Of a stretch of DNA of 64,000 bases, positions 1-64,000 are shown in pieces. The stretch is from a virus: IMG/VR virus record IMGVR_UViG_3300027608_002862, positions 1 to 64,000 of that record. One strand, written 5' to 3'. The position numbers and the translations under genes were made by a program. The notes below the pieces were generated by a model that searched no databases, was not told where the DNA came from, and worked only from the letters and a program-made list of their open reading frames with translations. Within the stretch, counting starts at the first letter, position 1; each line of letters opens with the position of its first letter.

Positions 1-696
1 CAAAAGGAATGGGATGAACTGATAAGAATGCAGGTTGTCTCTCATCTGTACGGCATTGAAACTTTTAACCACGAATCGGGAAAGGTCATTGGTAAAGGAA
101 TGAATCCGGAAATATTACAACAAGGGTTGATAGATGCAAAAAATTATTTTCACAAACAAAATGATGGGTTATACAGAGCCACAATCACTTTGATTGCAGG
201 GCTTCCTCATGATACCGAGGCAGATGTAGAAGCTAATTTTCAATGGTGTCTTGACAATTGGCAGGGAGAGAATGTGGTAGCAAATGTACTTGATATCCCA
301 AAGAAAAATGCCTTTGACCATTTAAACCAAAATTCAAAGATGACCATGGACTATGCCAAATACGGTTATGAACCTGCTACTCAAGAAGAGCAAAAAGAGT
401 ATCTAAAAAGTCTTGAAGTGTATGACAATTATAATCACATAACTGGATTCCGCCCGGATAATGTAATATGGAAAAACAAACACACAAATTGGGGAAGAAT
501 GGCAGAATGGGTAGAATTGATGTATTATAAATTTCCTCAAAACGATATTAGGTATCCTATTCAAAAGTTTTTTTACACGGCTCCTGATAAGTCAATACGT
601 GAGCTATTATCTTACGACTACAAAAAAGGTTCGCCAAAGCTCAATCTTAATTACGAAATGATTGAGAATTACAAACGTAGTAAGTTGAATATGTAA
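1..696 (+). CDS. Radical-SAM protein, C-terminal part (truncated by window edge)
   Basis: The frame is open to base 1, so the true start and the Cx3Cx2C cluster lie outside the window. The visible part (HLYGIETFN, VIGKGM, then AGLPHDTEADVE) matches the second half of the complete radical-SAM protein at 37682-39139 (HHYGIESFN, VIGKGM, IGLPGDTVEQIE), so the two are paralogues. That pattern is the C-terminal half of the radical-SAM barrel in B12-binding-type proteins. Substrate unknown. It lies 1 base before the next gene, so they are probably co-transcribed. AT-rich codon use resembles the 37.7 kb paralogue and the right-end island. Confidence 0.8.
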   Translation, partial: QKEWDELIRMQVVSHLYGIETFNHESGKVIGKGMNPEILQQGLIDAKNYFHKQNDGLYRATITLIAGLPHDTEADVEANFQWCLDNWQGENVVANVLDIPKKNAFDHLNQNSKMTMDYAKYGYEPATQEEQKEYLKSLEVYDNYNHITGFRPDNVIWKNKHTNWGRMAEWVELMYYKFPQNDIRYPIQKFFYTAPDKSIRELLSYDYKKGSPKLNLNYEMIENYKRSKLNM

Positions 697-697
697 C

Positions 698-1267
698 ATG
701 AAAAAATGCTGGTATCGACTTAACATAGATGTTTCAAAGGCAATATTAAACGATTGGAAATTTCCCACTCCAAATGATATAGACGACAGACAAGTTTGGC
801 CTATCGAAAGAGAAAATATTTTCAGTAAAGAATGGTTAGAGACCATGGAGACTATAGGTATTCCTATAGCAATAGGAATACTTTTTTATAGACGACCATG
901 TATCGTTGATGATTTTGCACATATAGATCTTGCAGGTAACCCTGCTGAAATTGTGAACTGCGGATTTAATTGGGTTATAAGTGGTGAAGCCGGCGAAATG
1001 ATTTGGTACGATAAACCACAACAGTCTGGCGCATTTATGCCTATTAATTCGGATGGGGAGAGTTACTTGTCTTGGCCTATAAGTCAACTACAAGAAATAG
1101 ATAGATGTGTTATGGAGAAAAATCAATTAATACTCATACGTGTTGATCATCCCCATGCAATGATTAATAGATTTTCTTATCGATGGACTATAAGTGCAAG
1201 ATCTCCCGTGCATTTAACTACTTGGGATAAAATGGTAAATGATTATCAACACTTGCTTGAAAGATAA
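698..1267 (+). CDS. 2OG-Fe(II) oxygenase-like / cupin-fold protein
   Basis: This 189-residue protein has an AHID segment near residue 70, a VDHPHAMIN segment near residue 150 and RWTISAR soon after. That fits the HxD...H...R metal and 2-oxoglutarate ligands of small Fe(II) oxygenases with a double-stranded beta-helix fold. It follows the radical-SAM gene by 1 base; neighbouring radical-SAM and 2OG genes recur in the right-end island. Substrate unknown. The assignment rests on motif spacing only, and a non-catalytic cupin is possible. Confidence 0.55.
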   Translation: MKKCWYRLNIDVSKAILNDWKFPTPNDIDDRQVWPIERENIFSKEWLETMETIGIPIAIGILFYRRPCIVDDFAHIDLAGNPAEIVNCGFNWVISGEAGEMIWYDKPQQSGAFMPINSDGESYLSWPISQLQEIDRCVMEKNQLILIRVDHPHAMINRFSYRWTISARSPVHLTTWDKMVNDYQHLLER

Positions 1268-1287
1268 ATTATCAAAAGGAAAATAAA

Positions 1288-1542
1288 ATGAAAGCTGTTG
1301 TATGGAGCAAATATAATTGTCCCTACTGTGATCAGGCCAAGGCACTGCTCACGCAAAGAGGCATAGAGTTTGAAGAACGCAAGATCGGTGATGGATATAC
1401 CAAAGAAGAACTATTGGAGGCTGTACCAAATGCAAGAACAGTTCCACAGATCTTTATCAATAACACACTTATAGGTGGTTTCACAGAACTACGTGACCAC
1501 ATAGAACAAACAGCCGGTGGATTCGGCAAGGGAAAATTATGA
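1288..1542 (+). CDS. grx: Glutaredoxin
   Basis: 84 residues, full length for a small glutaredoxin. Redox motif CPYC at residues 11-14, cis-proline motif TVP at 51-53 and the glutathione-binding GGFTEL at 63-68 are all present. It reduces disulfides with glutathione in the cytoplasm; phages commonly carry one to feed ribonucleotide reductase. The ribosome-binding site AAAAGGAAA lies about 8 bases upstream of the ATG. Its stop overlaps the start of the next gene. Confidence 0.95.
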   Translation: MKAVVWSKYNCPYCDQAKALLTQRGIEFEERKIGDGYTKEELLEAVPNARTVPQIFINNTLIGGFTELRDHIEQTAGGFGKGKL

Positions 1543-1832
1543 TGTTAATAGACAAAGGTGTTGCAGTAGGAGAAGTAGTTACGTTAAAACTCACTAGCGG
1601 TGAAGAACTAGTAGCAAAACTAGCGGAAGATCAAGTCATGCACTACAAATTAGCGCATCCTATGGTCATAGCTATGAGTCCAAAAGGACCAGCGTTAATG
1701 CCCTACTTATTCACAGTAGATCCCAACAAAGAAATTAGATTAGCCAAAGCTGTAGTAGCTGTGGCAGAAGCCACAGATAAATCATTTGCAGATCAGTTTA
1801 TACAACAGACCACAGGGATTGCACTGGCTTAA
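1539..1832 (+). CDS. Conserved phage protein with Sm-like N-terminus
   Basis: 97 residues. The N-terminal GEVVTLKLTSGEELVAKL stretch reads like an Sm/Hfq-type beta strand pair, a pattern I recognise from small proteins of T4-like phages. The rest (HPMVIAMSPKG) carries no catalytic motif. Two tandem ATGs overlap the glutaredoxin stop, indicating translational coupling. Function unknown; an RNA-binding or virion accessory role is possible. Confidence 0.7.
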   Translation: MMLIDKGVAVGEVVTLKLTSGEELVAKLAEDQVMHYKLAHPMVIAMSPKGPALMPYLFTVDPNKEIRLAKAVVAVAEATDKSFADQFIQQTTGIALA

Positions 1833-1853
1833 ATACTAGTTTAGGAAAGTACT

Positions 1854-2477
1854 ATGGCCAACGACAGTTCATTATTACCTACAACACCAACTGCCCCAGC
1901 AGCAGCAGTGCTCACTACCTCTTCTGCAGGTACAGGAGCAACTGCTAATAATGCAATTGCTTATGATTATAGTCCTCATTTAATTAGAATTGTAACAGCG
2001 TTGGAACAGGTGTCATTGAGTATGGCATTTATAGCTGATAAAATAGATAATGTGTCTGATAAATTAACCGATCTAGCGACTCAGTCATCTATTCAAAATT
2101 CAATACTATCATCGATGTATGCTGCTATAACTCCTGGGTCAACCACCATCGGAGCAATATTATCGGATATTGCTCAAGCATCTGAAGATACCGCAAGAGC
2201 AACTGAATCGATGACGGCTGCTGTAACTCCTGGGTCAACCACCATCGGAGCAATATTATCGGATATTGCTCAGGCGTCGGAAAATTCTGCAGTATCCCTT
2301 GCAGGAATTTATGATCGATCCAAGGGCGCCGGCATACATATGAAAGGACCGTTGGATTGGGTAGGACTAGTTTCGACTTATAAATTGTACGTTGAAAATG
2401 TAGGGCCTGAAAACATTACTCTTGCAGGACTTATAGCATTTAAAGCTAAAATTGATGCCCTTCCAAAGGAATTTTAG
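1854..2477 (+). CDS. Phage protein with an internal 32-residue duplication
   Basis: 207 residues, rich in Ser, Thr, Ala and Ile, with no recognised domain. A segment beginning TPGSTTIGAILSDIAQASE occurs twice, 96 bases apart (about 2121-2180 and 2217-2276), nearly identical at DNA level, so the duplication is recent. Composition suggests an extended, repeat-built structural or appendage protein. It is preceded by TAAATACTAG (1830-1839), a possible late-promoter element. The next gene follows 3 bases after its stop, and that gene is a peptidase, so a virion-associated role is plausible. Confidence 0.65.
   Translation: MANDSSLLPTTPTAPAAAVLTTSSAGTGATANNAIAYDYSPHLIRIVTALEQVSLSMAFIADKIDNVSDKLTDLATQSSIQNSILSSMYAAITPGSTTIGAILSDIAQASEDTARATESMTAAVTPGSTTIGAILSDIAQASENSAVSLAGIYDRSKGAGIHMKGPLDWVGLVSTYKLYVENVGPENITLAGLIAFKAKIDALPKEF
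2121..2282 (+). repeat. Two near-identical copies, 96-bp period
   Basis: Direct in-frame duplication inside the 1854-2477 gene: copies begin at about 2121 and 2217 and stay nearly identical for about 60 bases each. Confidence 0.9.
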
Positions 2478-2480
2478 TAA

Positions 2481-3449
2481 ATGGCAACTACTCCAACACC
2501 TCAATCGACTACTCCCGGCGCTGGATCGAGCAGTGCTGGTGGACACTATCTTGTACCGCACAATCACGCAGCAGGCACCTTAAGCCGACAGGAACCTCTA
2601 TACAATCCGTTCAACGTGTTTGCCAATGGTGTGGAAATTGCGCTGTACAATGCAGCCACAACACCAGGAACATTCGCCTCTGCAGCAGTGCCAAAGGTGA
2701 CTGTGGTAGCTGCTGTAAAAAACGTGGAAGGCGATGAAGACAACACCGCAGGTAAAAGAGAAGCTGATAGATTCCTCGCCGAAGGGCGCATCACTGCTGT
2801 AGAACATAAAACATTAACCACAACACCTACTCCAAAAGGACCAGGCGTGGCGCCCAGTAAAGACAGACCAGCAGACAGACCTAGCGCAGCTGTTTCAGGT
2901 GACATTACATTTGCTACTAAATTAACACCGTCGGGATTTACCCTAGGACAAGCGATAAAAAATGTTACCTTTCCCAGAACTATAGCTCAGTTAGCTGACA
3001 ATGTCAAGGGACTACCGCCTCAAAACATCGTGAATAATTTGGCCGCCCTAGCTCTCAATATTCTAGAACCCATAAAGGCCAAATATCCTAGTATGTTGAT
3101 TACCAACACTTATAGAGAAGGAAAGGGTCAGGCACAACACGGCACAGGTCAAGCAGCTGATCTGCAGTTCCGTGGTGTAGGAGCACATGACTATTTCGAG
3201 ATAGCACAGTGGATTAATAAAAACATTCCTTATGATCAATTGCTGCTGGAATATCTACCAAGCAAAACTGTGTGGATACATATCAGTTATGCTATTCCAA
3301 ACTTACCTTATGGTGGTCAATCTGTGAGGGTTTCGAAACCCATTAATAAACTAGCCACACTAAATGGTGCTGCAGGTGGAAAATTTACTCCTAATCTGCA
3401 TCAAGACATCATAGTGGCTGCAGTACCTAACAGAGTAGTGGCTGCCTAA
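2481..3449 (+). CDS. M15-family (D-Ala-D-Ala carboxypeptidase-like) peptidase, virion-associated
   Basis: 322 residues. The C-terminal third has the zinc-peptidase pattern of family M15: TYREGKGQAQHGTGQAADL (H220, D227) and WIHISY (H267). Such domains cleave peptidoglycan peptides. The first 150 residues are low-complexity and rich in Thr, Pro and Ala, unlike a free endolysin, so this may be a structural protein with a lytic domain that opens the cell wall at entry. It overlaps the next start (TAATGA). Catalytic class is clear; the role in entry versus lysis is inferred. Confidence 0.8.
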   Translation: MATTPTPQSTTPGAGSSSAGGHYLVPHNHAAGTLSRQEPLYNPFNVFANGVEIALYNAATTPGTFASAAVPKVTVVAAVKNVEGDEDNTAGKREADRFLAEGRITAVEHKTLTTTPTPKGPGVAPSKDRPADRPSAAVSGDITFATKLTPSGFTLGQAIKNVTFPRTIAQLADNVKGLPPQNIVNNLAALALNILEPIKAKYPSMLITNTYREGKGQAQHGTGQAADLQFRGVGAHDYFEIAQWINKNIPYDQLLLEYLPSKTVWIHISYAIPNLPYGGQSVRVSKPINKLATLNGAAGGKFTPNLHQDIIVAAVPNRVVAA

Positions 3450-3859
3450 TGAAAAAATTATTTTGGAACACATTGGGTTTTCTAAGTCTTGGCATGGCCT
3501 ATATAGGAGTTATCACTCCGGGCATCCCATACAGTATATTTGTGGTGTTTGCTGCCTATTGTTTTAGTAAAGGTTCAGAGCGCATGCATCGTTGGATCTA
3601 CAATCACCGGTTGTTTGGACCGTTCCTACATAATTGGAATACTAGGCGTGTGTTCCCTCAGAAAATGAAATACTTTATGCTGTTCATGATGTCAACCAGT
3701 TTGGCGATCATGTGGTTGACTGCGATACCTGTTCGTGGTATAATATATACAGCACTGTTTATGTTGTGCGTGGCAGTTTGGGCCTGGAGATTCCCTAGCT
3801 CGGTCGAGGAATATGATCGGCGAATAGCTGCGGGAAAACGCATAGGTTGGATTAAATAA
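3449..3859 (+). CDS. DUF454 (YbaN-like) inner-membrane protein
   Basis: 136 residues with about three hydrophobic segments. The sequence follows the DUF454 pattern: [19 protein letters not shown], then [13 protein letters not shown] and [12 protein letters not shown]. The function of this family is not established. Its start overlaps the peptidase stop. A membrane protein directly after a lytic enzyme could be part of a lysis or superinfection function, but nothing here shows that. Confidence 0.8.
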
Positions 3860-3902
3860 CATACAGAGACAGAGTCTTTTAACAACAAGGAAATCAAGTA
3901 AA

Positions 3903-4106
3903 ATGGTAACAGGAAAAGTAAAATGGTTTAACGACGCCAAAGGTTTTGGCTTTATTACGCCGGACGATGGTGGCGCAGACTTATTTGCTCACTTTTCACA
4001 GATTAATTCGAGTGGCTTCAAGAGCCTACAAGAAGGACAGAGTGTAAGGTTTGAAGTAACTCAGGGTCAGAAAGGACAGCAGGCCAGCAACATTCAGCCT
4101 GCATAA
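3903..4106 (+). CDS. cspA: Cold-shock-domain protein (CspA family)
   Basis: 67 residues, the usual single-domain length. RNA-binding motifs KGFGFI (residues 13-18) and DLFAHF (26-31) are intact, and the start [10 protein letters not shown] is classical. It binds single-stranded nucleic acid and melts RNA structure. The ATG has AAGGAAATC upstream. It is immediately upstream of the tmRNA gene. Phages carry Csp genes occasionally. Confidence 0.95.
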
Positions 4107-4177
4107 ATATGAAAGCCTATCAATTCATTGTAGCAATTCTTATTGTTGTATTTGTATTGATTGAAGTTTTCATGTAA

Positions 4178-4531
4178 GGAATTGTTGTAATCCCTTCAAA
4201 GTGAAGGCATTCTGGACGCGGGTTCGACTCCCGCCTCGTCCACCTAAGCATACTCCGAACCGAGTATTCTGGTAGCAAGGCTTTAGTGCCGAGTGTGCTT
4301 AGTTGGGCGAGCCATGGTTTCGACAGGGTGAGATAATAGAGACGGCAACACGGTAGGCGATGACCGTTAATCAAGCAAATAAACGTAAATGCAAACGCAG
4401 ATACATTTGACTTCAGTGCAATGAGCTTCACTGGTAACACCGTTCGCGGTGCTGCTAATGAAAGCAGATTTGCCCTAGCTGCCTAAAAAACAGCGGTCCG
4501 GGGTAGGACATACCTTGTAACCTAAACCACC
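4178..4531 (+). ncRNA. ssrA: Transfer-messenger RNA, circularly permuted two-piece form
   Basis: The gene order is reversed relative to standard tmRNA: the 3' (acceptor) part comes first, then the 5' (coding) part. T-arm 4218-4234 (GCGGG TTCGACT CCCGC) and 3' acceptor strand CTCGTCC 4235-4241 with discriminator A4242 pair with the 5' strand GGGCGAG at 4305-4311. The third pair is G·U, the alanine identity element. Helix H2 forms between CAGGGTG 4324-4330 and CATTCTG 4208-4214. A tag frame ends ANESRFALAA then TAA 4484-4486, and the stop sits in the loop of hairpin GCTG/CAGC (4478-4481 / 4491-4494), as in H5. Outer boundaries are estimates. It rescues stalled ribosomes and tags peptides for ClpXP-type proteases. 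CCA is not fully encoded (CCT follows A4242). Confidence 0.93.
4245..4301 (+). other. Intervening segment of the permuted tmRNA, with closing 11-bp stem
   Basis: Between the mature acceptor end and the mature 5' end, TAAGCATACTC (4245-4255) pairs with GAGTGTGCTTA (4291-4301) with a single wobble pair. This extends the acceptor stem in the precursor and would hold both mature ends for cleavage. It is expected to be removed, leaving two RNA pieces. Confidence 0.85.
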
Positions 4532-4560
4532 AAAAGCGGCTATTCGTAGCCGCTTTTTCT
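4532..4560 (+). terminator. Rho-independent terminator of tmRNA
   Basis: Stem GCGGCTA / TAGCCGC (4536-4542, 4547-4553) with a TTCG tetraloop, preceded by AAAA and followed by TTTTTCTT. Confidence 0.95.
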
Positions 4561-4589
4561 TGACATGCATAGCAGAAATACTATATACT
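4560..4589 (+). promoter_or_regulatory. Sigma-70-type promoter for the outer-membrane protein gene
   Basis: TTGACA at 4560-4565 and TATACT at 4584-4589 with an 18-base spacer, about 44 bases before the ATG at 4633. It starts at the end of the tmRNA terminator, so the next gene is an independent unit. Confidence 0.75.
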
Positions 4590-4632
4590 AAACATTGACA
4601 TACAAGTCATTTACTTTTAAAAGGAAATATCA

Positions 4633-5190
4633 ATGAAGAAGTTTATCGTAGTGGCCGCTTTGAGCGCCGCAAGTACTGCCTTTGCTGGCGGGTTTGGTGC
4701 TGTTGAGTATAGCAGCCGTGATGGGGTAGATAGTACCGCAGATGCTCGCGCAACTAAAGTTACCATGGGCACAGACATTAACCAAATGTTCAAAGCTGAT
4801 TTCAGCTTGCGTCAAAAGACTGACAACAGTAACAATCTCAGCGACACACGTTTAGAAGCCGGTCTAACAGCTACACAGCCAGTCGGTGCAACTGGTCTCA
4901 GCGTGTACGGTCGTGCAGGTGTTGGTGAGAAGTTCAAGACTGCAACTAACTACAGCTACTACAGTGTAGAGCCAGGCATCAAGTATGCTGTAACTCCATC
5001 GCTTTCAGTTAAAGCAGGTTACCGTTATCGTGCAGCAATGGACAGCGTCAATGCTGACACCACACGCACATATCGCCTGAGTGCAGAGCACGCTCTAAGT
5101 AAGAATTATTTCGTTGGCCTAGGCTACGACAGTGTTCGTGGTGACAGCGATTACAATGCTACTAATATCAGCGTTGGTTTCAAGTTCTAA
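4633..5190 (+). CDS. Outer-membrane beta-barrel protein
   Basis: 185 residues. The signal peptide (MKKFIVVAALSAASTAFA) ends about residue 18. Then comes alternating-polarity sequence ending SVGFKF, the C-terminal aromatic typical of outer-membrane barrels inserted by BAM. Short strands and Tyr/Arg-rich turns suggest an 8-stranded OmpA/OmpW-like barrel. It has its own promoter and terminator, so it is probably well expressed. A phage-encoded surface protein could mask receptors (superinfection exclusion); that is inference. Confidence 0.8.
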   Translation: MKKFIVVAALSAASTAFAGGFGAVEYSSRDGVDSTADARATKVTMGTDINQMFKADFSLRQKTDNSNNLSDTRLEAGLTATQPVGATGLSVYGRAGVGEKFKTATNYSYYSVEPGIKYAVTPSLSVKAGYRYRAAMDSVNADTTRTYRLSAEHALSKNYFVGLGYDSVRGDSDYNATNISVGFKF

Positions 5191-5207
5191 TCTAGAGATT
5201 AGCACAT

Positions 5208-5236
5208 AAAAAGGAGCTTCGGCTCCTTTCTTTTTT
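5208..5236 (+). terminator. Rho-independent terminator
   Basis: AAAGGAGC / GCTCCTTT stem (5210-5217, 5222-5229) with TTCG loop and a CTTTTTT tail. Confidence 0.95.
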
Positions 5237-5287
5237 GATATTGAAAAAATCTATTAGCTTCATAAAAAAATATTCACAAAAAAACTA

Positions 5288-5317
5288 TTGATTGCCTATT
5301 TCAATAGGATATATAAT
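5288..5317 (+). promoter_or_regulatory. Sigma-70-type promoter for rubrerythrin
   Basis: TTGATT 5288-5293 and TATAAT 5312-5317, 18-base spacer; the ATG follows at 5349 with AAGGAGA in front. Confidence 0.7.
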
Positions 5318-5348
5318 ATACACATACATTGACAAACAAGGAGACCCT

Positions 5349-5786
5349 ATGTCACAAACTGTAAAAGGTACACGTACCGAAGAAAATCTAAAAGCAGCTT
5401 TCGCGGGCGAGTCACAGGCCAATCGCCGATATCTATATTTCGCAAACATGGCTGATGTGGCCGGAGACAACGATATCTCTGCACTGTTCCGTAGCACAGC
5501 CGAAGGTGAAACAGGCCATGCACATGGTCATATGGAATACCTGATCGATGGTGGTTCGGGAGATCCTGCCACAGGCATGGCAGCCAAAACCACAGCAGAA
5601 GCACTAGAATCAGCTATACATGGTGAAACACACGAATACACAGACATGTACCCAGGTATGGCTAAAACTGCTCGTGATGAAGGACTGGACGAAATCGCTG
5701 ATTGGTTTGAGACCTTGGCCAAAGCAGAACGCAGTCATGCTAACCGTTTCACCAAAGCCCTGCAGGCACATAAAGCCAATCAATAA
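5349..5786 (+). CDS. Rubrerythrin (ferritin-like diiron protein without rubredoxin domain)
   Basis: 145 residues from the ATG at 5349, chosen because AAGGAGA sits before it and the promoter lies at 5288-5317; an upstream in-frame ATG would overlap that promoter. Diiron ligands are visible: E21 (GESQAN), E54xxH57, E93 region (HGETHEY), E127xxH130. The C-terminal rubredoxin-like CxxC domain of classical rubrerythrin is absent. The family reduces hydrogen peroxide. It would protect the infected cell from oxidative stress and fits with other redox genes here (glutaredoxin, heme oxygenase). Confidence 0.92.
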
Positions 5787-5789
5787 CCT

Positions 5790-6203
5790 ATGCTAGAGTG
5801 CTTGATTATTGGAGACAGCATCGCAGTTGGAACAGCACAGGCAAGGCCTGAGTGTGTGAGCTATGCCCGAGGAGGTTGGAACTCTCAGCAGTGGAACAGA
5901 GATTATCTTGCCAAAGTCAGCAAGAGTCCTGCCAAGACCGTGATTATCAGCCTAGGTGCTAATGATCATGCTGGTGTGAGAAGTATTTGGGAATTGCAGA
6001 ACATGCGTAAAAATATTGCCGCTGATAGGGTATTTTGGATCGATCCTGGTCGTGATAGAAAACCTCTGGTACATGATGCTATAGTTATGTTGGCCAAAGA
6101 ATACGGTGATACGATTTTGTCAAGACCAAAAGCACACATGAGCGCCGACGGCATACATCCCACAGGTCGCGGATATCGAGAGTTGGCTGAGAAAACCAAA
6201 TGA
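5790..6203 (+). CDS. SGNH/GDSL-type hydrolase
   Basis: 137 residues, shorter than most of the family. Block I GDSIAVG (catalytic Ser at residue 10), the GAND block and the C-terminal DGIHPTGRGY with the catalytic Asp-His pair are all present. It hydrolyses esters; in phages such domains can deacetylate polysaccharides or act in wall degradation. No signal peptide. It starts 3 bases after rubrerythrin and is likely co-transcribed with it. Confidence 0.85.
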   Translation: MLECLIIGDSIAVGTAQARPECVSYARGGWNSQQWNRDYLAKVSKSPAKTVIISLGANDHAGVRSIWELQNMRKNIAADRVFWIDPGRDRKPLVHDAIVMLAKEYGDTILSRPKAHMSADGIHPTGRGYRELAEKTK

Positions 6204-6327
6204 CCATAATGATATTTGCTACGGTTATTTAATGATATTAACTATGTGTTCTGTGGCGAATCTGTCATATAATAGTGATACATACTAGCACAATACAGTA
6301 TGTAATTTATCAACAAAGGAGGATATT

Positions 6328-6399
6328 ATGTGGACCACACCAACAGCAACTGACATGCGTTTTGGTTTTGAAATCACTATGTATGTTATGAATAGATAA
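6328..6399 (+). CDS. pqqA: PqqA, ribosomally made precursor peptide of pyrroloquinoline quinone
   Basis: A 23-residue peptide with the complete PqqA pattern: MWTTPTATD, then RFGFEITMYVMNR. The Glu and Tyr that PqqE cross-links and that become PQQ are at positions 15 and 19 with the obligatory ExxxY spacing, matching the numbering in bacterial PqqA. A perfect ribosome-binding site AAAGGAGG (6315-6322) lies 5 bases before the ATG, and a strong terminator follows, so it is a stand-alone and probably abundant transcript. TATAAT at 6268-6273 may be its -10 box; no good -35 is seen. No pqqBCDE genes are visible, so host enzymes would be needed. The match covers the whole peptide, which makes chance unlikely. 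Confidence 0.92.
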   Translation: MWTTPTATDMRFGFEITMYVMNR

Positions 6400-6412
6400 T
6401 TTTGTAACATTG

Positions 6413-6440
6413 AAAAAGCGGCGATAAGCCGCTTTTTCTT
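6413..6440 (+). terminator. Rho-independent terminator of pqqA
   Basis: AAAAAGCGGC / GCCGCTTTTT (6413-6422, 6428-6437), loop GATAA, then CTT. Confidence 0.95.
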
Positions 6441-6515
6441 ACCTATCTTATCTTTTCGGTATATATATTAGACAAGATAAGACTTACCTATTATTGTTTC
6501 TATTTTGGAATTTAT

Positions 6516-7097
6516 ATGCAAAAATATATTGTAGTTAGCCCTGGAAGATCAGCCAGCAATAGTCTGAAAGCTCATATTGAAAACTCATTAGATAAATTAG
6601 GCACACCGAGAATCGTAGAAAATTTAGAAATGCCTATGATATGGCCCGAAATTCAAGAACAGCCAGAACAGTGGACTGTGGTAATTTGTACGAGAAAAGA
6701 CATGTTAGCGCAGGTATTGAGTTTCTACACAATAATGCTTACTAAACAAACCCATAAATTTAAAGATATCGCTCTAGAACCATTTGTTATTCCAAGAACA
6801 TATTTCTTTACGTTTGCACATGGTATTTTATTTTTCCATGAAAGAATTTTTAATATCAAAGAATGGCCGAAATTTAAAAATATACATTGGTTAATCTACG
6901 AAGATATAATTACTGATTGGCACGGAACCGGACAGATCTTAGGATTCGATGATTGGGCATCTGATTCTGATAAGCATTACATTGGATACGGACCGGTCTG
7001 GGACAAAGTCATTAACAAAAAAGAAGTGTTAGATTGGGTACAAGAACTGCAAATCAATTATCGGTTCACTACAGAAAAGGAAAAATATAAATTATGA
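6516..7097 (+). CDS. Sulfotransferase-like protein
   Basis: 193 residues. N-terminal SPGRSASNSL (residues 8-17) fits the PAPS-binding P-loop of sulfotransferases. TRKDMLAQVLSFY near residue 70 fits the 3'-phosphate-binding region, and WLIYEDII resembles the later conserved block. Such enzymes move sulfate from PAPS to sugars, lipids or proteins. The next gene, overlapping by 4 bases, begins with a kinase domain that could make the donor. Family-level call; substrate unknown. Confidence 0.65.
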   Translation: MQKYIVVSPGRSASNSLKAHIENSLDKLGTPRIVENLEMPMIWPEIQEQPEQWTVVICTRKDMLAQVLSFYTIMLTKQTHKFKDIALEPFVIPRTYFFTFAHGILFFHERIFNIKEWPKFKNIHWLIYEDIITDWHGTGQILGFDDWASDSDKHYIGYGPVWDKVINKKEVLDWVQELQINYRFTTEKEKYKL

Positions 7098-7927
7098 CTA
7101 AAAGAATTTTGATAATGGGATTACCTGGTTCAGGGAAAACATATCTTGCCAAGCAACTAAAAAAATATTTAGAAAATAATTTTAAACCTATAAATGAAAA
7201 TTCATTACGCCCCTTAAATGACTCGATGGTTACAGTGAGATGGCTAAATGCTGATGAAGTTCGCAGACAGTTCAATGACTGGGACTTCAGTTTAGATGGC
7301 CGGATTAGACAAAGCCAACGCATGAGAGATTTGGCAGACAAAGCCGATACTGATTATTGTATTGTGGATTTCGTGGCCCCATTGGTAGAAATGCGAAACA
7401 ACTACAAAGCGGATTGGACTATTTGGATGGATACTATAGATAAAGGGCGTTTTGAAGACACAAATAAAATGTTTGTGCCACCCGAAGTTTATGACTTCCG
7501 CATTACAGAACAAAATAGTGAGAAGTGGGCAGAGTTTGTAGGCGAACATATTTTAGAAAATCGTCGAAGACCTGTGTTTAATTGGCGGCAAGAAACTGTT
7601 CAAATGCTAGGTAGATGGCAACCTTGGCATGCAGGCCATCGGGCGCTGTTTGAACGTGCTATAGCGAAAACAGGACAAGTTGTTATACAAATACGTGATT
7701 GCCAGGGCTGGCAAGGCACTAATCCTTTTGCTCTGGATCAGGTAATGCAATACATAAAAAGAGATCTAGACCCCATTTATCAAGGACAATATGAAATACA
7801 GGTTGTTCCTAATATCGTCAATATCACTTATGGTCGTGATGTTGGTTATAAAATCGAACAAGAAACATTTGATTTGTCAATCACTGATATTTCGGCAACA
7901 AAAATTCGAAAAGAAATGGGTCTTTAA
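7094..7927 (+). CDS. Bifunctional P-loop kinase (APS-kinase-like) and HxGH nucleotidyltransferase
   Basis: 277 residues in two parts. Residues 1-155 form a small kinase with Walker A GLPGSGKT (9-16) and NADEVRRQFNDWDFS, reminiscent of adenylylsulfate kinase. Residues 165-277 form a nucleotidyltransferase with GRWQPWHAGH (173-182) and a C-terminal ISATKIR, the pair seen in ATP-sulfurylase, NadM and cytidylyltransferase families. With the upstream sulfotransferase-like gene, a PAPS-forming role is attractive, but an NMN/NAD or CTP-dependent role is equally possible for the second domain. Confidence 0.75.
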   Translation: MTKRILIMGLPGSGKTYLAKQLKKYLENNFKPINENSLRPLNDSMVTVRWLNADEVRRQFNDWDFSLDGRIRQSQRMRDLADKADTDYCIVDFVAPLVEMRNNYKADWTIWMDTIDKGRFEDTNKMFVPPEVYDFRITEQNSEKWAEFVGEHILENRRRPVFNWRQETVQMLGRWQPWHAGHRALFERAIAKTGQVVIQIRDCQGWQGTNPFALDQVMQYIKRDLDPIYQGQYEIQVVPNIVNITYGRDVGYKIEQETFDLSITDISATKIRKEMGL

Positions 7928-7943
7928 CAATCCTTTTTGATTT

Positions 7944-7969
7944 TATCCCACTTTGGTGGGATTTTTCTT
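7944..7969 (+). terminator. Rho-independent terminator
   Basis: ATCCCAC / GTGGGAT (7945-7951, 7956-7962), loop TTTG, then TTTTC; closes the 6516-7927 pair. Confidence 0.9.
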
Positions 7970-8028
7970 GACTTTTTTTGTAGAGGTGTTAAACTCATAG
8001 AGTAGTTTAATTTTTTTGGAGATAAATT

Positions 8029-8418
8029 TTGAGTATGCACTTAGAAGGTCCGTGGTTATCTACCACGGGCAAGAAACGAGGCAAGAAAAAATTTGCATCG
8101 GCAGAACATGCTAGAAAAGCCCGTGAATTAGACGAATCTTGGAAAGATCTTCTGAGAAGGCAGGGTATAGAGCAGACAGAAGGCAAGCGAAAACGTGCTA
8201 TGAGCAGCGAAGTCTGGAACCCCCCGCCTGCATCATATCGAGGTTCGAGTGCTGCCAAAATACCCAGCCTTCCATTTTCCGGAGGTGCTTGTACAATGCC
8301 TGCACCAAAAGTATATACTGGCACAATGGTCAAGGGTATCGCTACCATGCACAAGTCAAATGCGGTACCTGTGTTTTCAGACGAAGAAGCTGTGGATATA
8401 TCCAAAATGCGTCGATAA
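8029..8418 (+). CDS. Conserved phage protein, basic N-terminus
   Basis: 129 residues from a TTG start at 8029 or 127 from the ATG at 8035. TTG is favoured because GGAG (8018-8021) is 7 bases from TTG but 13 from ATG. The N-terminus is Lys/Arg rich (GKKRGKKKFASAEHARKA). The C-terminal half has YRGSSAAKIPSL and VYTGTMVKGIATMHKSNAVPVF, a combination I associate with uncharacterised T4-like phage proteins. No catalytic motif. Function unknown. Confidence 0.75.
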   Translation: MSMHLEGPWLSTTGKKRGKKKFASAEHARKARELDESWKDLLRRQGIEQTEGKRKRAMSSEVWNPPPASYRGSSAAKIPSLPFSGGACTMPAPKVYTGTMVKGIATMHKSNAVPVFSDEEAVDISKMRR

Positions 8419-8708
8419 TCACCGGTTTTTGTATATGAATTCACGATATCGACTATATATTAAACGTTTCGCAAAGAAACTGAGATAGTAGATCCAAAGT
8501 ATGCCAAAAGCTGAAACAGATCCGCGGGTCTTGGCCAATGAGAAACCCGTATTTTCGGGACGCCAAGGGTCGCCAAAGGCACATGAGTTATGAGATCATG
8601 CGTCCAATGGAGACAACTACACGAAAGTAGGGTTCTTTCAGAGCCTCGTGAAGTTAACTCCCTTAATGTAATGTGCAGAATATCGCACACCAAATGAAAG
8701 GAGGACTT
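8419..8708 (+). other. Long intergenic region with several hairpins
   Basis: No gene is seen in these 290 bases. Several short stems are visible, for example CATGA/TCATG (about 8582-8600), CTAC/GTAG (about 8616-8629) and GGTTC/GAGCC (about 8630-8645). It may be a structured leader of the SleB-like gene or a small RNA. I do not recognise a known class. Confidence 0.4.
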
Positions 8709-9263
8709 ATGGAAAAGTCAATTCGTACCATATCCTACATTGTAGGATTTATTCTAGTAGTTGTGTTGGTTCAAACTTTGACCTCGACTAAATTTGCAAA
8801 TCTCAAAGAGAAAAATGGATTTTACAGTCGAGATGTAGTTTCAATTAAAACCCGAGAGCAACAATTGGATTGTCTAGCTATTAACATTTATCGAGAAGCA
8901 GGGTATGAGCCGTTCGAAGGTAAAGTAGCAGTGGCTCAGGTGACTCTTAACCGTGTTCAAGCTGGTGTATTTGGCAAGGATGTCTGCGGAGTCGTGTATC
9001 AAAAAAATGTTGTTATGGAAAGAGTCGTGTGCCAGTTCTCATGGTACTGCGATTCCACACACAAAAATCGTCCCATAAACAAGGAGGCCTACAATGAAAG
9101 CTATGAAGTCGCCAAGAAAGTTCTTTTGGAAGGATTTAGATTATCTGTTCTCAAAGATGCTTTGTATTATCATGCCACCTATGTTAACCCAAGATGGAAT
9201 TTACCAAAAGTTGGACAAATAGGTCAACACATTTTTTATCGAGCAAAGGAAGCTAAACTATGA
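8709..9263 (+). CDS. SleB-like cell-wall hydrolase with N-terminal membrane anchor
   Basis: 184 residues from the ATG at 8709, which has AAAGGAGGA ahead of it; an earlier in-frame ATG lacks this. Residues 9-23 form one hydrophobic segment, fitting a signal-anchor endolysin. The catalytic domain has AINIYREAGYEPFEGKVAV (likely catalytic E63), CQFSWYC and YHATYV, the SleB/CwlJ hydrolase pattern of lytic transglycosylase type. It overlaps the next, holin-like gene, so the pair looks like a lysis cassette. Confidence 0.85.
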   Translation: MEKSIRTISYIVGFILVVVLVQTLTSTKFANLKEKNGFYSRDVVSIKTREQQLDCLAINIYREAGYEPFEGKVAVAQVTLNRVQAGVFGKDVCGVVYQKNVVMERVVCQFSWYCDSTHKNRPINKEAYNESYEVAKKVLLEGFRLSVLKDALYYHATYVNPRWNLPKVGQIGQHIFYRAKEAKL

Positions 9264-9562
9264 TGACAGATATCAATCAACTGAAAGAATTCATTCAAAC
9301 TAAAATTTCTGTGATTTCAGCAGAAACATTTGGATGGTTGGCAGCAATAGTATTGCATGCCTCAACGATACCCAGTCTGCTGGCAGTGATGGCAGGGCTC
9401 ACAGACAGATTACCGGGTGTAGATTTGGTGCTGTTAGTTTGGACAGGTCTCACACTGCTATTTGTTAAAGCAGCTATCCAAAAAGACATGCTGAATATCG
9501 TGACCATCGGAGTGGGATTCATCGTACAGGCCGCGATGATGGCATTGATCTTCTTCAAGTAA
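9260..9562 (+). CDS. Small membrane protein, candidate holin
   Basis: 100 residues with three hydrophobic segments (about 22-43, 53-73, 78-98) and a short polar N-terminus, the size and topology of a class I holin. ATGATG overlaps the stop of the SleB-like endolysin gene. No sequence family is recognised, so the holin call rests on context. Confidence 0.6.
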   Translation: MMTDINQLKEFIQTKISVISAETFGWLAAIVLHASTIPSLLAVMAGLTDRLPGVDLVLLVWTGLTLLFVKAAIQKDMLNIVTIGVGFIVQAAMMALIFFK

Positions 9563-9571
9563 TTTGGTAAA

Positions 9572-9601
9572 CACCGTGGTTGACTTTGATCAGCCATGGT
9601 G
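9572..9601 (+). repeat. Imperfect palindrome overlapping a promoter -35 box
   Basis: CACCGTGGTTGA (9572-9583) pairs with TCAGCCATGGTG (9590-9601), loop CTTTGA; two pairs are G-T type. The -35 element TTGACT lies inside it. Confidence 0.75.
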
Positions 9602-9608
9602 CTATACT
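9580..9608 (+). promoter_or_regulatory. Sigma-70-type promoter for the lipoprotein genes
   Basis: TTGACT 9580-9585, 17-base spacer, TATACT 9603-9608; the ATG follows at 9643 with AGAAAGG upstream. Confidence 0.8.
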
Positions 9609-9642
9609 TGTACTGTTTTAATTCACACACAGAAAGGTTTTT

Positions 9643-10128
9643 ATGAAAAAAGCACTCGCAATTGGTTTGATAACAGCAGCCATTTCTGGTTGTTCGTCAA
9701 TGAAGAGCATTGAGGATCGCAAGACCTATGCTCAACCCAGTTGGTACCAGAGTTGTGCTCAGGCCGGCACTGAAGGATTGTTTTGGTGGTCAAAAGAAAT
9801 GGCTTATTCATGCGGTGCAGGTGAATCAATGCATGCACAGGCCGCTGAAGAACAGATGTATGCCATTGCGATGAATAACTTTGCCAAACGCATTAATTCA
9901 GAAGTGAATTCTGAAACACGAATTGAGTTCAAAGACGACAAGAAATCCACTTACACCAAGATCTCATATGTAGTACGCGATACTGCTATTCGTGAGCACC
10001 TACAGCGTGAAGTGGGACATTTCACTATGCAGGGTCGTCACTACACCTTTGTAAGGTTGAAAATGCCTAAGCCTGTATTTGATCAGTTGATTGCTGAAGC
10101 CAAAGAGCAGAAATTGGCACGCCAATGA
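9643..10128 (+). CDS. Lipoprotein
   Basis: 161 residues. Signal peptide with lipobox ISGC (Cys 17) predicts a lipid-anchored envelope protein. The mature part has no recognised domain; RHYTFVRLKMP suggests a C-terminal beta strand. It is first in a chain of three secreted proteins (9643-10803) with overlapping ends, reading from a good promoter. Possible roles are spanin-like lysis function or surface exclusion, neither shown. Confidence 0.75.
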   Translation: MKKALAIGLITAAISGCSSMKSIEDRKTYAQPSWYQSCAQAGTEGLFWWSKEMAYSCGAGESMHAQAAEEQMYAIAMNNFAKRINSEVNSETRIEFKDDKKSTYTKISYVVRDTAIREHLQREVGHFTMQGRHYTFVRLKMPKPVFDQLIAEAKEQKLARQ

Positions 10129-10448
10129 AACTGATCATAGCTGTCACCGCAGTGGCTCTACTTGCAGGCTGTGGTTCTGTGCCAAAAACACAGGCACAGA
10201 AACCACAGTACTGTTACACTAATCAAACCATTGTCACACAAAATGGAGATCGGGTGAACAGTCGTACCACTGTGGAATGCTCAGACGATCAAGTCAAACG
10301 ACTCACAGTGGCCAGAGTTGGAATAGGTTCTAACTGTGGATACTTTAATGGATGGATGAAGAAAGGTGGAACCGATGTTCAATACCGTGCGCTCAGTTGC
10401 CAGCTGCCTGATGGTAGTTGGGAAATTGTTGATACTCACGGCCAGTAG
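10125..10448 (+). CDS. Small lipoprotein with surface-antigen-like C-terminus
   Basis: 107 residues with lipobox LAGC (Cys 16). The end, RALSCQLPDGSWEIVD, resembles the last strand of 17-kDa surface-antigen-type outer-membrane lipoproteins. ATGA overlap with the gene before. A nested position downstream of another lipoprotein is reminiscent of spanin gene pairs, but the domain hint favours a surface protein. Confidence 0.7.
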   Translation: MKLIIAVTAVALLAGCGSVPKTQAQKPQYCYTNQTIVTQNGDRVNSRTTVECSDDQVKRLTVARVGIGSNCGYFNGWMKKGGTDVQYRALSCQLPDGSWEIVDTHGQ

Positions 10449-10803
10449 TTCGGCACTGGCCAATGATCTAGAGAATCCCAGATTCTTTAACTACAGTTCT
10501 GCCGCTTGGTCTAATAGATTGGCAGACCTTACTTTTGGTTGGTTCAAGACTCTGGATGATGAACAAAAGACCGCTTACAATCAGGCCATACATCATGCAG
10601 TGATGTATGCAGACAATGGTGAAGTAGTGCGTTGGTACAAGAAAGATGCCAGCGGTATGGCTATGACATCTGCTACATGGCCCAGCGGTGCAGGTTACTG
10701 CCGTAGATTGCACGTACAGGCCATTGCCTACAATGTAGAAAAAACCATGCGAGCCACTGCGTGTTTTAACGACGTAGATAATCGCTGGACATGGTCCAAC
10801 TAA
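10375..10803 (+). CDS. Secreted protein, surface-antigen-like
   Basis: 142 residues from the ATG at 10375 (AAAGGTGGA precedes it); GTG at 10366 is an alternative. A signal peptide ends near SSSALA (about residue 28). The mature part has GYCRRLHVQAIAYN and ATACFNDVDNRWTW, like the C-terminal half of 17-kDa surface antigens and like the gene before. It overlaps that gene by 74 bases in another frame, an unusually long overlap for two secreted proteins. Confidence 0.65.
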   Translation: MFNTVRSVASCLMVVGKLLILTASSSALANDLENPRFFNYSSAAWSNRLADLTFGWFKTLDDEQKTAYNQAIHHAVMYADNGEVVRWYKKDASGMAMTSATWPSGAGYCRRLHVQAIAYNVEKTMRATACFNDVDNRWTWSN

Positions 10804-10813
10804 ATACTAGTTC

Positions 10814-12310
10814 ATGAGAATACATACAAGCGACAAATTCATTGCCTGGTCGGCCTTACTCAGCGGTTTAACTGTGTCTGCTGTGGCTATTTGGTACAGT
10901 GTAGCTGGACTAGTAGCTATATTCTCTGCGGCAGTTATCCCAATCATCGTGATGGGCGTGGCTCTAGAAATCAGCAAACTAGCAGGCACTGTTTGGCTCA
11001 AACAAAATTGGACTCGAGCACCGTATTTTATTCGAGCCTATCTGTTAGCCGCCATTGCCATTCTGATGTTGATTACATCAATGGGTATCTTTGGATTCTT
11101 ATCAAAAGCCCACAGTGATCAAAGTCTGGTATCGGGTGATGTACAGAGCAGGATTGCTATCTACGATGAAAAGATTCGAACAGCAAAGGATAATATAGAT
11201 GCGAACCGCAAGGCGCTTAGACAGATGGATGAAGCTGTGGACCAAGTTATGGGTCGAAGCAGTGATGAAAAAGGTGCGGATAAGGCTGTTGCGATCCGAA
11301 GAGCACAGCAAAAAGAACGCATCCGCCTTCAATCTGAGATTGCGTCCGAACAGAAAACTATTGCCACCCTTAGCCAAGAACGTGCGCCCATCGCGGCTGA
11401 AGTCAGAAAAGTTGAAGCAGAGGTTGGGCCAATAAAATACATTGCGGCATTTATCTACGGTGATAACCCGGATGCCAATGTATTAGAAAAAGCAGTTACT
11501 TGGGTGATAATTATCATCGTAGTGGTATTTGATCCGTTGGCTGTGATTTTACTATTAGCCAGCCAATACAGTTTCCAATGGTTCCGTAAACAAGAGGAGG
11601 AAGAGCCTAACCTCCCAGAAGAAAAGGTTGTATGGGAAGACATTGACCATACACGACTTTCATCTGACTCAGAGGAGGAAGAGACAGAAAGAATAGATCC
11701 CCCACATCTAATGGCCAGTCCATATTGGCCGTTTCCTGTGAGAACTGATCCTAATCAAATGGATTTATTCGAAAACATAAAATATCAAGACAAGGTCCAA
11801 GAAGCTTCGTATGTGAAAGATGATGCTGATACGGACAAAAAGAAGCCCATTGACGAATGGAACCAAATGATCGCCGAAGCAGAGCGAGCTGTAGCAGAAG
11901 AACGTGAACAAGAAGATCAAAAATTATTAGAATCTGCTCCTCAGAATGAAAAGCAGGCTATGACTGCCTGGAAACATGATCATCCTGACATGAGTCTTAA
12001 ATTACAAAGACGCCTATTAGAAAAAGGAGTCATAGATCATCTACCATGGGAAGACTATCTCAAACCTCGGGCAGACTTTCAAGACGCAGTCTCAGAAGCT
12101 AAAAAATGGGCAGAAGAAAACCCCAACCTAGAAGAATCAGCCAAGGCCAAAGAATGGGCTGAAGAAAAGGCCGACCCAGATACGTCTGTGAGCTGGATGG
12201 AACACGACGAACAGGGTAATCAGATTAAAAAAATCAAAGAAACCTACACACAAAACGCCGAACAGAATGAGCGCACTCTTTGGCAGAGAATACAAGAAAT
12301 CAAAAAATGA
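10814..12310 (+). CDS. Large membrane and coiled-coil protein
   Basis: 498 residues. Three hydrophobic segments lie in the first 95 residues, then a charged coiled coil (about 110-205), another strong membrane segment (about 228-250, WVIIIIVVVFDPLAVILLL), then an acidic Glu/Lys-rich cytoplasmic tail with repeated AEEREQE and KEWAEEK motifs. No enzyme motif. It resembles long membrane proteins seen in T4-like marine phages. TAAATACTAG lies only 4 bases before the ATG. Confidence 0.7.
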   Translation: MRIHTSDKFIAWSALLSGLTVSAVAIWYSVAGLVAIFSAAVIPIIVMGVALEISKLAGTVWLKQNWTRAPYFIRAYLLAAIAILMLITSMGIFGFLSKAHSDQSLVSGDVQSRIAIYDEKIRTAKDNIDANRKALRQMDEAVDQVMGRSSDEKGADKAVAIRRAQQKERIRLQSEIASEQKTIATLSQERAPIAAEVRKVEAEVGPIKYIAAFIYGDNPDANVLEKAVTWVIIIIVVVFDPLAVILLLASQYSFQWFRKQEEEEPNLPEEKVVWEDIDHTRLSSDSEEEETERIDPPHLMASPYWPFPVRTDPNQMDLFENIKYQDKVQEASYVKDDADTDKKKPIDEWNQMIAEAERAVAEEREQEDQKLLESAPQNEKQAMTAWKHDHPDMSLKLQRRLLEKGVIDHLPWEDYLKPRADFQDAVSEAKKWAEENPNLEESAKAKEWAEEKADPDTSVSWMEHDEQGNQIKKIKETYTQNAEQNERTLWQRIQEIKK

Positions 12311-12696
12311 CAGATAAAATCCTGGTAGTAACTGCTCCAGACGACATACTGCAGAGCGGTATTAGAATTGCACACATTAATCTCACTCAGCCACAGTCTC
12401 AGACAATTTCACAGGCACTGATGCAGAGCATACTGCCCCACACTATAATCAACTACGTGTGGAATCAGGGAGATTCTAAACTGTGGTTATTTGATAAGAT
12501 TTCAAAGACAGATTTAATACTGTTTAATGCTGACTGCGATATAGAATCTTCAATGTTAATCGGTTGGATAAGTGCTGATCCGAGATCGTATTATTTTGGC
12601 GATCTTCGTGATTTAAACATCGTTAATGATCGTGTGCTATATAATAGTGATGACATTTTAAAATTACTGGAGAAGACTGCAAAACCACATGGCTAA
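12307..12696 (+). CDS. Phage protein of unknown function
   Basis: 129 residues from the ATG at 12307, which overlaps the previous stop (ATGA); an upstream in-frame start would lie inside the previous gene. Mixed alpha/beta sequence ([43 protein letters not shown]). Not recognised. It overlaps the bS21 gene by 8 bases. Confidence 0.65.
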
Positions 12697-12928
12697 AATC
12701 TACAACACATTCAAAGGCAACAGTGTTACTGTCAAAGAAAATGAGAATATAAATCAGGCTCTGCGCCGATTCAAAAAGAAAATAGATGAAGCAGGAACAC
12801 TAGATACTCTACGTGCTAAAGAATTCTACGAAAAACCAACCACTGAACGCAAACGCAAAAAAGGTGCTGCCAAAGCACGTTGGCGTAAAAAACTCCGCGA
12901 TCAACAACTTCCTCCTAAACTGTTTTAA
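12689..12928 (+). CDS. rpsU: Ribosomal protein bS21
   Basis: 79 residues. The core [22 protein letters not shown] followed by [14 protein letters not shown] is the bS21 signature, and the basic C-terminus is typical. In the cell bS21 sits on the 30S platform near the anti-Shine-Dalgarno and helps initiation. Phage bS21 homologues are known and are thought to bias ribosomes to phage messages. This one sits among phage genes, and many ribosome-binding sites here are strong AAGGAG types. Confidence 0.93.
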
Positions 12929-12931
12929 TCA

Positions 12932-12960
12932 TTGACCTAGAGTCAGAAAGGTAGTATAAT
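12932..12960 (+). promoter_or_regulatory. Sigma-70-type promoter for the exonuclease gene
   Basis: TTGACC 12932-12937, 17-base spacer, TATAAT 12955-12960. The ATG is only 7 bases downstream at 12967, so the transcript would have almost no leader. Confidence 0.75.
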
Positions 12961-12966
12961 AACTGT

Positions 12967-13548
12967 ATGCAAACAGATATTATGATAGACTTGGAAACAC
13001 TTGACGTTCTCCCTTCAGCCACAATCCTTACCATCGGAGCAGTCAAATTTGATCCGTTCGGTGACGACGTGAACGAAAAGAAATGTGAGAAATTTTATGT
13101 CCGTGTTGATGTTGATAGTTGTGATCGTATCGGAGCCACAGTTTCACAGGCTACCTTAGATTGGTGGGCTTCGCAAAGTCAGAGTGCGCAAGACGAAGCC
13201 TTTGATCCCGCAAATAGAATCCCAGTAGAAGATGCAATAGCACAACTTTACAAATTTTGCTGGGGTGCTAAACGTGTATGGAGTCATGGTGCAGGATTTG
13301 ACGTTACTATTCTAGAATGGTACTTCCGTAAAATCGGCAAAGCTATTCCTTGGCAGTTCTGGGAAGTTCGCGACACACGTACTATCTTTGACATAGGTAT
13401 CAATCCCAATCGTCCTCCTGTGCTGAAACATCATGCCTTAGAAGACGCTTGGAATCAAGCAGTAGGAGTACAAAATGTCTATAAAGCTCTGCGTACCAGT
13501 ACAATGAGCAACGGTAATTATATTGCACCATTTGCAAATCAAAGGTAA
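12967..13548 (+). CDS. DEDD-type 3'-5' exonuclease
   Basis: 193 residues. Motif I is MIDLETLD (D and E metal ligands, residues 6-12), the middle Asp is in SHGAGFDVTILEW, and the last His/Asp pair is in HHALEDAWNQ, a complete DEDDh set. It resembles RNase T/ExoX-like and T4 DexA-like nucleases. Likely role: nucleotide recycling or RNA/DNA end trimming. The next gene follows after 3 bases. Confidence 0.85.
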   Translation: MQTDIMIDLETLDVLPSATILTIGAVKFDPFGDDVNEKKCEKFYVRVDVDSCDRIGATVSQATLDWWASQSQSAQDEAFDPANRIPVEDAIAQLYKFCWGAKRVWSHGAGFDVTILEWYFRKIGKAIPWQFWEVRDTRTIFDIGINPNRPPVLKHHALEDAWNQAVGVQNVYKALRTSTMSNGNYIAPFANQR

Positions 13549-13551
13549 TAT

Positions 13552-13836
13552 ATGGACAGTCAGACAAAAGAAGTAATGGACATTCTACAAGAAGAATGTG
13601 CAGAAGTAATTCAAGCAGTAAGCAAAATCAGCCGCTTCGGTTTGGATAATTTCAAGCCAGGTAAACCTAAAACTAACAGGCAACACTTGGAAGAAGAGCT
13701 AGGCGATATGATGGCTATGATCGATATTCTGCACAGCATGGATATTGTGTCATATACCAATATTGAGCGAGCCCAGGCTGCTAAAATCGAAAAACTTAAA
13801 AAATGGTCAAATATTCAGAATTTAGAGAATATCTGA
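13552..13836 (+). CDS. MazG-like nucleotide pyrophosphohydrolase
   Basis: 94 residues. EECAEVIQAV and EEELGDMMAMID give the ExxE...ExxD metal-binding pattern of all-alpha NTP pyrophosphatases. These cleave (d)NTPs, or in phages possibly (p)ppGpp. Single-domain length is normal for phage MazG. It is co-transcribed with the exonuclease. Confidence 0.85.
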   Translation: MDSQTKEVMDILQEECAEVIQAVSKISRFGLDNFKPGKPKTNRQHLEEELGDMMAMIDILHSMDIVSYTNIERAQAAKIEKLKKWSNIQNLENI

Positions 13837-13844
13837 TATAAATA
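13837..13844 (+). promoter_or_regulatory. TATAAATA element upstream of dnaK (late-promoter type)
   Basis: TATAAATA matches exactly the T4 late-promoter consensus and lies 77 bases before the dnaK ATG. There is no sigma-70 -35 at the right distance. Shorter TAAATA forms recur before other genes in this window. Assignment by consensus only. Confidence 0.45.
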
Positions 13845-13921
13845 AAATTGTGAATTGTACCGTTAAGGGCAGTTCATAGAGCATAGTGCTCAAATAGATC
13901 TTACTTTAAAGGAGATAGAAC

Positions 13922-15826
13922 ATGTCTAAGATCATCGGTATTGACCTCGGCACCACCAACTCATGCGTGGCTGTTATCGAGAACGGAATTCCCAAAGTTA
14001 TTGAAAACAACGAAGGTGCTAGAACTACACCTAGTATCGTGGCATATGCCAACGACGAAGTGTTAGTCGGTGCATCAGCCAAGCGTCAGGCAGTAACTAA
14101 TCCAAAAAACACAATCTACGCCAGCAAGAGATTGATTGGTCGCAAGTTCAAAGAACAGGCCATACAAAAAGATCTTGACTTGATGCCATATGAAATCATG
14201 GAAGCCAGTAATGGTGATGCATGGGTACGAGCCGCAGGCAAAGAACTAGCACCCCCACAGATTTCCGCAGAAGTTCTGCGTAAAATGAAAAAGACCGCAG
14301 AAGATTATCTTGGAACCACAGTCACGCAGGCAGTGATCACTGTACCGGCCTATTTCAATGACAGCCAAAGACAAGCTACCAAGGATGCTGGCAAGATCGC
14401 TGGGCTAGAAGTTCTACGTATTATCAACGAACCTACCGCGGCTGCACTGAGCTATGGTGTAGACAAACAGGACAAGGCAGACAGAAAAATTGCTGTCTAC
14501 GATCTAGGTGGTGGTACCTTTGATGTGTCTATAATCGAAATTGCTAACGTTGACGGAGAAAAGCAGATTGAAGTATTGAGTACCAATGGAGATACATTCT
14601 TAGGCGGTGAAGACTTTGATCAACGCATCATGGACTATTTGGTAGAAGAGTTCAAGAAAGATCAGGGTGTGGATCTGACTAAAGATATGTTGGCGTTACA
14701 GAGACTTAAAGAATCAGCAGAAAAAGCCAAGATTGAACTTTCAAGTTCTGCACAGACTGATGTGAATCTGCCTTATATCACTGCAGATGCCAGCGGTCCA
14801 CGTCACATGAACATCAAGATCACTCGCAGCAAACTAGAAAGTTTGGTTGCTGAATTGATAACACGCTCTATAGAACCCTGCAAGACTGCTATGAAAGATG
14901 CAGGGGTCACTGCTGCTGACATAGATGAAGTTATCCTAGTGGGTGGAATGACACGTATGCCTAAGGTGCAAGAAGCTGTGGAAGCACTGTTTGGTAAAGC
15001 ACCTCGCAGAGATGTGAACCCAGACGAAGCAGTGGCTGTAGGTGCTGCCATACAGGGTGCAGTGTTGGGTGGTGATCGTAAAGATGTATTGTTATTGGAC
15101 GTGACTCCGTTGAGCCTTGGTATTGAAACACTGGGCGGTGTGATGACGAAAATCATACAGAAAAACACCACTATCCCTACCAAAGGACAACAGACATTCT
15201 CCACAGCAGACGACAATCAACCTGCAGTGACCATCAAGGTGTTCCAAGGTGAGCGTGAACTGGTGCAGCATAACAAATTGCTAGGTGAATTTAATCTAGA
15301 AGGTATCGCACCTGCTCGCAGAGGCCAGCCCCAGATCGAAGTCACATTTGATATTGATGCTAATGGTATCATGCATATCTCTGCCAAAGACAAAAGCACA
15401 GGCAAAGAAAATAAAATCACTATCAAATCCAACAGTGGGCTCAGCGATGCAGAAATACAGGCCATGATCAAAGATGCAGAACTCAATGCTGAAGCAGACA
15501 AGAAAGCTCGTGAATTGATCGATGTGAAAAATTCTGCAGAAGCACAGATCCATGAAGTGAAAAAAGATCTCGAAGAATTCCGCAGTGACCTCACTGATGC
15601 GGAAATTACAGAACTTGAAACTGTGATCAAAGAAGTAGAAGAAGCAGTCAAAGGTGATGACAAAGAAAAAATCACCGAAGCACTCAACAAAGTTTTCCCT
15701 GCAATGAAAACATTGCTGGAAAAAAGGCAGGCCAAAGATCAAGCACAAGCACAAGCTGATGCAGGATCGATGCCTGGCCAAGATGATGTAGTTGATGCTA
15801 CCTTCACAGAGAAGAAAGCAGACTAA
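13922..15826 (+). CDS. dnaK: DnaK (Hsp70 chaperone)
   Basis: 634 residues, full length. Nucleotide-binding domain motifs [22 protein letters not shown] and VGGMTRMP are intact, followed by the substrate domain and lid, ending [14 protein letters not shown], which differs slightly from the bacterial EEVKDKK tail. It uses ATP to fold or hold client proteins. No DnaJ or GrpE is seen here, so host partners are needed. SD AAAGGAGA. A complete hsp70 gene in a phage is rare; with hsp20 directly downstream it forms a chaperone pair. Confidence 0.97.
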
Positions 15827-15882
15827 TCATATAGGGGTACTTTCGAGGCCTCTAATTGTTCTTACTTTATAAGGAGACTATT

Positions 15883-16317
15883 ATGAACAATCAATTAGCT
15901 AGAATAGACGCTCTAAGCAGAGCACTTGTGGGATTTGATACCATGTTTGATCAAATGGAACGCAGATTTGCCAACAGTGTATCAAACAACTATCCGCCAC
16001 ACAACATCATTAAACTAGACGAAAACGAATACGCCATTCAATTGGCAGTGACTGGTTTCGATAAGACCGAGATCTCAGTGACTGTTGAAAACAATGTGCT
16101 GATCGTCAAGGGTGAAAGCCAGACCACAGATTATGCGGCAGAGCAGTATCTGCATCGCAGCCTTGCAACTCGTGATTTTATCAAAGAATTTCCTTTGGCC
16201 GAACACATTGAAGTTGTGGGTGCGGAAACCAAGAATGGCATGCTGACTGTGAAGTTGATCAGAGACATTCCAGAATCAGCTAAACCCAAGGTCATTGACA
16301 TTGTTGATGTGAAGTAG
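15883..16317 (+). CDS. Small heat-shock protein (IbpA/Hsp20 family)
   Basis: 144 residues from the ATG at 15883, which has AAGGAGA upstream. Alpha-crystallin domain of IbpA type: FDTMFDQMERRF at the start, EYAIQLAVTGF, then NGMLTVKLIRDIPE. It binds unfolding proteins without ATP and hands them to DnaK. Its leader (CTTACTTTATAAGGAGA) resembles that of dnaK (CTTACTTTAAAGGAGA), suggesting shared translation control or duplication. Hsp20 genes are known from T4-like cyanophages. Confidence 0.95.
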   Translation: MNNQLARIDALSRALVGFDTMFDQMERRFANSVSNNYPPHNIIKLDENEYAIQLAVTGFDKTEISVTVENNVLIVKGESQTTDYAAEQYLHRSLATRDFIKEFPLAEHIEVVGAETKNGMLTVKLIRDIPESAKPKVIDIVDVK

Positions 16318-16323
16318 TATAAT

Positions 16324-16347
16324 ACAAGAGAGGGCAACCTCTCTTGT
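16324..16347 (+). other. 10-bp perfect hairpin with GCAA tetraloop
   Basis: ACAAGAGAGG / CCTCTCTTGT closed by GCAA, without a T-run. It is followed by TAAATACAG. It could be an RNA-stabilising or processing element, or a factor-assisted stop between hsp20 and clpS. Confidence 0.75.
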
Positions 16348-16375
16348 TAAATACAGATATAAACTAGGATTCGAA

Positions 16376-16675
16376 ATGTCTACAGAAATCGAAGTAAAAG
16401 AAAAAACCTCAGTTCAATTAGCTCCCCCAGCTTTGTGGAAGGTGATATTTCTCAATGATGATCAAACACCCATGGAATTAGTTATAGAACTGCTCACAGG
16501 CATTTTCAAACACACAGAATCCAAAGCCAAAGACATCACTCTGGAGATACACGAAACTGGTAGCTGTGTAGTAGGCATATATCCTTTTGAAATCGCAGAA
16601 CAAAAAGGTATTGAAGCCACTACCGTTGCAAGACAAAATGGTTCGCCATTGCGAATCACCGTGGAGCAGGAATGA
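16376..16675 (+). CDS. clpS: ClpS adaptor protein
   Basis: 99 residues, usual length. LNDDQTPMELVIELL is the ClpS signature with the Asp pair that holds the N-degron amino group, followed by EIHETGSCVVGIYPFEIAEQK. ClpS delivers N-end-rule substrates to ClpAP. A phage copy could redirect host proteolysis; a ClpP-like protease gene is at 35020-35595. It overlaps the heme oxygenase start (ATGA), so they share a transcript. Confidence 0.93.
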   Translation: MSTEIEVKEKTSVQLAPPALWKVIFLNDDQTPMELVIELLTGIFKHTESKAKDITLEIHETGSCVVGIYPFEIAEQKGIEATTVARQNGSPLRITVEQE

Positions 16676-17232
16676 GCCTAAGAGACATCACCAAAGACCT
16701 GCACACAGATGCAGAACGCTCAGAGTTTGCCAAGAAATTACTCAGCGGTAATATTGCTGTAGAAGATTATGCCAACTACCTATATCAGATGGTGTTGATC
16801 TATAATCCTATTGAGATGGGTAATAGATTGCAAGGTAATTTTGCTAACCTTCCTGACATAGAAAGAACCTGGGCTATCTATCAGGATTTCGTTGAACTAG
16901 CAGGCAAGGATCACAGTTACACATGGTTGCCTAGCACAGTGGCCTATCACCATTATCTTCTAGAACTGTTACACGATCCTGCCCGTAAGCATCTAATCAA
17001 AGCACATTTATACTGCCGACACATGGGCGATCTTTATGGTGGACAGATTTTGGCCAAACGTGTGCCGGGTCAGGGTAGATTTTATAAATTTAAAGATCCA
17101 GAACGACTCAAAGAACAGATTCGTGCAGAGCTCACAGACGATCTAGGAGATGAAGCTCGTGTGGCCTTTGAATGGGCCATAAAAATAATGCGAGATCTCA
17201 ACAATGAGCCAAGTGTGGAACACGCTGATTGA
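16672..17232 (+). CDS. ho1: Heme oxygenase (biliverdin-producing)
   Basis: 186 residues. Proximal heme ligand H11 in KDLHTDAER and the distal-helix motif GDLYGGQ (119-125) are present, with the overall length of bacterial/plant-type HO. It opens heme to biliverdin IX-alpha, CO and iron using a ferredoxin-type donor. The downstream overlapping gene is a bilin reductase that would use the biliverdin, so the two form a pathway as in cyanophages. Confidence 0.93.
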   Translation: MSLRDITKDLHTDAERSEFAKKLLSGNIAVEDYANYLYQMVLIYNPIEMGNRLQGNFANLPDIERTWAIYQDFVELAGKDHSYTWLPSTVAYHHYLLELLHDPARKHLIKAHLYCRHMGDLYGGQILAKRVPGQGRFYKFKDPERLKEQIRAELTDDLGDEARVAFEWAIKIMRDLNNEPSVEHAD

Positions 17233-17884
17233 AATTCAGCAGCTACTAGAAACTAAATTCAATCAAACCGGAGTAGAAGTTCATGAACCTGGCATGGAAA
17301 GGTTCAACCAACCTGGTTGGGTAAACCGTGTATGGCGCAGCGATCGATACCGCAGAGCTCACGTAGATGTAGTAGATGCCAGAGATACCAAAAGTTTGTG
17401 GATGATGCACTGCTGCATTTTTCCACACATTACAGATCCTAGCCCTATCTATGGATTTGATGTTATAGCAGGAAAAAACAAGATCACAGGCTGTTTTCAC
17501 GATTACTCCAAAGCAGGGGATCCTCATCATCCTATGATGCAGTGGTTCGCAGACTATGTGAGCCAATTGGAATGGCGAAGAGTCCGAGAACTACCCGAGT
17601 GGGCTACCAACATTTTCAGCCCCAGCATGGTGGCAGCGGGTAATGTGCAAAATGAGGAAGAACTAGCTCAGATCATAGCCATGGCCAAGGACACCATAGA
17701 ACACTATCTCAGCACGGTAGGAGAAACATTAGGTCAGGCTGAAAACACCACGGCAGCACAGAATTATTACGCACAGAATCAGAAGCAAAACCCGCATACA
17801 CCGCGTGTAATGGTGAGTTTAGGGCTGAGTGAGGACGATGTGCAGCATTTTATACAGGATTGCCTGTTCCCAGAAATACGATAA
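17204..17884 (+). CDS. Ferredoxin-dependent bilin reductase (PcyA/PcyX-like)
   Basis: 226 residues, normal for the family. The block from HVDVVD (H53, D55) through MMHCCIFPHI (H69) to PSPIYGFDVIAG (D86) lines up by eye with the substrate pocket of FDBRs, where D86 takes the place of the catalytic Asp of PcyA. The enzyme reduces biliverdin to a phytobilin with ferredoxin electrons. It overlaps the heme oxygenase gene by 29 bases. Phage FDBRs (PebS, PcyX) are known; PcyX was described from viral metagenomes outside cyanobacteria. Which bilin is made cannot be read from sequence. Confidence 0.85.
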   Translation: MSQVWNTLIEIQQLLETKFNQTGVEVHEPGMERFNQPGWVNRVWRSDRYRRAHVDVVDARDTKSLWMMHCCIFPHITDPSPIYGFDVIAGKNKITGCFHDYSKAGDPHHPMMQWFADYVSQLEWRRVRELPEWATNIFSPSMVAAGNVQNEEELAQIIAMAKDTIEHYLSTVGETLGQAENTTAAQNYYAQNQKQNPHTPRVMVSLGLSEDDVQHFIQDCLFPEIR

Positions 17885-17892
17885 ATAATCGT

Positions 17893-18987
17893 ATGAGAAA
17901 ATATGAATTTATATCAGAAAAAATCAGTGCTAATGCGGCTAGTAATTCTGGAGATCCTAGTGCATTGTCAAATGTCAAACAAGCAATTATTACTAAAATT
18001 GATACAGTAACCGATATAGACGAACTGCATCAGATTTATTCTTATGTCCGTAAAATAGATATTGGTGGTGGTGTAGATACTATTCTACAAAAAGATGAAG
18101 ATCTGCGACAAGTTCATACGGTTGTATCCAGAGCGATAATCGATGCCAAAGCACCCTACGAAGAAAAAGAAGGGTTTGCTATGGAACTGGCAACAAAAGG
18201 AATTATCAATATTAAAAAATTGTTATCCCCGGGTGTTTCACTAAATCTTGAATCTATAATTCAAACACAATTTCCTAATGTGTATCAACAAGTTGCTCCA
18301 GAGCTGATTGCCATTCAAGGACTATTTAAAACAGGTAAAACAAAAACACAAAAGGGTCCAGGCGAAATGTTTTTGGCTATCTGTAGTCCTAATATTATGT
18401 TAAGCAAAGATGCAGGTGATTTAGTAATAAATGGAAAATTAATCGAGGTGAAAGGCAATGGCGGAAGGATAAAAGGAGTCAGAGGATATGGAAACAGTTC
18501 CTCTACTCTAACCGCGGTAAAAACTGCGGCCGCAGCACTTCCCAAGAAACTCAAATTAAAAACAGCGATAACTGCACCATCGAATGTAAACGTTGGCAAA
18601 ACTTCAGATTTTTGGACCAATTTCGGCCCATCACTAATCGCTGCAGGCGCACCGGCCGCCGGGGTAGTAAAATTTATTAGAACTTCTCTAAGCGGCATTA
18701 TTAATTCAATCTATCTTGATGCTACTCCTGCAGAGCTTCAACAGCTAGTAGCACCTGTAAATAATAAAGGTATGGTTTTATTCGATTCATTTATTGCTGC
18801 ACAAAAAAAGTATGCATTTGATTACTACAAATCACATGACGAATTCAAGGGCATACTGTTCATAAATACAGGTTCTGGAACCACTATCTATATCGAAACT
18901 GCTGAACAATTTGCACAATCGATGATCATACAAAAAATAGGACTTAATGGTGGTGCTCAAAATGGTATGCAGGTCAAGGTACCATAA
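17893..18987 (+). CDS. Phage protein with PD-(D/E)XK nuclease-like motif
   Basis: 364 residues from the ATG at 17893, just after an ATAAATAA element (17881-17888). Residues about 165-200 hold GEMFLAICSPN, then DAGDLVINGKLIEVKGNGGRI, which fits the Glu, Asp and ExK of the PD-(D/E)XK fold. The rest is Ala/Ile rich and unrecognised. It could be a nuclease or a structural protein with a nuclease-derived fold. The MRKYEFISEKIS start is common in virion proteins of T4-like phages, so a virion role is possible. Confidence 0.55.
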   Translation: MRKYEFISEKISANAASNSGDPSALSNVKQAIITKIDTVTDIDELHQIYSYVRKIDIGGGVDTILQKDEDLRQVHTVVSRAIIDAKAPYEEKEGFAMELATKGIINIKKLLSPGVSLNLESIIQTQFPNVYQQVAPELIAIQGLFKTGKTKTQKGPGEMFLAICSPNIMLSKDAGDLVINGKLIEVKGNGGRIKGVRGYGNSSSTLTAVKTAAAALPKKLKLKTAITAPSNVNVGKTSDFWTNFGPSLIAAGAPAAGVVKFIRTSLSGIINSIYLDATPAELQQLVAPVNNKGMVLFDSFIAAQKKYAFDYYKSHDEFKGILFINTGSGTTIYIETAEQFAQSMIIQKIGLNGGAQNGMQVKVP

Positions 18988-19075
18988 TCAATTATCCTTC
19001 AATCTAGATTAAACTCGCCACTTAATTCCCGCCTCCCCCCACGTAAATACTAACAGCAACTACCGGGAGCGAACC

Positions 19076-19522
19076 ATGTGTAGGAAAGCCATAGTGTCAG
19101 CAGCACTGATCTTTGCATGTGCTCACGTACAGGCTGAGTTAGTGCATCAATTCCAAAGTCCAGCCTTTATTCCAGGCAATGGATATAGTTCACACGTACT
19201 AAGTATCTATCAACTAGAAGAAAATCGTAAGAAAGAAATAAAAGCTGAGGAATCAGCGGCATTACTCAAAGCAGAAACTGCCGCCAAGCAGACTAATTTA
19301 TCAAAATTCCTAGTGAACGTAGAAGCACGTATCTACGCACAACTATCCAAACAACTAGCTGATCAGATGTTCACTGACAGTGGTGCCACTAGTGGCACAA
19401 TGGATTTCCAAGGCACGAATATAAGTTGGGTCAAAACAGGAACAGATGTTACACTGACCATTATCGAAGCCAATGGCAGCCGCACTGAAATCACTGTACC
19501 TATAGCGAGCTTTGCATTCTAA
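19076..19522 (+). CDS. csgF: CsgF-like curli assembly protein
   Basis: 148 residues with a signal peptide ending VQA (residue 20). The mature start ELVHQFQSPAF.PGNG matches the CsgF N-terminus, which plugs into the CsgG pore, and GTDVTLTIIEANGSRTEITV matches its C-terminal strand region; the middle helix is Lys/Glu rich. It overlaps csgG by one base (TAATG). SD GGGAGCGAA. CsgF and CsgG form the outer-membrane curli exit gate. Confidence 0.82.
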   Translation: MCRKAIVSAALIFACAHVQAELVHQFQSPAFIPGNGYSSHVLSIYQLEENRKKEIKAEESAALLKAETAAKQTNLSKFLVNVEARIYAQLSKQLADQMFTDSGATSGTMDFQGTNISWVKTGTDVTLTIIEANGSRTEITVPIASFAF

Positions 19523-20769
19523 TGAAACGACTGATGTTATCATTCTTGATGGTCAGCACATTATCAGGCTGTGCTACCATACACATGGACACCGCCAAGG
19601 AAGAACCTGTGGCGCTGAAACCCCGAGAAAATCTGACCATAAAGATTCCATCGTTGGATGGACCACCTATCGCTATTGCTGTTTATGGCTTTCAAGACAA
19701 GACCGGCCAAATGAAGCCCAATGATAGATTGGCTGTGTTTTCAAAAGCCGTGACGCAGGGTGCCGAAGTGTTCCTAATCAAATCACTTCAAGACTCAAAG
19801 AATTGGTTTAAAGTAGTAGAGCGTGTGGGCCTAGACAACCTTATCAAAGAACGTCAATTGATTCGCAACCAACGAGAAGTCTACGAAGGCAAAGATGCCA
19901 AGGCCTTGAAACCAATGACGGTGGCTGGGGTGATGATAGAAGGTGGCATCATCGGCTACGACAGTAATATACGCAGTGGCGGTAATGGTGCTAGGTTTCT
20001 AGGCATTGGAGGCAGTCAACAGTATCGCGTAGACGAAATTGTTATCAGCCTAAGATTGATCAGTGTGAACAGTGGAGAAGTATTATTGACCAACGCTGTG
20101 AGCAAAACCATCTACAGTACACAGCATAACGTAGGTGTTCTACGGTTTGTAGATGCAGGAACCAAAGCATTAGAATTAGAAAATGGTCAGGCCTTGAATG
20201 AACCTACTACCTATGCAGTGCGTGTGGCCATTGAACAGGCGGTCTATGACATGATCGTGGAAGGTGAAAAGAAAGGTCTATGGAGATACAAGGTAGAAAA
20301 ACCTGCGGTCATAGAAGAGAAAAAAGATCAAGCAGTTGTGCCACAGGCCCCGATCTCTCCGCAACCACCTATTACTGTTGAGCCTGTGAAACAAGAAAAT
20401 AAAGATCCAGAACAAAAAGTTGAGACTGCGATTGAAAAAATCTCAAGAGTAGTTCCTGTACAACCTCCGCAGATTCCAGTAATAGAGAAAAAAGCAGATG
20501 TTGAGGAAAAAGTAGATCAACCAACGGGTGTGATTACCCAACCAGATAGTGGTAAAACTAGTACACCATTATGGAGTCCTAGATATCTAAAACAAGATTC
20601 GTTTGTGTATAAAGAACCCGATGAAAAAAGCCAACGTACTTGGCAGTTGAAAAAAGGAACAGAATTTAATATCATTTCTCCAGGACCGGAGGGATGGCAT
20701 TATGTAACGGACGCGGAGAAGCGTAAAGGGTATGTGCGAACTGACGTGCTTTCAGAACACAAACCATAA
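19522..20769 (+). CDS. csgG: CsgG-like curli secretion pore with C-terminal SH3-like extension
   Basis: 415 residues, longer than CsgG (about 277). Lipobox LSGC (Cys 17). The core shows PPIAIAVYGFQDKTGQMKP, VTQGAEVFLIKSL, VERVGLDNLIKERQLIRNQRE and a membrane-hairpin region QYRVDEIVISLRLI, all typical of CsgG, which makes a nonameric outer-membrane channel. From about residue 255 a Pro/Glu/Lys linker leads to an SH3b-like domain (residues about 350-412, ending EGWHYVTDAEKRKGYVRTDVL) that may bind peptidoglycan. csgG-csgF pairs have been reported in marine phages. Confidence 0.9.
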   Translation: MKRLMLSFLMVSTLSGCATIHMDTAKEEPVALKPRENLTIKIPSLDGPPIAIAVYGFQDKTGQMKPNDRLAVFSKAVTQGAEVFLIKSLQDSKNWFKVVERVGLDNLIKERQLIRNQREVYEGKDAKALKPMTVAGVMIEGGIIGYDSNIRSGGNGARFLGIGGSQQYRVDEIVISLRLISVNSGEVLLTNAVSKTIYSTQHNVGVLRFVDAGTKALELENGQALNEPTTYAVRVAIEQAVYDMIVEGEKKGLWRYKVEKPAVIEEKKDQAVVPQAPISPQPPITVEPVKQENKDPEQKVETAIEKISRVVPVQPPQIPVIEKKADVEEKVDQPTGVITQPDSGKTSTPLWSPRYLKQDSFVYKEPDEKSQRTWQLKKGTEFNIISPGPEGWHYVTDAEKRKGYVRTDVLSEHKP

Positions 20770-20851
20770 TGAGTCAAGCATTGGAGACAATTTAACAACA
20801 CTAAAAATATGGATGCATTATAAACCTTAACTTGCATCTGGAGCGAATATA

Positions 20852-21523
20852 ATGAAAAAAAGAATCACAGGCGGTGGCGGGTTGTCGAGAAAATTACTTG
20901 CAAGTCTAATGATGGCTGGAACGCTGTCATCGGGAGCGTGGGCCAACGATGTTTATGTTGAACAAATTGGTGACAATTCAACGGTTTCTATCACCCAAAC
21001 AGGTGCTGGTAATCTAGTGAACGGTAATGTTGATGGTACAGGTAATACAGACGACGCCGCTATAATTAGGGGTGACCTCAATGATGTAACCATAAATCAA
21101 ATTGGTGCCAGTAACACCGTAAAGATGATAATCAACAACGAATCTAACGGCACTGGTTCAACAGTAGTGATATCCGCAGACGGCAGCAACAACAATCAAA
21201 CTGTTGGTTGCGGCACAGCATTGAGTTCGACATGTAATGCAAGCATTATTAGATCGGAAATTATCGGTAACAATAACAATACAGTTCAAACCCTCAGTGG
21301 CGGTGTGGTACAGAGTAAGATTGCTATCACCGGTAATTACAACAATGTGACGCATACTGCAAGTGGCGCAGGGTCACACAACGGTGAGATCACTGTTACT
21401 GGCAGCGGTACTATCAGTATTGCTAATGCAGTGACACTAACACAAAGTGGAGCGATGACTAAAAATGCGGTTATTACCAGCAACGGTTCTAATAACAACG
21501 TTATCGTTACTCAGTCCGATTAA
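20852..21523 (+). CDS. Curlin-repeat (CsgA/CsgB-like) secreted protein
   Basis: 223 residues. A long signal peptide ends AWA (about residue 31). The mature sequence is built of degenerate curlin-type repeats: VEQIGDNSTVSITQTGAGN, NQIGASNTV, GSNNNQTV, GNNNNTVQ, GNYNNVT, NGSNNNVIVTQ. These form stacked beta-arches in amyloid curli. Two Cys (VGCGTALSSTC) are unusual for curlin. SD TGGAGCGAA. It is the natural cargo for the CsgFG pore upstream. Whether it polymerises is unknown. Confidence 0.85.
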   Translation: MKKRITGGGGLSRKLLASLMMAGTLSSGAWANDVYVEQIGDNSTVSITQTGAGNLVNGNVDGTGNTDDAAIIRGDLNDVTINQIGASNTVKMIINNESNGTGSTVVISADGSNNNQTVGCGTALSSTCNASIIRSEIIGNNNNTVQTLSGGVVQSKIAITGNYNNVTHTASGAGSHNGEITVTGSGTISIANAVTLTQSGAMTKNAVITSNGSNNNVIVTQSD

Positions 21524-22568
21524 CAGTTGGGCTACTGTTGGTAAAGTTACTGAACAGACCGGACCGACTGAGATAATAAGAGACAAGAAGAGCATATCTT
21601 CTAGCCTTAACACGGCCGTGAAAATGAATGATGCGGTCAGCACAGCCAAGGCCCGGGCAGAGCTGACCTTTGAGGACGCGACCAAAGTAAAACTCACAGA
21701 GCATTCAAAAATGATCATAGATGATTTTGTCTACGATCCCAAGAAAGGTTCTGGCAAATTGGCCATCAACATGGCCTTGGGCACAGCTAGGTATGCCAGT
21801 GGACAAATCGCCAAAAATAATCCTCAGCAGGTGGCAATTAAAACTCCTACGGCTACCATCGCTGTTCGAGGTACAGACTTTTCTATGACCGTAGATGAAC
21901 TAGGGCGCAGCTTGGTCATGCTGCTGCCCAGTTGTGATGCCCGAGGAGGTTGTGTTACTGGAGTAATCGAAGTCAGTAGCCTAGCAGGGGTAGTGGTGTT
22001 AGATGTGCCGTTCCAGGCCACGCTGGTAAACAGCGCCTATCAACGTCCTAGCGACCCTGTGGTAATTAAAATTGATCAGGCTAATATCAACAACATGCTG
22101 ATCATAAGTAAACCACAAGAAATACAAGAAGATGTTCGAGCAGGAATAAACAAGAAAGAAAAAGGATTATTAGATTTCAATTTACTAGATATAGACCTGT
22201 TAAAATATAATGCACTAGAAGAAAACAAATTAGATGACAACAAGGCCTTGGATCGAAACGACCTTAACACTGACCTATTGGCCTACAACGCATTGAACGA
22301 ATTAGACAGACAGAACGCATCATTGCTCAACGATGAACTAGACATACCAGTGTTGCCGGGGTATGCATCTAACAAGTCATTGGGCCTGTTATATTATTTC
22401 AATGACGATCAAAGCAAAGTCACATTGTACAAAGCTGGAACACACAACGCCACTGCCACATTTGATACCACAAAGAATGTTACCTTTACTCTGATACAAG
22501 ACGGCCAGACCATAATACAAAATGTCAATAAAGGAAGTACCAGCACAATAATCGTTACACAGAATTAA
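21465..22568 (+). CDS. FecR-domain secreted protein
   Basis: 367 residues. The ATG at 21465 gives a clear signal peptide ending SWA (residue 23); it lies 59 bases inside the curlin gene in another frame. FecR domain: VGKVTEQTGPTEIIR, FEDATKVKLTEHS, then TPTATIAVRGTDF. The second half has repeated LLDFNLLDIDLLKYNAL-type Leu/Asp-rich units. Outer-membrane FecR-domain proteins often partner with surface fibres. Its position right after the curlin gene suggests an accessory of that system. Confidence 0.78.
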   Translation: MRLLPATVLITTLSLLSPINSWATVGKVTEQTGPTEIIRDKKSISSSLNTAVKMNDAVSTAKARAELTFEDATKVKLTEHSKMIIDDFVYDPKKGSGKLAINMALGTARYASGQIAKNNPQQVAIKTPTATIAVRGTDFSMTVDELGRSLVMLLPSCDARGGCVTGVIEVSSLAGVVVLDVPFQATLVNSAYQRPSDPVVIKIDQANINNMLIISKPQEIQEDVRAGINKKEKGLLDFNLLDIDLLKYNALEENKLDDNKALDRNDLNTDLLAYNALNELDRQNASLLNDELDIPVLPGYASNKSLGLLYYFNDDQSKVTLYKAGTHNATATFDTTKNVTFTLIQDGQTIIQNVNKGSTSTIIVTQN

Positions 22569-22648
22569 CTCAGCATTTTTATTTCAGTGATACCGCTGTA
22601 AATAATTATATCCAACACCTATAACAATAATAAAGTTGGGGAGCGAAA

Positions 22649-24697
22649 ATGAAAAAACAATTAATTGCAACAATAGTTGCCGCTATGCTATCAGCGTCGG
22701 CATTGGCAGGAAATGAAATATTAGTAAATGAATTTATAAAAGCAGGAGTGAATGAGTCCACAGGTACGCTGGGAAGTGGAGGAAACACCAATCCAGGACT
22801 ACAGTACGATAACACTGGTACTGGAACATTTAACTCTGCATACGATTATCTAACACCAGGTTCGCCCTATGAGGGTTGGGCTGTTCGTATAGATAACGCA
22901 GACGGAACGAAGTTCAAGTTATACGGTAACAACAATGCTGGATTCCAAATGGACGGTAACATTCCTGTAACTGGAGCATGGGTTGGCACACCTACTGCGG
23001 CATCTGCGATATGGGCAGGTACCGCAACAGAATTCGGTATTAGACATACCTACAGTTTGCCATCAGCACAGCGTTATTTAGACATCACCACACGTATTGA
23101 GGCTACCGCCGCAATGCCGCATTTGTACTTTGGTCGTTACATTGATCCAGATGCTGTGGCAGCACCTGGCGACAGTTCAGCAACTGACAACGTTCGTGGC
23201 TACGGTATTATTCCAAAGACCAACGTTGTATTCTCAGAAGCAACTGTGAGTCGTTATGCTCTTGGTTTATACTCAGCACAAGTTGGAACTGTTAATACAA
23301 GTATACAAGGTTGGACAAGTGATCCAAAGAACTACTACCTAAATACAAACGGTCGTGCTGATGTTAGCAACGGTGATGACACTATAGGTATTGCATTCTA
23401 TGCAGCCAATGTTGCAGTAGGCGATATCCTAACATACAACTATGCTTACATCTTTGGACCAAGTGCGTTTACTGCGGCCAACTATGCTATAACAGGTGGG
23501 GCTGGCGGCGGCACAGCAGGTACAAGTAGTTTTGGTACACTGGTAGACGTTGGCAGTGCCACTGATGCGGGATCAGGTACTACCACGACTCCAACTATCA
23601 CTGGTACATCAACTGCGACCATTACTGTGAGTGATACCACTGTGGTGAACACAAGCCTTCCAGTCATCACTGCTAGCCTTGCTCACCACGACGCCAGCGA
23701 AGCCAGTGGTAAGCAGACTATTGCTCGCGAGACCACAACCAATGTGACCACGCCATATACACGTTCTGTTGTCACGCTGGTTAGAACCACCAATACATGG
23801 AGTGATGGTACGACTACAACATCCGACAGCGCCACTACAACTAGCGATACGCTGATCAACGATGTGACCACTACTGTAGCCAATGATTCATTCAGCGGTC
23901 GTGTCGACCAAATGTCGTATCTATCTAATTTGAATCAACAATTAGATCGTGGCCTAAACATGGATGCTTTCCGTCAAGACGGTTACACAGATCAAGATAA
24001 AAAAGTCACGGTATATGTGAATGCCAGTGGTGCGAGATCAAACATAGATAATGGTTACAACGCTAAGAGTCAAATCTATGGCCTAGGTGTCGAAAAAGAA
24101 ATCAACCCAAACTGGAGATTAGGTGCTCAATACAATCGTGTGAATACTACCATGGACGGCACAGATTCTAAAACAGCACAAGACAAAAATCACGTTGGTA
24201 TGTTCTCTGTGTATACAGCAGAAAATGATGTTAAGATTGTCAACAACTTAGGTTACTCTAATAATGCAGTCAAAGGCAATCGCACCATAGAAAATGTTTT
24301 TAATAACAGTCATAGTACCAACGGCGAAAATGTTTGGTTGAACAACAGGATCTATGCTCCAGAGACCAATGGATTACGTCCATACGCCGGTGTAACTGTT
24401 GGACGTTCAACTATAGGCGGCTACACAGAAGCAGGTGATATTCAGAGTGCTAGAACTGTGGCTAAAATCGTAGACAACTACACATACGGTGAAGCCGGTG
24501 TACGTTATGAAAAAGCCATCAACAAGTTTCGTTTAATCGGTGACGTCGGCACAACAACAGATTCCGTAACCACAGGTTCAGCCACAGTTGCGTATTCTCC
24601 AACAAAAATCGGCACTATTGCGTTAACAGCAGCGACACAACAAGGTAATAATATCAATACTAACACAATTTCACTTAACGGCATAATTAGATTCTAA
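22649..24697 (+). CDS. Autotransporter-like outer-membrane protein
   Basis: 682 residues. Signal peptide MKKQLIATIVAAMLSASALA. Passenger region (21-280) is Gly/Thr/Asn-rich beta-type sequence, then a Thr/Ser/Val low-complexity linker (about 290-420, TTTTPTITGTSTATITV). The last about 270 residues (from QMSYLSNLNQQLDRGLN) form a barrel ending NTISLNGIIRF, the terminal-Phe signature of autotransporters. SD GGGGAGCGAA. It is encoded directly after the curli-like module and could display an adhesin or shield the surface. Confidence 0.8.
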   Translation: MKKQLIATIVAAMLSASALAGNEILVNEFIKAGVNESTGTLGSGGNTNPGLQYDNTGTGTFNSAYDYLTPGSPYEGWAVRIDNADGTKFKLYGNNNAGFQMDGNIPVTGAWVGTPTAASAIWAGTATEFGIRHTYSLPSAQRYLDITTRIEATAAMPHLYFGRYIDPDAVAAPGDSSATDNVRGYGIIPKTNVVFSEATVSRYALGLYSAQVGTVNTSIQGWTSDPKNYYLNTNGRADVSNGDDTIGIAFYAANVAVGDILTYNYAYIFGPSAFTAANYAITGGAGGGTAGTSSFGTLVDVGSATDAGSGTTTTPTITGTSTATITVSDTTVVNTSLPVITASLAHHDASEASGKQTIARETTTNVTTPYTRSVVTLVRTTNTWSDGTTTTSDSATTTSDTLINDVTTTVANDSFSGRVDQMSYLSNLNQQLDRGLNMDAFRQDGYTDQDKKVTVYVNASGARSNIDNGYNAKSQIYGLGVEKEINPNWRLGAQYNRVNTTMDGTDSKTAQDKNHVGMFSVYTAENDVKIVNNLGYSNNAVKGNRTIENVFNNSHSTNGENVWLNNRIYAPETNGLRPYAGVTVGRSTIGGYTEAGDIQSARTVAKIVDNYTYGEAGVRYEKAINKFRLIGDVGTTTDSVTTGSATVAYSPTKIGTIALTAATQQGNNINTNTISLNGIIRF

Positions 24698-24725
24698 TAA
24701 TAACAATAGGGCATAGCCCACCTAC

Positions 24726-24750
24726 AAAGTCCGCTGCGGCGGACTTTTTT
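24726..24750 (+). terminator. Rho-independent terminator
   Basis: AAGTCCGC / GCGGACTT (24727-24734, 24739-24746), loop TGCG, then TTTT; ends the secreted-protein block. Confidence 0.93.
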
Positions 24751-24777
24751 ATTAAATATAGTTTTAAGGAGTAAGCC

Positions 24778-25113
24778 ATGCGTATATTAGCATTGGCGTT
24801 CCTATTCTGCCTAATTAGCTCTATAGCCGACGCCCAGGAATCAGTACCAGCATTCACAGATACTGTAATGAAGGATACTTCGTTAATTGCGTTAGGTCAG
24901 CAGGTATGGGACAGTCAGTGTCGACATTGCCACGGCAACAGTGCGTATCCCGGCAAGGCGCCCAAACTCAAATCTTCCAGTTACCAACCTGACTTTGTCT
25001 ACGATCGAGTGACCAATGGATTTCGCAAAATGCCTGCTTGGCGAGATATCTTTAACGAAAGGCAGCGTGTTGGTGTAACTGTATACATAATGAGTTCTGA
25101 ATTTTCACCTTGA
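24778..25113 (+). CDS. Periplasmic c-type cytochrome
   Basis: 111 residues. Signal peptide ends near IADA (residue 19). Single heme motif CRHCH (C48, C51, H52) and a likely axial Met85 in RKMPAW give a class I cytochrome c fold of minimal size. It carries electrons in the periplasm. Heme attachment needs the host Ccm machinery. SD AAGGAG. With pqqA in the same phage, a role as electron acceptor for a PQQ enzyme is possible but unproven. Confidence 0.9.
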   Translation: MRILALAFLFCLISSIADAQESVPAFTDTVMKDTSLIALGQQVWDSQCRHCHGNSAYPGKAPKLKSSSYQPDFVYDRVTNGFRKMPAWRDIFNERQRVGVTVYIMSSEFSP

Positions 25114-25157
25114 AATTTCAAATATATTCTGGTAAATATATGTTTAAGGAGCCGGTA

Positions 25158-25451
25158 ATGCGTTCACTGCTACTGGCGTTCCTCGTCTGCTCATCCAGCC
25201 TAGTTAACGCCCAATTTCAATACGATTATCCATTGTTGTGCGACCGCACTGCAAAGATCATACAAAGTCTAGGAGACAACTGGAAAGAAACGCTGACTTG
25301 GAGTGGAAAACACACCAGTGACAACAGTGTTTATAGTCTGTGGGTCAATGAAAAAGAAGGAACATGGACATTATTAAAGATGACATCAGAAGTTTCATGT
25401 ATACTTGGAACGGGCGAGGAATCTAAAATTACACTAGGTACACCTATATAA
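25158..25451 (+). CDS. Small secreted protein
   Basis: 97 residues from the ATG at 25158 (AAGGAGCCGGTA upstream); the earlier start would place the signal peptide internally. Signal peptide MRSLLLAFLVCSSSLVNA is nearly the same as that of the cytochrome gene, and both genes share the leader TAAATATA..TTTAAGGAG, so these upstream parts look duplicated. The mature part holds two Cys and YSLWVNEKEGTWTLLKM; not recognised. Confidence 0.7.
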   Translation: MRSLLLAFLVCSSSLVNAQFQYDYPLLCDRTAKIIQSLGDNWKETLTWSGKHTSDNSVYSLWVNEKEGTWTLLKMTSEVSCILGTGEESKITLGTPI

Positions 25452-25468
25452 ACTAACCAAGGAACACA

Positions 25469-25624
25469 ATGACTGACGACGATTTCAAAAGACATTTACA
25501 CCGCCAACTAGAAGAAGATAAGAAAAACCACGGACAACTGACCAATAGAATATTTGCCAAAGCTAGAACAAAACCCGCAAATAAATACAGTCATGAGAAA
25601 TCAACTAAAAAAAATCCTTACTAA
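25469..25624 (+). CDS. Small charged protein
   Basis: 51 residues, rich in Lys, Asp, His and Arg (MTDDDFKRHLHRQLEEDKKN). AAGGAACACA precedes the ATG. It overlaps the start of the cyclase gene by 32 bases. No family recognised; real-gene status rests on the SD and operon position. Confidence 0.45.
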   Translation: MTDDDFKRHLHRQLEEDKKNHGQLTNRIFAKARTKPANKYSHEKSTKKNPY

Positions 25625-27644
25625 TCCGTGGACAGCACTGCTGACATTGGCACTTATTATAAGTATAAGAATCGCTGATCCTGTCTTTGTAGAGAGCATA
25701 AGACTACGCTACTTTGATACACTGATCACTGCCAAAGAAATCACAGACAACAACATCTATACGGTCAACATAGATGAAAGTGCTTTGGACAAATATGGGC
25801 AATGGCCATTACCGAGAGAAGAGTATGCGAAAATTATTAAAGATCTCTATGATCGCGGCGCTGGCCTTGTTGTGCTTAACATTATCATGGCTGAGCCTGA
25901 TCGTACTGGTGGTGGTGATGTTCTCGCAAATGCTCTAAAAAAGTATCCTGTGATACTAGGGTCAGTGCCTAGTGGAAAAACCAAAAACACGCCACGCAAG
26001 CCGGGTAGTGCAGTTATAGGACCTGAGTGGCAGGATCAAATTGTGCAGTATCCTGGATTAATTGCCAATATATCGAAATTAGAAAACAGCGCAGCGGGCA
26101 TAGGTATTGTTTCAACCCTGCCAGAAGTTGATGGAGTGAATCGGCGCATACCATTAGTGGTCAGTGTCAACGATAATTTGTATCCCAGTCTAAGTTTAGA
26201 AACTCTACGTGCTGCTGCAGGCGATTCTACCTTCCAGATCAAACTAAACGAATACGGTGTTGAGAAAATGCGTATTCCAAAGTTTGGTCCTATCAGCACA
26301 GATCCATTAGGACGTATATGGATTGACTGGAGTCAGCAGAATAAATCAGTGAGTATAACTAACTTGCCTAAAGACTTTGGAGGAGCTGTCGTTATAGTAG
26401 GTCCGACAGCCGCAGGAATCAGTAATCCCTTGCCAACCAGCATAGGCGCAGTGTTCCCGCATGATGTACAGGCCAGTGTGATTGCCACTATGGCAAATGG
26501 AGTGGTTATAGAAAGACCCGACTATGCAGACGGCGTAGAAATTATTGCAATTCTAGCTGCGGGATTATTATTATTGTTTTTAACGAGGTGGGTATATGCG
26601 GGACTTGCGAGTGTTATCATTATATGTATTGGCGTGGTCTTTGGCAGTCACTACGCTTTCTCTAATTTTCTATTCTTATTTGATGCTACTGCCATTCTTG
26701 TTGGCACAGTCTTGGTCGCTTTGCATGCCTATGGTGTCAAGTTTGTAAGCGAGTTCTTACAGAAGCAGGCCATTAAGAAACAGTTTGAGGGATATGCCAG
26801 TCCCACAGTGGTCAAACTCTTGCAGGAAAATCCAGACATTATCAAGAACGGAACCAAGCGTGAAGTATCTATAGTGTTTTCCGACCTACGTGGCTTTACC
26901 CCTCTCGGTGAAAGTTTTGGAGATGATGTCAAAGGACTAACAGCAGTGATGAATGGTTACATGGATGCCATCACTCAGCCTGTGTTAGATGCTGATGGTA
27001 TGATCATCAAATATATTGGTGATGCCAGCATGCACATCCATAACGCACCTATAGATGATCCTCACCACGCCAAGACCGCAGTGGCCACTGGACTCAAGAT
27101 GTTGAAGGCTGTAAAAGAATTCAGCATCAAGTTAGAAGCCACAGGACGTCCAGGAGTCAAAATGGGCGCAGGTATCAATACTGGTCTAGGTTATATAGGA
27201 GAGATGGGATCAACTCGACGCCATTCGTATGATGTCTTAGGTGATGCAGTTTCCACAGCCGCACGTATTGAAAGCAAATGCAAAGAATACGGGTGTGTGC
27301 TATTAGTCGGCGGTGCCACAGTAGAACAGTGTGGTGATGATTTCTTCTTCCTAAAAGTAGATGACCTAGCAGTCAAGGGCAAGACAGTAGGGGTAGCTAT
27401 TTACACAGTGTTGGACGATGTCGCTGCTGACTATCACGTGTCTAAGAAAATACACAATGCCATGCATGGTGCATACAGATCACAGAATTTCAGCACAGCG
27501 ATTAGCATGTGCAAACAGCTGAGAGATCAATTCGACGGTAGATTAACTGGCTATTATGATATGTGGATAGAGCGATGTGAGTTCCAATTGACACAGAAAT
27601 TACCTGCAGATTGGAATGGTGTTTTTATAGCTACCAGCAAATAG
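25593..27644 (+). CDS. CHASE2-domain class III nucleotidyl cyclase
   Basis: 683 residues from the ATG at 25593 (a longer form lacks an SD). One N-terminal membrane segment, a periplasmic CHASE2 domain (about 25-300; VNIDESALDKYGQWPLPREEYAK, then NIIMAEPDRTGGGDV), three membrane segments (about 305-385), then a class III cyclase catalytic domain with VFSDLRGFTPLGE (metal Asp), KYIGDASMHIHNAP and DVLGDAVSTAARIE. It would make cAMP or cGMP in response to an envelope signal. Such a receptor is unusual in a phage. Confidence 0.9.
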   Translation: MRNQLKKILTNPWTALLTLALIISIRIADPVFVESIRLRYFDTLITAKEITDNNIYTVNIDESALDKYGQWPLPREEYAKIIKDLYDRGAGLVVLNIIMAEPDRTGGGDVLANALKKYPVILGSVPSGKTKNTPRKPGSAVIGPEWQDQIVQYPGLIANISKLENSAAGIGIVSTLPEVDGVNRRIPLVVSVNDNLYPSLSLETLRAAAGDSTFQIKLNEYGVEKMRIPKFGPISTDPLGRIWIDWSQQNKSVSITNLPKDFGGAVVIVGPTAAGISNPLPTSIGAVFPHDVQASVIATMANGVVIERPDYADGVEIIAILAAGLLLLFLTRWVYAGLASVIIICIGVVFGSHYAFSNFLFLFDATAILVGTVLVALHAYGVKFVSEFLQKQAIKKQFEGYASPTVVKLLQENPDIIKNGTKREVSIVFSDLRGFTPLGESFGDDVKGLTAVMNGYMDAITQPVLDADGMIIKYIGDASMHIHNAPIDDPHHAKTAVATGLKMLKAVKEFSIKLEATGRPGVKMGAGINTGLGYIGEMGSTRRHSYDVLGDAVSTAARIESKCKEYGCVLLVGGATVEQCGDDFFFLKVDDLAVKGKTVGVAIYTVLDDVAADYHVSKKIHNAMHGAYRSQNFSTAISMCKQLRDQFDGRLTGYYDMWIERCEFQLTQKLPADWNGVFIATSK

Positions 27645-27648
27645 ATTG

Positions 27649-27987
27649 TTACTTCTTTGGCTCCTCAGATTTATCAGAGCCGACTAATGCATCTTTGAAC
27701 TTGGCATTGGCTTCTTCTTCAGTTTTCTGTTGCTCTATCACACGCTCTGATTCGATGATCTTACCACGCAGATGTAGAACTGTATTGACCTTTTGATTCA
27801 ATCTGATCAAATCGTTGTCTAACATGCGTATTCTGTCAATCAGTGCTATCAGCACTGTGTTGGCTTCGTTTAGAACGGGTTTGACTTCTTTGGTGGCCCA
27901 AGTCCATACATAGAAAATCATGTAGCCCATACCACCGGCGGCCACGATAGGAAACCCGTATTTGTTAATCAGCGATACCACGTCCAT
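27649..27987 (-). CDS. Small membrane/coiled-coil protein, holin-like
   Basis: 112 residues with one N-terminal membrane segment (YGFPIVAAGGMGYMIFYVW) then a long charged helix. The layout and FPI..A motif match the product of 28513-28794, so the two are paralogues; both recall BhlA/UviB-type holin-like proteins. SD AAGGAG lies upstream. It is the last gene of a leftward cluster and converges with the cyclase gene, leaving 4 bases between their stops. Confidence 0.65.
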   Translation of the reverse strand: MDVVSLINKYGFPIVAAGGMGYMIFYVWTWATKEVKPVLNEANTVLIALIDRIRMLDNDLIRLNQKVNTVLHLRGKIIESERVIEQQKTEEEANAKFKDALVGSDKSEEPKK

Positions 27988-28132
27988 TTGTCATCTCCTT
28001 GTCGTTCCAAACTTCACCCCAGGGGTTCCATATTTTCTTTGATTTTATTTTTGGTTCTTTATAGTACCAAACTGCCACAGAGATCAATACTAGGCATTCT
28101 AACAAATAGAACACCATGAATGCTTCAAACAT
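27965..28132 (-). CDS. Small membrane protein
   Basis: 55 residues with an N-terminal hydrophobic helix (FMVFYLLECLVLISVAVWYY) and a basic/Trp-rich tail. Its start overlaps the upstream stop (GGATGATG), and its end overlaps the next gene by 23 bases. It fills the gap in a tight leftward cluster of membrane genes. No family recognised. Confidence 0.6.
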   Translation of the reverse strand: MFEAFMVFYLLECLVLISVAVWYYKEPKIKSKKIWNPWGEVWNDKEMTNGRGIAD

Positions 28133-28332
28133 CATCCCACCAACGGTCTAATCGCACTGACCACGGGCTGATAGGCCCATTCAAATCCTACTAATACTCC
28201 AACGATGAATCCAATTACAGCACCTATCAATGATGATTTAAATAGATCTCTTCCATGGTAAATGGGCTGTGACTCTAGATAAGTTTTCGTATTCTCAGGT
28301 AAATTGTCATACCATTGTTGATATTTGCTCAT
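28132..28332 (-). CDS. Small membrane protein with glycine-zipper-like helix
   Basis: 66 residues: a soluble start (MSKYQQWYDNLPENTKTYLE) and a hydrophobic helix SSLIGAVIGFIVGVLVGFEW with spaced glycines, suggesting helix packing or oligomerisation in the membrane. It overlaps the gene before it. Function unknown; possibly part of a lysis or membrane-remodelling set. Confidence 0.65.
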   Translation of the reverse strand: MSKYQQWYDNLPENTKTYLESQPIYHGRDLFKSSLIGAVIGFIVGVLVGFEWAYQPVVSAIRPLVG

Positions 28333-28516
28333 TTCGCTCTCCGTCTTTGATAAATTTTACTAAAGGATCTACTTTTTTAAGATAGCAGCGACCATTGACA
28401 TTTACCAATTGAAAATAATCCCCGTCTCGCCAACCTAGCTTATCAGCATTAAATTCTTCATCTAATATAATACCGCTAGGGGAACAGTCCCAAGAATAAT
28501 CAATGTATAACATCAA
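28307..28516 (-). CDS. Small soluble phage protein
   Basis: 69 residues. ADKLGWRDGDYFQLVNVNGRCYLKKVDPL reads as a small beta-barrel-like domain, similar to short uncharacterised T4-like proteins. It overlaps neighbours on both sides (ATGA-type), so it belongs to the leftward operon. Confidence 0.65.
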   Translation of the reverse strand: MMLYIDYSWDCSPSGIILDEEFNADKLGWRDGDYFQLVNVNGRCYLKKVDPLVKFIKDGERNEQISTMV

Positions 28517-28794
28517 TCTCTCCTTGCATCGTTCTTGCCATCTGCACGAGCTATACGTTCTACATCTGGACGAAGACCCAAGGCATTAGACACTACAGCA
28601 TCTATGCGTATAACATCGTGATTCATGGTTTTAACGCGGTTATCTAGGGCTGTGATTATGCCGCTCAAACCTTTTACTGAACTCATAACAGAGCCTAATA
28701 CCAATTTGAGGGTTAGAAATACAAAGTATCCGCCTGCCAGCGCCGCAGCGATTGGAAATCCTAGTTCTGCTACTAATTTAAAAAATTCGCCCAT
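28513..28794 (-). CDS. Small membrane/coiled-coil protein, holin-like (paralogue of 27649-27987)
   Basis: 93 residues from the ATG at 28794, chosen for the GGGAGCGAA ribosome-binding site in front; the longer form would run into the divergent promoter region. The membrane helix (FPIAAALAGGYFVFLTLKLVL) is followed by a helix with a recurring TALDNRVKTMNHDVIR pattern that matches ALIDRIRMLDNDLIR in the paralogue. First gene of the leftward cluster. A TTAAATAC element lies upstream on this strand. Confidence 0.65.
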   Translation of the reverse strand: MGEFFKLVAELGFPIAAALAGGYFVFLTLKLVLGSVMSSVKGLSGIITALDNRVKTMNHDVIRIDAVVSNALGLRPDVERIARADGKNDARRD

Positions 28795-28831
28795 CGATTC
28801 GCTCCCGGGTTTTATACGTGTATTTAACCGA

Positions 28832-28860
28832 TTGACAAAATAAATAACTGATGCTATAAT
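28832..28860 (+). promoter_or_regulatory. Sigma-70-type promoter
   Basis: TTGACA 28832-28837, 17-base spacer, TATAAT 28855-28860: full consensus. It drives the rightward cluster from 28889. Confidence 0.9.
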
Positions 28861-28888
28861 ATACACATATTAAGCAAGAGAGACTTTA

Positions 28889-29692
28889 ATGAAAATCCAA
28901 ATTGTATCCGATCTACATCTAGAGTTTTCGGACATACTGATCAAAAATACCAATAACGCCGATGTATTGATACTCGGAGGTGACATCATGTTGGCTGAGA
29001 AAGTTCTCAAGCCTGAAAGTGAATTAGGCATCCGTTTCAGAGATTTCTTGAAACGTTGCAGTTTCCAATTTCCGCATGTGATCTATATCGCTGGCAATCA
29101 TGAGTTCTATGGCGGCTATTGGTCTAAGAGTCTTGAACAACTGCGCATGGCCTGTGGTGTCCACGACAACATCTATTTCCTTGAACGTGATACCAAAATC
29201 ATCGACGATGTGGTGTTTGTAGGCGGGACGCTTTGGACAGACATGAATAGACATGATCCATTAACTCTGCACGGTGTCCGTGACATGATGAACGATTTTA
29301 GATCTATCACTGATGACACCTTGGGCTATATCAAACTCAAGCCTGCCACCACTGCAGAGCGTCATAGACAGACTAGGCAGTATATCGAGTTGATTGTCAA
29401 AGAACACGCAGACAAGCGGGTAGTGGTAGTAGGGCATCACACGCCTAGCTATCAGAGCTGTCACGAGCAGTATCGCAGTGACTATATCATGAACGGTGCC
29501 TATCACAGTGATCTTTCCGGAATTATGTTAGATCATCCACAGATCAAACTGTGGACACATGGTCATACACATCATTGTTTTGATTATGTCATAGGTGAGA
29601 CCAGAGTGGTGTGTAATCCGCGTGGTTATCACCAAGCCAGCGGATGGAGTGAAGACACTGGATGGGATCCAGAGAAAGTAGTTGAAGTATGA
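28889..29692 (+). CDS. Calcineurin-like metallophosphoesterase
   Basis: 267 residues. Five-block pattern: SDLHLEF (Asp, His), GGDIM, GNHEFYGGYW, VVGHHTPS and THGHTHH. It hydrolyses phosphoesters (nucleotides, cyclic nucleotides or RNA) using two metal ions. It overlaps the next gene (ATGA). With the cyclase nearby, cyclic-nucleotide turnover is one possibility among several. A second, different member lies at 44778-45383. Confidence 0.9.
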   Translation: MKIQIVSDLHLEFSDILIKNTNNADVLILGGDIMLAEKVLKPESELGIRFRDFLKRCSFQFPHVIYIAGNHEFYGGYWSKSLEQLRMACGVHDNIYFLERDTKIIDDVVFVGGTLWTDMNRHDPLTLHGVRDMMNDFRSITDDTLGYIKLKPATTAERHRQTRQYIELIVKEHADKRVVVVGHHTPSYQSCHEQYRSDYIMNGAYHSDLSGIMLDHPQIKLWTHGHTHHCFDYVIGETRVVCNPRGYHQASGWSEDTGWDPEKVVEV

Positions 29693-30084
29693 ACATAACT
29701 GTTTACAGTCGGAACCGCCTGTACGAAACATTCTCTAAGTGGGATGTTCCTCGCGACTTTGCAGACCCCATGGCTAATTATTTGGTCTACGGATACAGTC
29801 CTGGCCACTTCTTTACTTCTGTTTTAGCCAATGACTTCCATGGTGCTATGGCTCACAGTCATCCTGTTAACACCATAGAAGCATTGAAAAATCTAAGTGG
29901 ATGGATTTCAGACTGCATGCCTCGTGAAGCTCACGGCAGTTACGATTTTGTCAGCAATTGGTGCTACCTACCTCCACAAGCTCGTAGGCTTGTGCTCGAA
30001 AAGACTAATTTGATCTACACTGAACAAGAAGAAGTGATGTTGGCTCTTCGAGATGAATCTACAGTTGAACCTGTGCTGTTTTGA
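29689..30084 (+). CDS. Conserved phage protein, unknown function
   Basis: 131 residues, MNITVYSRNRLYETFSKWDVPRDF at the start, with WDVPRDFADPMANYLVYGYSPGHFFTSVLANDF-type sequence that I associate with T4-like phage hypotheticals. No catalytic motif is clear. Overlaps the phosphoesterase stop by 4 bases. Confidence 0.65.
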   Translation: MNITVYSRNRLYETFSKWDVPRDFADPMANYLVYGYSPGHFFTSVLANDFHGAMAHSHPVNTIEALKNLSGWISDCMPREAHGSYDFVSNWCYLPPQARRLVLEKTNLIYTEQEEVMLALRDESTVEPVLF

Positions 30085-30097
30085 AAGAGATGAAGAT

Positions 30098-30415
30098 ATG
30101 ATGTCAGAACACCAAAGACTTATGGCTCTGCTCAAAGGACCTGATTGGTATGCTCATGAATCAGGAAAAGATCTACTTGCGGTACTAAATCAAGGTAAAA
30201 GAAAAAGATACAAGTCTATGAATTCCACAGCAGACAAACATATATTGACCATCATGAATCTGTTTGATAAAGAACCTGCAGTAAGGATCCTCAAGACTTG
30301 GTTAAGTACCTACAAGTTACCGTTGGATCCAAATAGGCTAAAAACGTTTGATCAGTTCCATGAACAGTTTGGCAAATTTATCATCAACAACACAACGATA
30401 ATTGAAAGTTATTGA
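30098..30415 (+). CDS. Phage protein, unknown function
   Basis: 105 residues from tandem ATGs at 30098/30101 after GAAAGAGATGAAG; a longer form would overlap the preceding gene by 32 bases. Mostly helical and charged; not recognised. Confidence 0.6.
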   Translation: MMSEHQRLMALLKGPDWYAHESGKDLLAVLNQGKRKRYKSMNSTADKHILTIMNLFDKEPAVRILKTWLSTYKLPLDPNRLKTFDQFHEQFGKFIINNTTIIESY

Positions 30416-30425
30416 AAGCAGCAGT

Positions 30426-30884
30426 ATGAAAAAAATCTATTACGAAAAAGTTGGACGCAGGTATGTGCCTGTGTCAGAATACGACGGCGACTTTATGGAC
30501 AGCTACACCCACGGTACACATTTGCTCATGGTGTATCCTGGTGGCCAAAGTCGCCGGTACAACATTGACCCAGCATATGCTCCTATGATTGCCGCTGGCC
30601 GTGTTGCTGAAGATGCTGTATGTCGAGCTATTAGCAAGGCCAGTGAAATGCGACCACAGCGTACTCCAATTACTCCTAGCCAAAAAAAGGCCTGGGAAAA
30701 GTTGGCTAAAGAATTGGGCGATGAGCTGGCCACTCTTAACGGATTGTGTATTCGTGATTGTGCTGAGGCCGGCATTCAAGCCATGCAGGAAGAAGCAGAC
30801 AAACTTATGAAACATGAGAGTGTTCGTAAATCATATGAACATTTTTTATTAATGTGTGAACTTACAAAGGAGACAGAGCAATGA
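30426..30884 (+). CDS. Phage protein, unknown function
   Basis: 152 residues from the ATG at 30426. The N-terminal part has YEKVGRRYVPVSEYD and GTHLLMVYPGGQSRRYNIDPAYAPMIAAG, a pattern shared by several uncharacterised large-phage proteins. C-terminal half helical. Overlaps the next start (ATGA). Confidence 0.65.
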   Translation: MKKIYYEKVGRRYVPVSEYDGDFMDSYTHGTHLLMVYPGGQSRRYNIDPAYAPMIAAGRVAEDAVCRAISKASEMRPQRTPITPSQKKAWEKLAKELGDELATLNGLCIRDCAEAGIQAMQEEADKLMKHESVRKSYEHFLLMCELTKETEQ

Positions 30885-31126
30885 TAGCAGAACAAATGGC
30901 CATTTGGTTGGTAGGAAGTATTTTATTTGCTTTGGGCAGTATAGTGCTGATTTTCGGATTGATATTGATCAACAATCTCTTGCACAAATATTGGAAACCA
31001 GTGACCATAGTGTTTTTTAGAAATGAAAGCATTTATCCAAAAATACGTTATAGCGTTCCAGAAGATTTTGAATACAAAGAGCCCAACTTTGAGCAACAAA
31101 AAGACATTGACAACACGAAGAATTAG
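30881..31126 (+). CDS. Small membrane protein
   Basis: 81 residues; one long hydrophobic N-terminal helix (residues 8-33) and a polar tail with many Glu/Lys. SD AAGGAGACAGAGC. Unknown function. Confidence 0.65.
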   Translation: MIAEQMAIWLVGSILFALGSIVLIFGLILINNLLHKYWKPVTIVFFRNESIYPKIRYSVPEDFEYKEPNFEQQKDIDNTKN

Positions 31127-31135
31127 TGTTACAAT
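31107..31135 (+). promoter_or_regulatory. Sigma-70-type promoter
   Basis: TTGACA 31107-31112, 17-base spacer, TACAAT 31130-31135; it lies within the end of the preceding gene and reads into 31160. Confidence 0.85.
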
Positions 31136-31159
31136 AGCACATTAAATGAAAGGATTATC

Positions 31160-31726
31160 ATGATTACTCTTAAAGAATGGATGGAATTGGTAGACTATCG
31201 CATCACTGAGGGCAGTGAATACTGTTGGCAATGCTATGGTCCTGATGCTTACACCCTAGATAGTTGGAATGGTGATCAGAATGGACATAGTTTTTGCATC
31301 ATTTTTGATAATAAAACACAGGTAGTCTATGAAGTCCAGGCTCACGATTATGTGCATAATCGTGCCTATAGATTAATCAATCCTGACTTCCAAAGTGACC
31401 ACTCCGATGAAAGTGAAGAGCGTGGAATCAGTGTCAATAATGCCTGGGATGATGTCAAGTACATTGATCTAGATGTAGATGATGATTTCTTCCAAAAAGC
31501 TCTGGCCATTCGTGAAGGTGAAGACTACGATACTCGAGTGCAGATACAAGTAGAATTCGACGATGCAGAATTGTTAGAATATATGAAGATCGCACACGAT
31601 CGTGATATCACTTTCAATCAATTGGTTGAGATCGCGCTACAAGAAGCCATCGACCAACATCGCATGTTAAATGACATTGATTTTTCTGTAGAAAAGAAAA
31701 AGAAAAAGAAAAAGAAAGGCCGTTAA
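31160..31726 (+). CDS. Phage protein with acidic core, possible ribbon-helix-helix region and poly-lysine tail
   Basis: 188 residues. The first half has Trp/Tyr-rich beta sequence, the middle is strongly acidic, and residues about 137-170 (VQIQVEFDDAELLEYMKIAHDRDITFNQLVEIALQEAI) look like a ribbon-helix-helix DNA-binding unit. It ends in a run of nine lysines encoded by AAG/AAA codons, which is prone to slippage. It overlaps the next gene by 1 base. Function unknown; regulator possible. Confidence 0.65.
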   Translation: MITLKEWMELVDYRITEGSEYCWQCYGPDAYTLDSWNGDQNGHSFCIIFDNKTQVVYEVQAHDYVHNRAYRLINPDFQSDHSDESEERGISVNNAWDDVKYIDLDVDDDFFQKALAIREGEDYDTRVQIQVEFDDAELLEYMKIAHDRDITFNQLVEIALQEAIDQHRMLNDIDFSVEKKKKKKKKGR

Positions 31727-32052
31727 TGGTTGAAACTCAAAAGTTTTTGGAAGATCTAAAAACTGGCATAAGACACATAGTAATTAATGACTGCTATGGC
31801 GGCTTTGGTCTCAGTGCTCGTGCCTGCGAGGAATACAAAAAACTCGCAGGCATCACAGATCCCGGTTGGTATGATCGAGAGGTAGCTCGTGACGATCCTT
31901 ATCTAGTCAAGGTGGTCAAAGAACTAGGCTCTGAAGCCAGCGGTGGCCATGCCAAGCTGAAGATCGTAGAAATACCCGGAGATGTGTCGTGGCACATCGG
32001 CGAGTATGACGGTGTGGAGTGGGTAGCCGAGGATCACCGCACATGGAAATAA
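31726..32052 (+). CDS. Conserved phage protein
   Basis: 108 residues. IVINDCYGGFGLSARACEEYKKLAG and IPGDVSWHIGEYDGVEWVAEDHRTW form a pattern seen in small phage proteins of unknown role. Overlaps the following start. Confidence 0.7.
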   Translation: MVETQKFLEDLKTGIRHIVINDCYGGFGLSARACEEYKKLAGITDPGWYDREVARDDPYLVKVVKELGSEASGGHAKLKIVEIPGDVSWHIGEYDGVEWVAEDHRTWK

Positions 32053-32255
32053 CTCGCGTTAGTTTTGGCAAAGATAGATATCACCAACAGGGTGAGATGA
32101 TAGCATGGTGTGAATCTCGTTTCAAGAATGGTGGTTGGCGTGCCATGACCGAAAATTCCAAGGCGGAATGGGCGGTGGATTCAATGTTTGGCAACACACA
32201 TTTCTTTTTCAGGAATCCCAAAGACCTAGTAATATTTTCTCTAAGATGGACCTAG
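32043..32255 (+). CDS. Small phage protein, tandem family member 1
   Basis: 70 residues from the ATG at 32043. Shares with four neighbours a layout of an early WC (IAWCESRF), a Trp/Phe-rich middle and a terminal FFFRNPKDLVIFSLRW. The closing F....DA..F.LRW motif is the family mark. Function unknown. Confidence 0.65.
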   Translation: MEITRVSFGKDRYHQQGEMIAWCESRFKNGGWRAMTENSKAEWAVDSMFGNTHFFFRNPKDLVIFSLRWT

Positions 32256-32482
32256 CACAGATACTGGCCACCCGTAGTCGTGCCGTGTTTAGCTATCGGA
32301 TAAATTTCCAAAACATAGGCTATGCTAACATAGATAAAATGAAAGAATGGTGTGAAACAAACTGTGAAGGCATTTGGCGGCAAGAAACACATTACGCCTT
32401 GTATTGGCAGTTTGAACAGGAACGTGATGCCATGCTGTTCATGCTGCGTTGGGGGTCAGCAGAAGGTAATAGTGTGAAATGA
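32246..32482 (+). CDS. Small phage protein, tandem family member 2
   Basis: 78 residues from the ATG at 32246, overlapping member 1 by 10 bases. KEWCETNC and FEQERDAMLFMLRW are the shared blocks. A longer form would lie mostly inside member 1. Function unknown. Confidence 0.65.
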   Translation: MDLAQILATRSRAVFSYRINFQNIGYANIDKMKEWCETNCEGIWRQETHYALYWQFEQERDAMLFMLRWGSAEGNSVK

Positions 32483-32772
32483 ATAGCGTGGCCTTTCAGA
32501 GATTGTGGAACGATCTACACGCTCGTCCTGTGGAGGATCTCAAACTCACAGAAGGCACAGCCTACGGCTGTCAATACTACTGTGTAGAACCCATAGGAGG
32601 AGTTTGGCTGGAAATGGAAGCGTGGTGCATCAATGCCTTTGATTCAACCCAGGGATCTATCTGGGGAGAGAATCCTCCGCCCGAGCCCGCACAGCGTTGG
32701 TACATGAACAATCGCAAGTTTTGGTTTCGTGATGATGCAGATCGACTTATGTTTGTGATGAAATGGCGCTAA
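32479..32772 (+). CDS. Small phage protein, tandem family member 3
   Basis: 97 residues, ATGA overlap with member 2. Shared blocks: MEAWCINAF and FRDDADRLMFVMKW. The insert between them is longer than in the others. Function unknown. Confidence 0.65.
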   Translation: MNSVAFQRLWNDLHARPVEDLKLTEGTAYGCQYYCVEPIGGVWLEMEAWCINAFDSTQGSIWGENPPPEPAQRWYMNNRKFWFRDDADRLMFVMKWR

Positions 32773-32775
32773 TGT

Positions 32776-33036
32776 ATGAATAATCTAGAAAAACAAATCA
32801 TAGACGAACTTGGCACACGGATGCAGAGTGAGATAGATAGAGAAATACTTTGGGGTATGCTGAAATCACTAGGGTGGCGCAGAGTGAATTTAGATAGATT
32901 CACTGATAACACTCATGCCGTGGATATCACACATTGGTTAGCAGAACACTGTAATCATGCCTTTGAAAGAAGGGGTGCAGACTTTATCTTTGAATCTGAA
33001 ATAGACGCTGTCAATTTTGCTCTGAGATGGCAATAG
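32776..33036 (+). CDS. Small phage protein, tandem family member 4
   Basis: 86 residues. Shared blocks: THWLAEHCNHAF and FESEIDAVNFALRW. It overlaps the next gene by 10 bases. Function unknown. Confidence 0.65.
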   Translation: MNNLEKQIIDELGTRMQSEIDREILWGMLKSLGWRRVNLDRFTDNTHAVDITHWLAEHCNHAFERRGADFIFESEIDAVNFALRWQ

Positions 33037-33383
33037 CAAAAACAAAAGGCTATCAATTTGAGCCTGCTCGAGATTACTTAGGTCGCAGGCCTAGACTAGA
33101 TACATATAGGTATATGATAATCGACGATCGAGTAGAGGAAGTCAGAGAAGTAGTGGTACATACATTCACCATGGGGGATGTTGAGGATCCAGACCTGTAT
33201 GCTGCAGAACCGTTATGGAAATGGCAGCAAAGTGAAGAAGGTGCGTGGATCATGTCTAACGCAGTGGAAACTCCCAGCTGGTATAGAATTCCAGATGTAA
33301 TGCAGTATGGCTACCGGTATGAGATTCGAGCCAAACTTTCTGGTGCTAGACTCACTGAATATATGTTGAGGCATGGAAAGTGA
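33027..33383 (+). CDS. Conserved phage protein
   Basis: 118 residues. VHTFTMGDVEDPDLYAAEPLWKW followed by SEEGAWIMSNAVETPSWYR is a combination I recognise from uncharacterised proteins of large myoviruses, where the end of the protein covers a beta-rich unit (YGYRYEIRAKLSGARLTEY). It interrupts the tandem small-protein family. Function unknown. Confidence 0.75.
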   Translation: MAIAKTKGYQFEPARDYLGRRPRLDTYRYMIIDDRVEEVREVVVHTFTMGDVEDPDLYAAEPLWKWQQSEEGAWIMSNAVETPSWYRIPDVMQYGYRYEIRAKLSGARLTEYMLRHGK

Positions 33384-33637
33384 TAGACCCCGATCCTACA
33401 GCAACCATACTCAAGGCCCAGAGAGCAGAAGAGCATCTCAAAGTAGATGATAGACTAATGGCCTTGTTAAACTCCTATCACGCTATTGTGCTCAAGGACG
33501 ATGACTTTTCAGAAAAACTAACATGGTGTCTGGAAAATTGCCAAAACAAATTCCGGGACCTCAGCGATCCAAATGGGCGAGCTTGGTATTTTCAAAATGA
33601 ACAGGATGCCATGCTGTTTGCGATGAGGTGGTCATGA
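33380..33637 (+). CDS. Small phage protein, tandem family member 5
   Basis: 85 residues from a GTG start overlapping the gene before. Shared blocks: LTWCLENCQNKF and FQNEQDAMLFAMRW. Function unknown. Confidence 0.65.
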   Translation: MIDPDPTATILKAQRAEEHLKVDDRLMALLNSYHAIVLKDDDFSEKLTWCLENCQNKFRDLSDPNGRAWYFQNEQDAMLFAMRWS

Positions 33638-33643
33638 TAATAC

Positions 33644-33672
33644 TTGACAGTTGACCTAGATGATGTTATAAT
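33644..33672 (+). promoter_or_regulatory. Sigma-70-type promoter
   Basis: TTGACA 33644-33649, 17-base spacer, TATAAT 33667-33672: full consensus, upstream of 33697. Confidence 0.9.
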
Positions 33673-33696
33673 GGTATTTTGTTGAGAAAGTGTTAT

Positions 33697-33882
33697 ATGA
33701 ACGAACGAATTAAAGAAATTGAAAAACAATGTTGGGTATCTAGTCAGTCTGAGCCTTACGCCCTGTTCAGTTCAACAAAGTTCGCCGAGTTGATTGTTCG
33801 GGAATGTATGTCTAATTTATATCTACATGGGTATGACGATGCTAGGGCACAGATTAAACAGCATTTTGGAGTTGAAGAATGA
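33697..33882 (+). CDS. Small NERIK-type phage protein 1
   Basis: 61 residues from the ATG at 33697. MNERIKEIEKQ, FAELIVRECMS and a terminal IKQHFGVEE define a small phage protein type. The next gene is a direct paralogue. Function unknown. Confidence 0.75.
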   Translation: MNERIKEIEKQCWVSSQSEPYALFSSTKFAELIVRECMSNLYLHGYDDARAQIKQHFGVEE

Positions 33883-34103
33883 ACGAACGAATTAAGACCC
33901 TAGCCAAAGTCGCTGGCTACGATGAAATTAACAAAGCCGCAATGAAGTTGATAGGGTTTGACCTAGAAAAGTTCGCCGAGTTGATTGTCAAGGAATGTGT
34001 TGAAGTGTGTCATAAGATGGCAGAGGATTCTGATAGTTATGTGGTTCACGATGGTGATACTTGTGCTGAACAGATTAAAAAACATTTCGGAGTTGAAGAA
34101 TGA
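33879..34103 (+). CDS. Small NERIK-type phage protein 2
   Basis: 74 residues: MNERIKTLAKVAGY, KFAELIVKECVEVC and terminal IKKHFGVEE match the neighbour, so this is a tandem duplication. ATGA overlaps on both sides. Function unknown. Confidence 0.75.
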   Translation: MNERIKTLAKVAGYDEINKAAMKLIGFDLEKFAELIVKECVEVCHKMAEDSDSYVVHDGDTCAEQIKKHFGVEE

Positions 34104-34501
34104 AGATAGGATTTAGTTTTGGTCGATGTATCCGTGATATAGTAAATGGGGACGTCAGCATAGACGATGTGGCATTTTTAATCACTGCGACAAACATCAA
34201 AGATCTAGATCATCTGGATAATGTAATAAGTGTCTATATGACAGAGCCCGGGTATCTCCTAGGACTAGACCACGACAGTTGCAAAGAAGTCGCACATCTG
34301 CTTTGGAGTTCTAACAGAGTATTGCAGCCAAGAGCACAGGGCATGCACAGACACGCACAGCCAGAAAATTCAGTTTGGGTAGATATGTTTCCTACCCAAC
34401 TCAGCGAAAATCAGTCAGTCAAAACGGCCTGGGATAACTATAGATTTATGCTACATATGACTGAGAACATCGACAGTGAGGCACTAGAAACATTTAGATA
34501 A
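34100..34501 (+). CDS. Conserved phage protein
   Basis: 133 residues. FGRCIRDIVNGDVSIDDVAFLITAT is a recognisable start of a T4-like phage hypothetical; HRHAQPENSVWVDMFPT near the middle. No catalytic motif identified. Confidence 0.7.
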   Translation: MKIGFSFGRCIRDIVNGDVSIDDVAFLITATNIKDLDHLDNVISVYMTEPGYLLGLDHDSCKEVAHLLWSSNRVLQPRAQGMHRHAQPENSVWVDMFPTQLSENQSVKTAWDNYRFMLHMTENIDSEALETFR

Positions 34502-34510
34502 GGAACTGCT

Positions 34511-34696
34511 ATGGTGAAACAGGGATCAAAGTGGGCAGGCAGCGACGGCAAAGTATTTGTGGTGATTAGCACCACTAATATAGACGGCAAAGATTGGGTA
34601 TATTATCGAGCAGAAAAACCCCAAGATCACATGCCCAATGAATTCAGCTGTTATGAAGAAAGTTTTTTGACACGATTTCGAGAACAGCCAGAATGA
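34511..34696 (+). CDS. Small conserved phage protein
   Basis: 61 residues. KQGSKWAGSDGKVFVVIS and EFSCYEESFLTRFRE form a small beta-barrel-like fold common in phages. Overlaps the next ATG. Function unknown. Confidence 0.7.
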   Translation: MVKQGSKWAGSDGKVFVVISTTNIDGKDWVYYRAEKPQDHMPNEFSCYEESFLTRFREQPE

Positions 34697-34962
34697 TAAG
34701 CCTACAGCTCAATCTCAGGATACCTGGCAGTGATAGATTTGAAAATATCAGATGTTGGCACGGATCTACTGTCTTTAGGAATAAATTTTGGGAACTGCAG
34801 ATCTACAAGGGTGCAGACATAGTAGATATTTTTATCAGATTCACTCATAAACAGAGCCATGCAGGGCTGCACATGGGTATTGGACTAGTGGGCTATAATG
34901 TAGAATTCCAAGTCTATGATCGCAGGCATTGGAATTCAGATTCCAAAAATTGGCATATTTGA
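34693..34962 (+). CDS. Small conserved phage protein
   Basis: 89 residues. ISLQLNLRIPGSDRFENI, KFWELQIYKGADIVDIFIRFT and a terminal YDRRHWNSDSKNW suggest a beta-sandwich of a kind frequent in T4-like phages. Function unknown. Confidence 0.7.
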   Translation: MISLQLNLRIPGSDRFENIRCWHGSTVFRNKFWELQIYKGADIVDIFIRFTHKQSHAGLHMGIGLVGYNVEFQVYDRRHWNSDSKNWHI

Positions 34963-35019
34963 CTATAATATACGCAGTTAATCATGCTATAATATATTAA
35001 GGATAAGTAAAGCATACGC

Positions 35020-35595
35020 ATGGAGCAGAAAGTGAAACGATCAGAATATTTCAATGCTGAGGATCAGATTGATCTCAAACTACTGGAATCCAGTACCTTT
35101 TTCCTCAACGGTGAGATCAACGAGGATTCTGTGGGCGAATGTGTGCGCTGGTTGATCTATGAAAATCTCGATGTAGCCAAAGAAAAAACTCTGACTCTGT
35201 ACATCAACTCCGCCGGAGGAGATCTTTATCAGGCATTTGCCTTGATAGATGTCATGCAAGCCAGTCCCCATAAACTACGCTGTGTGGGCATAGGTGCTGT
35301 GATGAGCGCAGCATTTCTGATCTTTGCATCAGGCACCCACGGTGAAAGATACGCTGCCAAGAACACCAGTTTCATGTGCCACCAATTTTCAGAAAGCATG
35401 GACAATAAATATCACGATCTCAAAGCCACCATGCGAGAAAATGACAGCTGCAATGAACGCATGGTATCTATTTTGAAAACAGCCACTGGACTGGCACCAT
35501 CAGTGATCAAGAAAAAATTGTTGCCAGCCTCAGATGTCTATCTTACCGCAGAAGAAACTGTGGAAATCGGCGTAGCGGATCATTTAATGCTATGA
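35020..35595 (+). CDS. ClpP-like serine protease
   Basis: 191 residues. NSAGGDLYQAFALIDVM, VMSAAFLIFASG (nucleophile Ser 96) and SFMCHQFSES (His 121) match the ClpP fold; an Asp near the end (GVADHL) may be structural or catalytic. It would cut proteins unfolded by a Clp ATPase, alone or mixed with host ClpP. Some phages use ClpP-like enzymes as head proteases, but no head gene is nearby. Overlaps the next gene by 4 bases. Confidence 0.88.
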   Translation: MEQKVKRSEYFNAEDQIDLKLLESSTFFLNGEINEDSVGECVRWLIYENLDVAKEKTLTLYINSAGGDLYQAFALIDVMQASPHKLRCVGIGAVMSAAFLIFASGTHGERYAAKNTSFMCHQFSESMDNKYHDLKATMRENDSCNERMVSILKTATGLAPSVIKKKLLPASDVYLTAEETVEIGVADHLML

Positions 35596-35837
35596 ACAAC
35601 GTTTACACATTTGATCCCAAGGGCAAAGAAGATGAAGAGCGCAAGCAATCACTGCTCGAAGTGATCAACCACGTAAAAGAATTGATTGAACAGGGCGAGA
35701 TCCGAGAAATGGTAGCCTGTACTCTCGACCGAGATGGAGTGGCGCAGATACATGTCAGTGCCTTGGACCTGCCAGGCGGAGTCGGACTCTTTGAAATCGG
35801 CAAGCATCTACTGATCGCACAGGATGATCTGTTGTAA
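35592..35837 (+). CDS. Small conserved phage protein
   Basis: 81 residues. EREMVACTLDRDGVAQIHVSA-like beta pair in the middle and a terminal GLFEIGKHLLIAQDDL helix. Overlap with the ClpP-like gene suggests a linked role, but nothing identifies it. Confidence 0.65.
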   Translation: MNNVYTFDPKGKEDEERKQSLLEVINHVKELIEQGEIREMVACTLDRDGVAQIHVSALDLPGGVGLFEIGKHLLIAQDDLL

Positions 35838-35866
35838 AAAAGCCACATAAACAGGCCGGGTCTAGG

Positions 35867-35895
35867 TTGACACATAAATAAAAAGACCGTATACT
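35867..35895 (+). promoter_or_regulatory. Sigma-70-type promoter
   Basis: TTGACA 35867-35872, 17-base spacer, TATACT 35890-35895. A second promoter lies 56 bases downstream of its -10. Confidence 0.85.
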
Positions 35896-35950
35896 AGCAG
35901 TAATGTTTAGCAAAGAGTCAAAACTTTTTTGCCAGAAGTGCAAATAGAGG

Positions 35951-35979
35951 TTGACACAGAGACTAAATACATGTATAAT
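35951..35979 (+). promoter_or_regulatory. Sigma-70-type promoter
   Basis: TTGACA 35951-35956, 17-base spacer, TATAAT 35974-35979: full consensus. It would transcribe the 36030 small gene to the terminator at 36201. Confidence 0.9.
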
Positions 35980-36029
35980 TAACACATGCACTAGAAACAG
36001 TGTGTGACTTTCAAGGAAATGAAAAGACA

Positions 36030-36173
36030 ATGAAAACAGCATCATTACATAGATCTTGTAAATCCCTAGCCCAGATGGGAGGCTTTGTGCCCTCATATTG
36101 GCTCGCGATTGATAGTATATCTAATGATCGCACACCAGAGCTACAGCCGGGGTCCGTGGAGATGTTAGTGTAA
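36030..36173 (+). CDS. Small protein, 47 residues
   Basis: Short gene between a consensus promoter and a strong terminator, with AAGGAA upstream of the ATG. Basic N-terminus (MKTASLHRSCKSLAQMGGF), then VPSYWLAIDSIS. No family recognised. The promoter-gene-terminator unit resembles a highly expressed early gene; the transcript itself could also be the functional product. Confidence 0.5.
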   Translation: MKTASLHRSCKSLAQMGGFVPSYWLAIDSISNDRTPELQPGSVEMLV

Positions 36174-36200
36174 CAGAAAATACACAGCTACTTCAAAGGA

Positions 36201-36230
36201 CCCCAGGAATAAACACCCTGGGGTTTTTGT
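36201..36230 (+). terminator. Rho-independent terminator
   Basis: CCCCAGG / CCTGGGG (36201-36207, 36217-36223) followed by TTTTTGTTTTT. Confidence 0.95.
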
Positions 36231-36247
36231 TTTTATAAAGGAGAAAA

Positions 36248-36418
36248 ATGCATAGAGAACAGATAGAACACAATAAAAAAGTTGAACAGGCTTACGTATC
36301 TGCTTATACCTTAACCGATGAACAGACACGCAAACTTATTCAAGATAAGTTTGACCGAGCCTACAAGCTCAGAGAAGCTTTGAAGAAGAGTAATCTTCTC
36401 GAGTCCACTGATCATTAA
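36248..36418 (+). CDS. Small charged helical protein, 56 residues
   Basis: AAAGGAG lies 6 bases before the ATG. Sequence is almost all helix formers with alternating Lys/Glu (EQIEHNKKVEQAY, DEQTRKLIQDKFDRAYK). No family recognised. It sits between the terminator and the structured region before the tRNA array. Confidence 0.6.
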   Translation: MHREQIEHNKKVEQAYVSAYTLTDEQTRKLIQDKFDRAYKLREALKKSNLLESTDH

Positions 36419-36644
36419 GTTCGAAGAGTGTGATAGGAAACGAGATCCTAGCCCGCACTTAAAATGGGCGAATGGGCGGCCTACCGGATGGCTTATCCTT
36501 ATGTGGATAAAAAAATGGTAGCGTATTAAAGTATTCTTTACGAACAGGCAGCCTAAGTAGTTTAGAGTACTTTAATACACACTCTCCTACTTTCATGTAT
36601 CGAAAGGACAGGTTGACATAGTCGATGGAGAGTGTTTTCGATTT
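36419..36644 (+). ncRNA. Candidate structured RNA upstream of the tRNA array
   Basis: No gene is seen, but complementarity is dense: an 11-bp perfect stem GTATTAAAGTA / TACTTTAATAC (about 36522-36578), a 9-bp stem ACACTCTCC / GGAGAGTGT (about 36578-36635), TTATCC/GGATAA around 36495-36511 and TAGGA/TCCTA around 36433-36450. It could be one multi-branched RNA or an array leader. It does not match RNase P, 6S or tmRNA by eye. Confidence 0.5.
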
Positions 36645-36732
36645 GGGGGCTGTTCTCTGCGGGAGACTGTAAATCTCTTGCCTTAATTGCAGAGTGGCTG
36701 GCGGTTAGGTTCGATTCCTTCAGTCCCCACCA
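36645..36732 (+). tRNA. tRNA-Tyr(GTA), atypical
   Basis: Acceptor GGGGGCT/AGTCCCC, anticodon loop CTGTAAA, long variable arm, CCA encoded. The D region is only 11 bases and the T-stem has two mismatches, so folding is poorer than in the others. Confidence 0.75.
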
Positions 36733-36738
36733 AGTTTT

Positions 36739-36814
36739 GCCTCGTTCATATAACGGTCTATTATGCCCGCCTGTCTAGCGGAACACAGGGGTTCGACTCC
36801 CCTACGAGGCGCCA
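36739..36814 (+). tRNA. tRNA-Asp(GTC)
   Basis: Acceptor GCCTCGT/ACGAGGC, anticodon loop CTGTCTA, T-loop TTCGACT, CCA encoded. Confidence 0.93.
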
Positions 36815-36820
36815 GTTTAT

Positions 36821-36896
36821 TCCCCAGTAGCACAGCGGTAGTTGCACTTGACTGTTAATCAAGGTGTCCGTGGTTCGATCCCACGCTGGGGAGCCA
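36821..36896 (+). tRNA. tRNA-Asn(GTT)
   Basis: Acceptor TCCCCAG/CTGGGGA, anticodon stem-loop CTTGA CTGTTAA TCAAG, CCA encoded. Confidence 0.96.
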
Positions 36897-36903
36897 ATAT
36901 TAT

Positions 36904-36978
36904 GCACGGTTCGTCTATCGGTTAGGACGCTGCCCTTTCAAGGCGGAAAGACGAGTTCGATTCTCGTACCGTGTACCA
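36904..36978 (+). tRNA. tRNA-Glu(TTC)
   Basis: Acceptor GCACGGT/ACCGTGT, anticodon loop CTTTCAA, T-loop TTCGATT, CCA encoded. Confidence 0.95.
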
Positions 36979-36984
36979 TATAAT

Positions 36985-37058
36985 GCGGGTATGATGTAAT
37001 GGTAACCTGAAACCTTGCCAAGGTTTATTCGCGAGTTCGATTCTCGCTACCCGCTCCA
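36985..37058 (+). tRNA. tRNA-Gly(GCC)
   Basis: Acceptor GCGGGTA/TACCCGC, anticodon loop TTGCCAA, CCA encoded. Confidence 0.95.
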
Positions 37059-37063
37059 AGAAT

Positions 37064-37137
37064 TACTCACTGATGTAATGGCAGCATGACAGTCTCCAAA
37101 ACTGTTCGTCGGGGTTCGAGTCCCTGGTGGGTAGCCA
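37064..37137 (+). tRNA. tRNA-Trp(CCA)
   Basis: Acceptor TACTCAC/GTGGGTA, anticodon stem-loop ACAGT CTCCAAA ACTGT, CCA encoded. Confidence 0.95.
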
Positions 37138-37143
37138 ATCTAT

Positions 37144-37221
37144 AGTGCGGTGGCAGAGAGGTCCAATGCAAGAGTCTGCAAAACTCTAAAACCGTGAGTT
37201 CAAATCTCACCCGCACTTCCA
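37144..37221 (+). tRNA. tRNA-Cys(GCA)
   Basis: Acceptor AGTGCGG/CCGCACT, anticodon stem-loop AGAGT CTGCAAA ACTCT, T-loop TTCAAAT, CCA encoded. Confidence 0.95.
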
Positions 37222-37226
37222 ATAAT

Positions 37227-37318
37227 GCCAGCGAGACTTGGTAGTCAGAGAGGTTTTATAAACCTTTTAGCGCCAGATTAGCGTTCTTGAGAGGGTTCGA
37301 TTCCCTCCGCTGGTACCA
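37227..37318 (+). tRNA. Class II tRNA with anticodon TAT (identity uncertain)
   Basis: Acceptor GCCAGCG/CGCTGGT, T-arm GAGGG TTCGATT CCCTC and a 24-base variable region with its own stem (GCGC/GCGT). Stem GAGGT/ACCTT leaves a 7-base loop TTTATAA, so the anticodon reads TAT (Ile, AUA). Long variable arms normally mark Leu, Ser or Tyr, which makes this pairing odd. Confidence 0.75.
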
Positions 37319-37324
37319 CGTAAT

Positions 37325-37405
37325 GCCCCTGTGGCCAAATTGGTAAAGGCAGCTCTCTCAAAAGGAGTGTTATGTATCCCGGTTCGAGTCCGGGCAGGGG
37401 TACCA
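37325..37405 (+). tRNA. tRNA-Leu(CAA)
   Basis: Acceptor GCCCCTG/CAGGGGT, anticodon loop CTCAAAA. The variable region is short (9 bases) for Leu; the D-arm resembles that of phage T4 tRNA-Leu. CCA encoded. Confidence 0.88.
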
Positions 37406-37413
37406 AAGTTTAT

Positions 37414-37503
37414 GGAAGTGTGGCAGAGTCCGGTTTATTGCACCTGTCTTGAAAACAGACGGCTCGAAAGGGTCCGTGAGTTCGAATCTCACCGCTTCCA
37501 CCA
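37414..37503 (+). tRNA. tRNA-Ser(TGA)
   Basis: Acceptor GGAAGTG/CGCTTCC, anticodon stem-loop CTGT CTTGAAA ACAG, long variable arm, CCA encoded. Confidence 0.95.
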
Positions 37504-37507
37504 ATTT

Positions 37508-37581
37508 TCCCGGATAGTTAAATGGTATAACAATCGGCTGATAACCGGTCATTACAAGTTCGATTCTTGTTCTGGGAACCA
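37508..37581 (+). tRNA. tRNA-Ile(GAT)
   Basis: Acceptor TCCCGGA/TCTGGGA, anticodon stem-loop TCGG CTGATAA CCGG, CCA encoded. Confidence 0.93.
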
Positions 37582-37681
37582 AGTTTAGTATAGCAACAGC
37601 AAAAATCCAATTTCACTTTTAATGAAAAAAGATGCTATCCTGTTTTATTAAACTCCAGTAGCCTAATCATTTAAATAAACA

Positions 37682-39139
37682 ATGCATAAATGTTTATTAT
37701 TCAATGTTTCAACTAACCAGTTAGGAAGGAATTTAGGTGTATACAGAATAGCACACTATCTTAGAGAACATGATTGGGACTCTGAGGTTATCGATTATAC
37801 TTTATATTGGACTTTAGATGAGTTAAAAGAACTGTCTAGATCAAGAATCGATAAAGACACAAAATTTATAGGATTTGGTCACATGTTTTCGGTGTGGAGT
37901 GTAGAATTAGAAAACTTTACAGAATGGTTGAAGATTGAGTATCCTGGGGTTGTTTTAATATCAGGCTCAGGAGTTGCTCCACAGTTCAAATCAAAGTGTA
38001 TAGATTATTACATTCAAGGTTTCGGCGAAAACGCTTTGTTAGTTTTGCTAAAATGGCTTTTTAGCAACGGAGAACTTCCAAAGTTTTCTATTTTCAATAA
38101 AAAGTTAATCAACGGAAATGAAATGTATCCTTCGTTTCCAATGAAAAGTTTAATGGTAAAGTATCAAGACCGGGACTACATTAGTCCCGACGAGTGGTTA
38201 GGAATTGAGTTTGCTCGAGGCTGTAAGTTTAGATGTGCATTTTGTAACTTTCCTGTACTAGGTGTAAAAGGAGATTACAGCAGAGATGCATTAGATTACT
38301 ACATACAAGTTATGGATGCCTATGATAGGTTTGGAGTTACTAACTACTATGTATCCGACGAAACATTTAATGATCGAACAGAAAAAATAACCAAATTTGC
38401 TGATGTAACACAACTATTGCCATTTCGTCCTTGGTTTAGTGGGTTTATTAGGGCAGACTTAATGATAGCTAGAAAAGAAGAAAAAGAAGAATTAGCTAGA
38501 TTAGGATTTCTTGGTCACCATTATGGTATAGAAAGTTTTAACAAAGAGTCAGTTAAAGTTATCGGTAAGGGCATGGACCCTGACAGGATAAAAGCAGGAT
38601 TGATAGATAGTAAAAACTATTTTATGAACCGGGGATTGTACCGGGGAAATATAAGTTTTATTATAGGTCTACCAGGGGATACTGTAGAACAAATAGAAAG
38701 AACAATTGACTGGTTAAAAGAAAACTGGCGAGGACAATCATTTCTTCCATTTGTTTTAGAAATACCAGCGGGAGAGTTTGACACACAATCTAAAATTAGT
38801 ATAGACTATAAAAAATATGGTTATACCGTGATGGATGATGCGATCATACGATCTAACGAGGACCAGGATGCTAAGGTTGCTTCTACAGTATTACATTGGC
38901 AAAACAAGTTTATGAATATAAATCAAGCAACGGATCTACAAGAAAAAATGTGGCGTGAGCTGTTTAAGAAAGAAAATGGTTTTACATTTAACTGTTGGGC
39001 TCTTGCATCGATAGGGATTGACGGTGGTCTAATCAACAGACTAAATGAAACTGCTAAATTCAGCCAGGGTGACCTTGCGGTTGCACTGCCAAAAATACAA
39101 TCTTACAAAGATAAAAAGTTAAGTACTCAGAAATATTAA
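37682..39139 (+). CDS. B12-binding-type radical-SAM protein
   Basis: 485 residues. N-terminal part (1-140) has a cobalamin-binding-like alpha/beta layout without a clear DxHxxG. Radical-SAM cluster CKFRCAFC (C181, C185, C188), then GHHYGIESFN and IGLPGDTVEQIE typical of the barrel end. It cleaves SAM to start radical chemistry; substrate unknown. It interrupts the tRNA array, is more AT-rich than its surroundings, and is a paralogue of the gene at the left window edge, suggesting insertion as a mobile cargo gene. Confidence 0.88.
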   Translation: MHKCLLFNVSTNQLGRNLGVYRIAHYLREHDWDSEVIDYTLYWTLDELKELSRSRIDKDTKFIGFGHMFSVWSVELENFTEWLKIEYPGVVLISGSGVAPQFKSKCIDYYIQGFGENALLVLLKWLFSNGELPKFSIFNKKLINGNEMYPSFPMKSLMVKYQDRDYISPDEWLGIEFARGCKFRCAFCNFPVLGVKGDYSRDALDYYIQVMDAYDRFGVTNYYVSDETFNDRTEKITKFADVTQLLPFRPWFSGFIRADLMIARKEEKEELARLGFLGHHYGIESFNKESVKVIGKGMDPDRIKAGLIDSKNYFMNRGLYRGNISFIIGLPGDTVEQIERTIDWLKENWRGQSFLPFVLEIPAGEFDTQSKISIDYKKYGYTVMDDAIIRSNEDQDAKVASTVLHWQNKFMNINQATDLQEKMWRELFKKENGFTFNCWALASIGIDGGLINRLNETAKFSQGDLAVALPKIQSYKDKKLSTQKY

Positions 39140-39234
39140 CAACGGAGAATGACATGAAACGAGGTAAACTCTAGTGTCATCCTAGACCCCGTATGGTCCT
39201 GGATGGCACGTAAAAGAAAATATTTACGATCCAT

Positions 39235-39309
39235 CCCTTCGTGGCGCAATGGTAGCGCAACGGACTCTTAATCCGCTGGTTGGCAGTTCAAGTCTGCCCG
39301 GAGGGACCA
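39235..39309 (+). tRNA. tRNA-Lys(CTT)
   Basis: Acceptor CCCTTCG/CGGAGGG, anticodon stem-loop CGGA CTCTTAA TCCG, CCA encoded. A strong hairpin GTGTCATCC / GGATGGCAC precedes it (about 39172-39210). Confidence 0.95.
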
Positions 39310-39312
39310 TAT

Positions 39313-39387
39313 GGGGGTATAATTCAAAGGCTAGAATAGCCGGCTTTTAACCGGTCTATCAGGGTTCGAGTCCCTGTGCCCCTACCA
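39313..39387 (+). tRNA. tRNA-Lys(TTT)
   Basis: Acceptor GGGGGTA/TGCCCCT, anticodon stem-loop CCGG CTTTTAA CCGG, CCA encoded; only 3 bases from the previous tRNA. Confidence 0.95.
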
Positions 39388-39445
39388 TATAAAAACACAT
39401 TACTAAGAGTCCAGGTTCAGAGCGTGGCATAGTGTGTTTCTATAT

Positions 39446-39520
39446 GGTAATGTAGCATAACGGTAGTGCAACACCTTCATACGGTGCCCAGTGAAAGTTC
39501 GACTCTTTCCATTACCACCA
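39446..39520 (+). tRNA. tRNA-Met or tRNA-Ile2 (CAT)
   Basis: Acceptor GGTAATG/CATTACC with a normal 1-72 pair, so not an initiator. Anticodon stem-loop CACC TTCATAC GGTG. Elongator Met versus lysidine-modified Ile cannot be settled by eye. CCA encoded. Confidence 0.93.
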
Positions 39521-39526
39521 AAATTT

Positions 39527-39601
39527 GGGGGAAGCCGAGGACGGCGGTGGGTCCTTGCAAGACTCATGACTACAAGGGTTCGATACCCTGGTCCTCCACC
39601 A
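39527..39601 (+). tRNA. tRNA-Ala(TGC), copy 1
   Basis: Acceptor GGGGGAA/GTCCTCC with G3·U70, the Ala identity pair; last pair A-G mismatched. Anticodon stem-loop GGGTC CTTGCAA GACTC. CCA encoded. Confidence 0.9.
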
Positions 39602-39606
39602 ATTAT

Positions 39607-39682
39607 CTCTCTAAAGTGTTATCTGGTTGCATCCGCGGTTTGGGGCCGTGTGGTCTAGGTTCGAATCCTAGTAGGGAGACCA
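39607..39682 (+). tRNA. tRNA-Pro(TGG)
   Basis: Acceptor CTCTCTA/TAGGGAG, anticodon stem-loop CGCGG TTTGGGG CCGTG, CCA encoded. Confidence 0.93.
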
Positions 39683-39690
39683 GTTTCTGT

Positions 39691-39764
39691 TCGGGAATAG
39701 TGTAATGGTAACACTACAGACTTTGACTCTGTCATTCTAGGTTCGAGCCCTAGTTCCCGTGCCA
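39691..39764 (+). tRNA. tRNA-Gln(TTG)
   Basis: Acceptor TCGGGAA/TTCCCGT with an open 1-72 position, common for Gln; anticodon stem-loop CAGA CTTTGAC TCTG, CCA encoded. Confidence 0.93.
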
Positions 39765-39771
39765 ACTTTAT

Positions 39772-39846
39772 CGGGCTTTGGTGAAATGGATATCATTACG
39801 GTCTTCGAAACCGCAGGTAGAGGTTCGATTCCTCTAAGCCCGGCCA
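39772..39846 (+). tRNA. tRNA-Arg(TCG)
   Basis: Acceptor CGGGCTT/AAGCCCG, anticodon stem-loop ACGGT CTTCGAA ACCGC, CCA encoded. Confidence 0.95.
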
Positions 39847-39863
39847 TATTAAAGGAGATCAGC

Positions 39864-40067
39864 ATGAAACCTATTATATTTCGAAATCGTCTAAACAACG
39901 AGCGAGTTATCTGCGAGAACATTCGCAATGTAGAAAGAATAGACGACGTTGAATATCTAGTTGTTCATCGTCCTGAAAATTCTAGAATGTTTCTTATGCG
40001 TAAGGATGTGTTGGAAAAAGATACCACTGTAGTGAAAGGGATATCACGAAACTTTGCGAAAGTTTAA
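39864..40067 (+). CDS. Small phage protein within the tRNA array
   Basis: 67 residues from the ATG at 39864 with AAAGGAGATC ahead; a longer form would run through the tRNA-Arg gene. IIFRNRLNNERVICENIRNVERIDDVEYLVVHRP reads as a small beta-barrel. I recall similar short proteins in T4-like phages but no function. Confidence 0.75.
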   Translation: MKPIIFRNRLNNERVICENIRNVERIDDVEYLVVHRPENSRMFLMRKDVLEKDTTVVKGISRNFAKV

Positions 40068-40068
40068 G

Positions 40069-40097
40069 TTCACGTTCGACTCGTGGCGGTGGTGCCA
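40069..40097 (+). pseudogene. tRNA 3'-half remnant
   Basis: CACG TTCGACT CGTG forms a T-arm followed about 10 bases later by CCA, but no D or anticodon arm lies upstream, where the preceding gene ends. Looks like a decayed tRNA or tRNA 3' end left by rearrangement. Confidence 0.5.
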
Positions 40098-40103
40098 GTC
40101 AAT

Positions 40104-40178
40104 GGAGTCTGTGATGTAATGGTAGCATCCGAGATTGTGATTCTCGTCGCGTGGGTTCGATTCCCATCATTCTCCCCA
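40104..40178 (+). tRNA. tRNA-His(GTG)
   Basis: Anticodon stem-loop CGAGA TTGTGAT TCTCG. An extra 5' G (40104) faces discriminator C40175, the His identity pair. Two acceptor-stem mismatches (positions 4 and 5). CCA encoded. Confidence 0.88.
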
Positions 40179-40188
40179 AGGAATTATT

Positions 40189-40596
40189 ATGGAAAAAATA
40201 AAAACATTAAACACATTAAAAGGTTCTGTTCGAGAGTTCGATGAACTACTAGGACGAACATTATACAAGGCAGAAGCAGATGACGAAACACTAACTTTGT
40301 ATCTGTCAAAGACAAACTATGTACGATTCCAACATCATCAAAACTGTTGTGAAAGTGTTTACATAGAAGACATCTGTGGGGATCTTGAAGACCTAGTCGG
40401 AGCACCATTAATAGAAGCTGAAGAAGTTTCTAACTATGAAGCTGGGCCACTAAATGAATACGAAGAATCATACACATGGACATTCTATCGTTTTCGTACA
40501 CGAAAAGGTAGTGTAACAGTTCGATGGTATGGTTCCAGTAATGGATACTATTCCGAAGATGTTAGTGTAGAGGTAGTTGACACTACTGTGGACTAA
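40189..40596 (+). CDS. Phage protein within the tRNA array
   Basis: 135 residues, SD AAGGAATT. Beta-rich, with KTNYVRFQHHQNCCESVYIEDICGDLEDLVG and a later FYRFRTRKGSVTVRWYGSSNGYYSEDV. This layout (DUF7448-like) is one I associate with small phage proteins. Its stop directly abuts the tRNA-Phe gene. Function unknown. Confidence 0.75.
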   Translation: MEKIKTLNTLKGSVREFDELLGRTLYKAEADDETLTLYLSKTNYVRFQHHQNCCESVYIEDICGDLEDLVGAPLIEAEEVSNYEAGPLNEYEESYTWTFYRFRTRKGSVTVRWYGSSNGYYSEDVSVEVVDTTVD

Positions 40597-40672
40597 GCTG
40601 CTTTAGCTGATGTGGTCATAGCAACGGATTGAAAATCCGAGGAACCCTGTTCGATCCGGGGAGGCAGCACCA
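40597..40672 (+). tRNA. tRNA-Phe(GAA)
   Basis: Acceptor GCTGCTT/AGGCAGC, anticodon stem-loop CGGA TTGAAAA TCCG, CCA encoded; starts on the base after the upstream stop codon. Confidence 0.94.
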
Positions 40673-40677
40673 AGAAT

Positions 40678-40761
40678 GCGAGTGTGGAGAAATGGCATAC
40701 TCAGGAGATTTAAAATCTCCCGTCTTAGGGCATGAGGGTTCGAGTCCCTCCACTCGCACCA
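40678..40761 (+). tRNA. tRNA-Leu(TAA)
   Basis: Acceptor GCGAGTG/CACTCGC, anticodon stem-loop GGAGA TTTAAAA TCTCC, CCA encoded. Confidence 0.96.
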
Positions 40762-40769
40762 AAAAACTC

Positions 40770-40798
40770 TTGACAAGAGTCTAAAATTGTCGTATAAT
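40770..40798 (+). promoter_or_regulatory. Sigma-70-type promoter inside the tRNA array
   Basis: TTGACA 40770-40775, 17-base spacer, TATAAT 40793-40798: full consensus, 15 bases before tRNA-Leu(TAG). Confidence 0.92.
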
Positions 40799-40812
40799 AG
40801 TTGATGTGTTAG

Positions 40813-40893
40813 GCCCCTGTGGTGGAATTGGTAGACACGCTGGTCTTAGAAGCCAGTCTTCGGGTGCGAGTTCGAGTCTCGCTGGGGGCACCA
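40813..40893 (+). tRNA. tRNA-Leu(TAG)
   Basis: Acceptor GCCCCTG/TGGGGGC, anticodon stem-loop CTGGT CTTAGAA GCCAG, CCA encoded. Confidence 0.95.
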
Positions 40894-41055
40894 TTAAAAA
40901 ATAGCATTAGCGGGTATCGTCTATGGACGCATAGACTTATGAAGAATAGGGCCATCTTACTCTTCTGAAACAACCGTGGACAATGGCTGATGAGGAGAAT
41001 CGAACTCCACTCAGAAATCCGTCTCATCCCATAGGGTGTAATGTTATTTTTTAAT
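40893..41055 (+). ncRNA. Candidate structured RNA closed by a 17-bp stem, with reverse-strand tRNA-like half
   Basis: ATTAAAAAATAGCATTA (40893-40909) pairs along its whole length with TAATGTTATTTTTTAAT (41039-41055), one wobble only. Inside are TCTATG/CATAGA (loop GACG, about 40920-40935), GAAGA/TCTTC (about 40941-40965) and GATGAG/CTCATC (about 40989-41028). Read on the reverse strand the inner part shows a T-arm with loop TTCGATT, an acceptor-like stem and AGCCA. It lies between two tRNA genes under a consensus promoter. No known RNA class recognised. Confidence 0.6.
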
Positions 41056-41061
41056 GGTTAT

Positions 41062-41135
41062 GCCTCGTTAATTTAATGGTAGAATGCCCTCCTTACAAGT
41101 GGGATACGGCAGTTCGATTCTGTCACGAGGTACCA
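41062..41135 (+). tRNA. tRNA-Val(TAC)
   Basis: Acceptor GCCTCGT/ACGAGGT, anticodon stem-loop CCCTC CTTACAA GTGGG with one T-T mismatch, CCA encoded. Confidence 0.9.
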
Positions 41136-41142
41136 GTAATAC

Positions 41143-41232
41143 GGAAGACTCCCATAATGGTATTGGAGCGGTTTGCTAAACCGTCGGTCGCTTTAAAACG
41201 TCTTCGGGGTTCGAGTCCCCGGTCTTCCGCCA
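41143..41232 (+). tRNA. tRNA-Ser(GCT)
   Basis: Acceptor GGAAGAC/GTCTTCC, anticodon stem-loop GCGGT TTGCTAA ACCGT, long variable arm, CCA encoded. Confidence 0.95.
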
Positions 41233-41254
41233 ATTTTTTTTAAAAAGGAAATAT

Positions 41255-41434
41255 ATGAAACCAGGTCCAAATTATAGAATGAGTTCGCTGCTAAAAATCA
41301 GTTTAGCCACAGGCAAGTTCAAAGATGCACATCAAAAGGGGCAGTGGAAACGTGCTATGATTGACGCTGAACTATGTGCAGCCATACAACCTAAACGTGA
41401 AAAAGGTCGCAAGCCCGACACAGGCAAACAATAA
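41255..41434 (+). CDS. Small basic phage protein
   Basis: 59 residues, AAAAAGGAA upstream. MKPGPNYRMSSLLKISLATGKF then a Lys/Arg-rich end (PKREKGRKPDTGKQ). Possibly nucleic-acid binding. It sits between tRNA-Ser and tRNA-Ala. Not recognised. Confidence 0.6.
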   Translation: MKPGPNYRMSSLLKISLATGKFKDAHQKGQWKRAMIDAELCAAIQPKREKGRKPDTGKQ

Positions 41435-41440
41435 AATTCC

Positions 41441-41514
41441 GGGGGATTAGTTAAATGGGATAACATCGGCTTTGCAAGTCGAGATTGAGAGTTCGATTCT
41501 CTCATCCTCCACCA
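41441..41514 (+). tRNA. tRNA-Ala(TGC), copy 2
   Basis: Acceptor GGGGGAT/ATCCTCC with G3·U70, anticodon stem-loop TCGGC TTTGCAA GTCGA, CCA encoded. Same anticodon as the 39527 gene but clearly different in body sequence. Confidence 0.95.
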
Positions 41515-41531
41515 GAGATATATACTATAAG

Positions 41532-41605
41532 GCCCTGTTAGTTAAGTGGTATAACACCTGTTTTGTAATCAGGGGTTGGCAGTTCGATTCTGTCACGGGG
41601 CACCA
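41532..41605 (+). tRNA. tRNA-Thr(TGT)
   Basis: Acceptor GCCCTGT/ACGGGGC, anticodon arm CCTGT TTTGTAA TCAGG with a T-T closing mismatch, CCA encoded. Confidence 0.9.
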
Positions 41606-41621
41606 ATTTTACCAATAAGTG

Positions 41622-41650
41622 TTGACAAACACCCTAGACCATGTTATAAT
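41622..41650 (+). promoter_or_regulatory. Sigma-70-type promoter
   Basis: TTGACA 41622-41627, 17-base spacer, TATAAT 41645-41650: full consensus. It gives a leader of about 285 bases before the next ATG. Confidence 0.92.
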
Positions 41651-41656
41651 TGTTTT

Positions 41657-41942
41657 GTTGCGTTAGAAATAACGTGACCGGTGAAGCGAAGGGTAGAAGA
41701 GGATAGACAAATAGGTTTAGGCTACAATCCTAATCCGAACTTACAATCCAACCTTGAAAATTGGAACGTGTTTATGTGATCCGATCTCTAATAGAATGTC
41801 ATTTGTTAATCGGAAATATATGGACCTCTGTGTATTGTTATTTGCACATTGTCAACGAAGATTACAACCCTTCATTGTCCATTGTCCGGTCTATTACTTG
41901 ACCTTTCGTCGATCCGTCATTGTTGTTTGAAAAAGGAAAAAA
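41657..41942 (+). promoter_or_regulatory. Long structured 5' leader
   Basis: No gene is seen. The leader starts with a CGTTA/TAACG hairpin closed by a GAAA tetraloop (about 41663-41676) and later shows CCGAT/ATCGG (about 41782-41814). It ends with AAAAAGGAAAAAA before the ATG at 41943. It could be a cis-regulatory RNA or an independent small RNA; not a riboswitch class I recognise. Confidence 0.45.
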
Positions 41943-42518
41943 ATGAATATCACACTGAGAAAAGCAAATGCTGTGCAGAACAGCATCACAGAAGCAATTA
42001 AGAACATCAAAATTGATCTCACTGTTGAGATCAATGAGTTCCAATCAGTCGAGGACGTTATCACCAAAGCCAATAGTGTCTTGGTAGAAAATGACGGTCG
42101 CCGTCAGAAGCTTACCATGGCTCTGTACAATATCCGTGCCCTAGTAGGCACAGCTAACAGCGCCAGCGGTATCGACACTGCTTTGGCCAAAGCAGCTTTT
42201 ATAGATAAGCGTATAGGTCAGCTAGAAGAATTGGCCAAGGCCACAGAGATCACTGCACTAGATGTGATCAAAGGCAAGTTGGACAAGATCCGCAACGACA
42301 AGAGCGAATCTACTCGCAGTCGTATCTACGGCTACAGTGACACAGTGACCACAGGGGTGCTGGGATTAGAACAGATTGCACAGGCCAAAGCAGAAGTGTT
42401 GAGTCTGAAAAAACAGAAACAAAAGATCAATGACGAGGTGTTAGAACTTAACATCAAAACAGAGATACCTCTTTCAGAAGATGTAGTGGCTGTATTGCAA
42501 GCTGAAGCCTTGATTTAA
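41943..42518 (+). CDS. Helical phage protein, unknown function
   Basis: 191 residues, almost all predicted helix: MNITLRKANAVQNSITEAI, a middle with KAAFIDKRIGQLEELAKA and a coiled-coil end (QAKAEVLSLKKQKQKINDEVLELNIKT). Strong promoter and long leader imply high or regulated expression. I recall similarly built proteins in T4-like phages without known function. Confidence 0.7.
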   Translation: MNITLRKANAVQNSITEAIKNIKIDLTVEINEFQSVEDVITKANSVLVENDGRRQKLTMALYNIRALVGTANSASGIDTALAKAAFIDKRIGQLEELAKATEITALDVIKGKLDKIRNDKSESTRSRIYGYSDTVTTGVLGLEQIAQAKAEVLSLKKQKQKINDEVLELNIKTEIPLSEDVVAVLQAEALI

Positions 42519-42524
42519 AACTAT

Positions 42525-42598
42525 CGCGGGATAGAGAAACGGTATCTCGAGAGTCTCATAAGCTCTAGTTCCTGGTTCGATTCCGGGTCCCGCAACCA
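42525..42598 (+). tRNA. tRNA-fMet(CAT), initiator-type
   Basis: Acceptor CGCGGGA/TCCCGCA with a C1·A72 mismatch, the formylation mark of bacterial initiator tRNA. Anticodon loop CTCATAA as in fMet. The three G-C pairs usual in the initiator anticodon stem are absent (AGAGT/GCTCT). CCA encoded. Confidence 0.88.
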
Positions 42599-42612
42599 AC
42601 TATAAGGTATGT

Positions 42613-42840
42613 ATGAAAAACAAAACACTAAGTCGTGGTCCTGAAATTGACACAGAAAAATGTGTGGAAAATGTAGGCGGTAATAGATTCGACTTGGTGC
42701 TGATAGCATCAGCTCGTGCCAGAGAGCTCAGTCGCAGACACAAAGCAGCTGAACTACAGACTCAGATGAACGCACCTGTTGGCGCACTGTTAGATGTGCA
42801 GTCAGGTGCTGTAGGTCGAGAATACCTTAAAAAAGTCTGA
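42613..42840 (+). CDS. rpoZ: RNA polymerase omega subunit homologue
   Basis: 75 residues. IDTEKCVENVGGNRFDLVLIASARARELSRRHKAAE matches the omega core, where NRFxLVxxAxxRARxL is the conserved helix wrapping the beta' C-terminus; then a second helix as in bacterial RpoZ. No strong SD (AAGGTATGT). It could replace host omega and alter polymerase assembly or promoter choice. It lies between initiator tRNA and tRNA-Arg. Confidence 0.87.
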   Translation: MKNKTLSRGPEIDTEKCVENVGGNRFDLVLIASARARELSRRHKAAELQTQMNAPVGALLDVQSGAVGREYLKKV

Positions 42841-42843
42841 TTG

Positions 42844-42918
42844 CTCGCTGTGGTTCAATGGATAGAACAAGTTCCTCCTAAGAATTAGATCCAGGTTCGA
42901 TTCCTGGCAGTGAGGCCA
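42844..42918 (+). tRNA. tRNA-Arg(CCT)
   Basis: Acceptor CTCGCTG/CAGTGAG, anticodon stem-loop AGTTC CTCCTAA GAATT, CCA encoded. Confidence 0.93.
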
Positions 42919-42936
42919 ATGAGTAAATAAATCTAT

Positions 42937-43010
42937 GCGGGGTTCGTATAGTGGTAATACCTTAGCCTTCCAAGCTAAAGCGGAGAGTTCGATTCTCTTA
43001 CCCCGCTCCA
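42937..43010 (+). tRNA. tRNA-Gly(TCC)
   Basis: Acceptor GCGGGGT/ACCCCGC, anticodon stem-loop TTAGC CTTCCAA GCTAA, CCA encoded. Confidence 0.96.
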
Positions 43011-43016
43011 AATAAT

Positions 43017-43592
43017 ATGTTGAAAGTTATAGATCATAATCCTCAGGCTTGCAAATACGATTTCTCATCTCTAATAACCAAACAGGATGATCTCGCAGCC
43101 TGTGAGATTATCAAAGGCATCATTGCCGACGGTAACTATTTTACCAATTCACCTAAGTTCCAGACCAAAGAAAACATCTTTGCTAGATCGGAGGCTGTAT
43201 GGTTAAAGTACCGTGTGAGTTTTATGATGAGTGTATTCATGTATCTAGGCCGTGAAGCCAAAATATCTAACATGATGGCCTGGAGTTTTATGACCAATCT
43301 CGAGGGTGCCGAAAACCGTGATAATCTCTGGCATCATCATTGGCATCCTACTACCCCTACCGCACAAATACTCAGTGGTATTTGGTATCTACACATACCC
43401 GAGGATGTTAAAGATCGAGACTATTGCGGTACAGAGATGGCACCAGAGGGTCCACAATCTGATGACAGATATTTTGTGCGCCCCACAGACGGTAATTGGT
43501 TGATCTATCCCGGCAACATGTGGCACCGCCCCGGCATCGTACAGAGCCTTCAATACAGATTTGTATTAGCCGCAGACATTCAAATAGACTAA
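43017..43592 (+). CDS. 2OG-Fe(II) oxygenase (putative, phage type)
   Basis: 191 residues. WHHHWHPTTPTAQILSGIWYLHIPED gives the first metal ligands and strand, and GNWLIYPGNMWHRPGIVQSLQYRFVLAADI gives the second His and the 2OG-binding Arg, the pattern of the Tpa1/PF13759-like oxygenases common in marine phages. Substrate unknown. No clear SD; it starts 6 bases after tRNA-Gly. Confidence 0.75.
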   Translation: MLKVIDHNPQACKYDFSSLITKQDDLAACEIIKGIIADGNYFTNSPKFQTKENIFARSEAVWLKYRVSFMMSVFMYLGREAKISNMMAWSFMTNLEGAENRDNLWHHHWHPTTPTAQILSGIWYLHIPEDVKDRDYCGTEMAPEGPQSDDRYFVRPTDGNWLIYPGNMWHRPGIVQSLQYRFVLAADIQID

Positions 43593-43594
43593 AC

Positions 43595-43669
43595 TGGCCA
43601 TAGTATAATGGATAATACAGCGAGCTTCTACCTCGCGAATGTGGGTTCGATTCCTGCTGGCCGGACCAC
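43595..43669 (+). tRNA. tRNA-Arg(TCT)
   Basis: Acceptor CTGGCCA/TGGCCGG, anticodon stem-loop GCGAG CTTCTAC CTCGC, CCA encoded. It begins 2 bases after the upstream stop codon. Confidence 0.95.
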
Positions 43670-43673
43670 GCCG

Positions 43674-43747
43674 CTCTCATAGTATAAAAGCATTACACTA
43701 CATTGGTAATGTAGAAACGGTGGAGCATTACCACCTGAGAGCACCAC
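43674..43747 (+). tRNA. tRNA-Thr(GGT)-like RNA with non-canonical D- and T-loops
   Basis: Seven-pair perfect acceptor GCTCTCA/TGAGAGC, discriminator A and encoded CCA; anticodon arm CTACA TTGGTAA TGTAG (GGT, Thr); T-arm GGTGG AGCATTA CCACC. Total length 74, exactly that of a class I tRNA. But the T-loop is AGCATTA, not TTCRANY, and the D region (TAGTATAAAAGCATTACA) lacks GG, so the usual elbow contact cannot form. It may be a divergent tRNA or a mimic. Confidence 0.7.
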
Positions 43748-43748
43748 T

Positions 43749-43777
43749 TGACACACAGCGATAGTGATTGTATAATA
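43749..43777 (+). promoter_or_regulatory. Sigma-70-type promoter
   Basis: TTGACA 43749-43754, 17-base spacer, TATAAT 43772-43777: full consensus; the ATG is at 43804. Confidence 0.92.
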
Positions 43778-43803
43778 GTATAAACAATCTTCAAAGGCCA
43801 CAG

Positions 43804-44226
43804 ATGCAGATCATCATGGAAGGTAGAGCTAGTTCTACCAAATCAATCATAGAAACTTCCGCGAATTTCTTTGCCAAAGAACTGGGATTGAATCGCAGCC
43901 GTTTCACTCTGTTAATCATGACTGAAAAAGGAATGGCCCGTAAAGAAGGCATGCGAGGTGTGGTGCATAAAGTAGGTCCAAAATTTATAACTATGATCAT
44001 AGATTCTGGACTGGAGTTTGAAAGACTGATCATTACCTTGGCGCACGAAATGGTACATGTCAAACAGTATGCTCGTGGTCAGATTAAGCCCAGTCGCAGT
44101 TGTAAAACACACTATTGGATGGGGCAGCACATACGCAAAAGCTACTACGACCAACCTTGGGAGATAGAAGCCTATTCTAAAGAACGTGTGTTAGCCAATA
44201 AAATTTTTGCAATAACAGGAGCATGA
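43804..44226 (+). CDS. SprT-like zinc metalloprotease
   Basis: 140 residues from the ATG at 43804; an in-frame ATG at 43768 would lie within the promoter. Zinc motif HEMVH (81-85) and a downstream PWEIEAYSKE Glu complete a gluzincin-type set as in SprT/Spartan and small phage zincins. Such proteases act on DNA-bound or virion proteins. A TGATG junction links it to the phosphatase gene. Confidence 0.8.
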   Translation: MQIIMEGRASSTKSIIETSANFFAKELGLNRSRFTLLIMTEKGMARKEGMRGVVHKVGPKFITMIIDSGLEFERLIITLAHEMVHVKQYARGQIKPSRSCKTHYWMGQHIRKSYYDQPWEIEAYSKERVLANKIFAITGA

Positions 44227-44227
44227 T

Positions 44228-44764
44228 GTGAATCCATGGATACAGAACGTAGCACTCAGCGACATCCCAAAAGGACATCACATCGACGCGGGTATAAACT
44301 CTATGCTGATCCAAATTGTAGATCCTGACATGGAGTTTCCTACTCCCAAGCATCAATTCAAAGAAGTTCATCAATTCCAGTTTTTAGACATAGAAGAAAA
44401 GGATCATGCCTTAGACGAAGCCATGCGGTGTAGTCAAGAGCAGGCCAACGAACTTGTGCGCTTACTGCAATACGCATTTGAAAATCGCATGAATGTTGTT
44501 GTGCATTGCCATGCCGGCGTGTGTCGCAGTGGTGCTGTTTGTGAAATCGGTGTTATGTTAGGCTTCCGAGACACTGAAGCGTTTCGTAGCCCTAACCTAT
44601 TGGTCAAGCATCGTATGATGCGAGCATTGGGATGGACCTACGATGAACAGGAACCTCACTCGATAAACGGAGTGCCGGTTCCAGAAGATTGGACCAATGA
44701 TAACGAAAAAGTCTTTATATTAGCAGCTGAACGTAGAGCTCGCAGGCAGAGAGACGAAACTTAG
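44228..44764 (+). CDS. Protein tyrosine/dual-specificity phosphatase-like protein
   Basis: 178 residues from GTG at 44228, directly coupled to the previous stop. The P-loop HCHAGVCRSG (C94, R100) is the full Cx5R cysteine phosphatase motif. The Asp acid could be in the FLDIEEKDH region. It would remove phosphate from proteins or small molecules. The C-terminal tail is rich in Arg and Glu. Confidence 0.87.
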   Translation: MNPWIQNVALSDIPKGHHIDAGINSMLIQIVDPDMEFPTPKHQFKEVHQFQFLDIEEKDHALDEAMRCSQEQANELVRLLQYAFENRMNVVVHCHAGVCRSGAVCEIGVMLGFRDTEAFRSPNLLVKHRMMRALGWTYDEQEPHSINGVPVPEDWTNDNEKVFILAAERRARRQRDET

Positions 44765-44777
44765 AAAGGAGCAATAC

Positions 44778-45383
44778 ATGCCCAGCGTATTTTTAGTATC
44801 AGACACACACTTCGGACACACAGGTGTTTGCCGTTTTACCCGAGATGATGGCTCAAAATTGCGTCCTTGGGACGACCCTGATGAAATGGATGAAGCCATG
44901 GTCAAGGCCTGGAATGAACGGGTCAAACCCTCAGACAAGGTCTATCACTTGGGCGATGTGGTGATCAACCGAAAGGCGTTGAACATTCTGCATCGTTTGA
45001 ATGGTGACAAGGTGTTGATCCGTGGTAACCATGATATTTTCAAGGACACAGACTATCGAGAACACTTCCGTGAATTACGTGCATATCATGTGATGAATGG
45101 AATGATCTTGAGCCATATTCCTATACACGAAGCTAGCTTGGGCCGATTTGGAGTGAACATACACGGACATCTGCATTGGAATCGTGTTAAAAAAGCCCGT
45201 GGGGTTGAAGCTAGAACAGGTACTGTGTTATACAGTGATGAGGTGGATACACGTTATCATTGCGTATGCGTGGAGCAGACCCCAGACTTTGCACCTATTT
45301 TGTTTGAAGATGTAGTTAAACGCATCGAAGCAGAAGGCGGAGAAGTGGGATTTAGGAACGGTAACGGTCCTACAGTAGATTAG
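44778..45383 (+). CDS. Calcineurin-like metallophosphoesterase (YfcE/MPE type)
   Basis: 201 residues. SDTHFGHTGVCRF, YHLGDVVINRKAL, IRGNHDIF, LSHIPIH and NIHGHLHW give a full set of two-metal ligands. AGAAAGGAGC ribosome-binding site. It follows the phosphatase and protease in one transcript unit, ending at the 45433 terminator. Substrate unknown; distinct from the 28889 enzyme. Confidence 0.9.
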   Translation: MPSVFLVSDTHFGHTGVCRFTRDDGSKLRPWDDPDEMDEAMVKAWNERVKPSDKVYHLGDVVINRKALNILHRLNGDKVLIRGNHDIFKDTDYREHFRELRAYHVMNGMILSHIPIHEASLGRFGVNIHGHLHWNRVKKARGVEARTGTVLYSDEVDTRYHCVCVEQTPDFAPILFEDVVKRIEAEGGEVGFRNGNGPTVD

Positions 45384-45432
45384 GACATAGTCCTATTTTA
45401 GCGCCAGCCCTTAGGCGCTTTACAAAAAGGGT

Positions 45433-45461
45433 AAAATAGCACCTCCGGGTGCTATTTTTTT
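45433..45461 (+). terminator. Rho-independent terminator
   Basis: AAAATAGCACC / GGTGCTATTTT with loop TCCG (45444-45447) and T-run. Confidence 0.95.
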
Positions 45462-45524
45462 GGCTATATGTTCTGAACTCCGTGACATAAATATACTAGT
45501 AGGAACAATTCCAGGAGTTGAGAT

Positions 45525-46625
45525 ATGCCCTTACAGATTCGCAGAGGCACAAACGCACAAAGACAAGCTATGACCCAGGCTCTTGCCCAGGGCGAACTGC
45601 TGTATGTTACAGATGATCAAAGACTATACATAGGTAATGGTAGCACACTGGGTGGTGTACAAATCACTGGCTATACCAATGAAGACGCACAAGATGCTGC
45701 TGCTCAGTTGTTTGTAAACGGCGCACCACATACTGGTATAAATTTCACATATAATGATGCAGGTGCTAGTATAACTGCGGTGGTCGACCTTCTTAATAAC
45801 ACAGGAACTATAGGAGGAGTTTTCAAAGGCAACGTGGTTGCCGAAGATTCTACACTGCTTATAGATGCTGCTTCGGGACAAATTTTTGGTCCGCTTACAG
45901 GTAATGTCACAGGTAATGTCACAGGTAATGTCACAGGTAATGTCACAGGTAATGTCACTGGCAATATATTCACTAATTTAATCGACTCAGCAGATTCATC
46001 TGCGATAACATTCACACCTGCTGTGGTATTCAACAGTGATGTTACTGTAGATAATCAACTATTTGCTAATTTGGTTGGTAATGTCGAAGGTAATGTCGAA
46101 GGTGATCTCGCAGGTGATGTCACCGGTAATAGAATTTTACTTAATCAGCTACCAGCTACGACAGGAATAAAAATAGTTACTTCTGCAGGCACGTCAAATG
46201 TTAATTTGTTTGAGATTGATACATATCATGATGAAGGGTTACCTGGAGCAATGGTGTTGGGGCGAAGCCGGGGAACACCGAGCAGTCCAACTGCATTAAT
46301 AAACAATGATGCTATCTTTTCATTAGAATTTGGTGGCAGCACTGGAAGTGGCACTTACGGAGCAGCCTATATTACTGCCAGTGTTGGAGGTGTAGTAAGT
46401 CCTGGAGTTTTACCAGGTAGAATGAATATTTTGACTACTTCTACACTTGGAGTTCCAAGTATAAAATTAAGTATTGGTCCTGATGGACAACTGACACTAG
46501 TAGCTCCTGCACTAGTAGCAGGCGGAGCGAGCGGACAAGTAAATGTTAGTTCAATTCTTTCATGGATGAAAGTGACCTTTAATTCAGTTGAGTACGCTAT
46601 TCCAATGTACGCAATTAATCCTTAA
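45525..46625 (+). CDS. Tail-fibre-like structural protein
   Basis: 366 residues. The start PLQIRRGTNAQRQAMTQAL..GELLYVTDDQRLYIGNG is the N-terminal module found in many tail-fibre and hyaluronidase-type proteins of T4-like phages. The middle holds five GNVT units (12-bp tandem repeat), then GNVEGNVEGDLAGDVTGN, a beta-helix-like stack; the C-terminus is Ser/Gly/Val rich. ATAAATATACTAG lies upstream (late-type element). It overlaps the tail of the next gene on the other strand by 11 bases. Confidence 0.88.
   Translation: MPLQIRRGTNAQRQAMTQALAQGELLYVTDDQRLYIGNGSTLGGVQITGYTNEDAQDAAAQLFVNGAPHTGINFTYNDAGASITAVVDLLNNTGTIGGVFKGNVVAEDSTLLIDAASGQIFGPLTGNVTGNVTGNVTGNVTGNVTGNIFTNLIDSADSSAITFTPAVVFNSDVTVDNQLFANLVGNVEGNVEGDLAGDVTGNRILLNQLPATTGIKIVTSAGTSNVNLFEIDTYHDEGLPGAMVLGRSRGTPSSPTALINNDAIFSLEFGGSTGSGTYGAAYITASVGGVVSPGVLPGRMNILTTSTLGVPSIKLSIGPDGQLTLVAPALVAGGASGQVNVSSILSWMKVTFNSVEYAIPMYAINP
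45898..45960 (+). repeat. 12-bp tandem repeat, five units
   Basis: GGTAATGTCACA repeated five times (last unit ends in CACT), encoding GNVT; a possible slippage site for changing fibre length. Confidence 0.95.
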
Positions 46626-47505
46626 CAGAGTTGATTATTTCTCTGAACGCACTAGGTGAAAAAGTTGGTAATAATTTTTTCAATTTTGTAATATCAGGTT
46701 TTCGTTTTTTAGCACTACCTAATAACCCAGGGATTGTAATCCATTTAATATGAGTTTTTCCTAACGACTGAGCAATAATATTAGCTGCTTCTAAGATAGT
46801 TAATTCCTCGTCACTGCCAACATTCACTACTTGTTTGCTACAGTTTGATATTTTAATCACTGCATCAACTGCATCTCTTACATAGCAAAAAGAACGAGTT
46901 TCGTCCGCACCAACAAGTTCAAAATTTTCCTTTTGAATTTTATCAATAATATCTTTAACAAAATGGCCAGTGCCAGAATGTTCGCTATACACATTAAAAA
47001 ATCTAATAACTAAAAAATCAATATTACTGTTAAACAAATAATTCTCTGCTATTACTTTAGGTAACATGTAACTCCAACGAGGGTTGTGAATGTTGCTAAC
47101 ATTTATGTCTGTAATTTCAGGTGTAGGAAAAACAGTAGTGCCTGCTACAACTTCACTGCTGCTTGCATAGATTAATTTGCAGGCAGGATTAGATTCTGCA
47201 AATCTAAACATGGATAGATCTAGTGTTACATTGTTTCTTAGCACATCGTTTGCTTGACTATAAAAATACGTTGTGCCATTTGTTGCGGCCATGTGATAGA
47301 TTATATCAAATTTATTAGACGATTGATCTAAATATTCAATTAGATTGGATCTTACATACGAACAATTTTTAGGCATATAATCACTAAAACGTTGATTGTT
47401 ATCCACAGCCGTGACATCATTATACGGACTAAGTTGATCGCAAAGTTCTCTTCCAATTAATCCACATGCACCTGTGATTAAGATTTTCTTACGGTTACTG
47501 GCCAT
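46615..47505 (-). CDS. NAD-dependent sugar epimerase/dehydratase
   Basis: 296 residues, extended SDR. TGACGLIGREL (NAD binding), DIIYHMAATNG, YASSSEV and catalytic YMLPK are in place. Acts on NDP-sugars. It overlaps the UDP-sugar dehydrogenase gene by 28 bases, so the two likely work in one sugar pathway at the end of a leftward operon. Confidence 0.9.
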   Translation of the reverse strand: MASNRKKILITGACGLIGRELCDQLSPYNDVTAVDNNQRFSDYMPKNCSYVRSNLIEYLDQSSNKFDIIYHMAATNGTTYFYSQANDVLRNNVTLDLSMFRFAESNPACKLIYASSSEVVAGTTVFPTPEITDINVSNIHNPRWSYMLPKVIAENYLFNSNIDFLVIRFFNVYSEHSGTGHFVKDIIDKIQKENFELVGADETRSFCYVRDAVDAVIKISNCSKQVVNVGSDEELTILEAANIIAQSLGKTHIKWITIPGLLGSAKKRKPDITKLKKLLPTFSPSAFREIINSVKD

Positions 47506-48218
47506 AGTTGATTGTCTTCTTTCATTGCTGTAAAATAAGTCTGCGGAATACCTAGCTGCTTAAAGGTATTGATTAAAAAATCTAGATCTTTTGGCAAACA
47601 TTTGCCTCCGAATGCTCGCAGGTTGTCATTTACTTCTAGATAGTGTTGATCGTGATTAACCTGTAAGTATGCATTTAGTACGTTATCGTAATTTGCACCT
47701 GCTGCCTTGCTTAGTTCATACATATGATTTGCAAATACAACCCTTGCCGCGGCCATATTGTTGCTTAACATCTTAATAACTTCTGCTTCTTCTAATGTAC
47801 AAAATATACATTCCTCTCCCCGTAACCAAATAGGGACTGCTTGGTTATCATTACCTACAATTATAGGACGATCGTAACAATCTTCTTCCCACATACGTTC
47901 ACGCAGGAATTCTGGCATATAGTAAATTTTATCATTGATTATTTGTGCAATAGATTTACAGGTTCCTACAGGAACAGTACTTCTAATAACAATACTGCAA
48001 CTAGGATTAACAGCCTTAAGACATTTGATATTATCGACTAGTACTTGTAGACTCAAATCGGTGTCAGTTGGTGTACAAAAAAACACATAATCACAAACAT
48101 ATAAATCTTCAATCGTTGTTCCAGTTAATAAATCGTGTATTACTACAGGACCATTTTTAAGTAAACCTTTGTGTGTGGCCTTTCCTACAATACCGTAGCC
48201 TGCAATTCCTAATTTCAT
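47478..48218 (-). CDS. UDP-glucose/GDP-mannose 6-dehydrogenase family protein
   Basis: 246 residues from the ATG at 48218 (ATGA overlap with the upstream gene). GIAGYGIVGKATHKGL binds NAD; the catalytic Cys is in FGGKCLPKD; EFLRERMWEED is the typical substrate loop. It is shorter than usual (about 390-450) because the C-terminal UDP-binding domain is missing, as in a compact phage form. Makes a uronic acid from an NDP-sugar. Confidence 0.88.
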   Translation of the reverse strand: MKLGIAGYGIVGKATHKGLLKNGPVVIHDLLTGTTIEDLYVCDYVFFCTPTDTDLSLQVLVDNIKCLKAVNPSCSIVIRSTVPVGTCKSIAQIINDKIYYMPEFLRERMWEEDCYDRPIIVGNDNQAVPIWLRGEECIFCTLEEAEVIKMLSNNMAAARVVFANHMYELSKAAGANYDNVLNAYLQVNHDQHYLEVNDNLRAFGGKCLPKDLDFLINTFKQLGIPQTYFTAMKEDNQLWPVTVRKS

Positions 48219-48700
48219 TTGAATGAACTCACTTGACATGAATAAAAAGGAACATTGCTGGCATTAACACCGTAGTGCGCTTCCTTGCTATCAAAGATCC
48301 AAACGTCGCCGGCCTTCCAATTTGTTATATTAAGTTTTTCAAATCCCGCATGATGCCCAAATGTCCAATCTTCTAAAAAGATTAGATATCTAAAGCACCT
48401 GTCTAAGTCTATGCTGTGTTGTTCTCGTAGGGTATAGAATGTATCTGAATGCGTGGGCAATATTAAATTTGGAAGTATGCAAGTCCAACTAACAGAACCT
48501 TCTGCAACATTTAACACTTTTTTAAATCCTTCAGCATTGACTAATTCGTCATTAAAGCTCTGCAATAGATAACCAGAATTATAAAACTTCCTATCCAAAT
48601 GCTCAAAATTTTTAGCAACAAAAGGAACTTGCCTCGCAAACTCGTGGATTTTTAAATCATCCTCCCAGAAGTTTGTTATGTTCCTTACATATTCAATCAT
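48215..48700 (-). CDS. 2OG-Fe(II) oxygenase-like protein
   Basis: 161 residues. THSDTFYTLREQ (HxD), YLIFLEDWTFGHHAG and GDVWIFDSKEAHYGVNAS (second His) fit aspartyl/asparaginyl-hydroxylase-type oxygenases. The 2OG anchor may be the final SCQVSSFK region, which is not typical. ATGA overlap downstream; it overlaps the DUF6356 gene upstream. Confidence 0.7.
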   Translation of the reverse strand: MIEYVRNITNFWEDDLKIHEFARQVPFVAKNFEHLDRKFYNSGYLLQSFNDELVNAEGFKKVLNVAEGSVSWTCILPNLILPTHSDTFYTLREQHSIDLDRCFRYLIFLEDWTFGHHAGFEKLNITNWKAGDVWIFDSKEAHYGVNASNVPFYSCQVSSFK

Positions 48701-48935
48701 TTTTCTTTTTGGCCTTTTCTATTAAATCTTGATATTCTGCATTTGGATGATCTGTTAGATGAGAATGATAAATGTCAATAACTGTCCTAGGTGCTGTGCT
48801 GTTAAACAAGGAAGGTAATACTCCGTGAATAATACTAGCCATACCAGCATAAATTAATCTTATTCCAGAAATCAACGCCCAGGATAGATGCTCTAGGTAT
48901 GTAACTTTGCTTGAATTGAGATGTTTATCAAACAT
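48693..48935 (-). CDS. DUF6356-like small protein
   Basis: 80 residues. TYLEHLSWALISGIRLIYAGMASIIHGVLPSLFNSTAP matches the DUF6356 pattern (EH...A...AG..C..HA..P..F). One amphipathic or membrane helix. Function unknown. Overlaps both neighbours. Confidence 0.75.
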   Translation of the reverse strand: MFDKHLNSSKVTYLEHLSWALISGIRLIYAGMASIIHGVLPSLFNSTAPRTVIDIYHSHLTDHPNAEYQDLIEKAKKKND

Positions 48936-50370
48936 AATTTCTAAAGTATTCTCTCAACAATTCGTTATCTATCTTAATACCTGTTAAGAATTTATGTTTA
49001 TTTAATACTGCAGTCTTTGCTATCTCTATCCGTTTGAAATTATTTTTAAAAAAGTTAGTGTACTCGTTAAGTATGTACGAATCTTTATTGTTCCAAAATG
49101 CCAGATATAGACAATTTTTAACAGTATCTGTGACTAGATATAAGTTGGTATTTTTATTGTTAAAATCATTGACAATTTTTATGTCCAATACTTCACCATT
49201 AATTTTAACTAGATCGCTTCTTCCTTTATGTCTATAAGACACTCCCTGTAGCTCAAAAAGATCGTTGGTTATTATTTCTGTATCATATACTGGCAGGGTA
49301 ACTCCTAGCAGCCCGCCTTGATAAATTTTGATTTTATAAAAATCATCTACGTGATCAAATATCGCAGAATCCTGATATATATTTGATTTATCAATGACCA
49401 CTGTAAAAATTGGTCCGCTAGTCTCATTAGAACCAAATATGCTGGTAATAGATCTAAATACTCCTTGAGCGATAGCCTGTTTTGGTTTATCTTGTATGTA
49501 TGATAAAGTTTGTACATTTAAGTTAGGCCATTGAATATTATTTTTTATGCTAACATCTATAAACTTATCTATCATAAACGGATAAGGGAATATAACAAAC
49601 TCTAGATCATTTTTAAATTCGTAGATATCGTTTATAAAATCTTCTATCGGAAGCATTTCATCTAGATCGTTGAATATGTGTCCAGTTACCTTGTCGCTGA
49701 TTAATGTTGGTAAAAGATATACTGCTAAACTACTTCCGTGATTTAGGTTTCTTACATGTAAACATTTTCCAGAAAACTTTTTTGAATTTCTTATAGAAAC
49801 TTTGTACAAGAATTCGTGTGTATGTTCTACTATTTTAGGTGTTCCCGTAGTACCGCTGCTGGTGCATCGCATCACTACGTTGGACGGGTTAGGGAAAATA
49901 TTCTTAGAAATTTTGAACTGTTCATCATCGACAGTAAAATCTATTTCTTTTATACTGTAGGTTCTATTTGAGCAATTTGAAAAAAATATAAACTTAGAAA
50001 ATGCTTTTGGCTTTTCTTCAATTTCTTTTTTTGAATAATCGTGCAAAAATATATCTATAGGTGATAGTATTTTTGTCTTTGGATCAAAATATGTAACATC
50101 TGAAAAATCATCATTTCTAGTGTAGTCCACTATCACTATCTTTAAAGACAATTCTGCCGCAGCGAAACACACTGCAAGATAATCAATATTAAGTGTCTGC
50201 ATTCCTATGAGAACAGATTCACCGGATTGTGCAGCACATTTATATTTCAATACATATTTCCAAAGATCGATTTTAGAAACTAGATCTTTTTTATCGTATT
50301 GATGTCCCATATGTAAAGGTAATCCTATAAAATTATCACTGATCATGTATCTAGAGATAATATTTTGCAT
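48928..50370 (-). CDS. AMP-forming ligase (ANL superfamily)
   Basis: 480 residues from the ATG at 50370 (TAATG coupling to the upstream gene). TSSGTTGTPKIVEHTH is the ATP-binding motif, FGSNETSGP the second block and GRSDLVKINGEVLD the hinge. It activates a carboxylic acid as an acyl-AMP. The C-terminal Lys domain looks short. No carrier protein is evident nearby. Could attach a small acid to an amine or thiol in this pathway. Confidence 0.85.
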   Translation of the reverse strand: MQNIISRYMISDNFIGLPLHMGHQYDKKDLVSKIDLWKYVLKYKCAAQSGESVLIGMQTLNIDYLAVCFAAAELSLKIVIVDYTRNDDFSDVTYFDPKTKILSPIDIFLHDYSKKEIEEKPKAFSKFIFFSNCSNRTYSIKEIDFTVDDEQFKISKNIFPNPSNVVMRCTSSGTTGTPKIVEHTHEFLYKVSIRNSKKFSGKCLHVRNLNHGSSLAVYLLPTLISDKVTGHIFNDLDEMLPIEDFINDIYEFKNDLEFVIFPYPFMIDKFIDVSIKNNIQWPNLNVQTLSYIQDKPKQAIAQGVFRSITSIFGSNETSGPIFTVVIDKSNIYQDSAIFDHVDDFYKIKIYQGGLLGVTLPVYDTEIITNDLFELQGVSYRHKGRSDLVKINGEVLDIKIVNDFNNKNTNLYLVTDTVKNCLYLAFWNNKDSYILNEYTNFFKNNFKRIEIAKTAVLNKHKFLTGIKIDNELLREYFRNYV

Positions 50371-51425
50371 TAAAAATAATCCTCGAGGTTGCCTTGTCTT
50401 ACTAGATCTAACGTAGCACAATGATAACCTCCACTGAGGGTTTGTGCATGTCTCATGCGTGTTGGAATGACTGTGAACTTGTGTTGCTCTAATACCTTTA
50501 TTAAATTAGTTTGATCTTTTCCTACTATTACCGTATTCTGATCGATACTTAGAATGTTCATTCCAATGTAAGGACTACACGGACTAATACTTCCCGGGCC
50601 AGATTGTGTAACAGGATTAACATTAACGTCTTTAAAATAAATCTTATCCCACTTCTCAAATAATTTAGGACAATTCTCCGGTGTTACTCGTGCGCTGTTT
50701 AACAATACCAAACCAGGACGAAGAGGAATAATGGTGCTGTCAAAGTGTGCGAAACTATAGATATGTTCTGCTGCGTGTAATCGATAACCTCTGGACTCTA
50801 AAGTATTTTTTAACCACTGGAATCCTAACCAATTACCTGTATTAGATATTTGAAATAAAATGTCGCGTCCTAATCTTATACAATTAGGGGCATCGAATAT
50901 AGGTTCAAGATTATTAAGACTGGGTTTTCTAAGATCGGTGAATTGATAAGACTCGTCTAACAGTCTAGGCCTAGGTGCAGAGATCCATTCGGTCCCATCT
51001 GTTATAGCCTCTATCATCACATCATGATAAGCCGTTGTTTCAAACTGTCTGCTTCTGCATGGACTAGGAGTTTCAATCATTAGGTTATCTAACGGCAACA
51101 ACAGGTCTCGGGGACACCAAGTGTACCACCCGGTAGTGGTCCAATCCGGAGTACTAAAAGTTTTGCTGTGATCGATAGGCAAAGGACGATGTACTTTAAC
51201 TCCAGCAAGTGTTAACACATTGCATAATTCATTTGCATCTTCGTTGGCTTCTTCGATTAACCATTTTGGGTAAGGCCCTTCTAACGGCTTAATTTTTTCT
51301 ATGTCATAGTTTGTATAACTCATGCTCATAGTACTACGATCTACGGTTGGAATACGGGCGTTGTCTGCTCTGCCAACAATTATTTCCTTTAAAGGATCCC
51401 AATCATTATTTGATATTATTTTCAA
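50370..51425 (-). CDS. Amidinotransferase (glycine/scyllo-inosamine type)
   Basis: 351 residues. Catalytic Cys in SGGYHCATLDLVR, Asp/His in FAHFDSTIIPL, GRD in CIRLGRDILF, and the start NDWDPLKEIIVGRADNARIP are all typical. It moves the amidino group of arginine to an amine. Overlaps both neighbours. With the PLP enzyme upstream it could guanidinylate an amino sugar or amino acid. Confidence 0.92.
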   Translation of the reverse strand: MKIISNNDWDPLKEIIVGRADNARIPTVDRSTMSMSYTNYDIEKIKPLEGPYPKWLIEEANEDANELCNVLTLAGVKVHRPLPIDHSKTFSTPDWTTTGWYTWCPRDLLLPLDNLMIETPSPCRSRQFETTAYHDVMIEAITDGTEWISAPRPRLLDESYQFTDLRKPSLNNLEPIFDAPNCIRLGRDILFQISNTGNWLGFQWLKNTLESRGYRLHAAEHIYSFAHFDSTIIPLRPGLVLLNSARVTPENCPKLFEKWDKIYFKDVNVNPVTQSGPGSISPCSPYIGMNILSIDQNTVIVGKDQTNLIKVLEQHKFTVIPTRMRHAQTLSGGYHCATLDLVRQGNLEDYF

Positions 51426-52053
51426 AATACTTTCTTTGTATTTTAATACTTAAAACAATCCAGTCACCGCCTGAGAAATTTTCAGCTCCGTGGGGGTAAT
51501 GTGAATCAAATCCGAATATACTATTCGGTTGTTGTCTAAATTTTTTATCTTCTATAATCAACGATATGTCATCGGATATAGGAGCATCTGCATTTAACAG
51601 CAATTGATAATAGTAGCTGTCGTCTTCAAACTTTTCATAACCGTCTACGTGATGCTGAACTACTGTGTTATCACTGATGAAAGATAGTGTTGCCATCCTT
51701 ATTCCAGGTAGCTTATTAATTAATTGTTTTTCTTTAAAAAAAATACTATCAATTATTTTATTGTCATGCGTTTCTTTCCAGCTGTCGTCGGCCAACATAA
51801 TTACTAACCAGCTAGAGCCATTCTTTGATTCGTTTACACGACCATAATTTATAGAAAAATTAGTTTCGTATTTTTGTGTATCGTTGTCTGTAGATAGCAC
51901 CCACCATACGTCTTCGGTGGTATCTTCTTTGGGAAGTTCTAACAATCTTGACAGTACATTTCTCCAAGGATTAGAATTTACAGTAGCAGTAAGACTGGCT
52001 AACAGTTCTTCTAACAAAGTATAGTACTGATAATTATTGTGTTCGACTAGCAT
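51406..52053 (-). CDS. 2OG-Fe(II) oxygenase-like protein
   Basis: 215 residues. HHVDGYEKF (HxD), YYYQLLLNADAP and SIFGFDSHYPHGAENFSGGDWIVLSI (second His) fit the fold; the usual Arg is not obvious. Overlaps the amidinotransferase by 20 bases. Substrate unknown. Confidence 0.65.
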   Translation of the reverse strand: MLVEHNNYQYYTLLEELLASLTATVNSNPWRNVLSRLLELPKEDTTEDVWWVLSTDNDTQKYETNFSINYGRVNESKNGSSWLVIMLADDSWKETHDNKIIDSIFFKEKQLINKLPGIRMATLSFISDNTVVQHHVDGYEKFEDDSYYYQLLLNADAPISDDISLIIEDKKFRQQPNSIFGFDSHYPHGAENFSGGDWIVLSIKIQRKYFENNIK

Positions 52054-53071
52054 ATGCCCTCACTAGATGATGGAATCCTTTTTGATTGAACCATTTATCA
52101 ATCTCGTGTTGTTCTATATGAAATTTGTTTTTTATATAATCCAACGTTTTTAAATTCTTGTTTGCTAATTTGTAAAACAGATTGTAATTATGCTCGATAT
52201 CTGCTTCAATATCTAGTTGGTATGCTTGATAGTTTGCTAGAAAATGTTTTGTATTTTTTACAATAGCATCTAACCTGTCTTGTTCGTTTGGCAAATAAGC
52301 ATAATCTTTTATTAGCATATATTCTTCAAAAGTTTTAAATCCTAATTCCTTAATGTATTTAAACATCTCCGGAGTAGAAGCATGTAAAAATGGATGGCGT
52401 TGGACAAATACTCTGTAGGTCTTTTCTGTAAGATATCTAGAAGTTAAGTCACTGCTGCTTACACCTTCTGAAATTATGCTTAATGCGGTATTCTTATAAA
52501 CTGCCGGTTCGATCCATCCTATATTTTTCGTCCATTCATTCTGAGAAGGATTGGTTCCGTAATGCTTAGATGCGGAATAAACATCGTCTATAGACTGCTC
52601 GACTATCTTATCATACCCATCTACATTATTTTTACACCATTGTTTTTGTTCTTCGGTCCAGGGTTTAAAAAATGTATATACTGAATCGTTTAATAAATCG
52701 CTTTTTTTAAATTTATTCAGGAGACCTGCTCTGTTGTGCCTGTTAGGAACTCCTCCTAGAAATAAAAATTTATTAGAATTTTTATTCCAGATGTATGTTT
52801 CTTTATTTTTATATCCCAAGAAAACAGTATGCATCATAAAATCAAAATGAATTATATTATTGTATTGATGTTGATCGTTAACTATGCCTGCCACCACATG
52901 CAGATCGATACTTTTGTCTAGTAGATCTATGTTACAGTTGTTGTTAAAAAGAAATCCATCTAATAATAGCAACCCTAAAATCTGTTTGCTATCACCTATC
53001 TCTTGCTTTAATAAATCTTCAACTGTGTCTTGTGATATAGCAAATGTTTCTAAATTAACAATCTTATACAT
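52034..53071 (-). CDS. Possible glycosyltransferase
   Basis: 345 residues. The C-terminal half has SRYLTEKTYRVFVQRHPFLHAST followed by YIKELGFKTFEEY, a pattern seen in putative viral glycosyltransferases of the GT10/exostosin-like kind. The N-terminal half is unrecognised. Overlaps neighbours on both sides. Weak family call. Confidence 0.5.
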   Translation of the reverse strand: MYKIVNLETFAISQDTVEDLLKQEIGDSKQILGLLLLDGFLFNNNCNIDLLDKSIDLHVVAGIVNDQHQYNNIIHFDFMMHTVFLGYKNKETYIWNKNSNKFLFLGGVPNRHNRAGLLNKFKKSDLLNDSVYTFFKPWTEEQKQWCKNNVDGYDKIVEQSIDDVYSASKHYGTNPSQNEWTKNIGWIEPAVYKNTALSIISEGVSSSDLTSRYLTEKTYRVFVQRHPFLHASTPEMFKYIKELGFKTFEEYMLIKDYAYLPNEQDRLDAIVKNTKHFLANYQAYQLDIEADIEHNYNLFYKLANKNLKTLDYIKNKFHIEQHEIDKWFNQKGFHHLVRAYASRTQ

Positions 53072-53921
53072 AGTGCTTGTATAATCCCAGACGATTTGTT
53101 GAACCGCCTCTGTTGTATTCTGGATAACGATTGTGTTCGTCTATACCAAACAACACAGTATTACTAGATTTAATACCAAGAGTCTTACAAAGTTCTATTT
53201 GACGTTTCTTATAACGCTGAACAATAAAATCTGGAGAAAATCTTTCGATCATTTTATATCCTAATCCTGCTCCCACTCTATTGGTGTAATCGATCTTGTG
53301 CATCATTAACAAAGAATCGTCATTGTCCTCTCTAGTCAATCTCATACCAACACGAGCATATGCTAAAGGAAATGCTTTTGATAGACTAAACGTAATATCT
53401 GTAATGCAGTCAAAATTAAAATTAAAATCTATGTTAGAACATACACCAAAATACACACAGTCAACTAATACAGGAATTTCAAGTTCTGTACAGATACGCA
53501 AAGTTTCTCCCATTTTGGAATGTTCGTTCCCTGTGTCGCTAAATGGTAGGCTGATAATCACTGCATCGTTAGTTTCTAATGGAGCATCTTCTATAAATTG
53601 CCAATTCGGCCAGCTGCTCCTCCAGGTCACTTGATGATAGATATATTCTCCTTTGAAGCAGCGAAATCGTCGTTTATTATTTTTGATATAGAACTTATCA
53701 AATGCTTCTGTAGTTCCGTTAGAAAATACAGCGTATGGAAAGTGTTCTATTCCTGTAATAGTGTTTAGTTCAGTGGATTTTATCCACTCTGAGTATCTTT
53801 TACAAAATGTCTCGGCATCTACATTCATAGCCTGAGGTAGGATGTCCAAAGTTTCCGGATCCATAATAGCAAATGATCCGCCATAGGGTAGCGATCTTTT
53901 ATCGTTAGGTGGTACAGTCAT
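53064..53921 (-). CDS. PLP-dependent aminotransferase-like protein
   Basis: 285 residues, shorter than fold-type I enzymes (about 370). FSNGTTEAFDKF (cofactor phosphate), PVLVDCVYFG (Asp under the pyridine ring) and TFSLSKAFPLAYARVGMRL (Schiff-base Lys) are visible; the small C-terminal domain is mostly missing. It would transaminate a keto-sugar or keto-acid. First gene of the leftward block; ATAAGTAGTTAT lies directly before its ATG. Confidence 0.75.
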   Translation of the reverse strand: MTVPPNDKRSLPYGGSFAIMDPETLDILPQAMNVDAETFCKRYSEWIKSTELNTITGIEHFPYAVFSNGTTEAFDKFYIKNNKRRFRCFKGEYIYHQVTWRSSWPNWQFIEDAPLETNDAVIISLPFSDTGNEHSKMGETLRICTELEIPVLVDCVYFGVCSNIDFNFNFDCITDITFSLSKAFPLAYARVGMRLTREDNDDSLLMMHKIDYTNRVGAGLGYKMIERFSPDFIVQRYKKRQIELCKTLGIKSSNTVLFGIDEHNRYPEYNRGGSTNRLGLYKHYV

Positions 53922-53960
53922 ATAACTACTTATTCTTTAAATACGCAGATAACTACTTAT
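53922..53960. promoter_or_regulatory. Divergent control region with repeated 12-bp element
   Basis: ATAACTACTTAT occurs at 53922-53933 and again at 53949-53960. The first copy, read on the reverse strand, abuts the leftward gene's ATG; the second abuts the rightward gene's ATG. TTAAATACG lies between. The same element (ATAAGTAGCTAT) precedes the ATG at 59459. Confidence 0.7.
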
Positions 53961-54716
53961 ATGAATATCCAGACAGCATTTGATTTTTATTTGAAGAACA
54001 AAGATATAATTTGGAAGACTCCACAAATACCAGAAGACCTTCTCGGCAATCTGCAGATTGCCCGATGGATTTTAAACTATTCCAAGATAGGATGGTTAGA
54101 ACTTGATATGGACATTGATGTCGAAAACTGGCAAAGAGAATCAGACAAATCTACATTTCGCTTAGTACCACATAGAGAAACAGACAGCAAGGGATGGAAC
54201 AGTTGTTGTATACACGGTATTGATGTTGATAAAACAGGAGCCTGGACGAACTATGGCTATACTGATGAATCTCAAGTTCCTTATAATTGGACATCTTTAT
54301 CGGAACAGACTCCTTCTATAAAATCTTTTTGGAAAGATTTCCCTTACGAGTCTTATCGCAGAATAAGATTTATGCAGGTAGAATCTAACGGATATATTAA
54401 TCCTCATAGCGATGCACCTGGAAAACTGCCGGGAGAAAATGATCTTGATATGTTAGATTTCGGAGTACCAATTAATGTAGCTATTCATCATCCAGATAAT
54501 TGTTATCTATCAGTTCAAGGGTATGGAGTTGTTCCTTTTAAAGAAGGTCGAGCATTTATTGTTAACATAAGGAACTATCATAGTGTTATCAATCTTTCTC
54601 ACATTCCTAGAGTACACTTAATATCGCACGGTATTCCTGGTATTAAAAAAGAAGCATTTGCAGAGTTGGTTGTTCGAAGTTATATAAAACAGTATGATAA
54701 ACATTCTAGAATTTAA
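53961..54716 (+). CDS. Aspartyl/asparaginyl beta-hydroxylase-like 2OG oxygenase
   Basis: 251 residues. NPHSDAPGK gives HxD, VAIHHPDNCYL the strand, and RNYHSVINLSHIPRVHLISHG the second His and Arg, a complete set for the Asp/Asn hydroxylase family. No leader between promoter-like element and ATG. Its 3' end overlaps the next gene by 23 bases. Confidence 0.85.
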   Translation: MNIQTAFDFYLKNKDIIWKTPQIPEDLLGNLQIARWILNYSKIGWLELDMDIDVENWQRESDKSTFRLVPHRETDSKGWNSCCIHGIDVDKTGAWTNYGYTDESQVPYNWTSLSEQTPSIKSFWKDFPYESYRRIRFMQVESNGYINPHSDAPGKLPGENDLDMLDFGVPINVAIHHPDNCYLSVQGYGVVPFKEGRAFIVNIRNYHSVINLSHIPRVHLISHGIPGIKKEAFAELVVRSYIKQYDKHSRI

Positions 54717-55821
54717 TCCCGGATGGGATAGAAACATAGCTGTATGTTTTGTTGATAACACAAGACAGTATCAGCCCGAGATCCGCCAATTAATAAAAAA
54801 TCAAGCAGACGGAGTTTTATCTAATCTATACAAAAAAGGTTATACTGTTTTTCAATGGGTAGATGAGGACGCACTGATTAATCATGTATCTACATTAGAA
54901 TATGACTTTGCATTAGTAGTAAGCACTGGTACAGAATTTATCAACGGAACAGCATTCTTTGATGCATTATCAAATCTGATTACAAAAGATTTTTTTATAG
55001 CAGGACATATATTAGATCGAAGTGATGCGTATTATGAATTGCATCACCAATGTTATGTTATTAACTTAAAGCATTATAAACAACTAGGTAATCCAAAAAT
55101 AGGAAAACAGCAACTAGGAGCAAAACACAAGCAGTGGATGCCCTGGCGTAGCCGTGAAAATTGGCACGACGACTTTACTCCTAAATGGGTCAGCGTAGGG
55201 GATGATACTAAACAATATAATCACCAATGCCACGGTTGGAATATACTTAGCAAAGGTTTCGAAGAAGGTTATACTATGTTAGTGTTTGACGAAGAACTTA
55301 GGAATAATAAAAAACATTTCTATCCCGAGAGTCCTGATGATTTTTACAAGCAATTAAGTTGGGCATACCATCGACTAAACTATTGCCACGATACATACGT
55401 TCATACAGCTAACACCGAAACTGTAGATCTTCCTGTAAAGAAATATGATCAGATTGTTACTCCTGCTAGTGGAGTGTGGTTTGCTGAATATCTATCCGAT
55501 AATGGAACAGTAATTATGTATGATTACAACAAATCGTCTTTAGATTATTGGCAGAAGCAATATCCTGATTACAAATTTGTAAAGTGTGATCTTCTAGGCA
55601 ACGATAATTTGTTAGATTATGTGGACACAAGCATAGGTAATACACTAATAAATCTTTCAAACATATTTAATTACGAAGGAACAACATTTTTTTACAGCCT
55701 TGAATATCGTAAATTTAAAGAAGAAAAATTATTAAAGGCCATTAATGATAAATTTGATGCAGAAATTTACTTTAGTTTAAAAGCAAGTTTGTTCGATACT
55801 ATACCAACATGGCATTTATGA
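54694..55821 (+). CDS. Protein of unknown function, possibly two domains
   Basis: 375 residues. The first half (RNIAVCFVDNTRQY, DFALVVSTGTEFINGTAFFDAL) reads like a nucleotide-sugar or glycan enzyme; the C-terminal third (GTVIMYDYNKSSLDYWQKQYP, FVKCDLLG) recalls a Rossmann-type methyltransferase. No firm motif. It ends 6 bases inside the converging gene. Confidence 0.55.
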   Translation: MINILEFNPGWDRNIAVCFVDNTRQYQPEIRQLIKNQADGVLSNLYKKGYTVFQWVDEDALINHVSTLEYDFALVVSTGTEFINGTAFFDALSNLITKDFFIAGHILDRSDAYYELHHQCYVINLKHYKQLGNPKIGKQQLGAKHKQWMPWRSRENWHDDFTPKWVSVGDDTKQYNHQCHGWNILSKGFEEGYTMLVFDEELRNNKKHFYPESPDDFYKQLSWAYHRLNYCHDTYVHTANTETVDLPVKKYDQIVTPASGVWFAEYLSDNGTVIMYDYNKSSLDYWQKQYPDYKFVKCDLLGNDNLLDYVDTSIGNTLINLSNIFNYEGTTFFYSLEYRKFKEEKLLKAINDKFDAEIYFSLKASLFDTIPTWHL

Positions 55822-56568
55822 AATTTTGTATAGTCGATTTTGTTCTACAATATCGTCTTTGGTTAGTAATTTTCCATTGTGATGCTCATTGATGGCTTCT
55901 ATAATAAAATCTGCAAGTAATGTATTATTCAGATTACCATATAAATGATTAGGCACCGGACCTTCATCTAATACATCCCCAGAGAGATTACCAAAACATT
56001 TTAAACTAGGTCTTAGTTCAACTCCAGTCTTCCATCTGTAAATATAATCAAGATTATCCGGAATATAGATATTATTAGAATCAGTATTTCTCGGAATACC
56101 AAAACTCCACAAGTGAATAATTTTAGTCTTATCTTGTATAGGAGCAAGCACTTCTCGATCAAAAAAATAAAATGCTGACAATGCTTCGTGTAATGCCTTT
56201 TCGTCATCATACAAATGTGTAAAATATTTCTGTGCTGCAAGGTATGTATTGTGATTTAATATATGGCCAGGATGATCCATGTAATTAATTTTTTCCATTA
56301 CCCATGAACCTAAATTTCTAGTACTCGGGTTATATATACGAGAAGGATCAGTCCAACAAAATATGCATATATCTGGTAAATTGTTTAAGGCAGGTGGAAA
56401 CTGTTTCAGCATCAAGTCCCAATAACTACTACCTCCCACCCCTAGGTTTATAACTTCTGCATTATAATGATTCTTGACAAGTTTGATATATGTTTGATAT
56501 TTGTGATATTGGCAGTGTAACGAATCTATTTTCACGCAATAACTATCACCATAAAACCCTATTTTCAT
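55816..56568 (-). CDS. SGNH-hydrolase-like protein
   Basis: 250 residues. GFYGDSYCVK with Ser in block I, INLGVGGSSYWD for the oxyanion Gly and WTDPSR in place of GxND fit the SGNH fold; the final Asp-His pair is not clear. Possible esterase or O-acetyl transfer enzyme acting on a glycan. ATGA overlap with the upstream gene. Confidence 0.65.
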   Translation of the reverse strand: MKIGFYGDSYCVKIDSLHCQYHKYQTYIKLVKNHYNAEVINLGVGGSSYWDLMLKQFPPALNNLPDICIFCWTDPSRIYNPSTRNLGSWVMEKINYMDHPGHILNHNTYLAAQKYFTHLYDDEKALHEALSAFYFFDREVLAPIQDKTKIIHLWSFGIPRNTDSNNIYIPDNLDYIYRWKTGVELRPSLKCFGNLSGDVLDEGPVPNHLYGNLNNTLLADFIIEAINEHHNGKLLTKDDIVEQNRLYKIS

Positions 56569-57062
56569 ACGTATTCGGTTATCAACAAACTTAATCTAGG
56601 AATATGTCCAATGTTTGCAGACCCATGCATATCGTAAGAATCGAGAAACACAAACACATCCCCTTTTTTGTAACCTGTCATTAGTGTGTCATTATATATA
56701 AACACATGCCCAGGATGATAGTCCTGTAAAGGAATCCAATATCGCGTTCCGTCCTTTTCATGTACATGCGGGTCTGAATGCATCGGCATGTACTGTCCGG
56801 GATAAAGTTTTGTAATCCACCAATGATTTTCATTCTTTAAAAACGGGAACTCAATTTGAAAACTAAGATCTTCCCCGCTGTCAAATACATACCAGTGAAT
56901 TCCTTCGAGGTCGTATCCTGCATCTGTTGCCTTTTTGTATTCATTGCTTTCTTGTGTATATGCCGGCGGCCAATCTTTTGGTCTAGCCTTGCCTCGGCCA
57001 GATAACACTTCTGCGATCCACTCGTCTTTTATAAATTCAGCAAAATTTCCAATATATTTCAT
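56565..57062 (-). CDS. Aspartyl/asparaginyl beta-hydroxylase-like 2OG oxygenase
   Basis: 165 residues. MPMHSDPHVHE (HxD), HVFIYNDT, GDVFVFLDSYDMHGSANIGHIPRLSLLI (second His, Arg) make a full set. Shorter than the 53961 protein but with the same NIGHIPR ending motif, so the two are related. Coupled to the SGNH-like gene. Confidence 0.8.
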   Translation of the reverse strand: MKYIGNFAEFIKDEWIAEVLSGRGKARPKDWPPAYTQESNEYKKATDAGYDLEGIHWYVFDSGEDLSFQIEFPFLKNENHWWITKLYPGQYMPMHSDPHVHEKDGTRYWIPLQDYHPGHVFIYNDTLMTGYKKGDVFVFLDSYDMHGSANIGHIPRLSLLITEYV

Positions 57063-57071
57063 AATGTTTCC

Positions 57072-57887
57072 TCAATAGCTATCCAAGTGTGCAATGCCTA
57101 ACTTGGCACGAAACTCTTGTGTAAACTTACAGTCCACACGTAACGCATAGTCTTGCTCGCCTATGCTGTCTCCACCGTGCCAATCTTCATCGTTCCAGAA
57201 GCCTGCGTTGCTGTTAATATAGTGTTTATTTTCAGTATCTGGATCCCAAATATAAAATCCACGCTTGGTTCTAAAACGTATGTGTATAAACTCGTTGCGA
57301 TGATCTGTGTAAGAGTTTTTTTCTAATATGCCATTGTTGGCATCTAGGTCTCTATGCTCAAATCCTAATCCGTTATGGTCACAGTGGAAGAATATAACAC
57401 GACCTACCTGGCTAATAATATTCTGTTCTAATAAGTTTTTTACCCATACTACTACACCTGGAAAATATTTGCTTTCTTCTGTGGGTCTACGTTCAGCACC
57501 ACGGTTATTCCAGTCACCTTGCTCCCATAAGAAATAGTAAATGTAAGGATCACTAGCGCCTAGCACCATTTTTAAATAGCGTGTAAATGTATTACGATTT
57601 TTAAAATTGCTCAGGTCTGTAAAGTACAATGGGTCACCGGCAACACGTATAGGATCTGTTTCTGGCAACGCTAGGTATTCTTCTACTGCCTTATAAATTG
57701 GTTTCCAGTTAATAATGTAACTAGCATCTTTCCAATTAAATCCAGGTTTCATCCAGGTGCCTTCTTTAGCATAATCTCTTGCCAAAGCAAAGCCCTTACA
57801 TATTTCAGGATGTAAGTTTTTGAATCCTTCAATGTCTAAGTAAGAATCTAAGTTTATATAAGGCTTACCGCCGATACCTTTAATCAT
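57072..57887 (-). CDS. 2OG-oxygenase-like protein
   Basis: 271 residues. GFEHRDLDANNG, HIRFRTKRGFYIWD and NDEDWHGGDSIGEQDYALRVDCKF place HxD-, strand- and His/Arg-like elements in the right order for a Fe(II) oxygenase. Overlaps the radical-SAM gene by 8 bases. Substrate unknown. Confidence 0.65.
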   Translation of the reverse strand: MIKGIGGKPYINLDSYLDIEGFKNLHPEICKGFALARDYAKEGTWMKPGFNWKDASYIINWKPIYKAVEEYLALPETDPIRVAGDPLYFTDLSNFKNRNTFTRYLKMVLGASDPYIYYFLWEQGDWNNRGAERRPTEESKYFPGVVVWVKNLLEQNIISQVGRVIFFHCDHNGLGFEHRDLDANNGILEKNSYTDHRNEFIHIRFRTKRGFYIWDPDTENKHYINSNAGFWNDEDWHGGDSIGEQDYALRVDCKFTQEFRAKLGIAHLDSY

Positions 57888-58806
57888 ACTGAGTTAATTT
57901 AAATTGTCTAAATTTTTTCTTACGACTAGAATCTAACGTGACTGGTATTCCTAGTTCTACTTTTTGTTTGTCAAATGCACATAGTTCACATACTCGTATT
58001 GGTACTGCTAAGTTGTTAATAAACTCAATTACCGATTTGTCATCGCTTAAAGGATCACATCCCTTATACTGTTCTAATATTTCTCTTGCTTCTTTTTCAA
58101 ATCCAACCTGTAACTTAGCCTCTGGATAATTTGTTACAGGTGGACATTTATATAGAATTCCATGCTGGAATGTGTAAGAGTCTTTCCACACACATGATTC
58201 ATGGCTTTTAACCATATCCCCACCCATCTCAAAATACACAGTACCGTTGTCGACATACTTGTGATAAGGAGGCGCCATTTCTGTAACTTGTTGTAGTCTT
58301 GCTATTAATCGTCCTTCTGAATAGTACTCAAGCATTTTCCAAGACTCTAAAGGTACTTTCTCTTTTTTAACATTTGATAGTGAATCTTTCCAGGGCTCTA
58401 AAATTGCTAATAAGTCTTCATTCATACTATTAAATGTATCTGCATCATGGCAAGAAACCTGTAAGTATGCATTACCATCTCTTATTATTTTTCTTGATAA
58501 CTCAATCCGTTTAGATAATCTAGTGCCGTTAGTGAGTATTTCTATTTTAGCCTCAGGCCACCATTCACGTAAGCTATCAAACCATAACTCTAACTCTGGA
58601 TGTAGATAAGGCTCTCCACCGCATATAGACACATATCTTAGATCTAGAATTTCAGACCATCGCTTATATCGTTGGTTCCAATCACCCCATTTGAACGTAC
58701 CTAAGAAATCATACATAGCTAACCCTGTGCAATGACTACAAGTCATGTTACACAAGTTGTTCACCATCACGGAGAAATTAGTCTCAAATTTTATTCTATC
58801 GGTCAT
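57880..58806 (-). CDS. Radical-SAM protein
   Basis: 308 residues. CNMTCSHC cluster near residue 20, ICGGEPYLHPEL (SAM-binding GGE) and ILTNGTRLS follow in order. The C-terminal ICxxC-like segment (RVCELCAFDK) may hold an extra cluster, as in SPASM/twitch enzymes that modify peptides. Overlaps both neighbouring 2OG genes. Confidence 0.9.
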   Translation of the reverse strand: MTDRIKFETNFSVMVNNLCNMTCSHCTGLAMYDFLGTFKWGDWNQRYKRWSEILDLRYVSICGGEPYLHPELELWFDSLREWWPEAKIEILTNGTRLSKRIELSRKIIRDGNAYLQVSCHDADTFNSMNEDLLAILEPWKDSLSNVKKEKVPLESWKMLEYYSEGRLIARLQQVTEMAPPYHKYVDNGTVYFEMGGDMVKSHESCVWKDSYTFQHGILYKCPPVTNYPEAKLQVGFEKEAREILEQYKGCDPLSDDKSVIEFINNLAVPIRVCELCAFDKQKVELGIPVTLDSSRKKKFRQFKLTQYD

Positions 58807-59405
58807 TATTCAACCCTCGGACCGTTTGCAATAAAAGTTGCACATATCCACTTCTCACCTTTGGTAATTATTGTAGATTCGTGTACGCTAGATTGATTAA
58901 TAGACTCGTCCGGATAGTCATACTCTATCCAAGCCATTGATCCTTTTTTAGGTTTAATAGAAAATCCTAAAATTGGAAAGTAAAACTCACCACCTTCAAA
59001 GTTATCATTTAAATAAAAAATTGCAGTGTGTTTTCTATCCCCACCATTAGTATAATAATTTATCTTTTTTGGTTCAAGAGGATAGTCAACATGCAGATCA
59101 AAAAATTGACCTTCATCATATCTATAAATATCGCCTGCTTCGATGTGTGTTCTAGGAACACCGGTAACTCTAGTTATAATAGCCCAAAAGAATTCTCGAA
59201 TCTCTTGAGGAGTGTCCCAGCTAATATTTCTTTGCTCTATACCTTCGTGCACTTGCCCGTCAGATTGTTGATATGATTCCCATCCTGCTCTTGGGTTCAT
59301 TCCTGCTTTGGTGAATTTGTTAATAATATAGTCACAAAACTCATGATCTACAACGTCTTCGTACACTGTTACCCTAGGCATCTCGCTATAGACAACCTCT
59401 TTCAT
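58806..59405 (-). CDS. Prolyl-4-hydroxylase-like 2OG oxygenase
   Basis: 199 residues. YDEGQFFDLHVDYP (HxD), HTAIFYLNDNFEGGEFYFP, KKGSMAWIEY and SSVHESTIITKGEKWICATFI (His, Lys) form the complete P4H pattern. Hydroxylates prolyl or similar residues, or a free substrate. First gene of this leftward block. Confidence 0.9.
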   Translation of the reverse strand: MKEVVYSEMPRVTVYEDVVDHEFCDYIINKFTKAGMNPRAGWESYQQSDGQVHEGIEQRNISWDTPQEIREFFWAIITRVTGVPRTHIEAGDIYRYDEGQFFDLHVDYPLEPKKINYYTNGGDRKHTAIFYLNDNFEGGEFYFPILGFSIKPKKGSMAWIEYDYPDESINQSSVHESTIITKGEKWICATFIANGPRVE

Positions 59406-59437
59406 TATATACTATCCTTAATTTAAATTACGTACAT

Positions 59438-59458
59438 ACTTATCAGATAAGTAGCTAT
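59438..59458. promoter_or_regulatory. 15-bp palindrome and 12-bp element at second divergent junction
   Basis: ACTTATC A GATAAGT (59438-59452) is a perfect palindrome with a central A. The overlapping ATAAGTAGCTAT (59447-59458) abuts the ATG at 59459 and matches the two copies at the 53.9 kb junction. Confidence 0.7.
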
Positions 59459-60154
59459 ATGACAACAAAGTTTGAGTACTACTATAATAACGTTCCGGGA
59501 AAAGGATTATGTAGGAATAATTTGATCTACACAAGTTTAGTTAATGAAGACAAAACAATTTTTTGCCAACATTATACCAACGATACCGATTATCATAAAG
59601 AACAGAACCAAGTAGTTGATCCAGCATTAATGGAAGAGAAGTGGCTACGAGAAGTGAACTATCTTACTCAAATGCGTAATTCATTCCCGGACATGGTTCC
59701 GGAAATAACAAATATAGATTTAGATAATAAAAAAATCTACATGCAAATACAAGGTGTAGATTTTTGGCAACAAACTCTAGATAACAACTGTGCGTATGAC
59801 GACATATTACCCGATTGGCAAGAACAGATGTTAGAAATTTTTAAAGCGCACAAAACATTAGGTATATACAAGTACAGTTTGCATCCTAGTAGTTACTTTA
59901 TAGTAGATGGCAAACTTAAGAGCATTAATTATTTCTTCTGCTATAAAGATTTTGAACCACAAATATCTATACGTAGTGTATTAAGTCATATTAGTGAAGA
60001 TAGACAACATGATTTGTTTTCTAAAATAGATTCAATGGGGATTTCATTAGATATTCCTACTTCATTTAGCAATCTTCAAATGTTAGCATTTGAAAGTTTT
60101 AAGACAAATTTCCCCATAGACTTCATGGACCGAGCAAAACAATTATATGCATGA
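59459..60154 (+). CDS. Kinase-fold-like protein
   Basis: 231 residues. EEKWLREVNYL, KKIYMQIQGVDFWQ and GIYKYSLHPSSYFIVDGKLKSINYFF occupy positions of a small protein-kinase-like fold, but the catalytic HxD and DFG are altered (HPSSYF, INYFF). It may be a degenerate kinase that binds a substrate. Overlaps the next gene by 8 bases. Confidence 0.5.
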   Translation: MTTKFEYYYNNVPGKGLCRNNLIYTSLVNEDKTIFCQHYTNDTDYHKEQNQVVDPALMEEKWLREVNYLTQMRNSFPDMVPEITNIDLDNKKIYMQIQGVDFWQQTLDNNCAYDDILPDWQEQMLEIFKAHKTLGIYKYSLHPSSYFIVDGKLKSINYFFCYKDFEPQISIRSVLSHISEDRQHDLFSKIDSMGISLDIPTSFSNLQMLAFESFKTNFPIDFMDRAKQLYA

Positions 60155-61310
60155 CACTTATTGTTCATTACCTTTTAGAGAAGTTACAATAAACAACGGC
60201 GACGTGTTGCAACCGTGCTGTCAGAATTATTCCCATCAGATACTAATTAACGAATCTTTTGAGAAATCGTTTAATACCGGTCAATTAGAAAAAGTAAGAA
60301 AACAAATGTTGGCTGGCGAAATTGTAAACGGTTGTGATCAATGCTACAGGGAGGAAGTTGCAGGCATAGAATCCATGCGTCAACGGAGTGTTAAGAAATA
60401 TGGTAATGTTGAAAATATAGAGATACATGCTATACAAATACAATTTGATAATCTATGCAATTTAAAATGCAGAATGTGTTCATCTGCAAACAGTCATCTA
60501 TTATACGATGACGAATTAAAAATATTAGGGAAACCAATTAGCCCTAAAAAATTTGTAGCATCTACAACACACAACGATATCGATAAAACTCATTTAAAAG
60601 AAATTAAATTATTTGGGGGCGAACCGTTGATAAGTCCTCGGGCTCAGGAGTTTGTTAAAGATATGGTACTATCCAATGAGATATCAAAAGTTGTTGTTTC
60701 TACATACACCAACGGAACGGTGCTGCCAACAGATTATATACTCGAAGCATTTAAAAAATGTAGATTTTTAGACTTAAATGTAAGCATAGACGGGGTTGGA
60801 CATTTAAATGAATACATTAGAGGCAAATCAGATTTTAATGAGATAGTAAAAAATTTAAAATTCTATAGTTCTTTAATTGATTCAAGACCAAAGCAGAGTA
60901 CTACTATAGGAATTTCTACGGTTGTAAATGTGTATAATGTAAACAAATTAAAAGAACTAGATCAGTTTATAACTAAAGAATTTTCACAGTTCGAATTAGA
61001 AAAAAAATTCTTATCTTATCCTGAATTTCTACGGATTTCATGTTTGCCTAAGGAATATAAAAATATCATAAAACATGCTGTACAAGACTACCCGGAAGTT
61101 TTGCAATTTTTAAACAAAGATGACAACAACTACTTTGAAGAATTTATTTTTTATAATAATTCTGTAGATAAATTAACCGGTCATTCGTTAAAAGACGTTA
61201 ATTTAGAACTGGCAGAATATATTGAAAATTATAAATCTAAAAAAGAAATCAGCAATCAGCATGTACGAAAATTTTATCCTGTTATAGATCTGAGATCATC
61301 AAATGACTAA
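60147..61310 (+). CDS. Radical-SAM protein with twitch/SPASM-like features
   Basis: 387 residues. An N-terminal Cys-rich start (YCSLPFREVTINNGDVLQPCC, then GCDQC) precedes the cluster motif CNLKCRMC (about residue 107) and FGGEPLISPRA. This order, with Cys outside the core, is typical of twitch-domain radical-SAM enzymes found in large phages. Substrate unknown. Confidence 0.9.
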   Translation: MHDTYCSLPFREVTINNGDVLQPCCQNYSHQILINESFEKSFNTGQLEKVRKQMLAGEIVNGCDQCYREEVAGIESMRQRSVKKYGNVENIEIHAIQIQFDNLCNLKCRMCSSANSHLLYDDELKILGKPISPKKFVASTTHNDIDKTHLKEIKLFGGEPLISPRAQEFVKDMVLSNEISKVVVSTYTNGTVLPTDYILEAFKKCRFLDLNVSIDGVGHLNEYIRGKSDFNEIVKNLKFYSSLIDSRPKQSTTIGISTVVNVYNVNKLKELDQFITKEFSQFELEKKFLSYPEFLRISCLPKEYKNIIKHAVQDYPEVLQFLNKDDNNYFEEFIFYNNSVDKLTGHSLKDVNLELAEYIENYKSKKEISNQHVRKFYPVIDLRSSND

Positions 61311-62286
61311 ACCATACCTTAAAATGCTTGATGTGTACTACGGTGCTAAATGTAATCTATCATGCAATCAGTGCGATACTAGAAGTAATGTCGTTAGAGA
61401 TACAGATAAAGATCCGGATATTGAAACAATATTAGAAGGCATTACACTAGCCAAAGAAAAGTTTGAGATTGAATTGTATAGTGTTATTGGAGGTGAACCG
61501 TTATTATACTTAGATAAGATCGATATTATACTAACGCACATACGAAAAATAGATCCTACTGCAAAGATACAGTTCTCAACAAACGGAACACTGTTATCTA
61601 AACACGTAGATGAAGTCGCAGACTTTTTAATTAAACACGAATCTGGTTTGTTTGTATGTAATCATTTTGCAGCCTTTGATGCAAAAATGACTTCAAAAAT
61701 AACTGAAGGCGTTAACCAGTTAGTTACAAGATTAGGATTACCTAAAGATGATGCAAATCAGTTTTTAAAAAAGTTCATGCAGTTAGATAATCCTAGGAAA
61801 GATCCCTACTTTGGGAAATGGATTGATCAGAATAAAGAATATTTCTTAGGCGAACAGCCTAATGACCATTATTACTGCAACGATAAAATTTTTGTTCACT
61901 TCCGTCCGCAATTTGATTTTAAAAAGAATCACTATATGCAGGCCACAAAACCTAAGCCTTTTAAAACAGGATTACCCCATATCTCTTACAAAGAAGGATG
62001 TAGTAGTCCGATGTGTAATTTTTTACTAGATAAAAAGATATACAAATGTTCTGCATTAGGTACTGTAAAGAAACTTTTAGAATTCCATAATAGCTTAGAC
62101 GACCCCGACTGGAAGAAGTATGTTGACTATCAAGCTCTAAATTTAGAAACATGTTCAGAAGGTGATGTTTTAAAATTTCATTTCTCAAAGTTTTGTGCAA
62201 TACCGGAGTGCGATATGTGTGGAACTGATCACTTTATAAGAAATAAAGAAGATGTAATCAATGTACAAATTAGTAGAATGGAATGA
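61303..62286 (+). CDS. Radical-SAM protein
   Basis: 327 residues. CNLSCNQC cluster near residue 17, VIGGEPLLYLDK and FSTNGTLLSKH follow. The C-terminus has spaced Cys (KYKCSALG, FCAIPECDMCG), likely a second cluster. Overlaps the previous radical-SAM gene by 8 bases and the next gene by 26 bases, so two radical-SAM enzymes are made together. Confidence 0.9.
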   Translation: MTKPYLKMLDVYYGAKCNLSCNQCDTRSNVVRDTDKDPDIETILEGITLAKEKFEIELYSVIGGEPLLYLDKIDIILTHIRKIDPTAKIQFSTNGTLLSKHVDEVADFLIKHESGLFVCNHFAAFDAKMTSKITEGVNQLVTRLGLPKDDANQFLKKFMQLDNPRKDPYFGKWIDQNKEYFLGEQPNDHYYCNDKIFVHFRPQFDFKKNHYMQATKPKPFKTGLPHISYKEGCSSPMCNFLLDKKIYKCSALGTVKKLLEFHNSLDDPDWKKYVDYQALNLETCSEGDVLKFHFSKFCAIPECDMCGTDHFIRNKEDVINVQISRME

Positions 62287-62815
62287 TAAGTTAGACCTTT
62301 CTAGTTTTTATAAAGAAGCAACAGAGAAAGGTTTTTACAATAACAGTAGTCAAAAAACAATGATAGAATGCTTTCATAACGAACATAAGTGGAATGCATG
62401 GATTCTGTATCAAGACGATATTGCTATTGGAAGTGTTGCCGCACATTCGTTTGATGATGTTATGGGCCAGAACAGTTATAGGGTTTTAACTCGTTGTTGT
62501 ATATTGCGTGGAGCAAGAAATGGTGGTGGAATGATGACTGCTAATGTTGCTATAGGCCAACATCAAAATTTAACAGATCAATTCCTATTACCTCAATGCA
62601 TTGAGTGGGCCGGTAATAATGTATATGCTACATCAAACGAAAGTAAGATTGCTAGTCAAAGATTTGTGCACAGAACTTATTTTCCAACGCTAGAAAAAAT
62701 AGGTGTGGTCAAAAAAGTGAAAGACATATTCTACAGAGGTACAGATCAAACTGTATGGAAAATTAATGTAGATTTGTTTTATGAAAACTTAAACCGTTAT
62801 CCTCGCTGGATCTAA
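62261..62815 (+). CDS. GNAT-acetyltransferase-like protein
   Basis: 184 residues. DDIAIGSVAAHSFDD and TRCCILRGARNGGGMMT resemble strands 3-4 and the cofactor turn of GNAT enzymes; later QCIEWAGNNVYATSNESKIASQRFVHR fits the second half. Its 3' end overlaps the convergent SDR gene by 27 bases. Family call is moderate. Confidence 0.55.
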   Translation: MYKLVEWNDKLDLSSFYKEATEKGFYNNSSQKTMIECFHNEHKWNAWILYQDDIAIGSVAAHSFDDVMGQNSYRVLTRCCILRGARNGGGMMTANVAIGQHQNLTDQFLLPQCIEWAGNNVYATSNESKIASQRFVHRTYFPTLEKIGVVKKVKDIFYRGTDQTVWKINVDLFYENLNRYPRWI

Positions 62816-63388
62816 ATTAGGATTACATTTATATAGTTGTTCTTTTAAATAAGGAGTAAGCTGCCATCTGAACTCCACTTGTCGTACTACAGGATGTTGT
62901 ATCCAGAAAATAATAGTATCAATAATATCTTTATGACTTACAGTATTGTCACTTACAAAAGCAGTGGGGATATCTTCATCAACGGTTGTTCCTTCAATAA
63001 AACTCAAATCTAAATGTAACAACGGTATGCCAGTTGGATCAAGACTAATTTTTCTACATGCTTCGGCCAAGGCTTGCTTATCATAAACATATTGTGTTGG
63101 GATAATTTCAGGATAGAATCTACTAACGCTACCCATTACTACCATCATATCAACCTTATTTTTAAGAGCCTGTAATAATTTTAATTGCTGTCCATCTCTA
63201 TACGCATTATTGATAAAGATTTCAGCTCCGGTGGCTTCTTCTACAATTTTGTCAAAGTCTTTATCTATATCGTATCCGTTGCTACGACTCATACCTAGAA
63301 TTTCTCTACAACTACCTTCTTTAAAAGTATTGTATATAGATTTGCCAATGCCATTAGTATGACCCGTGATAATAATTTTCTTTTCCAT
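62789..63388 (-). CDS. Short-chain dehydrogenase/reductase (SDR)
   Basis: 199 residues from the ATG at 63388, which forms TAATG with the upstream stop. TGHTNGIGKSIYN (NAD(P) binding), INNAYRDG and VMGSVSRFYPE then YVYDKQAL (YxxxK) form a compact SDR. Paralogue of the next gene upstream. Oxidises or reduces a small alcohol or ketone. Confidence 0.85.
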   Translation of the reverse strand: MEKKIIITGHTNGIGKSIYNTFKEGSCREILGMSRSNGYDIDKDFDKIVEEATGAEIFINNAYRDGQQLKLLQALKNKVDMMVVMGSVSRFYPEIIPTQYVYDKQALAEACRKISLDPTGIPLLHLDLSFIEGTTVDEDIPTAFVSDNTVSHKDIIDTIIFWIQHPVVRQVEFRWQLTPYLKEQLYKCNPNLDPARITV

Positions 63389-63855
63389 TAGTTTGGCTTC
63401 CCTGGTATAAATGATACACATGTTATCTTAGGATACTCTAACCAAAAATCTATAGTGCGGATGATGAGATCGTAGTCGTTGTAACTGTCGCCTGTTAGTT
63501 GTAATAGCAAGATATCTGCTTTGTTCACAGAGCTATTGGCGACTTCTAGCACACGTTCTTTTAATTCTTTCTTGTGTTTACTATAATCTAGCATATTAGG
63601 ATCTGGATAATCGGAAGCAATGCTACCCATTACAACCATCTTAGCAACGCTAGCGTACAGTTGGTTGAAGATATCTATCTGGTGTCCATTAATGTAAGCG
63701 TTGTTAATAAACAAATCACAACCCACACCCGACTTAATAATTTCATCTCCGCGATTGAGCTCTACAACCTTCCACCCTGATTTTTTAAAGTGTTTAGATA
63801 ATACGTTACCAATGCCGCGTGTTGTTCCTGTAATACAAACTTTCATAGTTACCAT
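63388..63855 (-). CDS. Short-chain dehydrogenase/reductase (SDR), compact
   Basis: 155 residues (or 152 from the ATG at 63846). TGTTRGIGNVLSKHF, INNAYINGHQ, VVMGSIASDYPD and YSKHK (YxxxK) match its downstream paralogue, with the C-terminal part trimmed. The pair may act as a heterodimer or on successive intermediates. Confidence 0.82.
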   Translation of the reverse strand: MVTMKVCITGTTRGIGNVLSKHFKKSGWKVVELNRGDEIIKSGVGCDLFINNAYINGHQIDIFNQLYASVAKMVVMGSIASDYPDPNMLDYSKHKKELKERVLEVANSSVNKADILLLQLTGDSYNDYDLIIRTIDFWLEYPKITCVSFIPGKPN

Positions 63856-64000
63856 AAGTTAAAAATATATTTAGGTTCTAATCCGCAGTTAGAACCAGCA
63901 TGCCAGTATCGTCTGTCTTGCCATCTAAATGTATCACCCTGTGCTTTATTATAAAAGCATTGGTTCTCTACTATAAAGACATGTCCAAACTTTGGCTTTC
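63849..64000 (-). CDS. 2OG-oxygenase-like protein, C-terminal fragment (window edge)
   Basis: The reverse-strand frame is open to the window end. The visible 49 residues (PKFGHVFIVENQCF, GDTFRWQDRRYWHAGSN, then EPKYIFNLW) look like the last strands of a Fe(II) oxygenase or cupin with a metal His in WHAGSN. It overlaps the SDR start (ATGGTAA). Confidence 0.6.
   Translation of the reverse strand, partial: KPKFGHVFIVENQCFYNKAQGDTFRWQDRRYWHAGSNCGLEPKYIFNLW

Follow-up and report, generated by a model that had tools for sequence, protein, structure and literature searches.

A tail-fibre-linked island of radical-SAM, oxygenase and sugar enzymes in uncultivated T4-related jumbo phages, possibly a decoration locus

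Introduction

Pelagimyophages and cyanomyophages, which are T4-like, carry a fibre-proximal hypervariable region of sugar genes, glycosyltransferases and radical-SAM cassettes whose content varies, as described in the accessible part of Zaragoza-Solas et al. (2020, PMC7029224). Exchangeable radical-SAM/amidinotransferase modules are likewise described in the accessible part of Timms et al. (2010, PMC2853527) for Campylobacter phages CP220 and CPt10. In the Synechococcus cyanophage S-SCSM2R, an amidinotransferase (a 36% match to the one studied here) is found together with 2OG oxygenases, an aminotransferase annotated as AHBA synthase, a radical-SAM maturase and glycosyltransferases. Beyond bacteriophages, the giant DNA viruses PBCV-1 and mimivirus (R699) encode their own virion glycosylation, with viral proteins as acceptors and a theme of hydroxylase plus transferase.

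Here we describe an enzyme island in a window of 64,000 nucleotides, positions 1 to 64,000 of the 68,060-bp IMG/VR record IMGVR_UViG_3300027608_002862. T4-like phages are already known to have hypervariable regions near their fibre genes, and the island is an enlarged, ordered version of these. With the pelagimyophage and cyanomyophage regions, as far as the accessible text describes them, it shares its position beside tail fibres, its sugar, glycosyltransferase and radical-SAM genes and its variable content; it differs in its run of about 27 consecutive enzyme genes, its conserved ordered core and its proteins: a collection of 50,697 phage records gave no match for six of the nine tried. The island shares with CP220 an exchangeable block in which an amidinotransferase is accompanied by several radical-SAM and sugar-transferase-like genes (nucleotide-sugar-transferase-like in CP220), but only the amidinotransferase of the Campylobacter module matched our island queries at a threshold of E 1e-4 (L073); its radical-SAM genes did not, and no oxygenase block is annotated there. 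S-SCSM2R has little other sequence similarity to the island and more annotated glycosyltransferases. A search of one open-access library for a paper describing the cluster found none, and one for curli in freshwater phages gave mostly unrelated papers.

Results and discussion

About 27 AT-rich, closely packed genes make up the island, which begins at 46,615 and reaches the end of the record (Table 1). Within the window, 22 ORFs at 46,615-63,855 overlap or are separated by short gaps and form strand blocks, in agreement with a sequence-only reading of this DNA that had claimed some 20 coupled genes in alternating blocks. The same reading had called the island more AT-rich than the rest, and composition bears this out: G+C is 0.348 vs 0.424, and GC3 is 0.291 in 26 island genes vs 0.389 in 58 others (Mann-Whitney p 1.2e-8). 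Neither the tail-fibre linkage nor the extension past 64,000 figured in that reading. It also saw similar genes sprinkled elsewhere. Of these, 1-696 and the radical-SAM gene at 37,682 are paralogues (47% over 123 aa), the former truncated, and both are AT-rich (G+C 0.359 and 0.352); the gene at 43,017 is not AT-rich (0.436) and has a weak oxygenase match below cut-off (PF13759), and family searches with 698-1,267 returned no match.

Table 1. Genes of the island and its flank at positions 45,525-64,000; groups are contig groups of relatives
Feature	Position	Strand	Evidence
Tail-fibre-type protein, Mtd_N (major tropism determinant N-terminal) domain	45525..46625	+	PF18454 E 3.6e-11; flanks island, convergent
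NAD-dependent nucleotide-sugar epimerase/dehydratase	46615..47505	-	PF01370 E 1.6e-29; phrog_540
Short UDP-glucose-dehydrogenase-type enzyme, two domains only	47478..48239	-	PF00984 E 5.1e-16; phrog_9148
Oxygenase-like, HxD...H triad	48215..48700	-	No family match; triad 23/23 groups
DUF6356 protein, 80 aa	48693..48935	-	PF19883 E 1.7e-14
AMP-forming (ANL) ligase-like	48928..50421	-	PF00501 E 1.3e-5, below cut-off; SSGTTGTPK
Amidinotransferase, nearest StrB1	50370..51425	-	1bwd E 6.6e-92; D107, H227, D229, C336 in 41/41 groups
Asp/Asn-hydroxylase-family oxygenase	51406..52053	-	PF05118 25.7 bits vs cut-off 22.6; conservation: 0 groups past 30% identity filter
Predicted GT-B-fold glycosyltransferase, 345 aa	52034..53071	-	AlphaFold mean pLDDT 85.8; fold match T4 alpha-glucosyltransferase
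PLP aminotransferase-like	53064..53921	-	Weak: Pfam E 0.065, NCBIfam E 0.0012; K182 in 37/37 groups
Asp/Asn-hydroxylase-family oxygenase	53961..54716	+	PF05118 29 bits; triad 35/35
Predicted GT-A-fold glycosyltransferase, 375 aa, second C-terminal domain	54694..55821	+	AlphaFold mean pLDDT 91.1; Foldseek
SGNH/GDSL hydrolase-like	55816..56568	-	PF13472 E 0.0014, below cut-off
Oxygenase-like, HxD...H	56565..57062	-	Triad 42/42 groups; no oxygenase family match
u271, most conserved marker, HxD...H oxygenase-like	57072..57887	-	H178, D180, H237 in 50/50 groups; no oxygenase family match
Radical SAM enzyme	57880..58806	-	PF04055 30.7 bits vs cut-off 29.5; CX3CX2C 15/15 groups
2OG-Fe(II) oxygenase (2OG-FeII_Oxy_3)	58806..59405	-	PF13640 E 3.1e-10; triad 15/15
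Kinase-fold-like protein	59459..60154	+	Profile match TTK kinase E 1.5e-4; S140, S145, N157 in 39/39 groups
Twitch-domain radical SAM enzyme	60147..61310	+	NF033640 E 1.1e-72, above cut-off
Radical SAM enzyme	61303..62286	+	PF04055 46 bits; CX3CX2C 25/25
184-aa protein	62261..62815	+	24/45 u271-scan groups; no informative family match; GNAT-like by eye only
SDR-like, weak	62789..63421	-	KR E 0.024; 32/45 u271-scan groups
SDR-like	63388..63855	-	adh_short E 1.2e-4, below cut-off; 31/45 u271-scan groups
Part of further HxD...H oxygenase-like gene	63849..64000 (record 63,849-64,394)	-	Triad 29/29

The same families recur together, with their order kept, in dozens of uncultivated viral contigs, and at 53 of 57 loci in relatives the island genes have a lower G+C than those flanking them. 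The earlier proposal of a linked biosynthetic locus is thereby supported, and scattered, unlinked genes are ruled out by the synteny. Two markers, u271 and the kinase-like gene, are each present in 12 of the 14 large records. Ten of the 14 encode the T4-type capsid protein Gp23 (it was not found in three others or in the record studied here, which is incomplete). In the fetched flanks of 45 groups found by u271 alone, we counted the twitch radical-SAM enzyme in 42, the oxygenase family ox_e7748 in 37, the kinase-like gene in 36, the GT-A protein in 28, the PLP enzyme in 25, the GT-B protein in 24 and the amidinotransferase in 19. Counts for radical-SAM and oxygenase families are approximate because the greedy gene caller missed some genes that overlap others, at certain loci the QueC-like gene among them, and paralogues were labelled by best match; loci L072-L075 were left out of all group counts, and loci with <6 island genes also of the edge counts given below. 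Searching the phage records with the AMP-ligase-like protein gave no match, and among 33 matching stretches of bacterial genomes there were no relatives of u271.

Several of the enzymes are named from weak matches or motifs, and the assignments differ in strength. All three radical-SAM genes previously claimed in the window exceed the Pfam cut-off, with CX3CX2C invariant among the relatives of each, and a fourth lies past the window (67,081-68,058). The 'at least seven' oxygenase-like genes come to six whole and one cut by the window end; half are recognised by motif only, and Pfam matches over cut-off are confined to the genes at 51,406, 53,961 and 58,806. The claimed amidinotransferase is solid, StrB1 leading the next match by 100 bits: it is a full-length homologue of this inosamine-phosphate amidinotransferase with the catalytic Cys-His-Asp kept, but unlike StrB1 it has no identified streptomycin-type cyclitol pathway around it. 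The AMP-ligase has the SSGTTGTPK motif and a sub-threshold Pfam match; the PLP enzyme is weak by family and invariant at its lysine; one of the claimed SDRs is weakly recognised, the other barely. The kinase-fold-like protein apparently lacks the canonical catalytic Asp/Asn, judging from a pairing of its residues to kinases by eye. Active-site residues are invariant across the relatives tested, and dN/dS of 0.037-0.188 (11 of 16 genes, where computable) indicates purifying selection, which together rule out a chance assembly of look-alike ORFs.

The island adjoins tail-fibre genes more often than expected. Of 32 contig groups, 20 have an Mtd_N gene at a distance of one or two genes from the island's edge, against a mean of 5.4 and a maximum of 14 over 10,000 null draws; the other 12 show none that close to the visible edge, and G001, a record of 364 kb, has its fibre-like gene >10 kb from the island. 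The site is hypervariable: of 36 relatives that share the neighbouring gene, 24 have at least one island family there, 18 at least two and 12 none. The locus had been described as transferred, which is supported only insofar as the site is exchangeable and hypervariable. Within the lineage, its core looks like a long-standing resident.

Two proteins are predicted to have glycosyltransferase folds, at about 10% sequence identity, and a fold says nothing of the acceptor. Many GT-B chains match the 345-aa model at Z about 10-12. Its top rows are the T4 DNA glucosyltransferases (Z 12.1 and 11.2; for the alpha-glucosyltransferase rmsd 4.3 over 263 aligned residues), with other GT-B rows within about 1-2. 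The best Foldseek matches of the 375-aa model are mimivirus R699, LH3 and ColGalT1, and it matches the PBCV-1 capsid glycosyltransferase at Z 10.5; several of its best fold matches act on viral or collagen proteins. The predicted GT-A fold and the pairing of hydroxylase with transferase thus resemble PBCV-1 and mimivirus, but at the level of fold only, and the carrier here is a bacteriophage. Membership of the ColGalT/LH3 family is not claimed. Sequence profiles of both proteins and of u271 found no convincing solved relative, and Pfam gave scattered weak matches across all 29 members of the 345-aa family.

Our leading, still tentative reading is that uncultivated jumbo phages of a T4-related lineage carry here a decoration locus linked to the tail fibre. 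Its soluble enzymes would make a modified decoration of glycan type and attach it, most likely to the fibre of the phage itself. We infer a route in which epimerase, dehydrogenase, PLP enzyme, amidinotransferase, AMP-ligase, radical-SAM and Fe(II) oxygenase steps would yield, in the infected cell, an activated sugar or sugar-like building block that is oxidised, aminated and probably guanidinylated. The GT-B and GT-A transferases would then load it onto an acceptor in the cytoplasm. The likeliest is the adjacent tail-fibre/receptor-binding protein, some of whose side chains may have been hydroxylated beforehand by oxygenases. Whereas the sequence-only reading offered a modified sugar, peptide or cofactor as product, the evidence leans toward glycan-type decoration. 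Bacterial homologues of the amidinotransferase (~40% identity) stand beside NeuB-, CMP-synthetase-, NeuC- or polysaccharide-deacetylase-like genes at nine of 21 loci; the other 12 had none of the glycan markers searched, and at least four of these look phage-like. GtrA (PF04138), the PF01943 flippase and the WecA-type PF00953 transferase are found in 0/14 records, which may be incomplete, and a crude scan found nearly no membrane segments in the island proteins, which makes a cytoplasmic acceptor probable. Where the cluster is reduced to a minimal version (L152 and L154, for example), no glycosyltransferase is labelled, and the core may therefore do something else.

The main rival, somewhat unlikely in our judgement, is remodelling of the host surface, with the enzymes making or altering sugars that host machinery would add to an envelope glycan, thereby excluding competing phages. 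UDP-glucose dehydrogenase and epimerase supply envelope glycans in bacteria, and the nine surface-sugar loci of the amidinotransferase homologues suit such a role; it has also been proposed, in the accessible part of PMC7029224, for the pelagimyophage fibre-proximal region with its glycosyltransferases and radical-SAM cassettes. The missing flippases and transferase and the island proteins, soluble by a crude scan, count against it, if not decisively, because export could come from the host. Serotype conversion of the Gtr type was itself rejected on the absence of GtrA from the 14 records.

A lesser rival, nucleic-acid hypermodification, strikes us as quite unlikely; here a PP-loop QueC-like enzyme, radical SAM, the amidinotransferase and the GT-B protein would act on phage DNA or on the phage's own tRNAs, for which the record has 29 genes. 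The GT-B protein's likeness to T4 DNA glucosyltransferases is in keeping with this, as is the presence of the PP-loop protein in exactly those 12 of 14 records that contain u271; however, that protein is far from Pfam QueC (PF06508, E 0.015), reaching cut-off in one of 14 records, and the sugar-nucleotide genes, SGNH gene and fibre adjacency would go unexplained. As a general explanation we rejected base hypermodification that relies on a thymidylate-synthase-type enzyme of the phage, since the thymidylate-synthase/hydroxymethylase family is in only two of 14 records. Nucleobase modification keeps some weight because a QueD-like PTPS protein occurs in eight of 14 records alongside the more frequent QueC-like gene.

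That the island yields a diffusible natural product or RiPP-like modified peptide during infection looks improbable. Its radical-SAM, oxygenase, AMP-ligase, PLP and amidinotransferase set resembles antibiotic clusters, and relatives hold a flavin halogenase (PF04820 E 3.2e-57) and a KedN5-family-like B12 radical-SAM protein, but no transporter or carrier protein was recognised, and gaps >30 nt (39, 53, 263 and 653 nt, the last being the QueC-like gene) leave almost no room for a precursor peptide, larger or distant precursors aside. A dumping ground of unrelated auxiliary genes with no joint pathway would suit the variable site and the 12 relatives lacking island families, but is highly improbable given the conserved order and co-occurrence, overlapping genes in strand blocks and invariant active sites.

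Conclusions

Some 20 to 30 active-looking enzymes are conserved in dozens of uncultivated phage contigs, a sizeable share of the genome spent on unmeasured chemistry. A bolder form of fibre decoration, which we regard as unlikely, would make the island an autonomous virion-decoration system of a widespread jumbo-phage lineage, with Fe(II) oxygenases and radical-SAM enzymes readying side chains or sugars, the amidinotransferase adding guanidino groups and the GT-A and GT-B proteins loading the tail fibre. Such a system would be a counterpart of giant-virus collagen-type hydroxylation and glycosylation and would control host recognition or shielding. If the fibres are decorated, this would add a new post-translational layer to phage host recognition; if the host or nucleic acids are remodelled instead, intact radical-SAM, oxygenase and amidinotransferase enzymes would still point to a novel product.

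The island and its genomic site

The AT-rich block of enzyme genes beginning at 46,615 lies beside a tail-fibre-type gene, at a fibre-proximal, hypervariable site that is often occupied by this island. The virus record is linear (68,060 bp; the window covers bases 1–64,000), and G+C drops at 46,615 from 0.424 to 0.348, remaining low through to the record end. From 46,615 to 63,855 the island comprises 22 genes in strand blocks, overlapping or mostly a few bases apart, and it continues past the window to 68,060. This last part holds two further oxygenase-like genes together with a shortened relative of one of them, a PP-loop QueC-like gene, and the second kinase-like and second twitch-type radical-SAM genes of the island. 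GC3 of 26 island genes differed from that of the 58 other genes of the record (p 1.2e-8), and in 53 of 57 loci from relatives, counted singly and not as merged groups, the island genes had a lower G+C than the flanking genes. The oxygenase-like gene e6659 is shorter than its relatives, has no distal His and adjoins a 263-nt gap; it is probably truncated in this record.

Island genes were used to scan 2.9 million viral contigs, and related loci were recovered in 66 of 73 stretches with the amidinotransferase, 16 of 17 with the PLP protein, 125 of 128 (80 kept) with the marker gene u271, and four of five with the radical-SAM gene at 57,880. Merging at ≥90% nucleotide identity over 2.5 kb reduced 167 loci to 63 groups. 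An Mtd_N gene stood one or two genes from the island edge in 20 of 32 groups, each with at least six genes visible past an edge, against a mean of 5.4 and a maximum of 14 in 10,000 random placements within the same flanks; an alternative count placed it within four genes in 23 of 37 groups. One large record (G001) was an exception, its fibre-like gene being farther off. When the neighbouring phosphoesterase served as anchor (at least 599 contigs, 80 kept), 36 loci had enough sequence on that side, of which 18 carried at least two island families, 24 at least one and 12 none.

Coordinates of features on the record and in related loci (window positions unless marked)
Feature	Position	Strand	Remarks
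Truncated radical-SAM paralogue	1–696		record start; paralogue of 37682–39139
tmRNA call	4153–4577		
Heme oxygenase gene	16672–17232		PF01126, E 1.2e-20
CsgG gene, then curlin-repeat protein	19522–21523		PF03783, E 2.6e-53; PF07012, E 2.2e-4
tRNA genes	36739–43668		29 genes
Radical-SAM gene	37682–39139		weak B12-binding match; within tRNA array
Mtd_N gene, island edge	45525–46625	+	PF18454, E 3.6e-11
First 22 island genes	46615–63855		
345-aa protein	52034–53071		predicted GT-B
375-aa protein	54694–55821		predicted GT-A
ox56565	56565–57062		oxygenase-like
u271	57072–57887	−	HxD...H oxygenase-like
Kinase-like gene	59459–60154	+	
Twitch radical-SAM	60147–61310		
SDRs	62789–63421; 63388–63855		
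e6659	64658–65050 (record)		oxygenase-like
Second kinase-like gene	65074–65781 (record)		
Flavin tryptophan-halogenase-type gene	16942–18195 (L071)		relative's island
B12 radical-SAM gene	11517–13346 (L021)		relative's island

A core and a variable layer

Co-occurrence was counted in 45 groups recovered by u271 alone, with flanks of at most 10 kb, so that far genes are undercounted. The twitch radical-SAM gene was present in 42 groups, the oxygenase-like family ox_e7748 in 37, the kinase-like gene in 36, ox56565 in 34, the oxygenase-like family ox_e5850 in 32, the two SDRs in 32 and 31, GT-A in 28, PLP in 25, GT-B and QueC-like genes in 24 each, the amidinotransferase in 19 and the AMP-ligase in nine. 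Both u271 and the kinase-like gene occurred in 12 of 14 large viral records, the other two having been fetched via a 37%-identical amidinotransferase; one of the 12 u271 copies (G009) has an internal stop. The island appears to be built in two layers. The core, present almost throughout, consists of u271, the twitch radical-SAM and QueC-like genes, the oxygenases, the two kinase-like genes and the SDRs. The more variable layer holds sugar enzymes, amidinotransferase, AMP-ligase and glycosyltransferases, and in relatives it also takes in a flavin halogenase, a B12 radical-SAM protein (nearest the KedN5 family, below that family's cut-off) and a TauD oxygenase.

Predicted proteins and selection

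Identities are strongly supported, at the level of predicted protein, for the epimerase, the UDP-glucose-dehydrogenase-type enzyme, the amidinotransferase, the radical-SAM proteins, three oxygenases above the Pfam cut-off and the DUF6356 protein, and moderately for the AMP-ligase, PP-loop protein and kinase-like protein (profile match to TTK kinase, E 1.5e-4). For the PLP protein and remaining oxygenase-like proteins the family match is weak, yet the residues are invariant. Catalytic residues showed no variation across groups in the amidinotransferase, in the PLP and PP-loop proteins, in four radical-SAM families and in seven oxygenase-like families (the oxygenase at 51,406 lay outside this comparison). 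The AMP-ligase family was less uniform: of five motif positions examined, two matched in only 5 of 14. Against the nearest relative, dN/dS was 0.037–0.188 in 11 of 16 genes, synonymous change being saturated and the ratio not computable in the other five, and on this basis the island genes are judged to be under purifying selection and not decaying.

The 345-aa protein had no match in Pfam, PHROGs or NCBIfam. It was modelled with a mean pLDDT of 85.8, and the model aligns with GT-B glycosyltransferases: T4 alpha-glucosyltransferase comes first (Z 12.1, rmsd 4.3, 263 residues), with other GT-B chains near. The model of the 375-aa protein (mean pLDDT 91.1) has a predicted GT-A domain; the best Foldseek matches were mimivirus R699 (E 4.2e-5), human LH3 and ColGalT1, and the best by VIA was the PBCV-1 capsid glycosyltransferase (Z 10.5, rmsd 3.5, 159 residues), with LH3 (Z 10.2) among others. 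Its C-terminal part gave weak methyltransferase matches only (Foldseek). The two kinase-fold-like proteins are homologous to each other, and their catalytic Asp/Asn positions, with kinase residues paired by eye, hold Ser/Ser (39/39 groups) or mostly Thr/Cys, as would suit pseudokinases or altered chemistry.

Proposed product and acceptor

The amidinotransferase is nearest to StrB1 (311.5 bits), followed by SxtG (210.1). Among 21 bacterial-genome loci with homologues, seven carried NeuB- or CMP-synthetase-like genes and nine had a NeuB-, CMP-synthetase-, NeuC- or polysaccharide-deacetylase-like gene nearby; at least four of the other 12 look phage-derived (L182, L184, L185, L200), and in the remainder no gene of these four kinds was seen. 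In a cyanophage and in Campylobacter phages, too, amidinotransferases are accompanied by radical-SAM and glycosyltransferase-like genes. The affinity to StrB1, the sugar-gene neighbours and the co-occurrence in phages together point to a guanidino- or amidino-bearing sugar as product. No flippase, GtrA or WecA-type families were found in the 14 large records, and a crude hydropathy scan gave no credible membrane segments in island proteins (matches in the AMP-ligase and a start-extended QueC-like ORF are probably spurious). Both absences favour an acceptor in the cytoplasm, for which the neighbouring fibre is the simplest candidate. Modification of nucleobases is a less likely rival function that still carries some weight, as a QueC-like gene accompanies the core in 12 of the 14 records and eight of the 14 encode a QueD-like protein.

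Carrying phages and other genes

Gp23-type capsid genes were found in 10 of the 14 large records, up to 364 kb, and for one such capsid the nearest cultured proteins among the matches listed were ~67–72% identical, from jumbo phages of Sinorhizobium, Vibrio and Pseudomonas. In tblastn searches of 50,697 phage records, u271, the GT-B and GT-A proteins, the AMP-ligase, the oxygenase at 53,961 and the kinase-like protein had no match; the amidinotransferase was matched by 15 records, the radical-SAM protein at 60,147 by 40 (<60% identity, nearly all Vibrio phages) and the second twitch protein by four, weakly. One contig with the variable layer (L182) was placed in a Puniceispirillum metagenome bin, a weak pointer to host. 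Distant jumbo-phage relatives (L064–L067) have two or three amidinotransferase-like genes per cluster, and the two checked as whole records were both without the u271 and kinase-like core. In a second phage context (L041–L050, L062) the amidinotransferase (58–63%) mostly adjoins a DNA-polymerase-like 886-aa protein (identified by eye); the gene therefore also travels without the island.

Elsewhere on the record, the radical-SAM gene in the tRNA array and its truncated paralogue share island-like AT-richness, and the heme oxygenase gene adjoins DnaK-, Hsp20- and ClpS-like ORFs, all three named by eye. The curlin-type subunit beside CsgG is of interest because pelagimyophages are reported to have CsgF/CsgG and are said to be missing CsgA/CsgB (PMC7029224).

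Comparison with known systems

The same paper describes hypervariable regions of pelagimyophages that adjoin the tail-fibre genes and contain radical-SAM cassettes and glycosyltransferases; a role in host-surface change is proposed for them (PMC7029224). In two other accounts, CP220/CPt10 (Timms et al.) carry exchangeable modules with five radical-SAM genes and an amidinotransferase (PMC2853527), and another aquatic jumbo-phage lineage has core glycosyltransferases whose target is given there as not known (PMC12619734). Because similar regions have been published, and the open-access literature, which misses most subscription papers, yielded no paper describing the present one, we regard the island as a larger, ordered form of an already described kind of fibre-proximal hypervariable region, its size and order being what is new within the literature searched.
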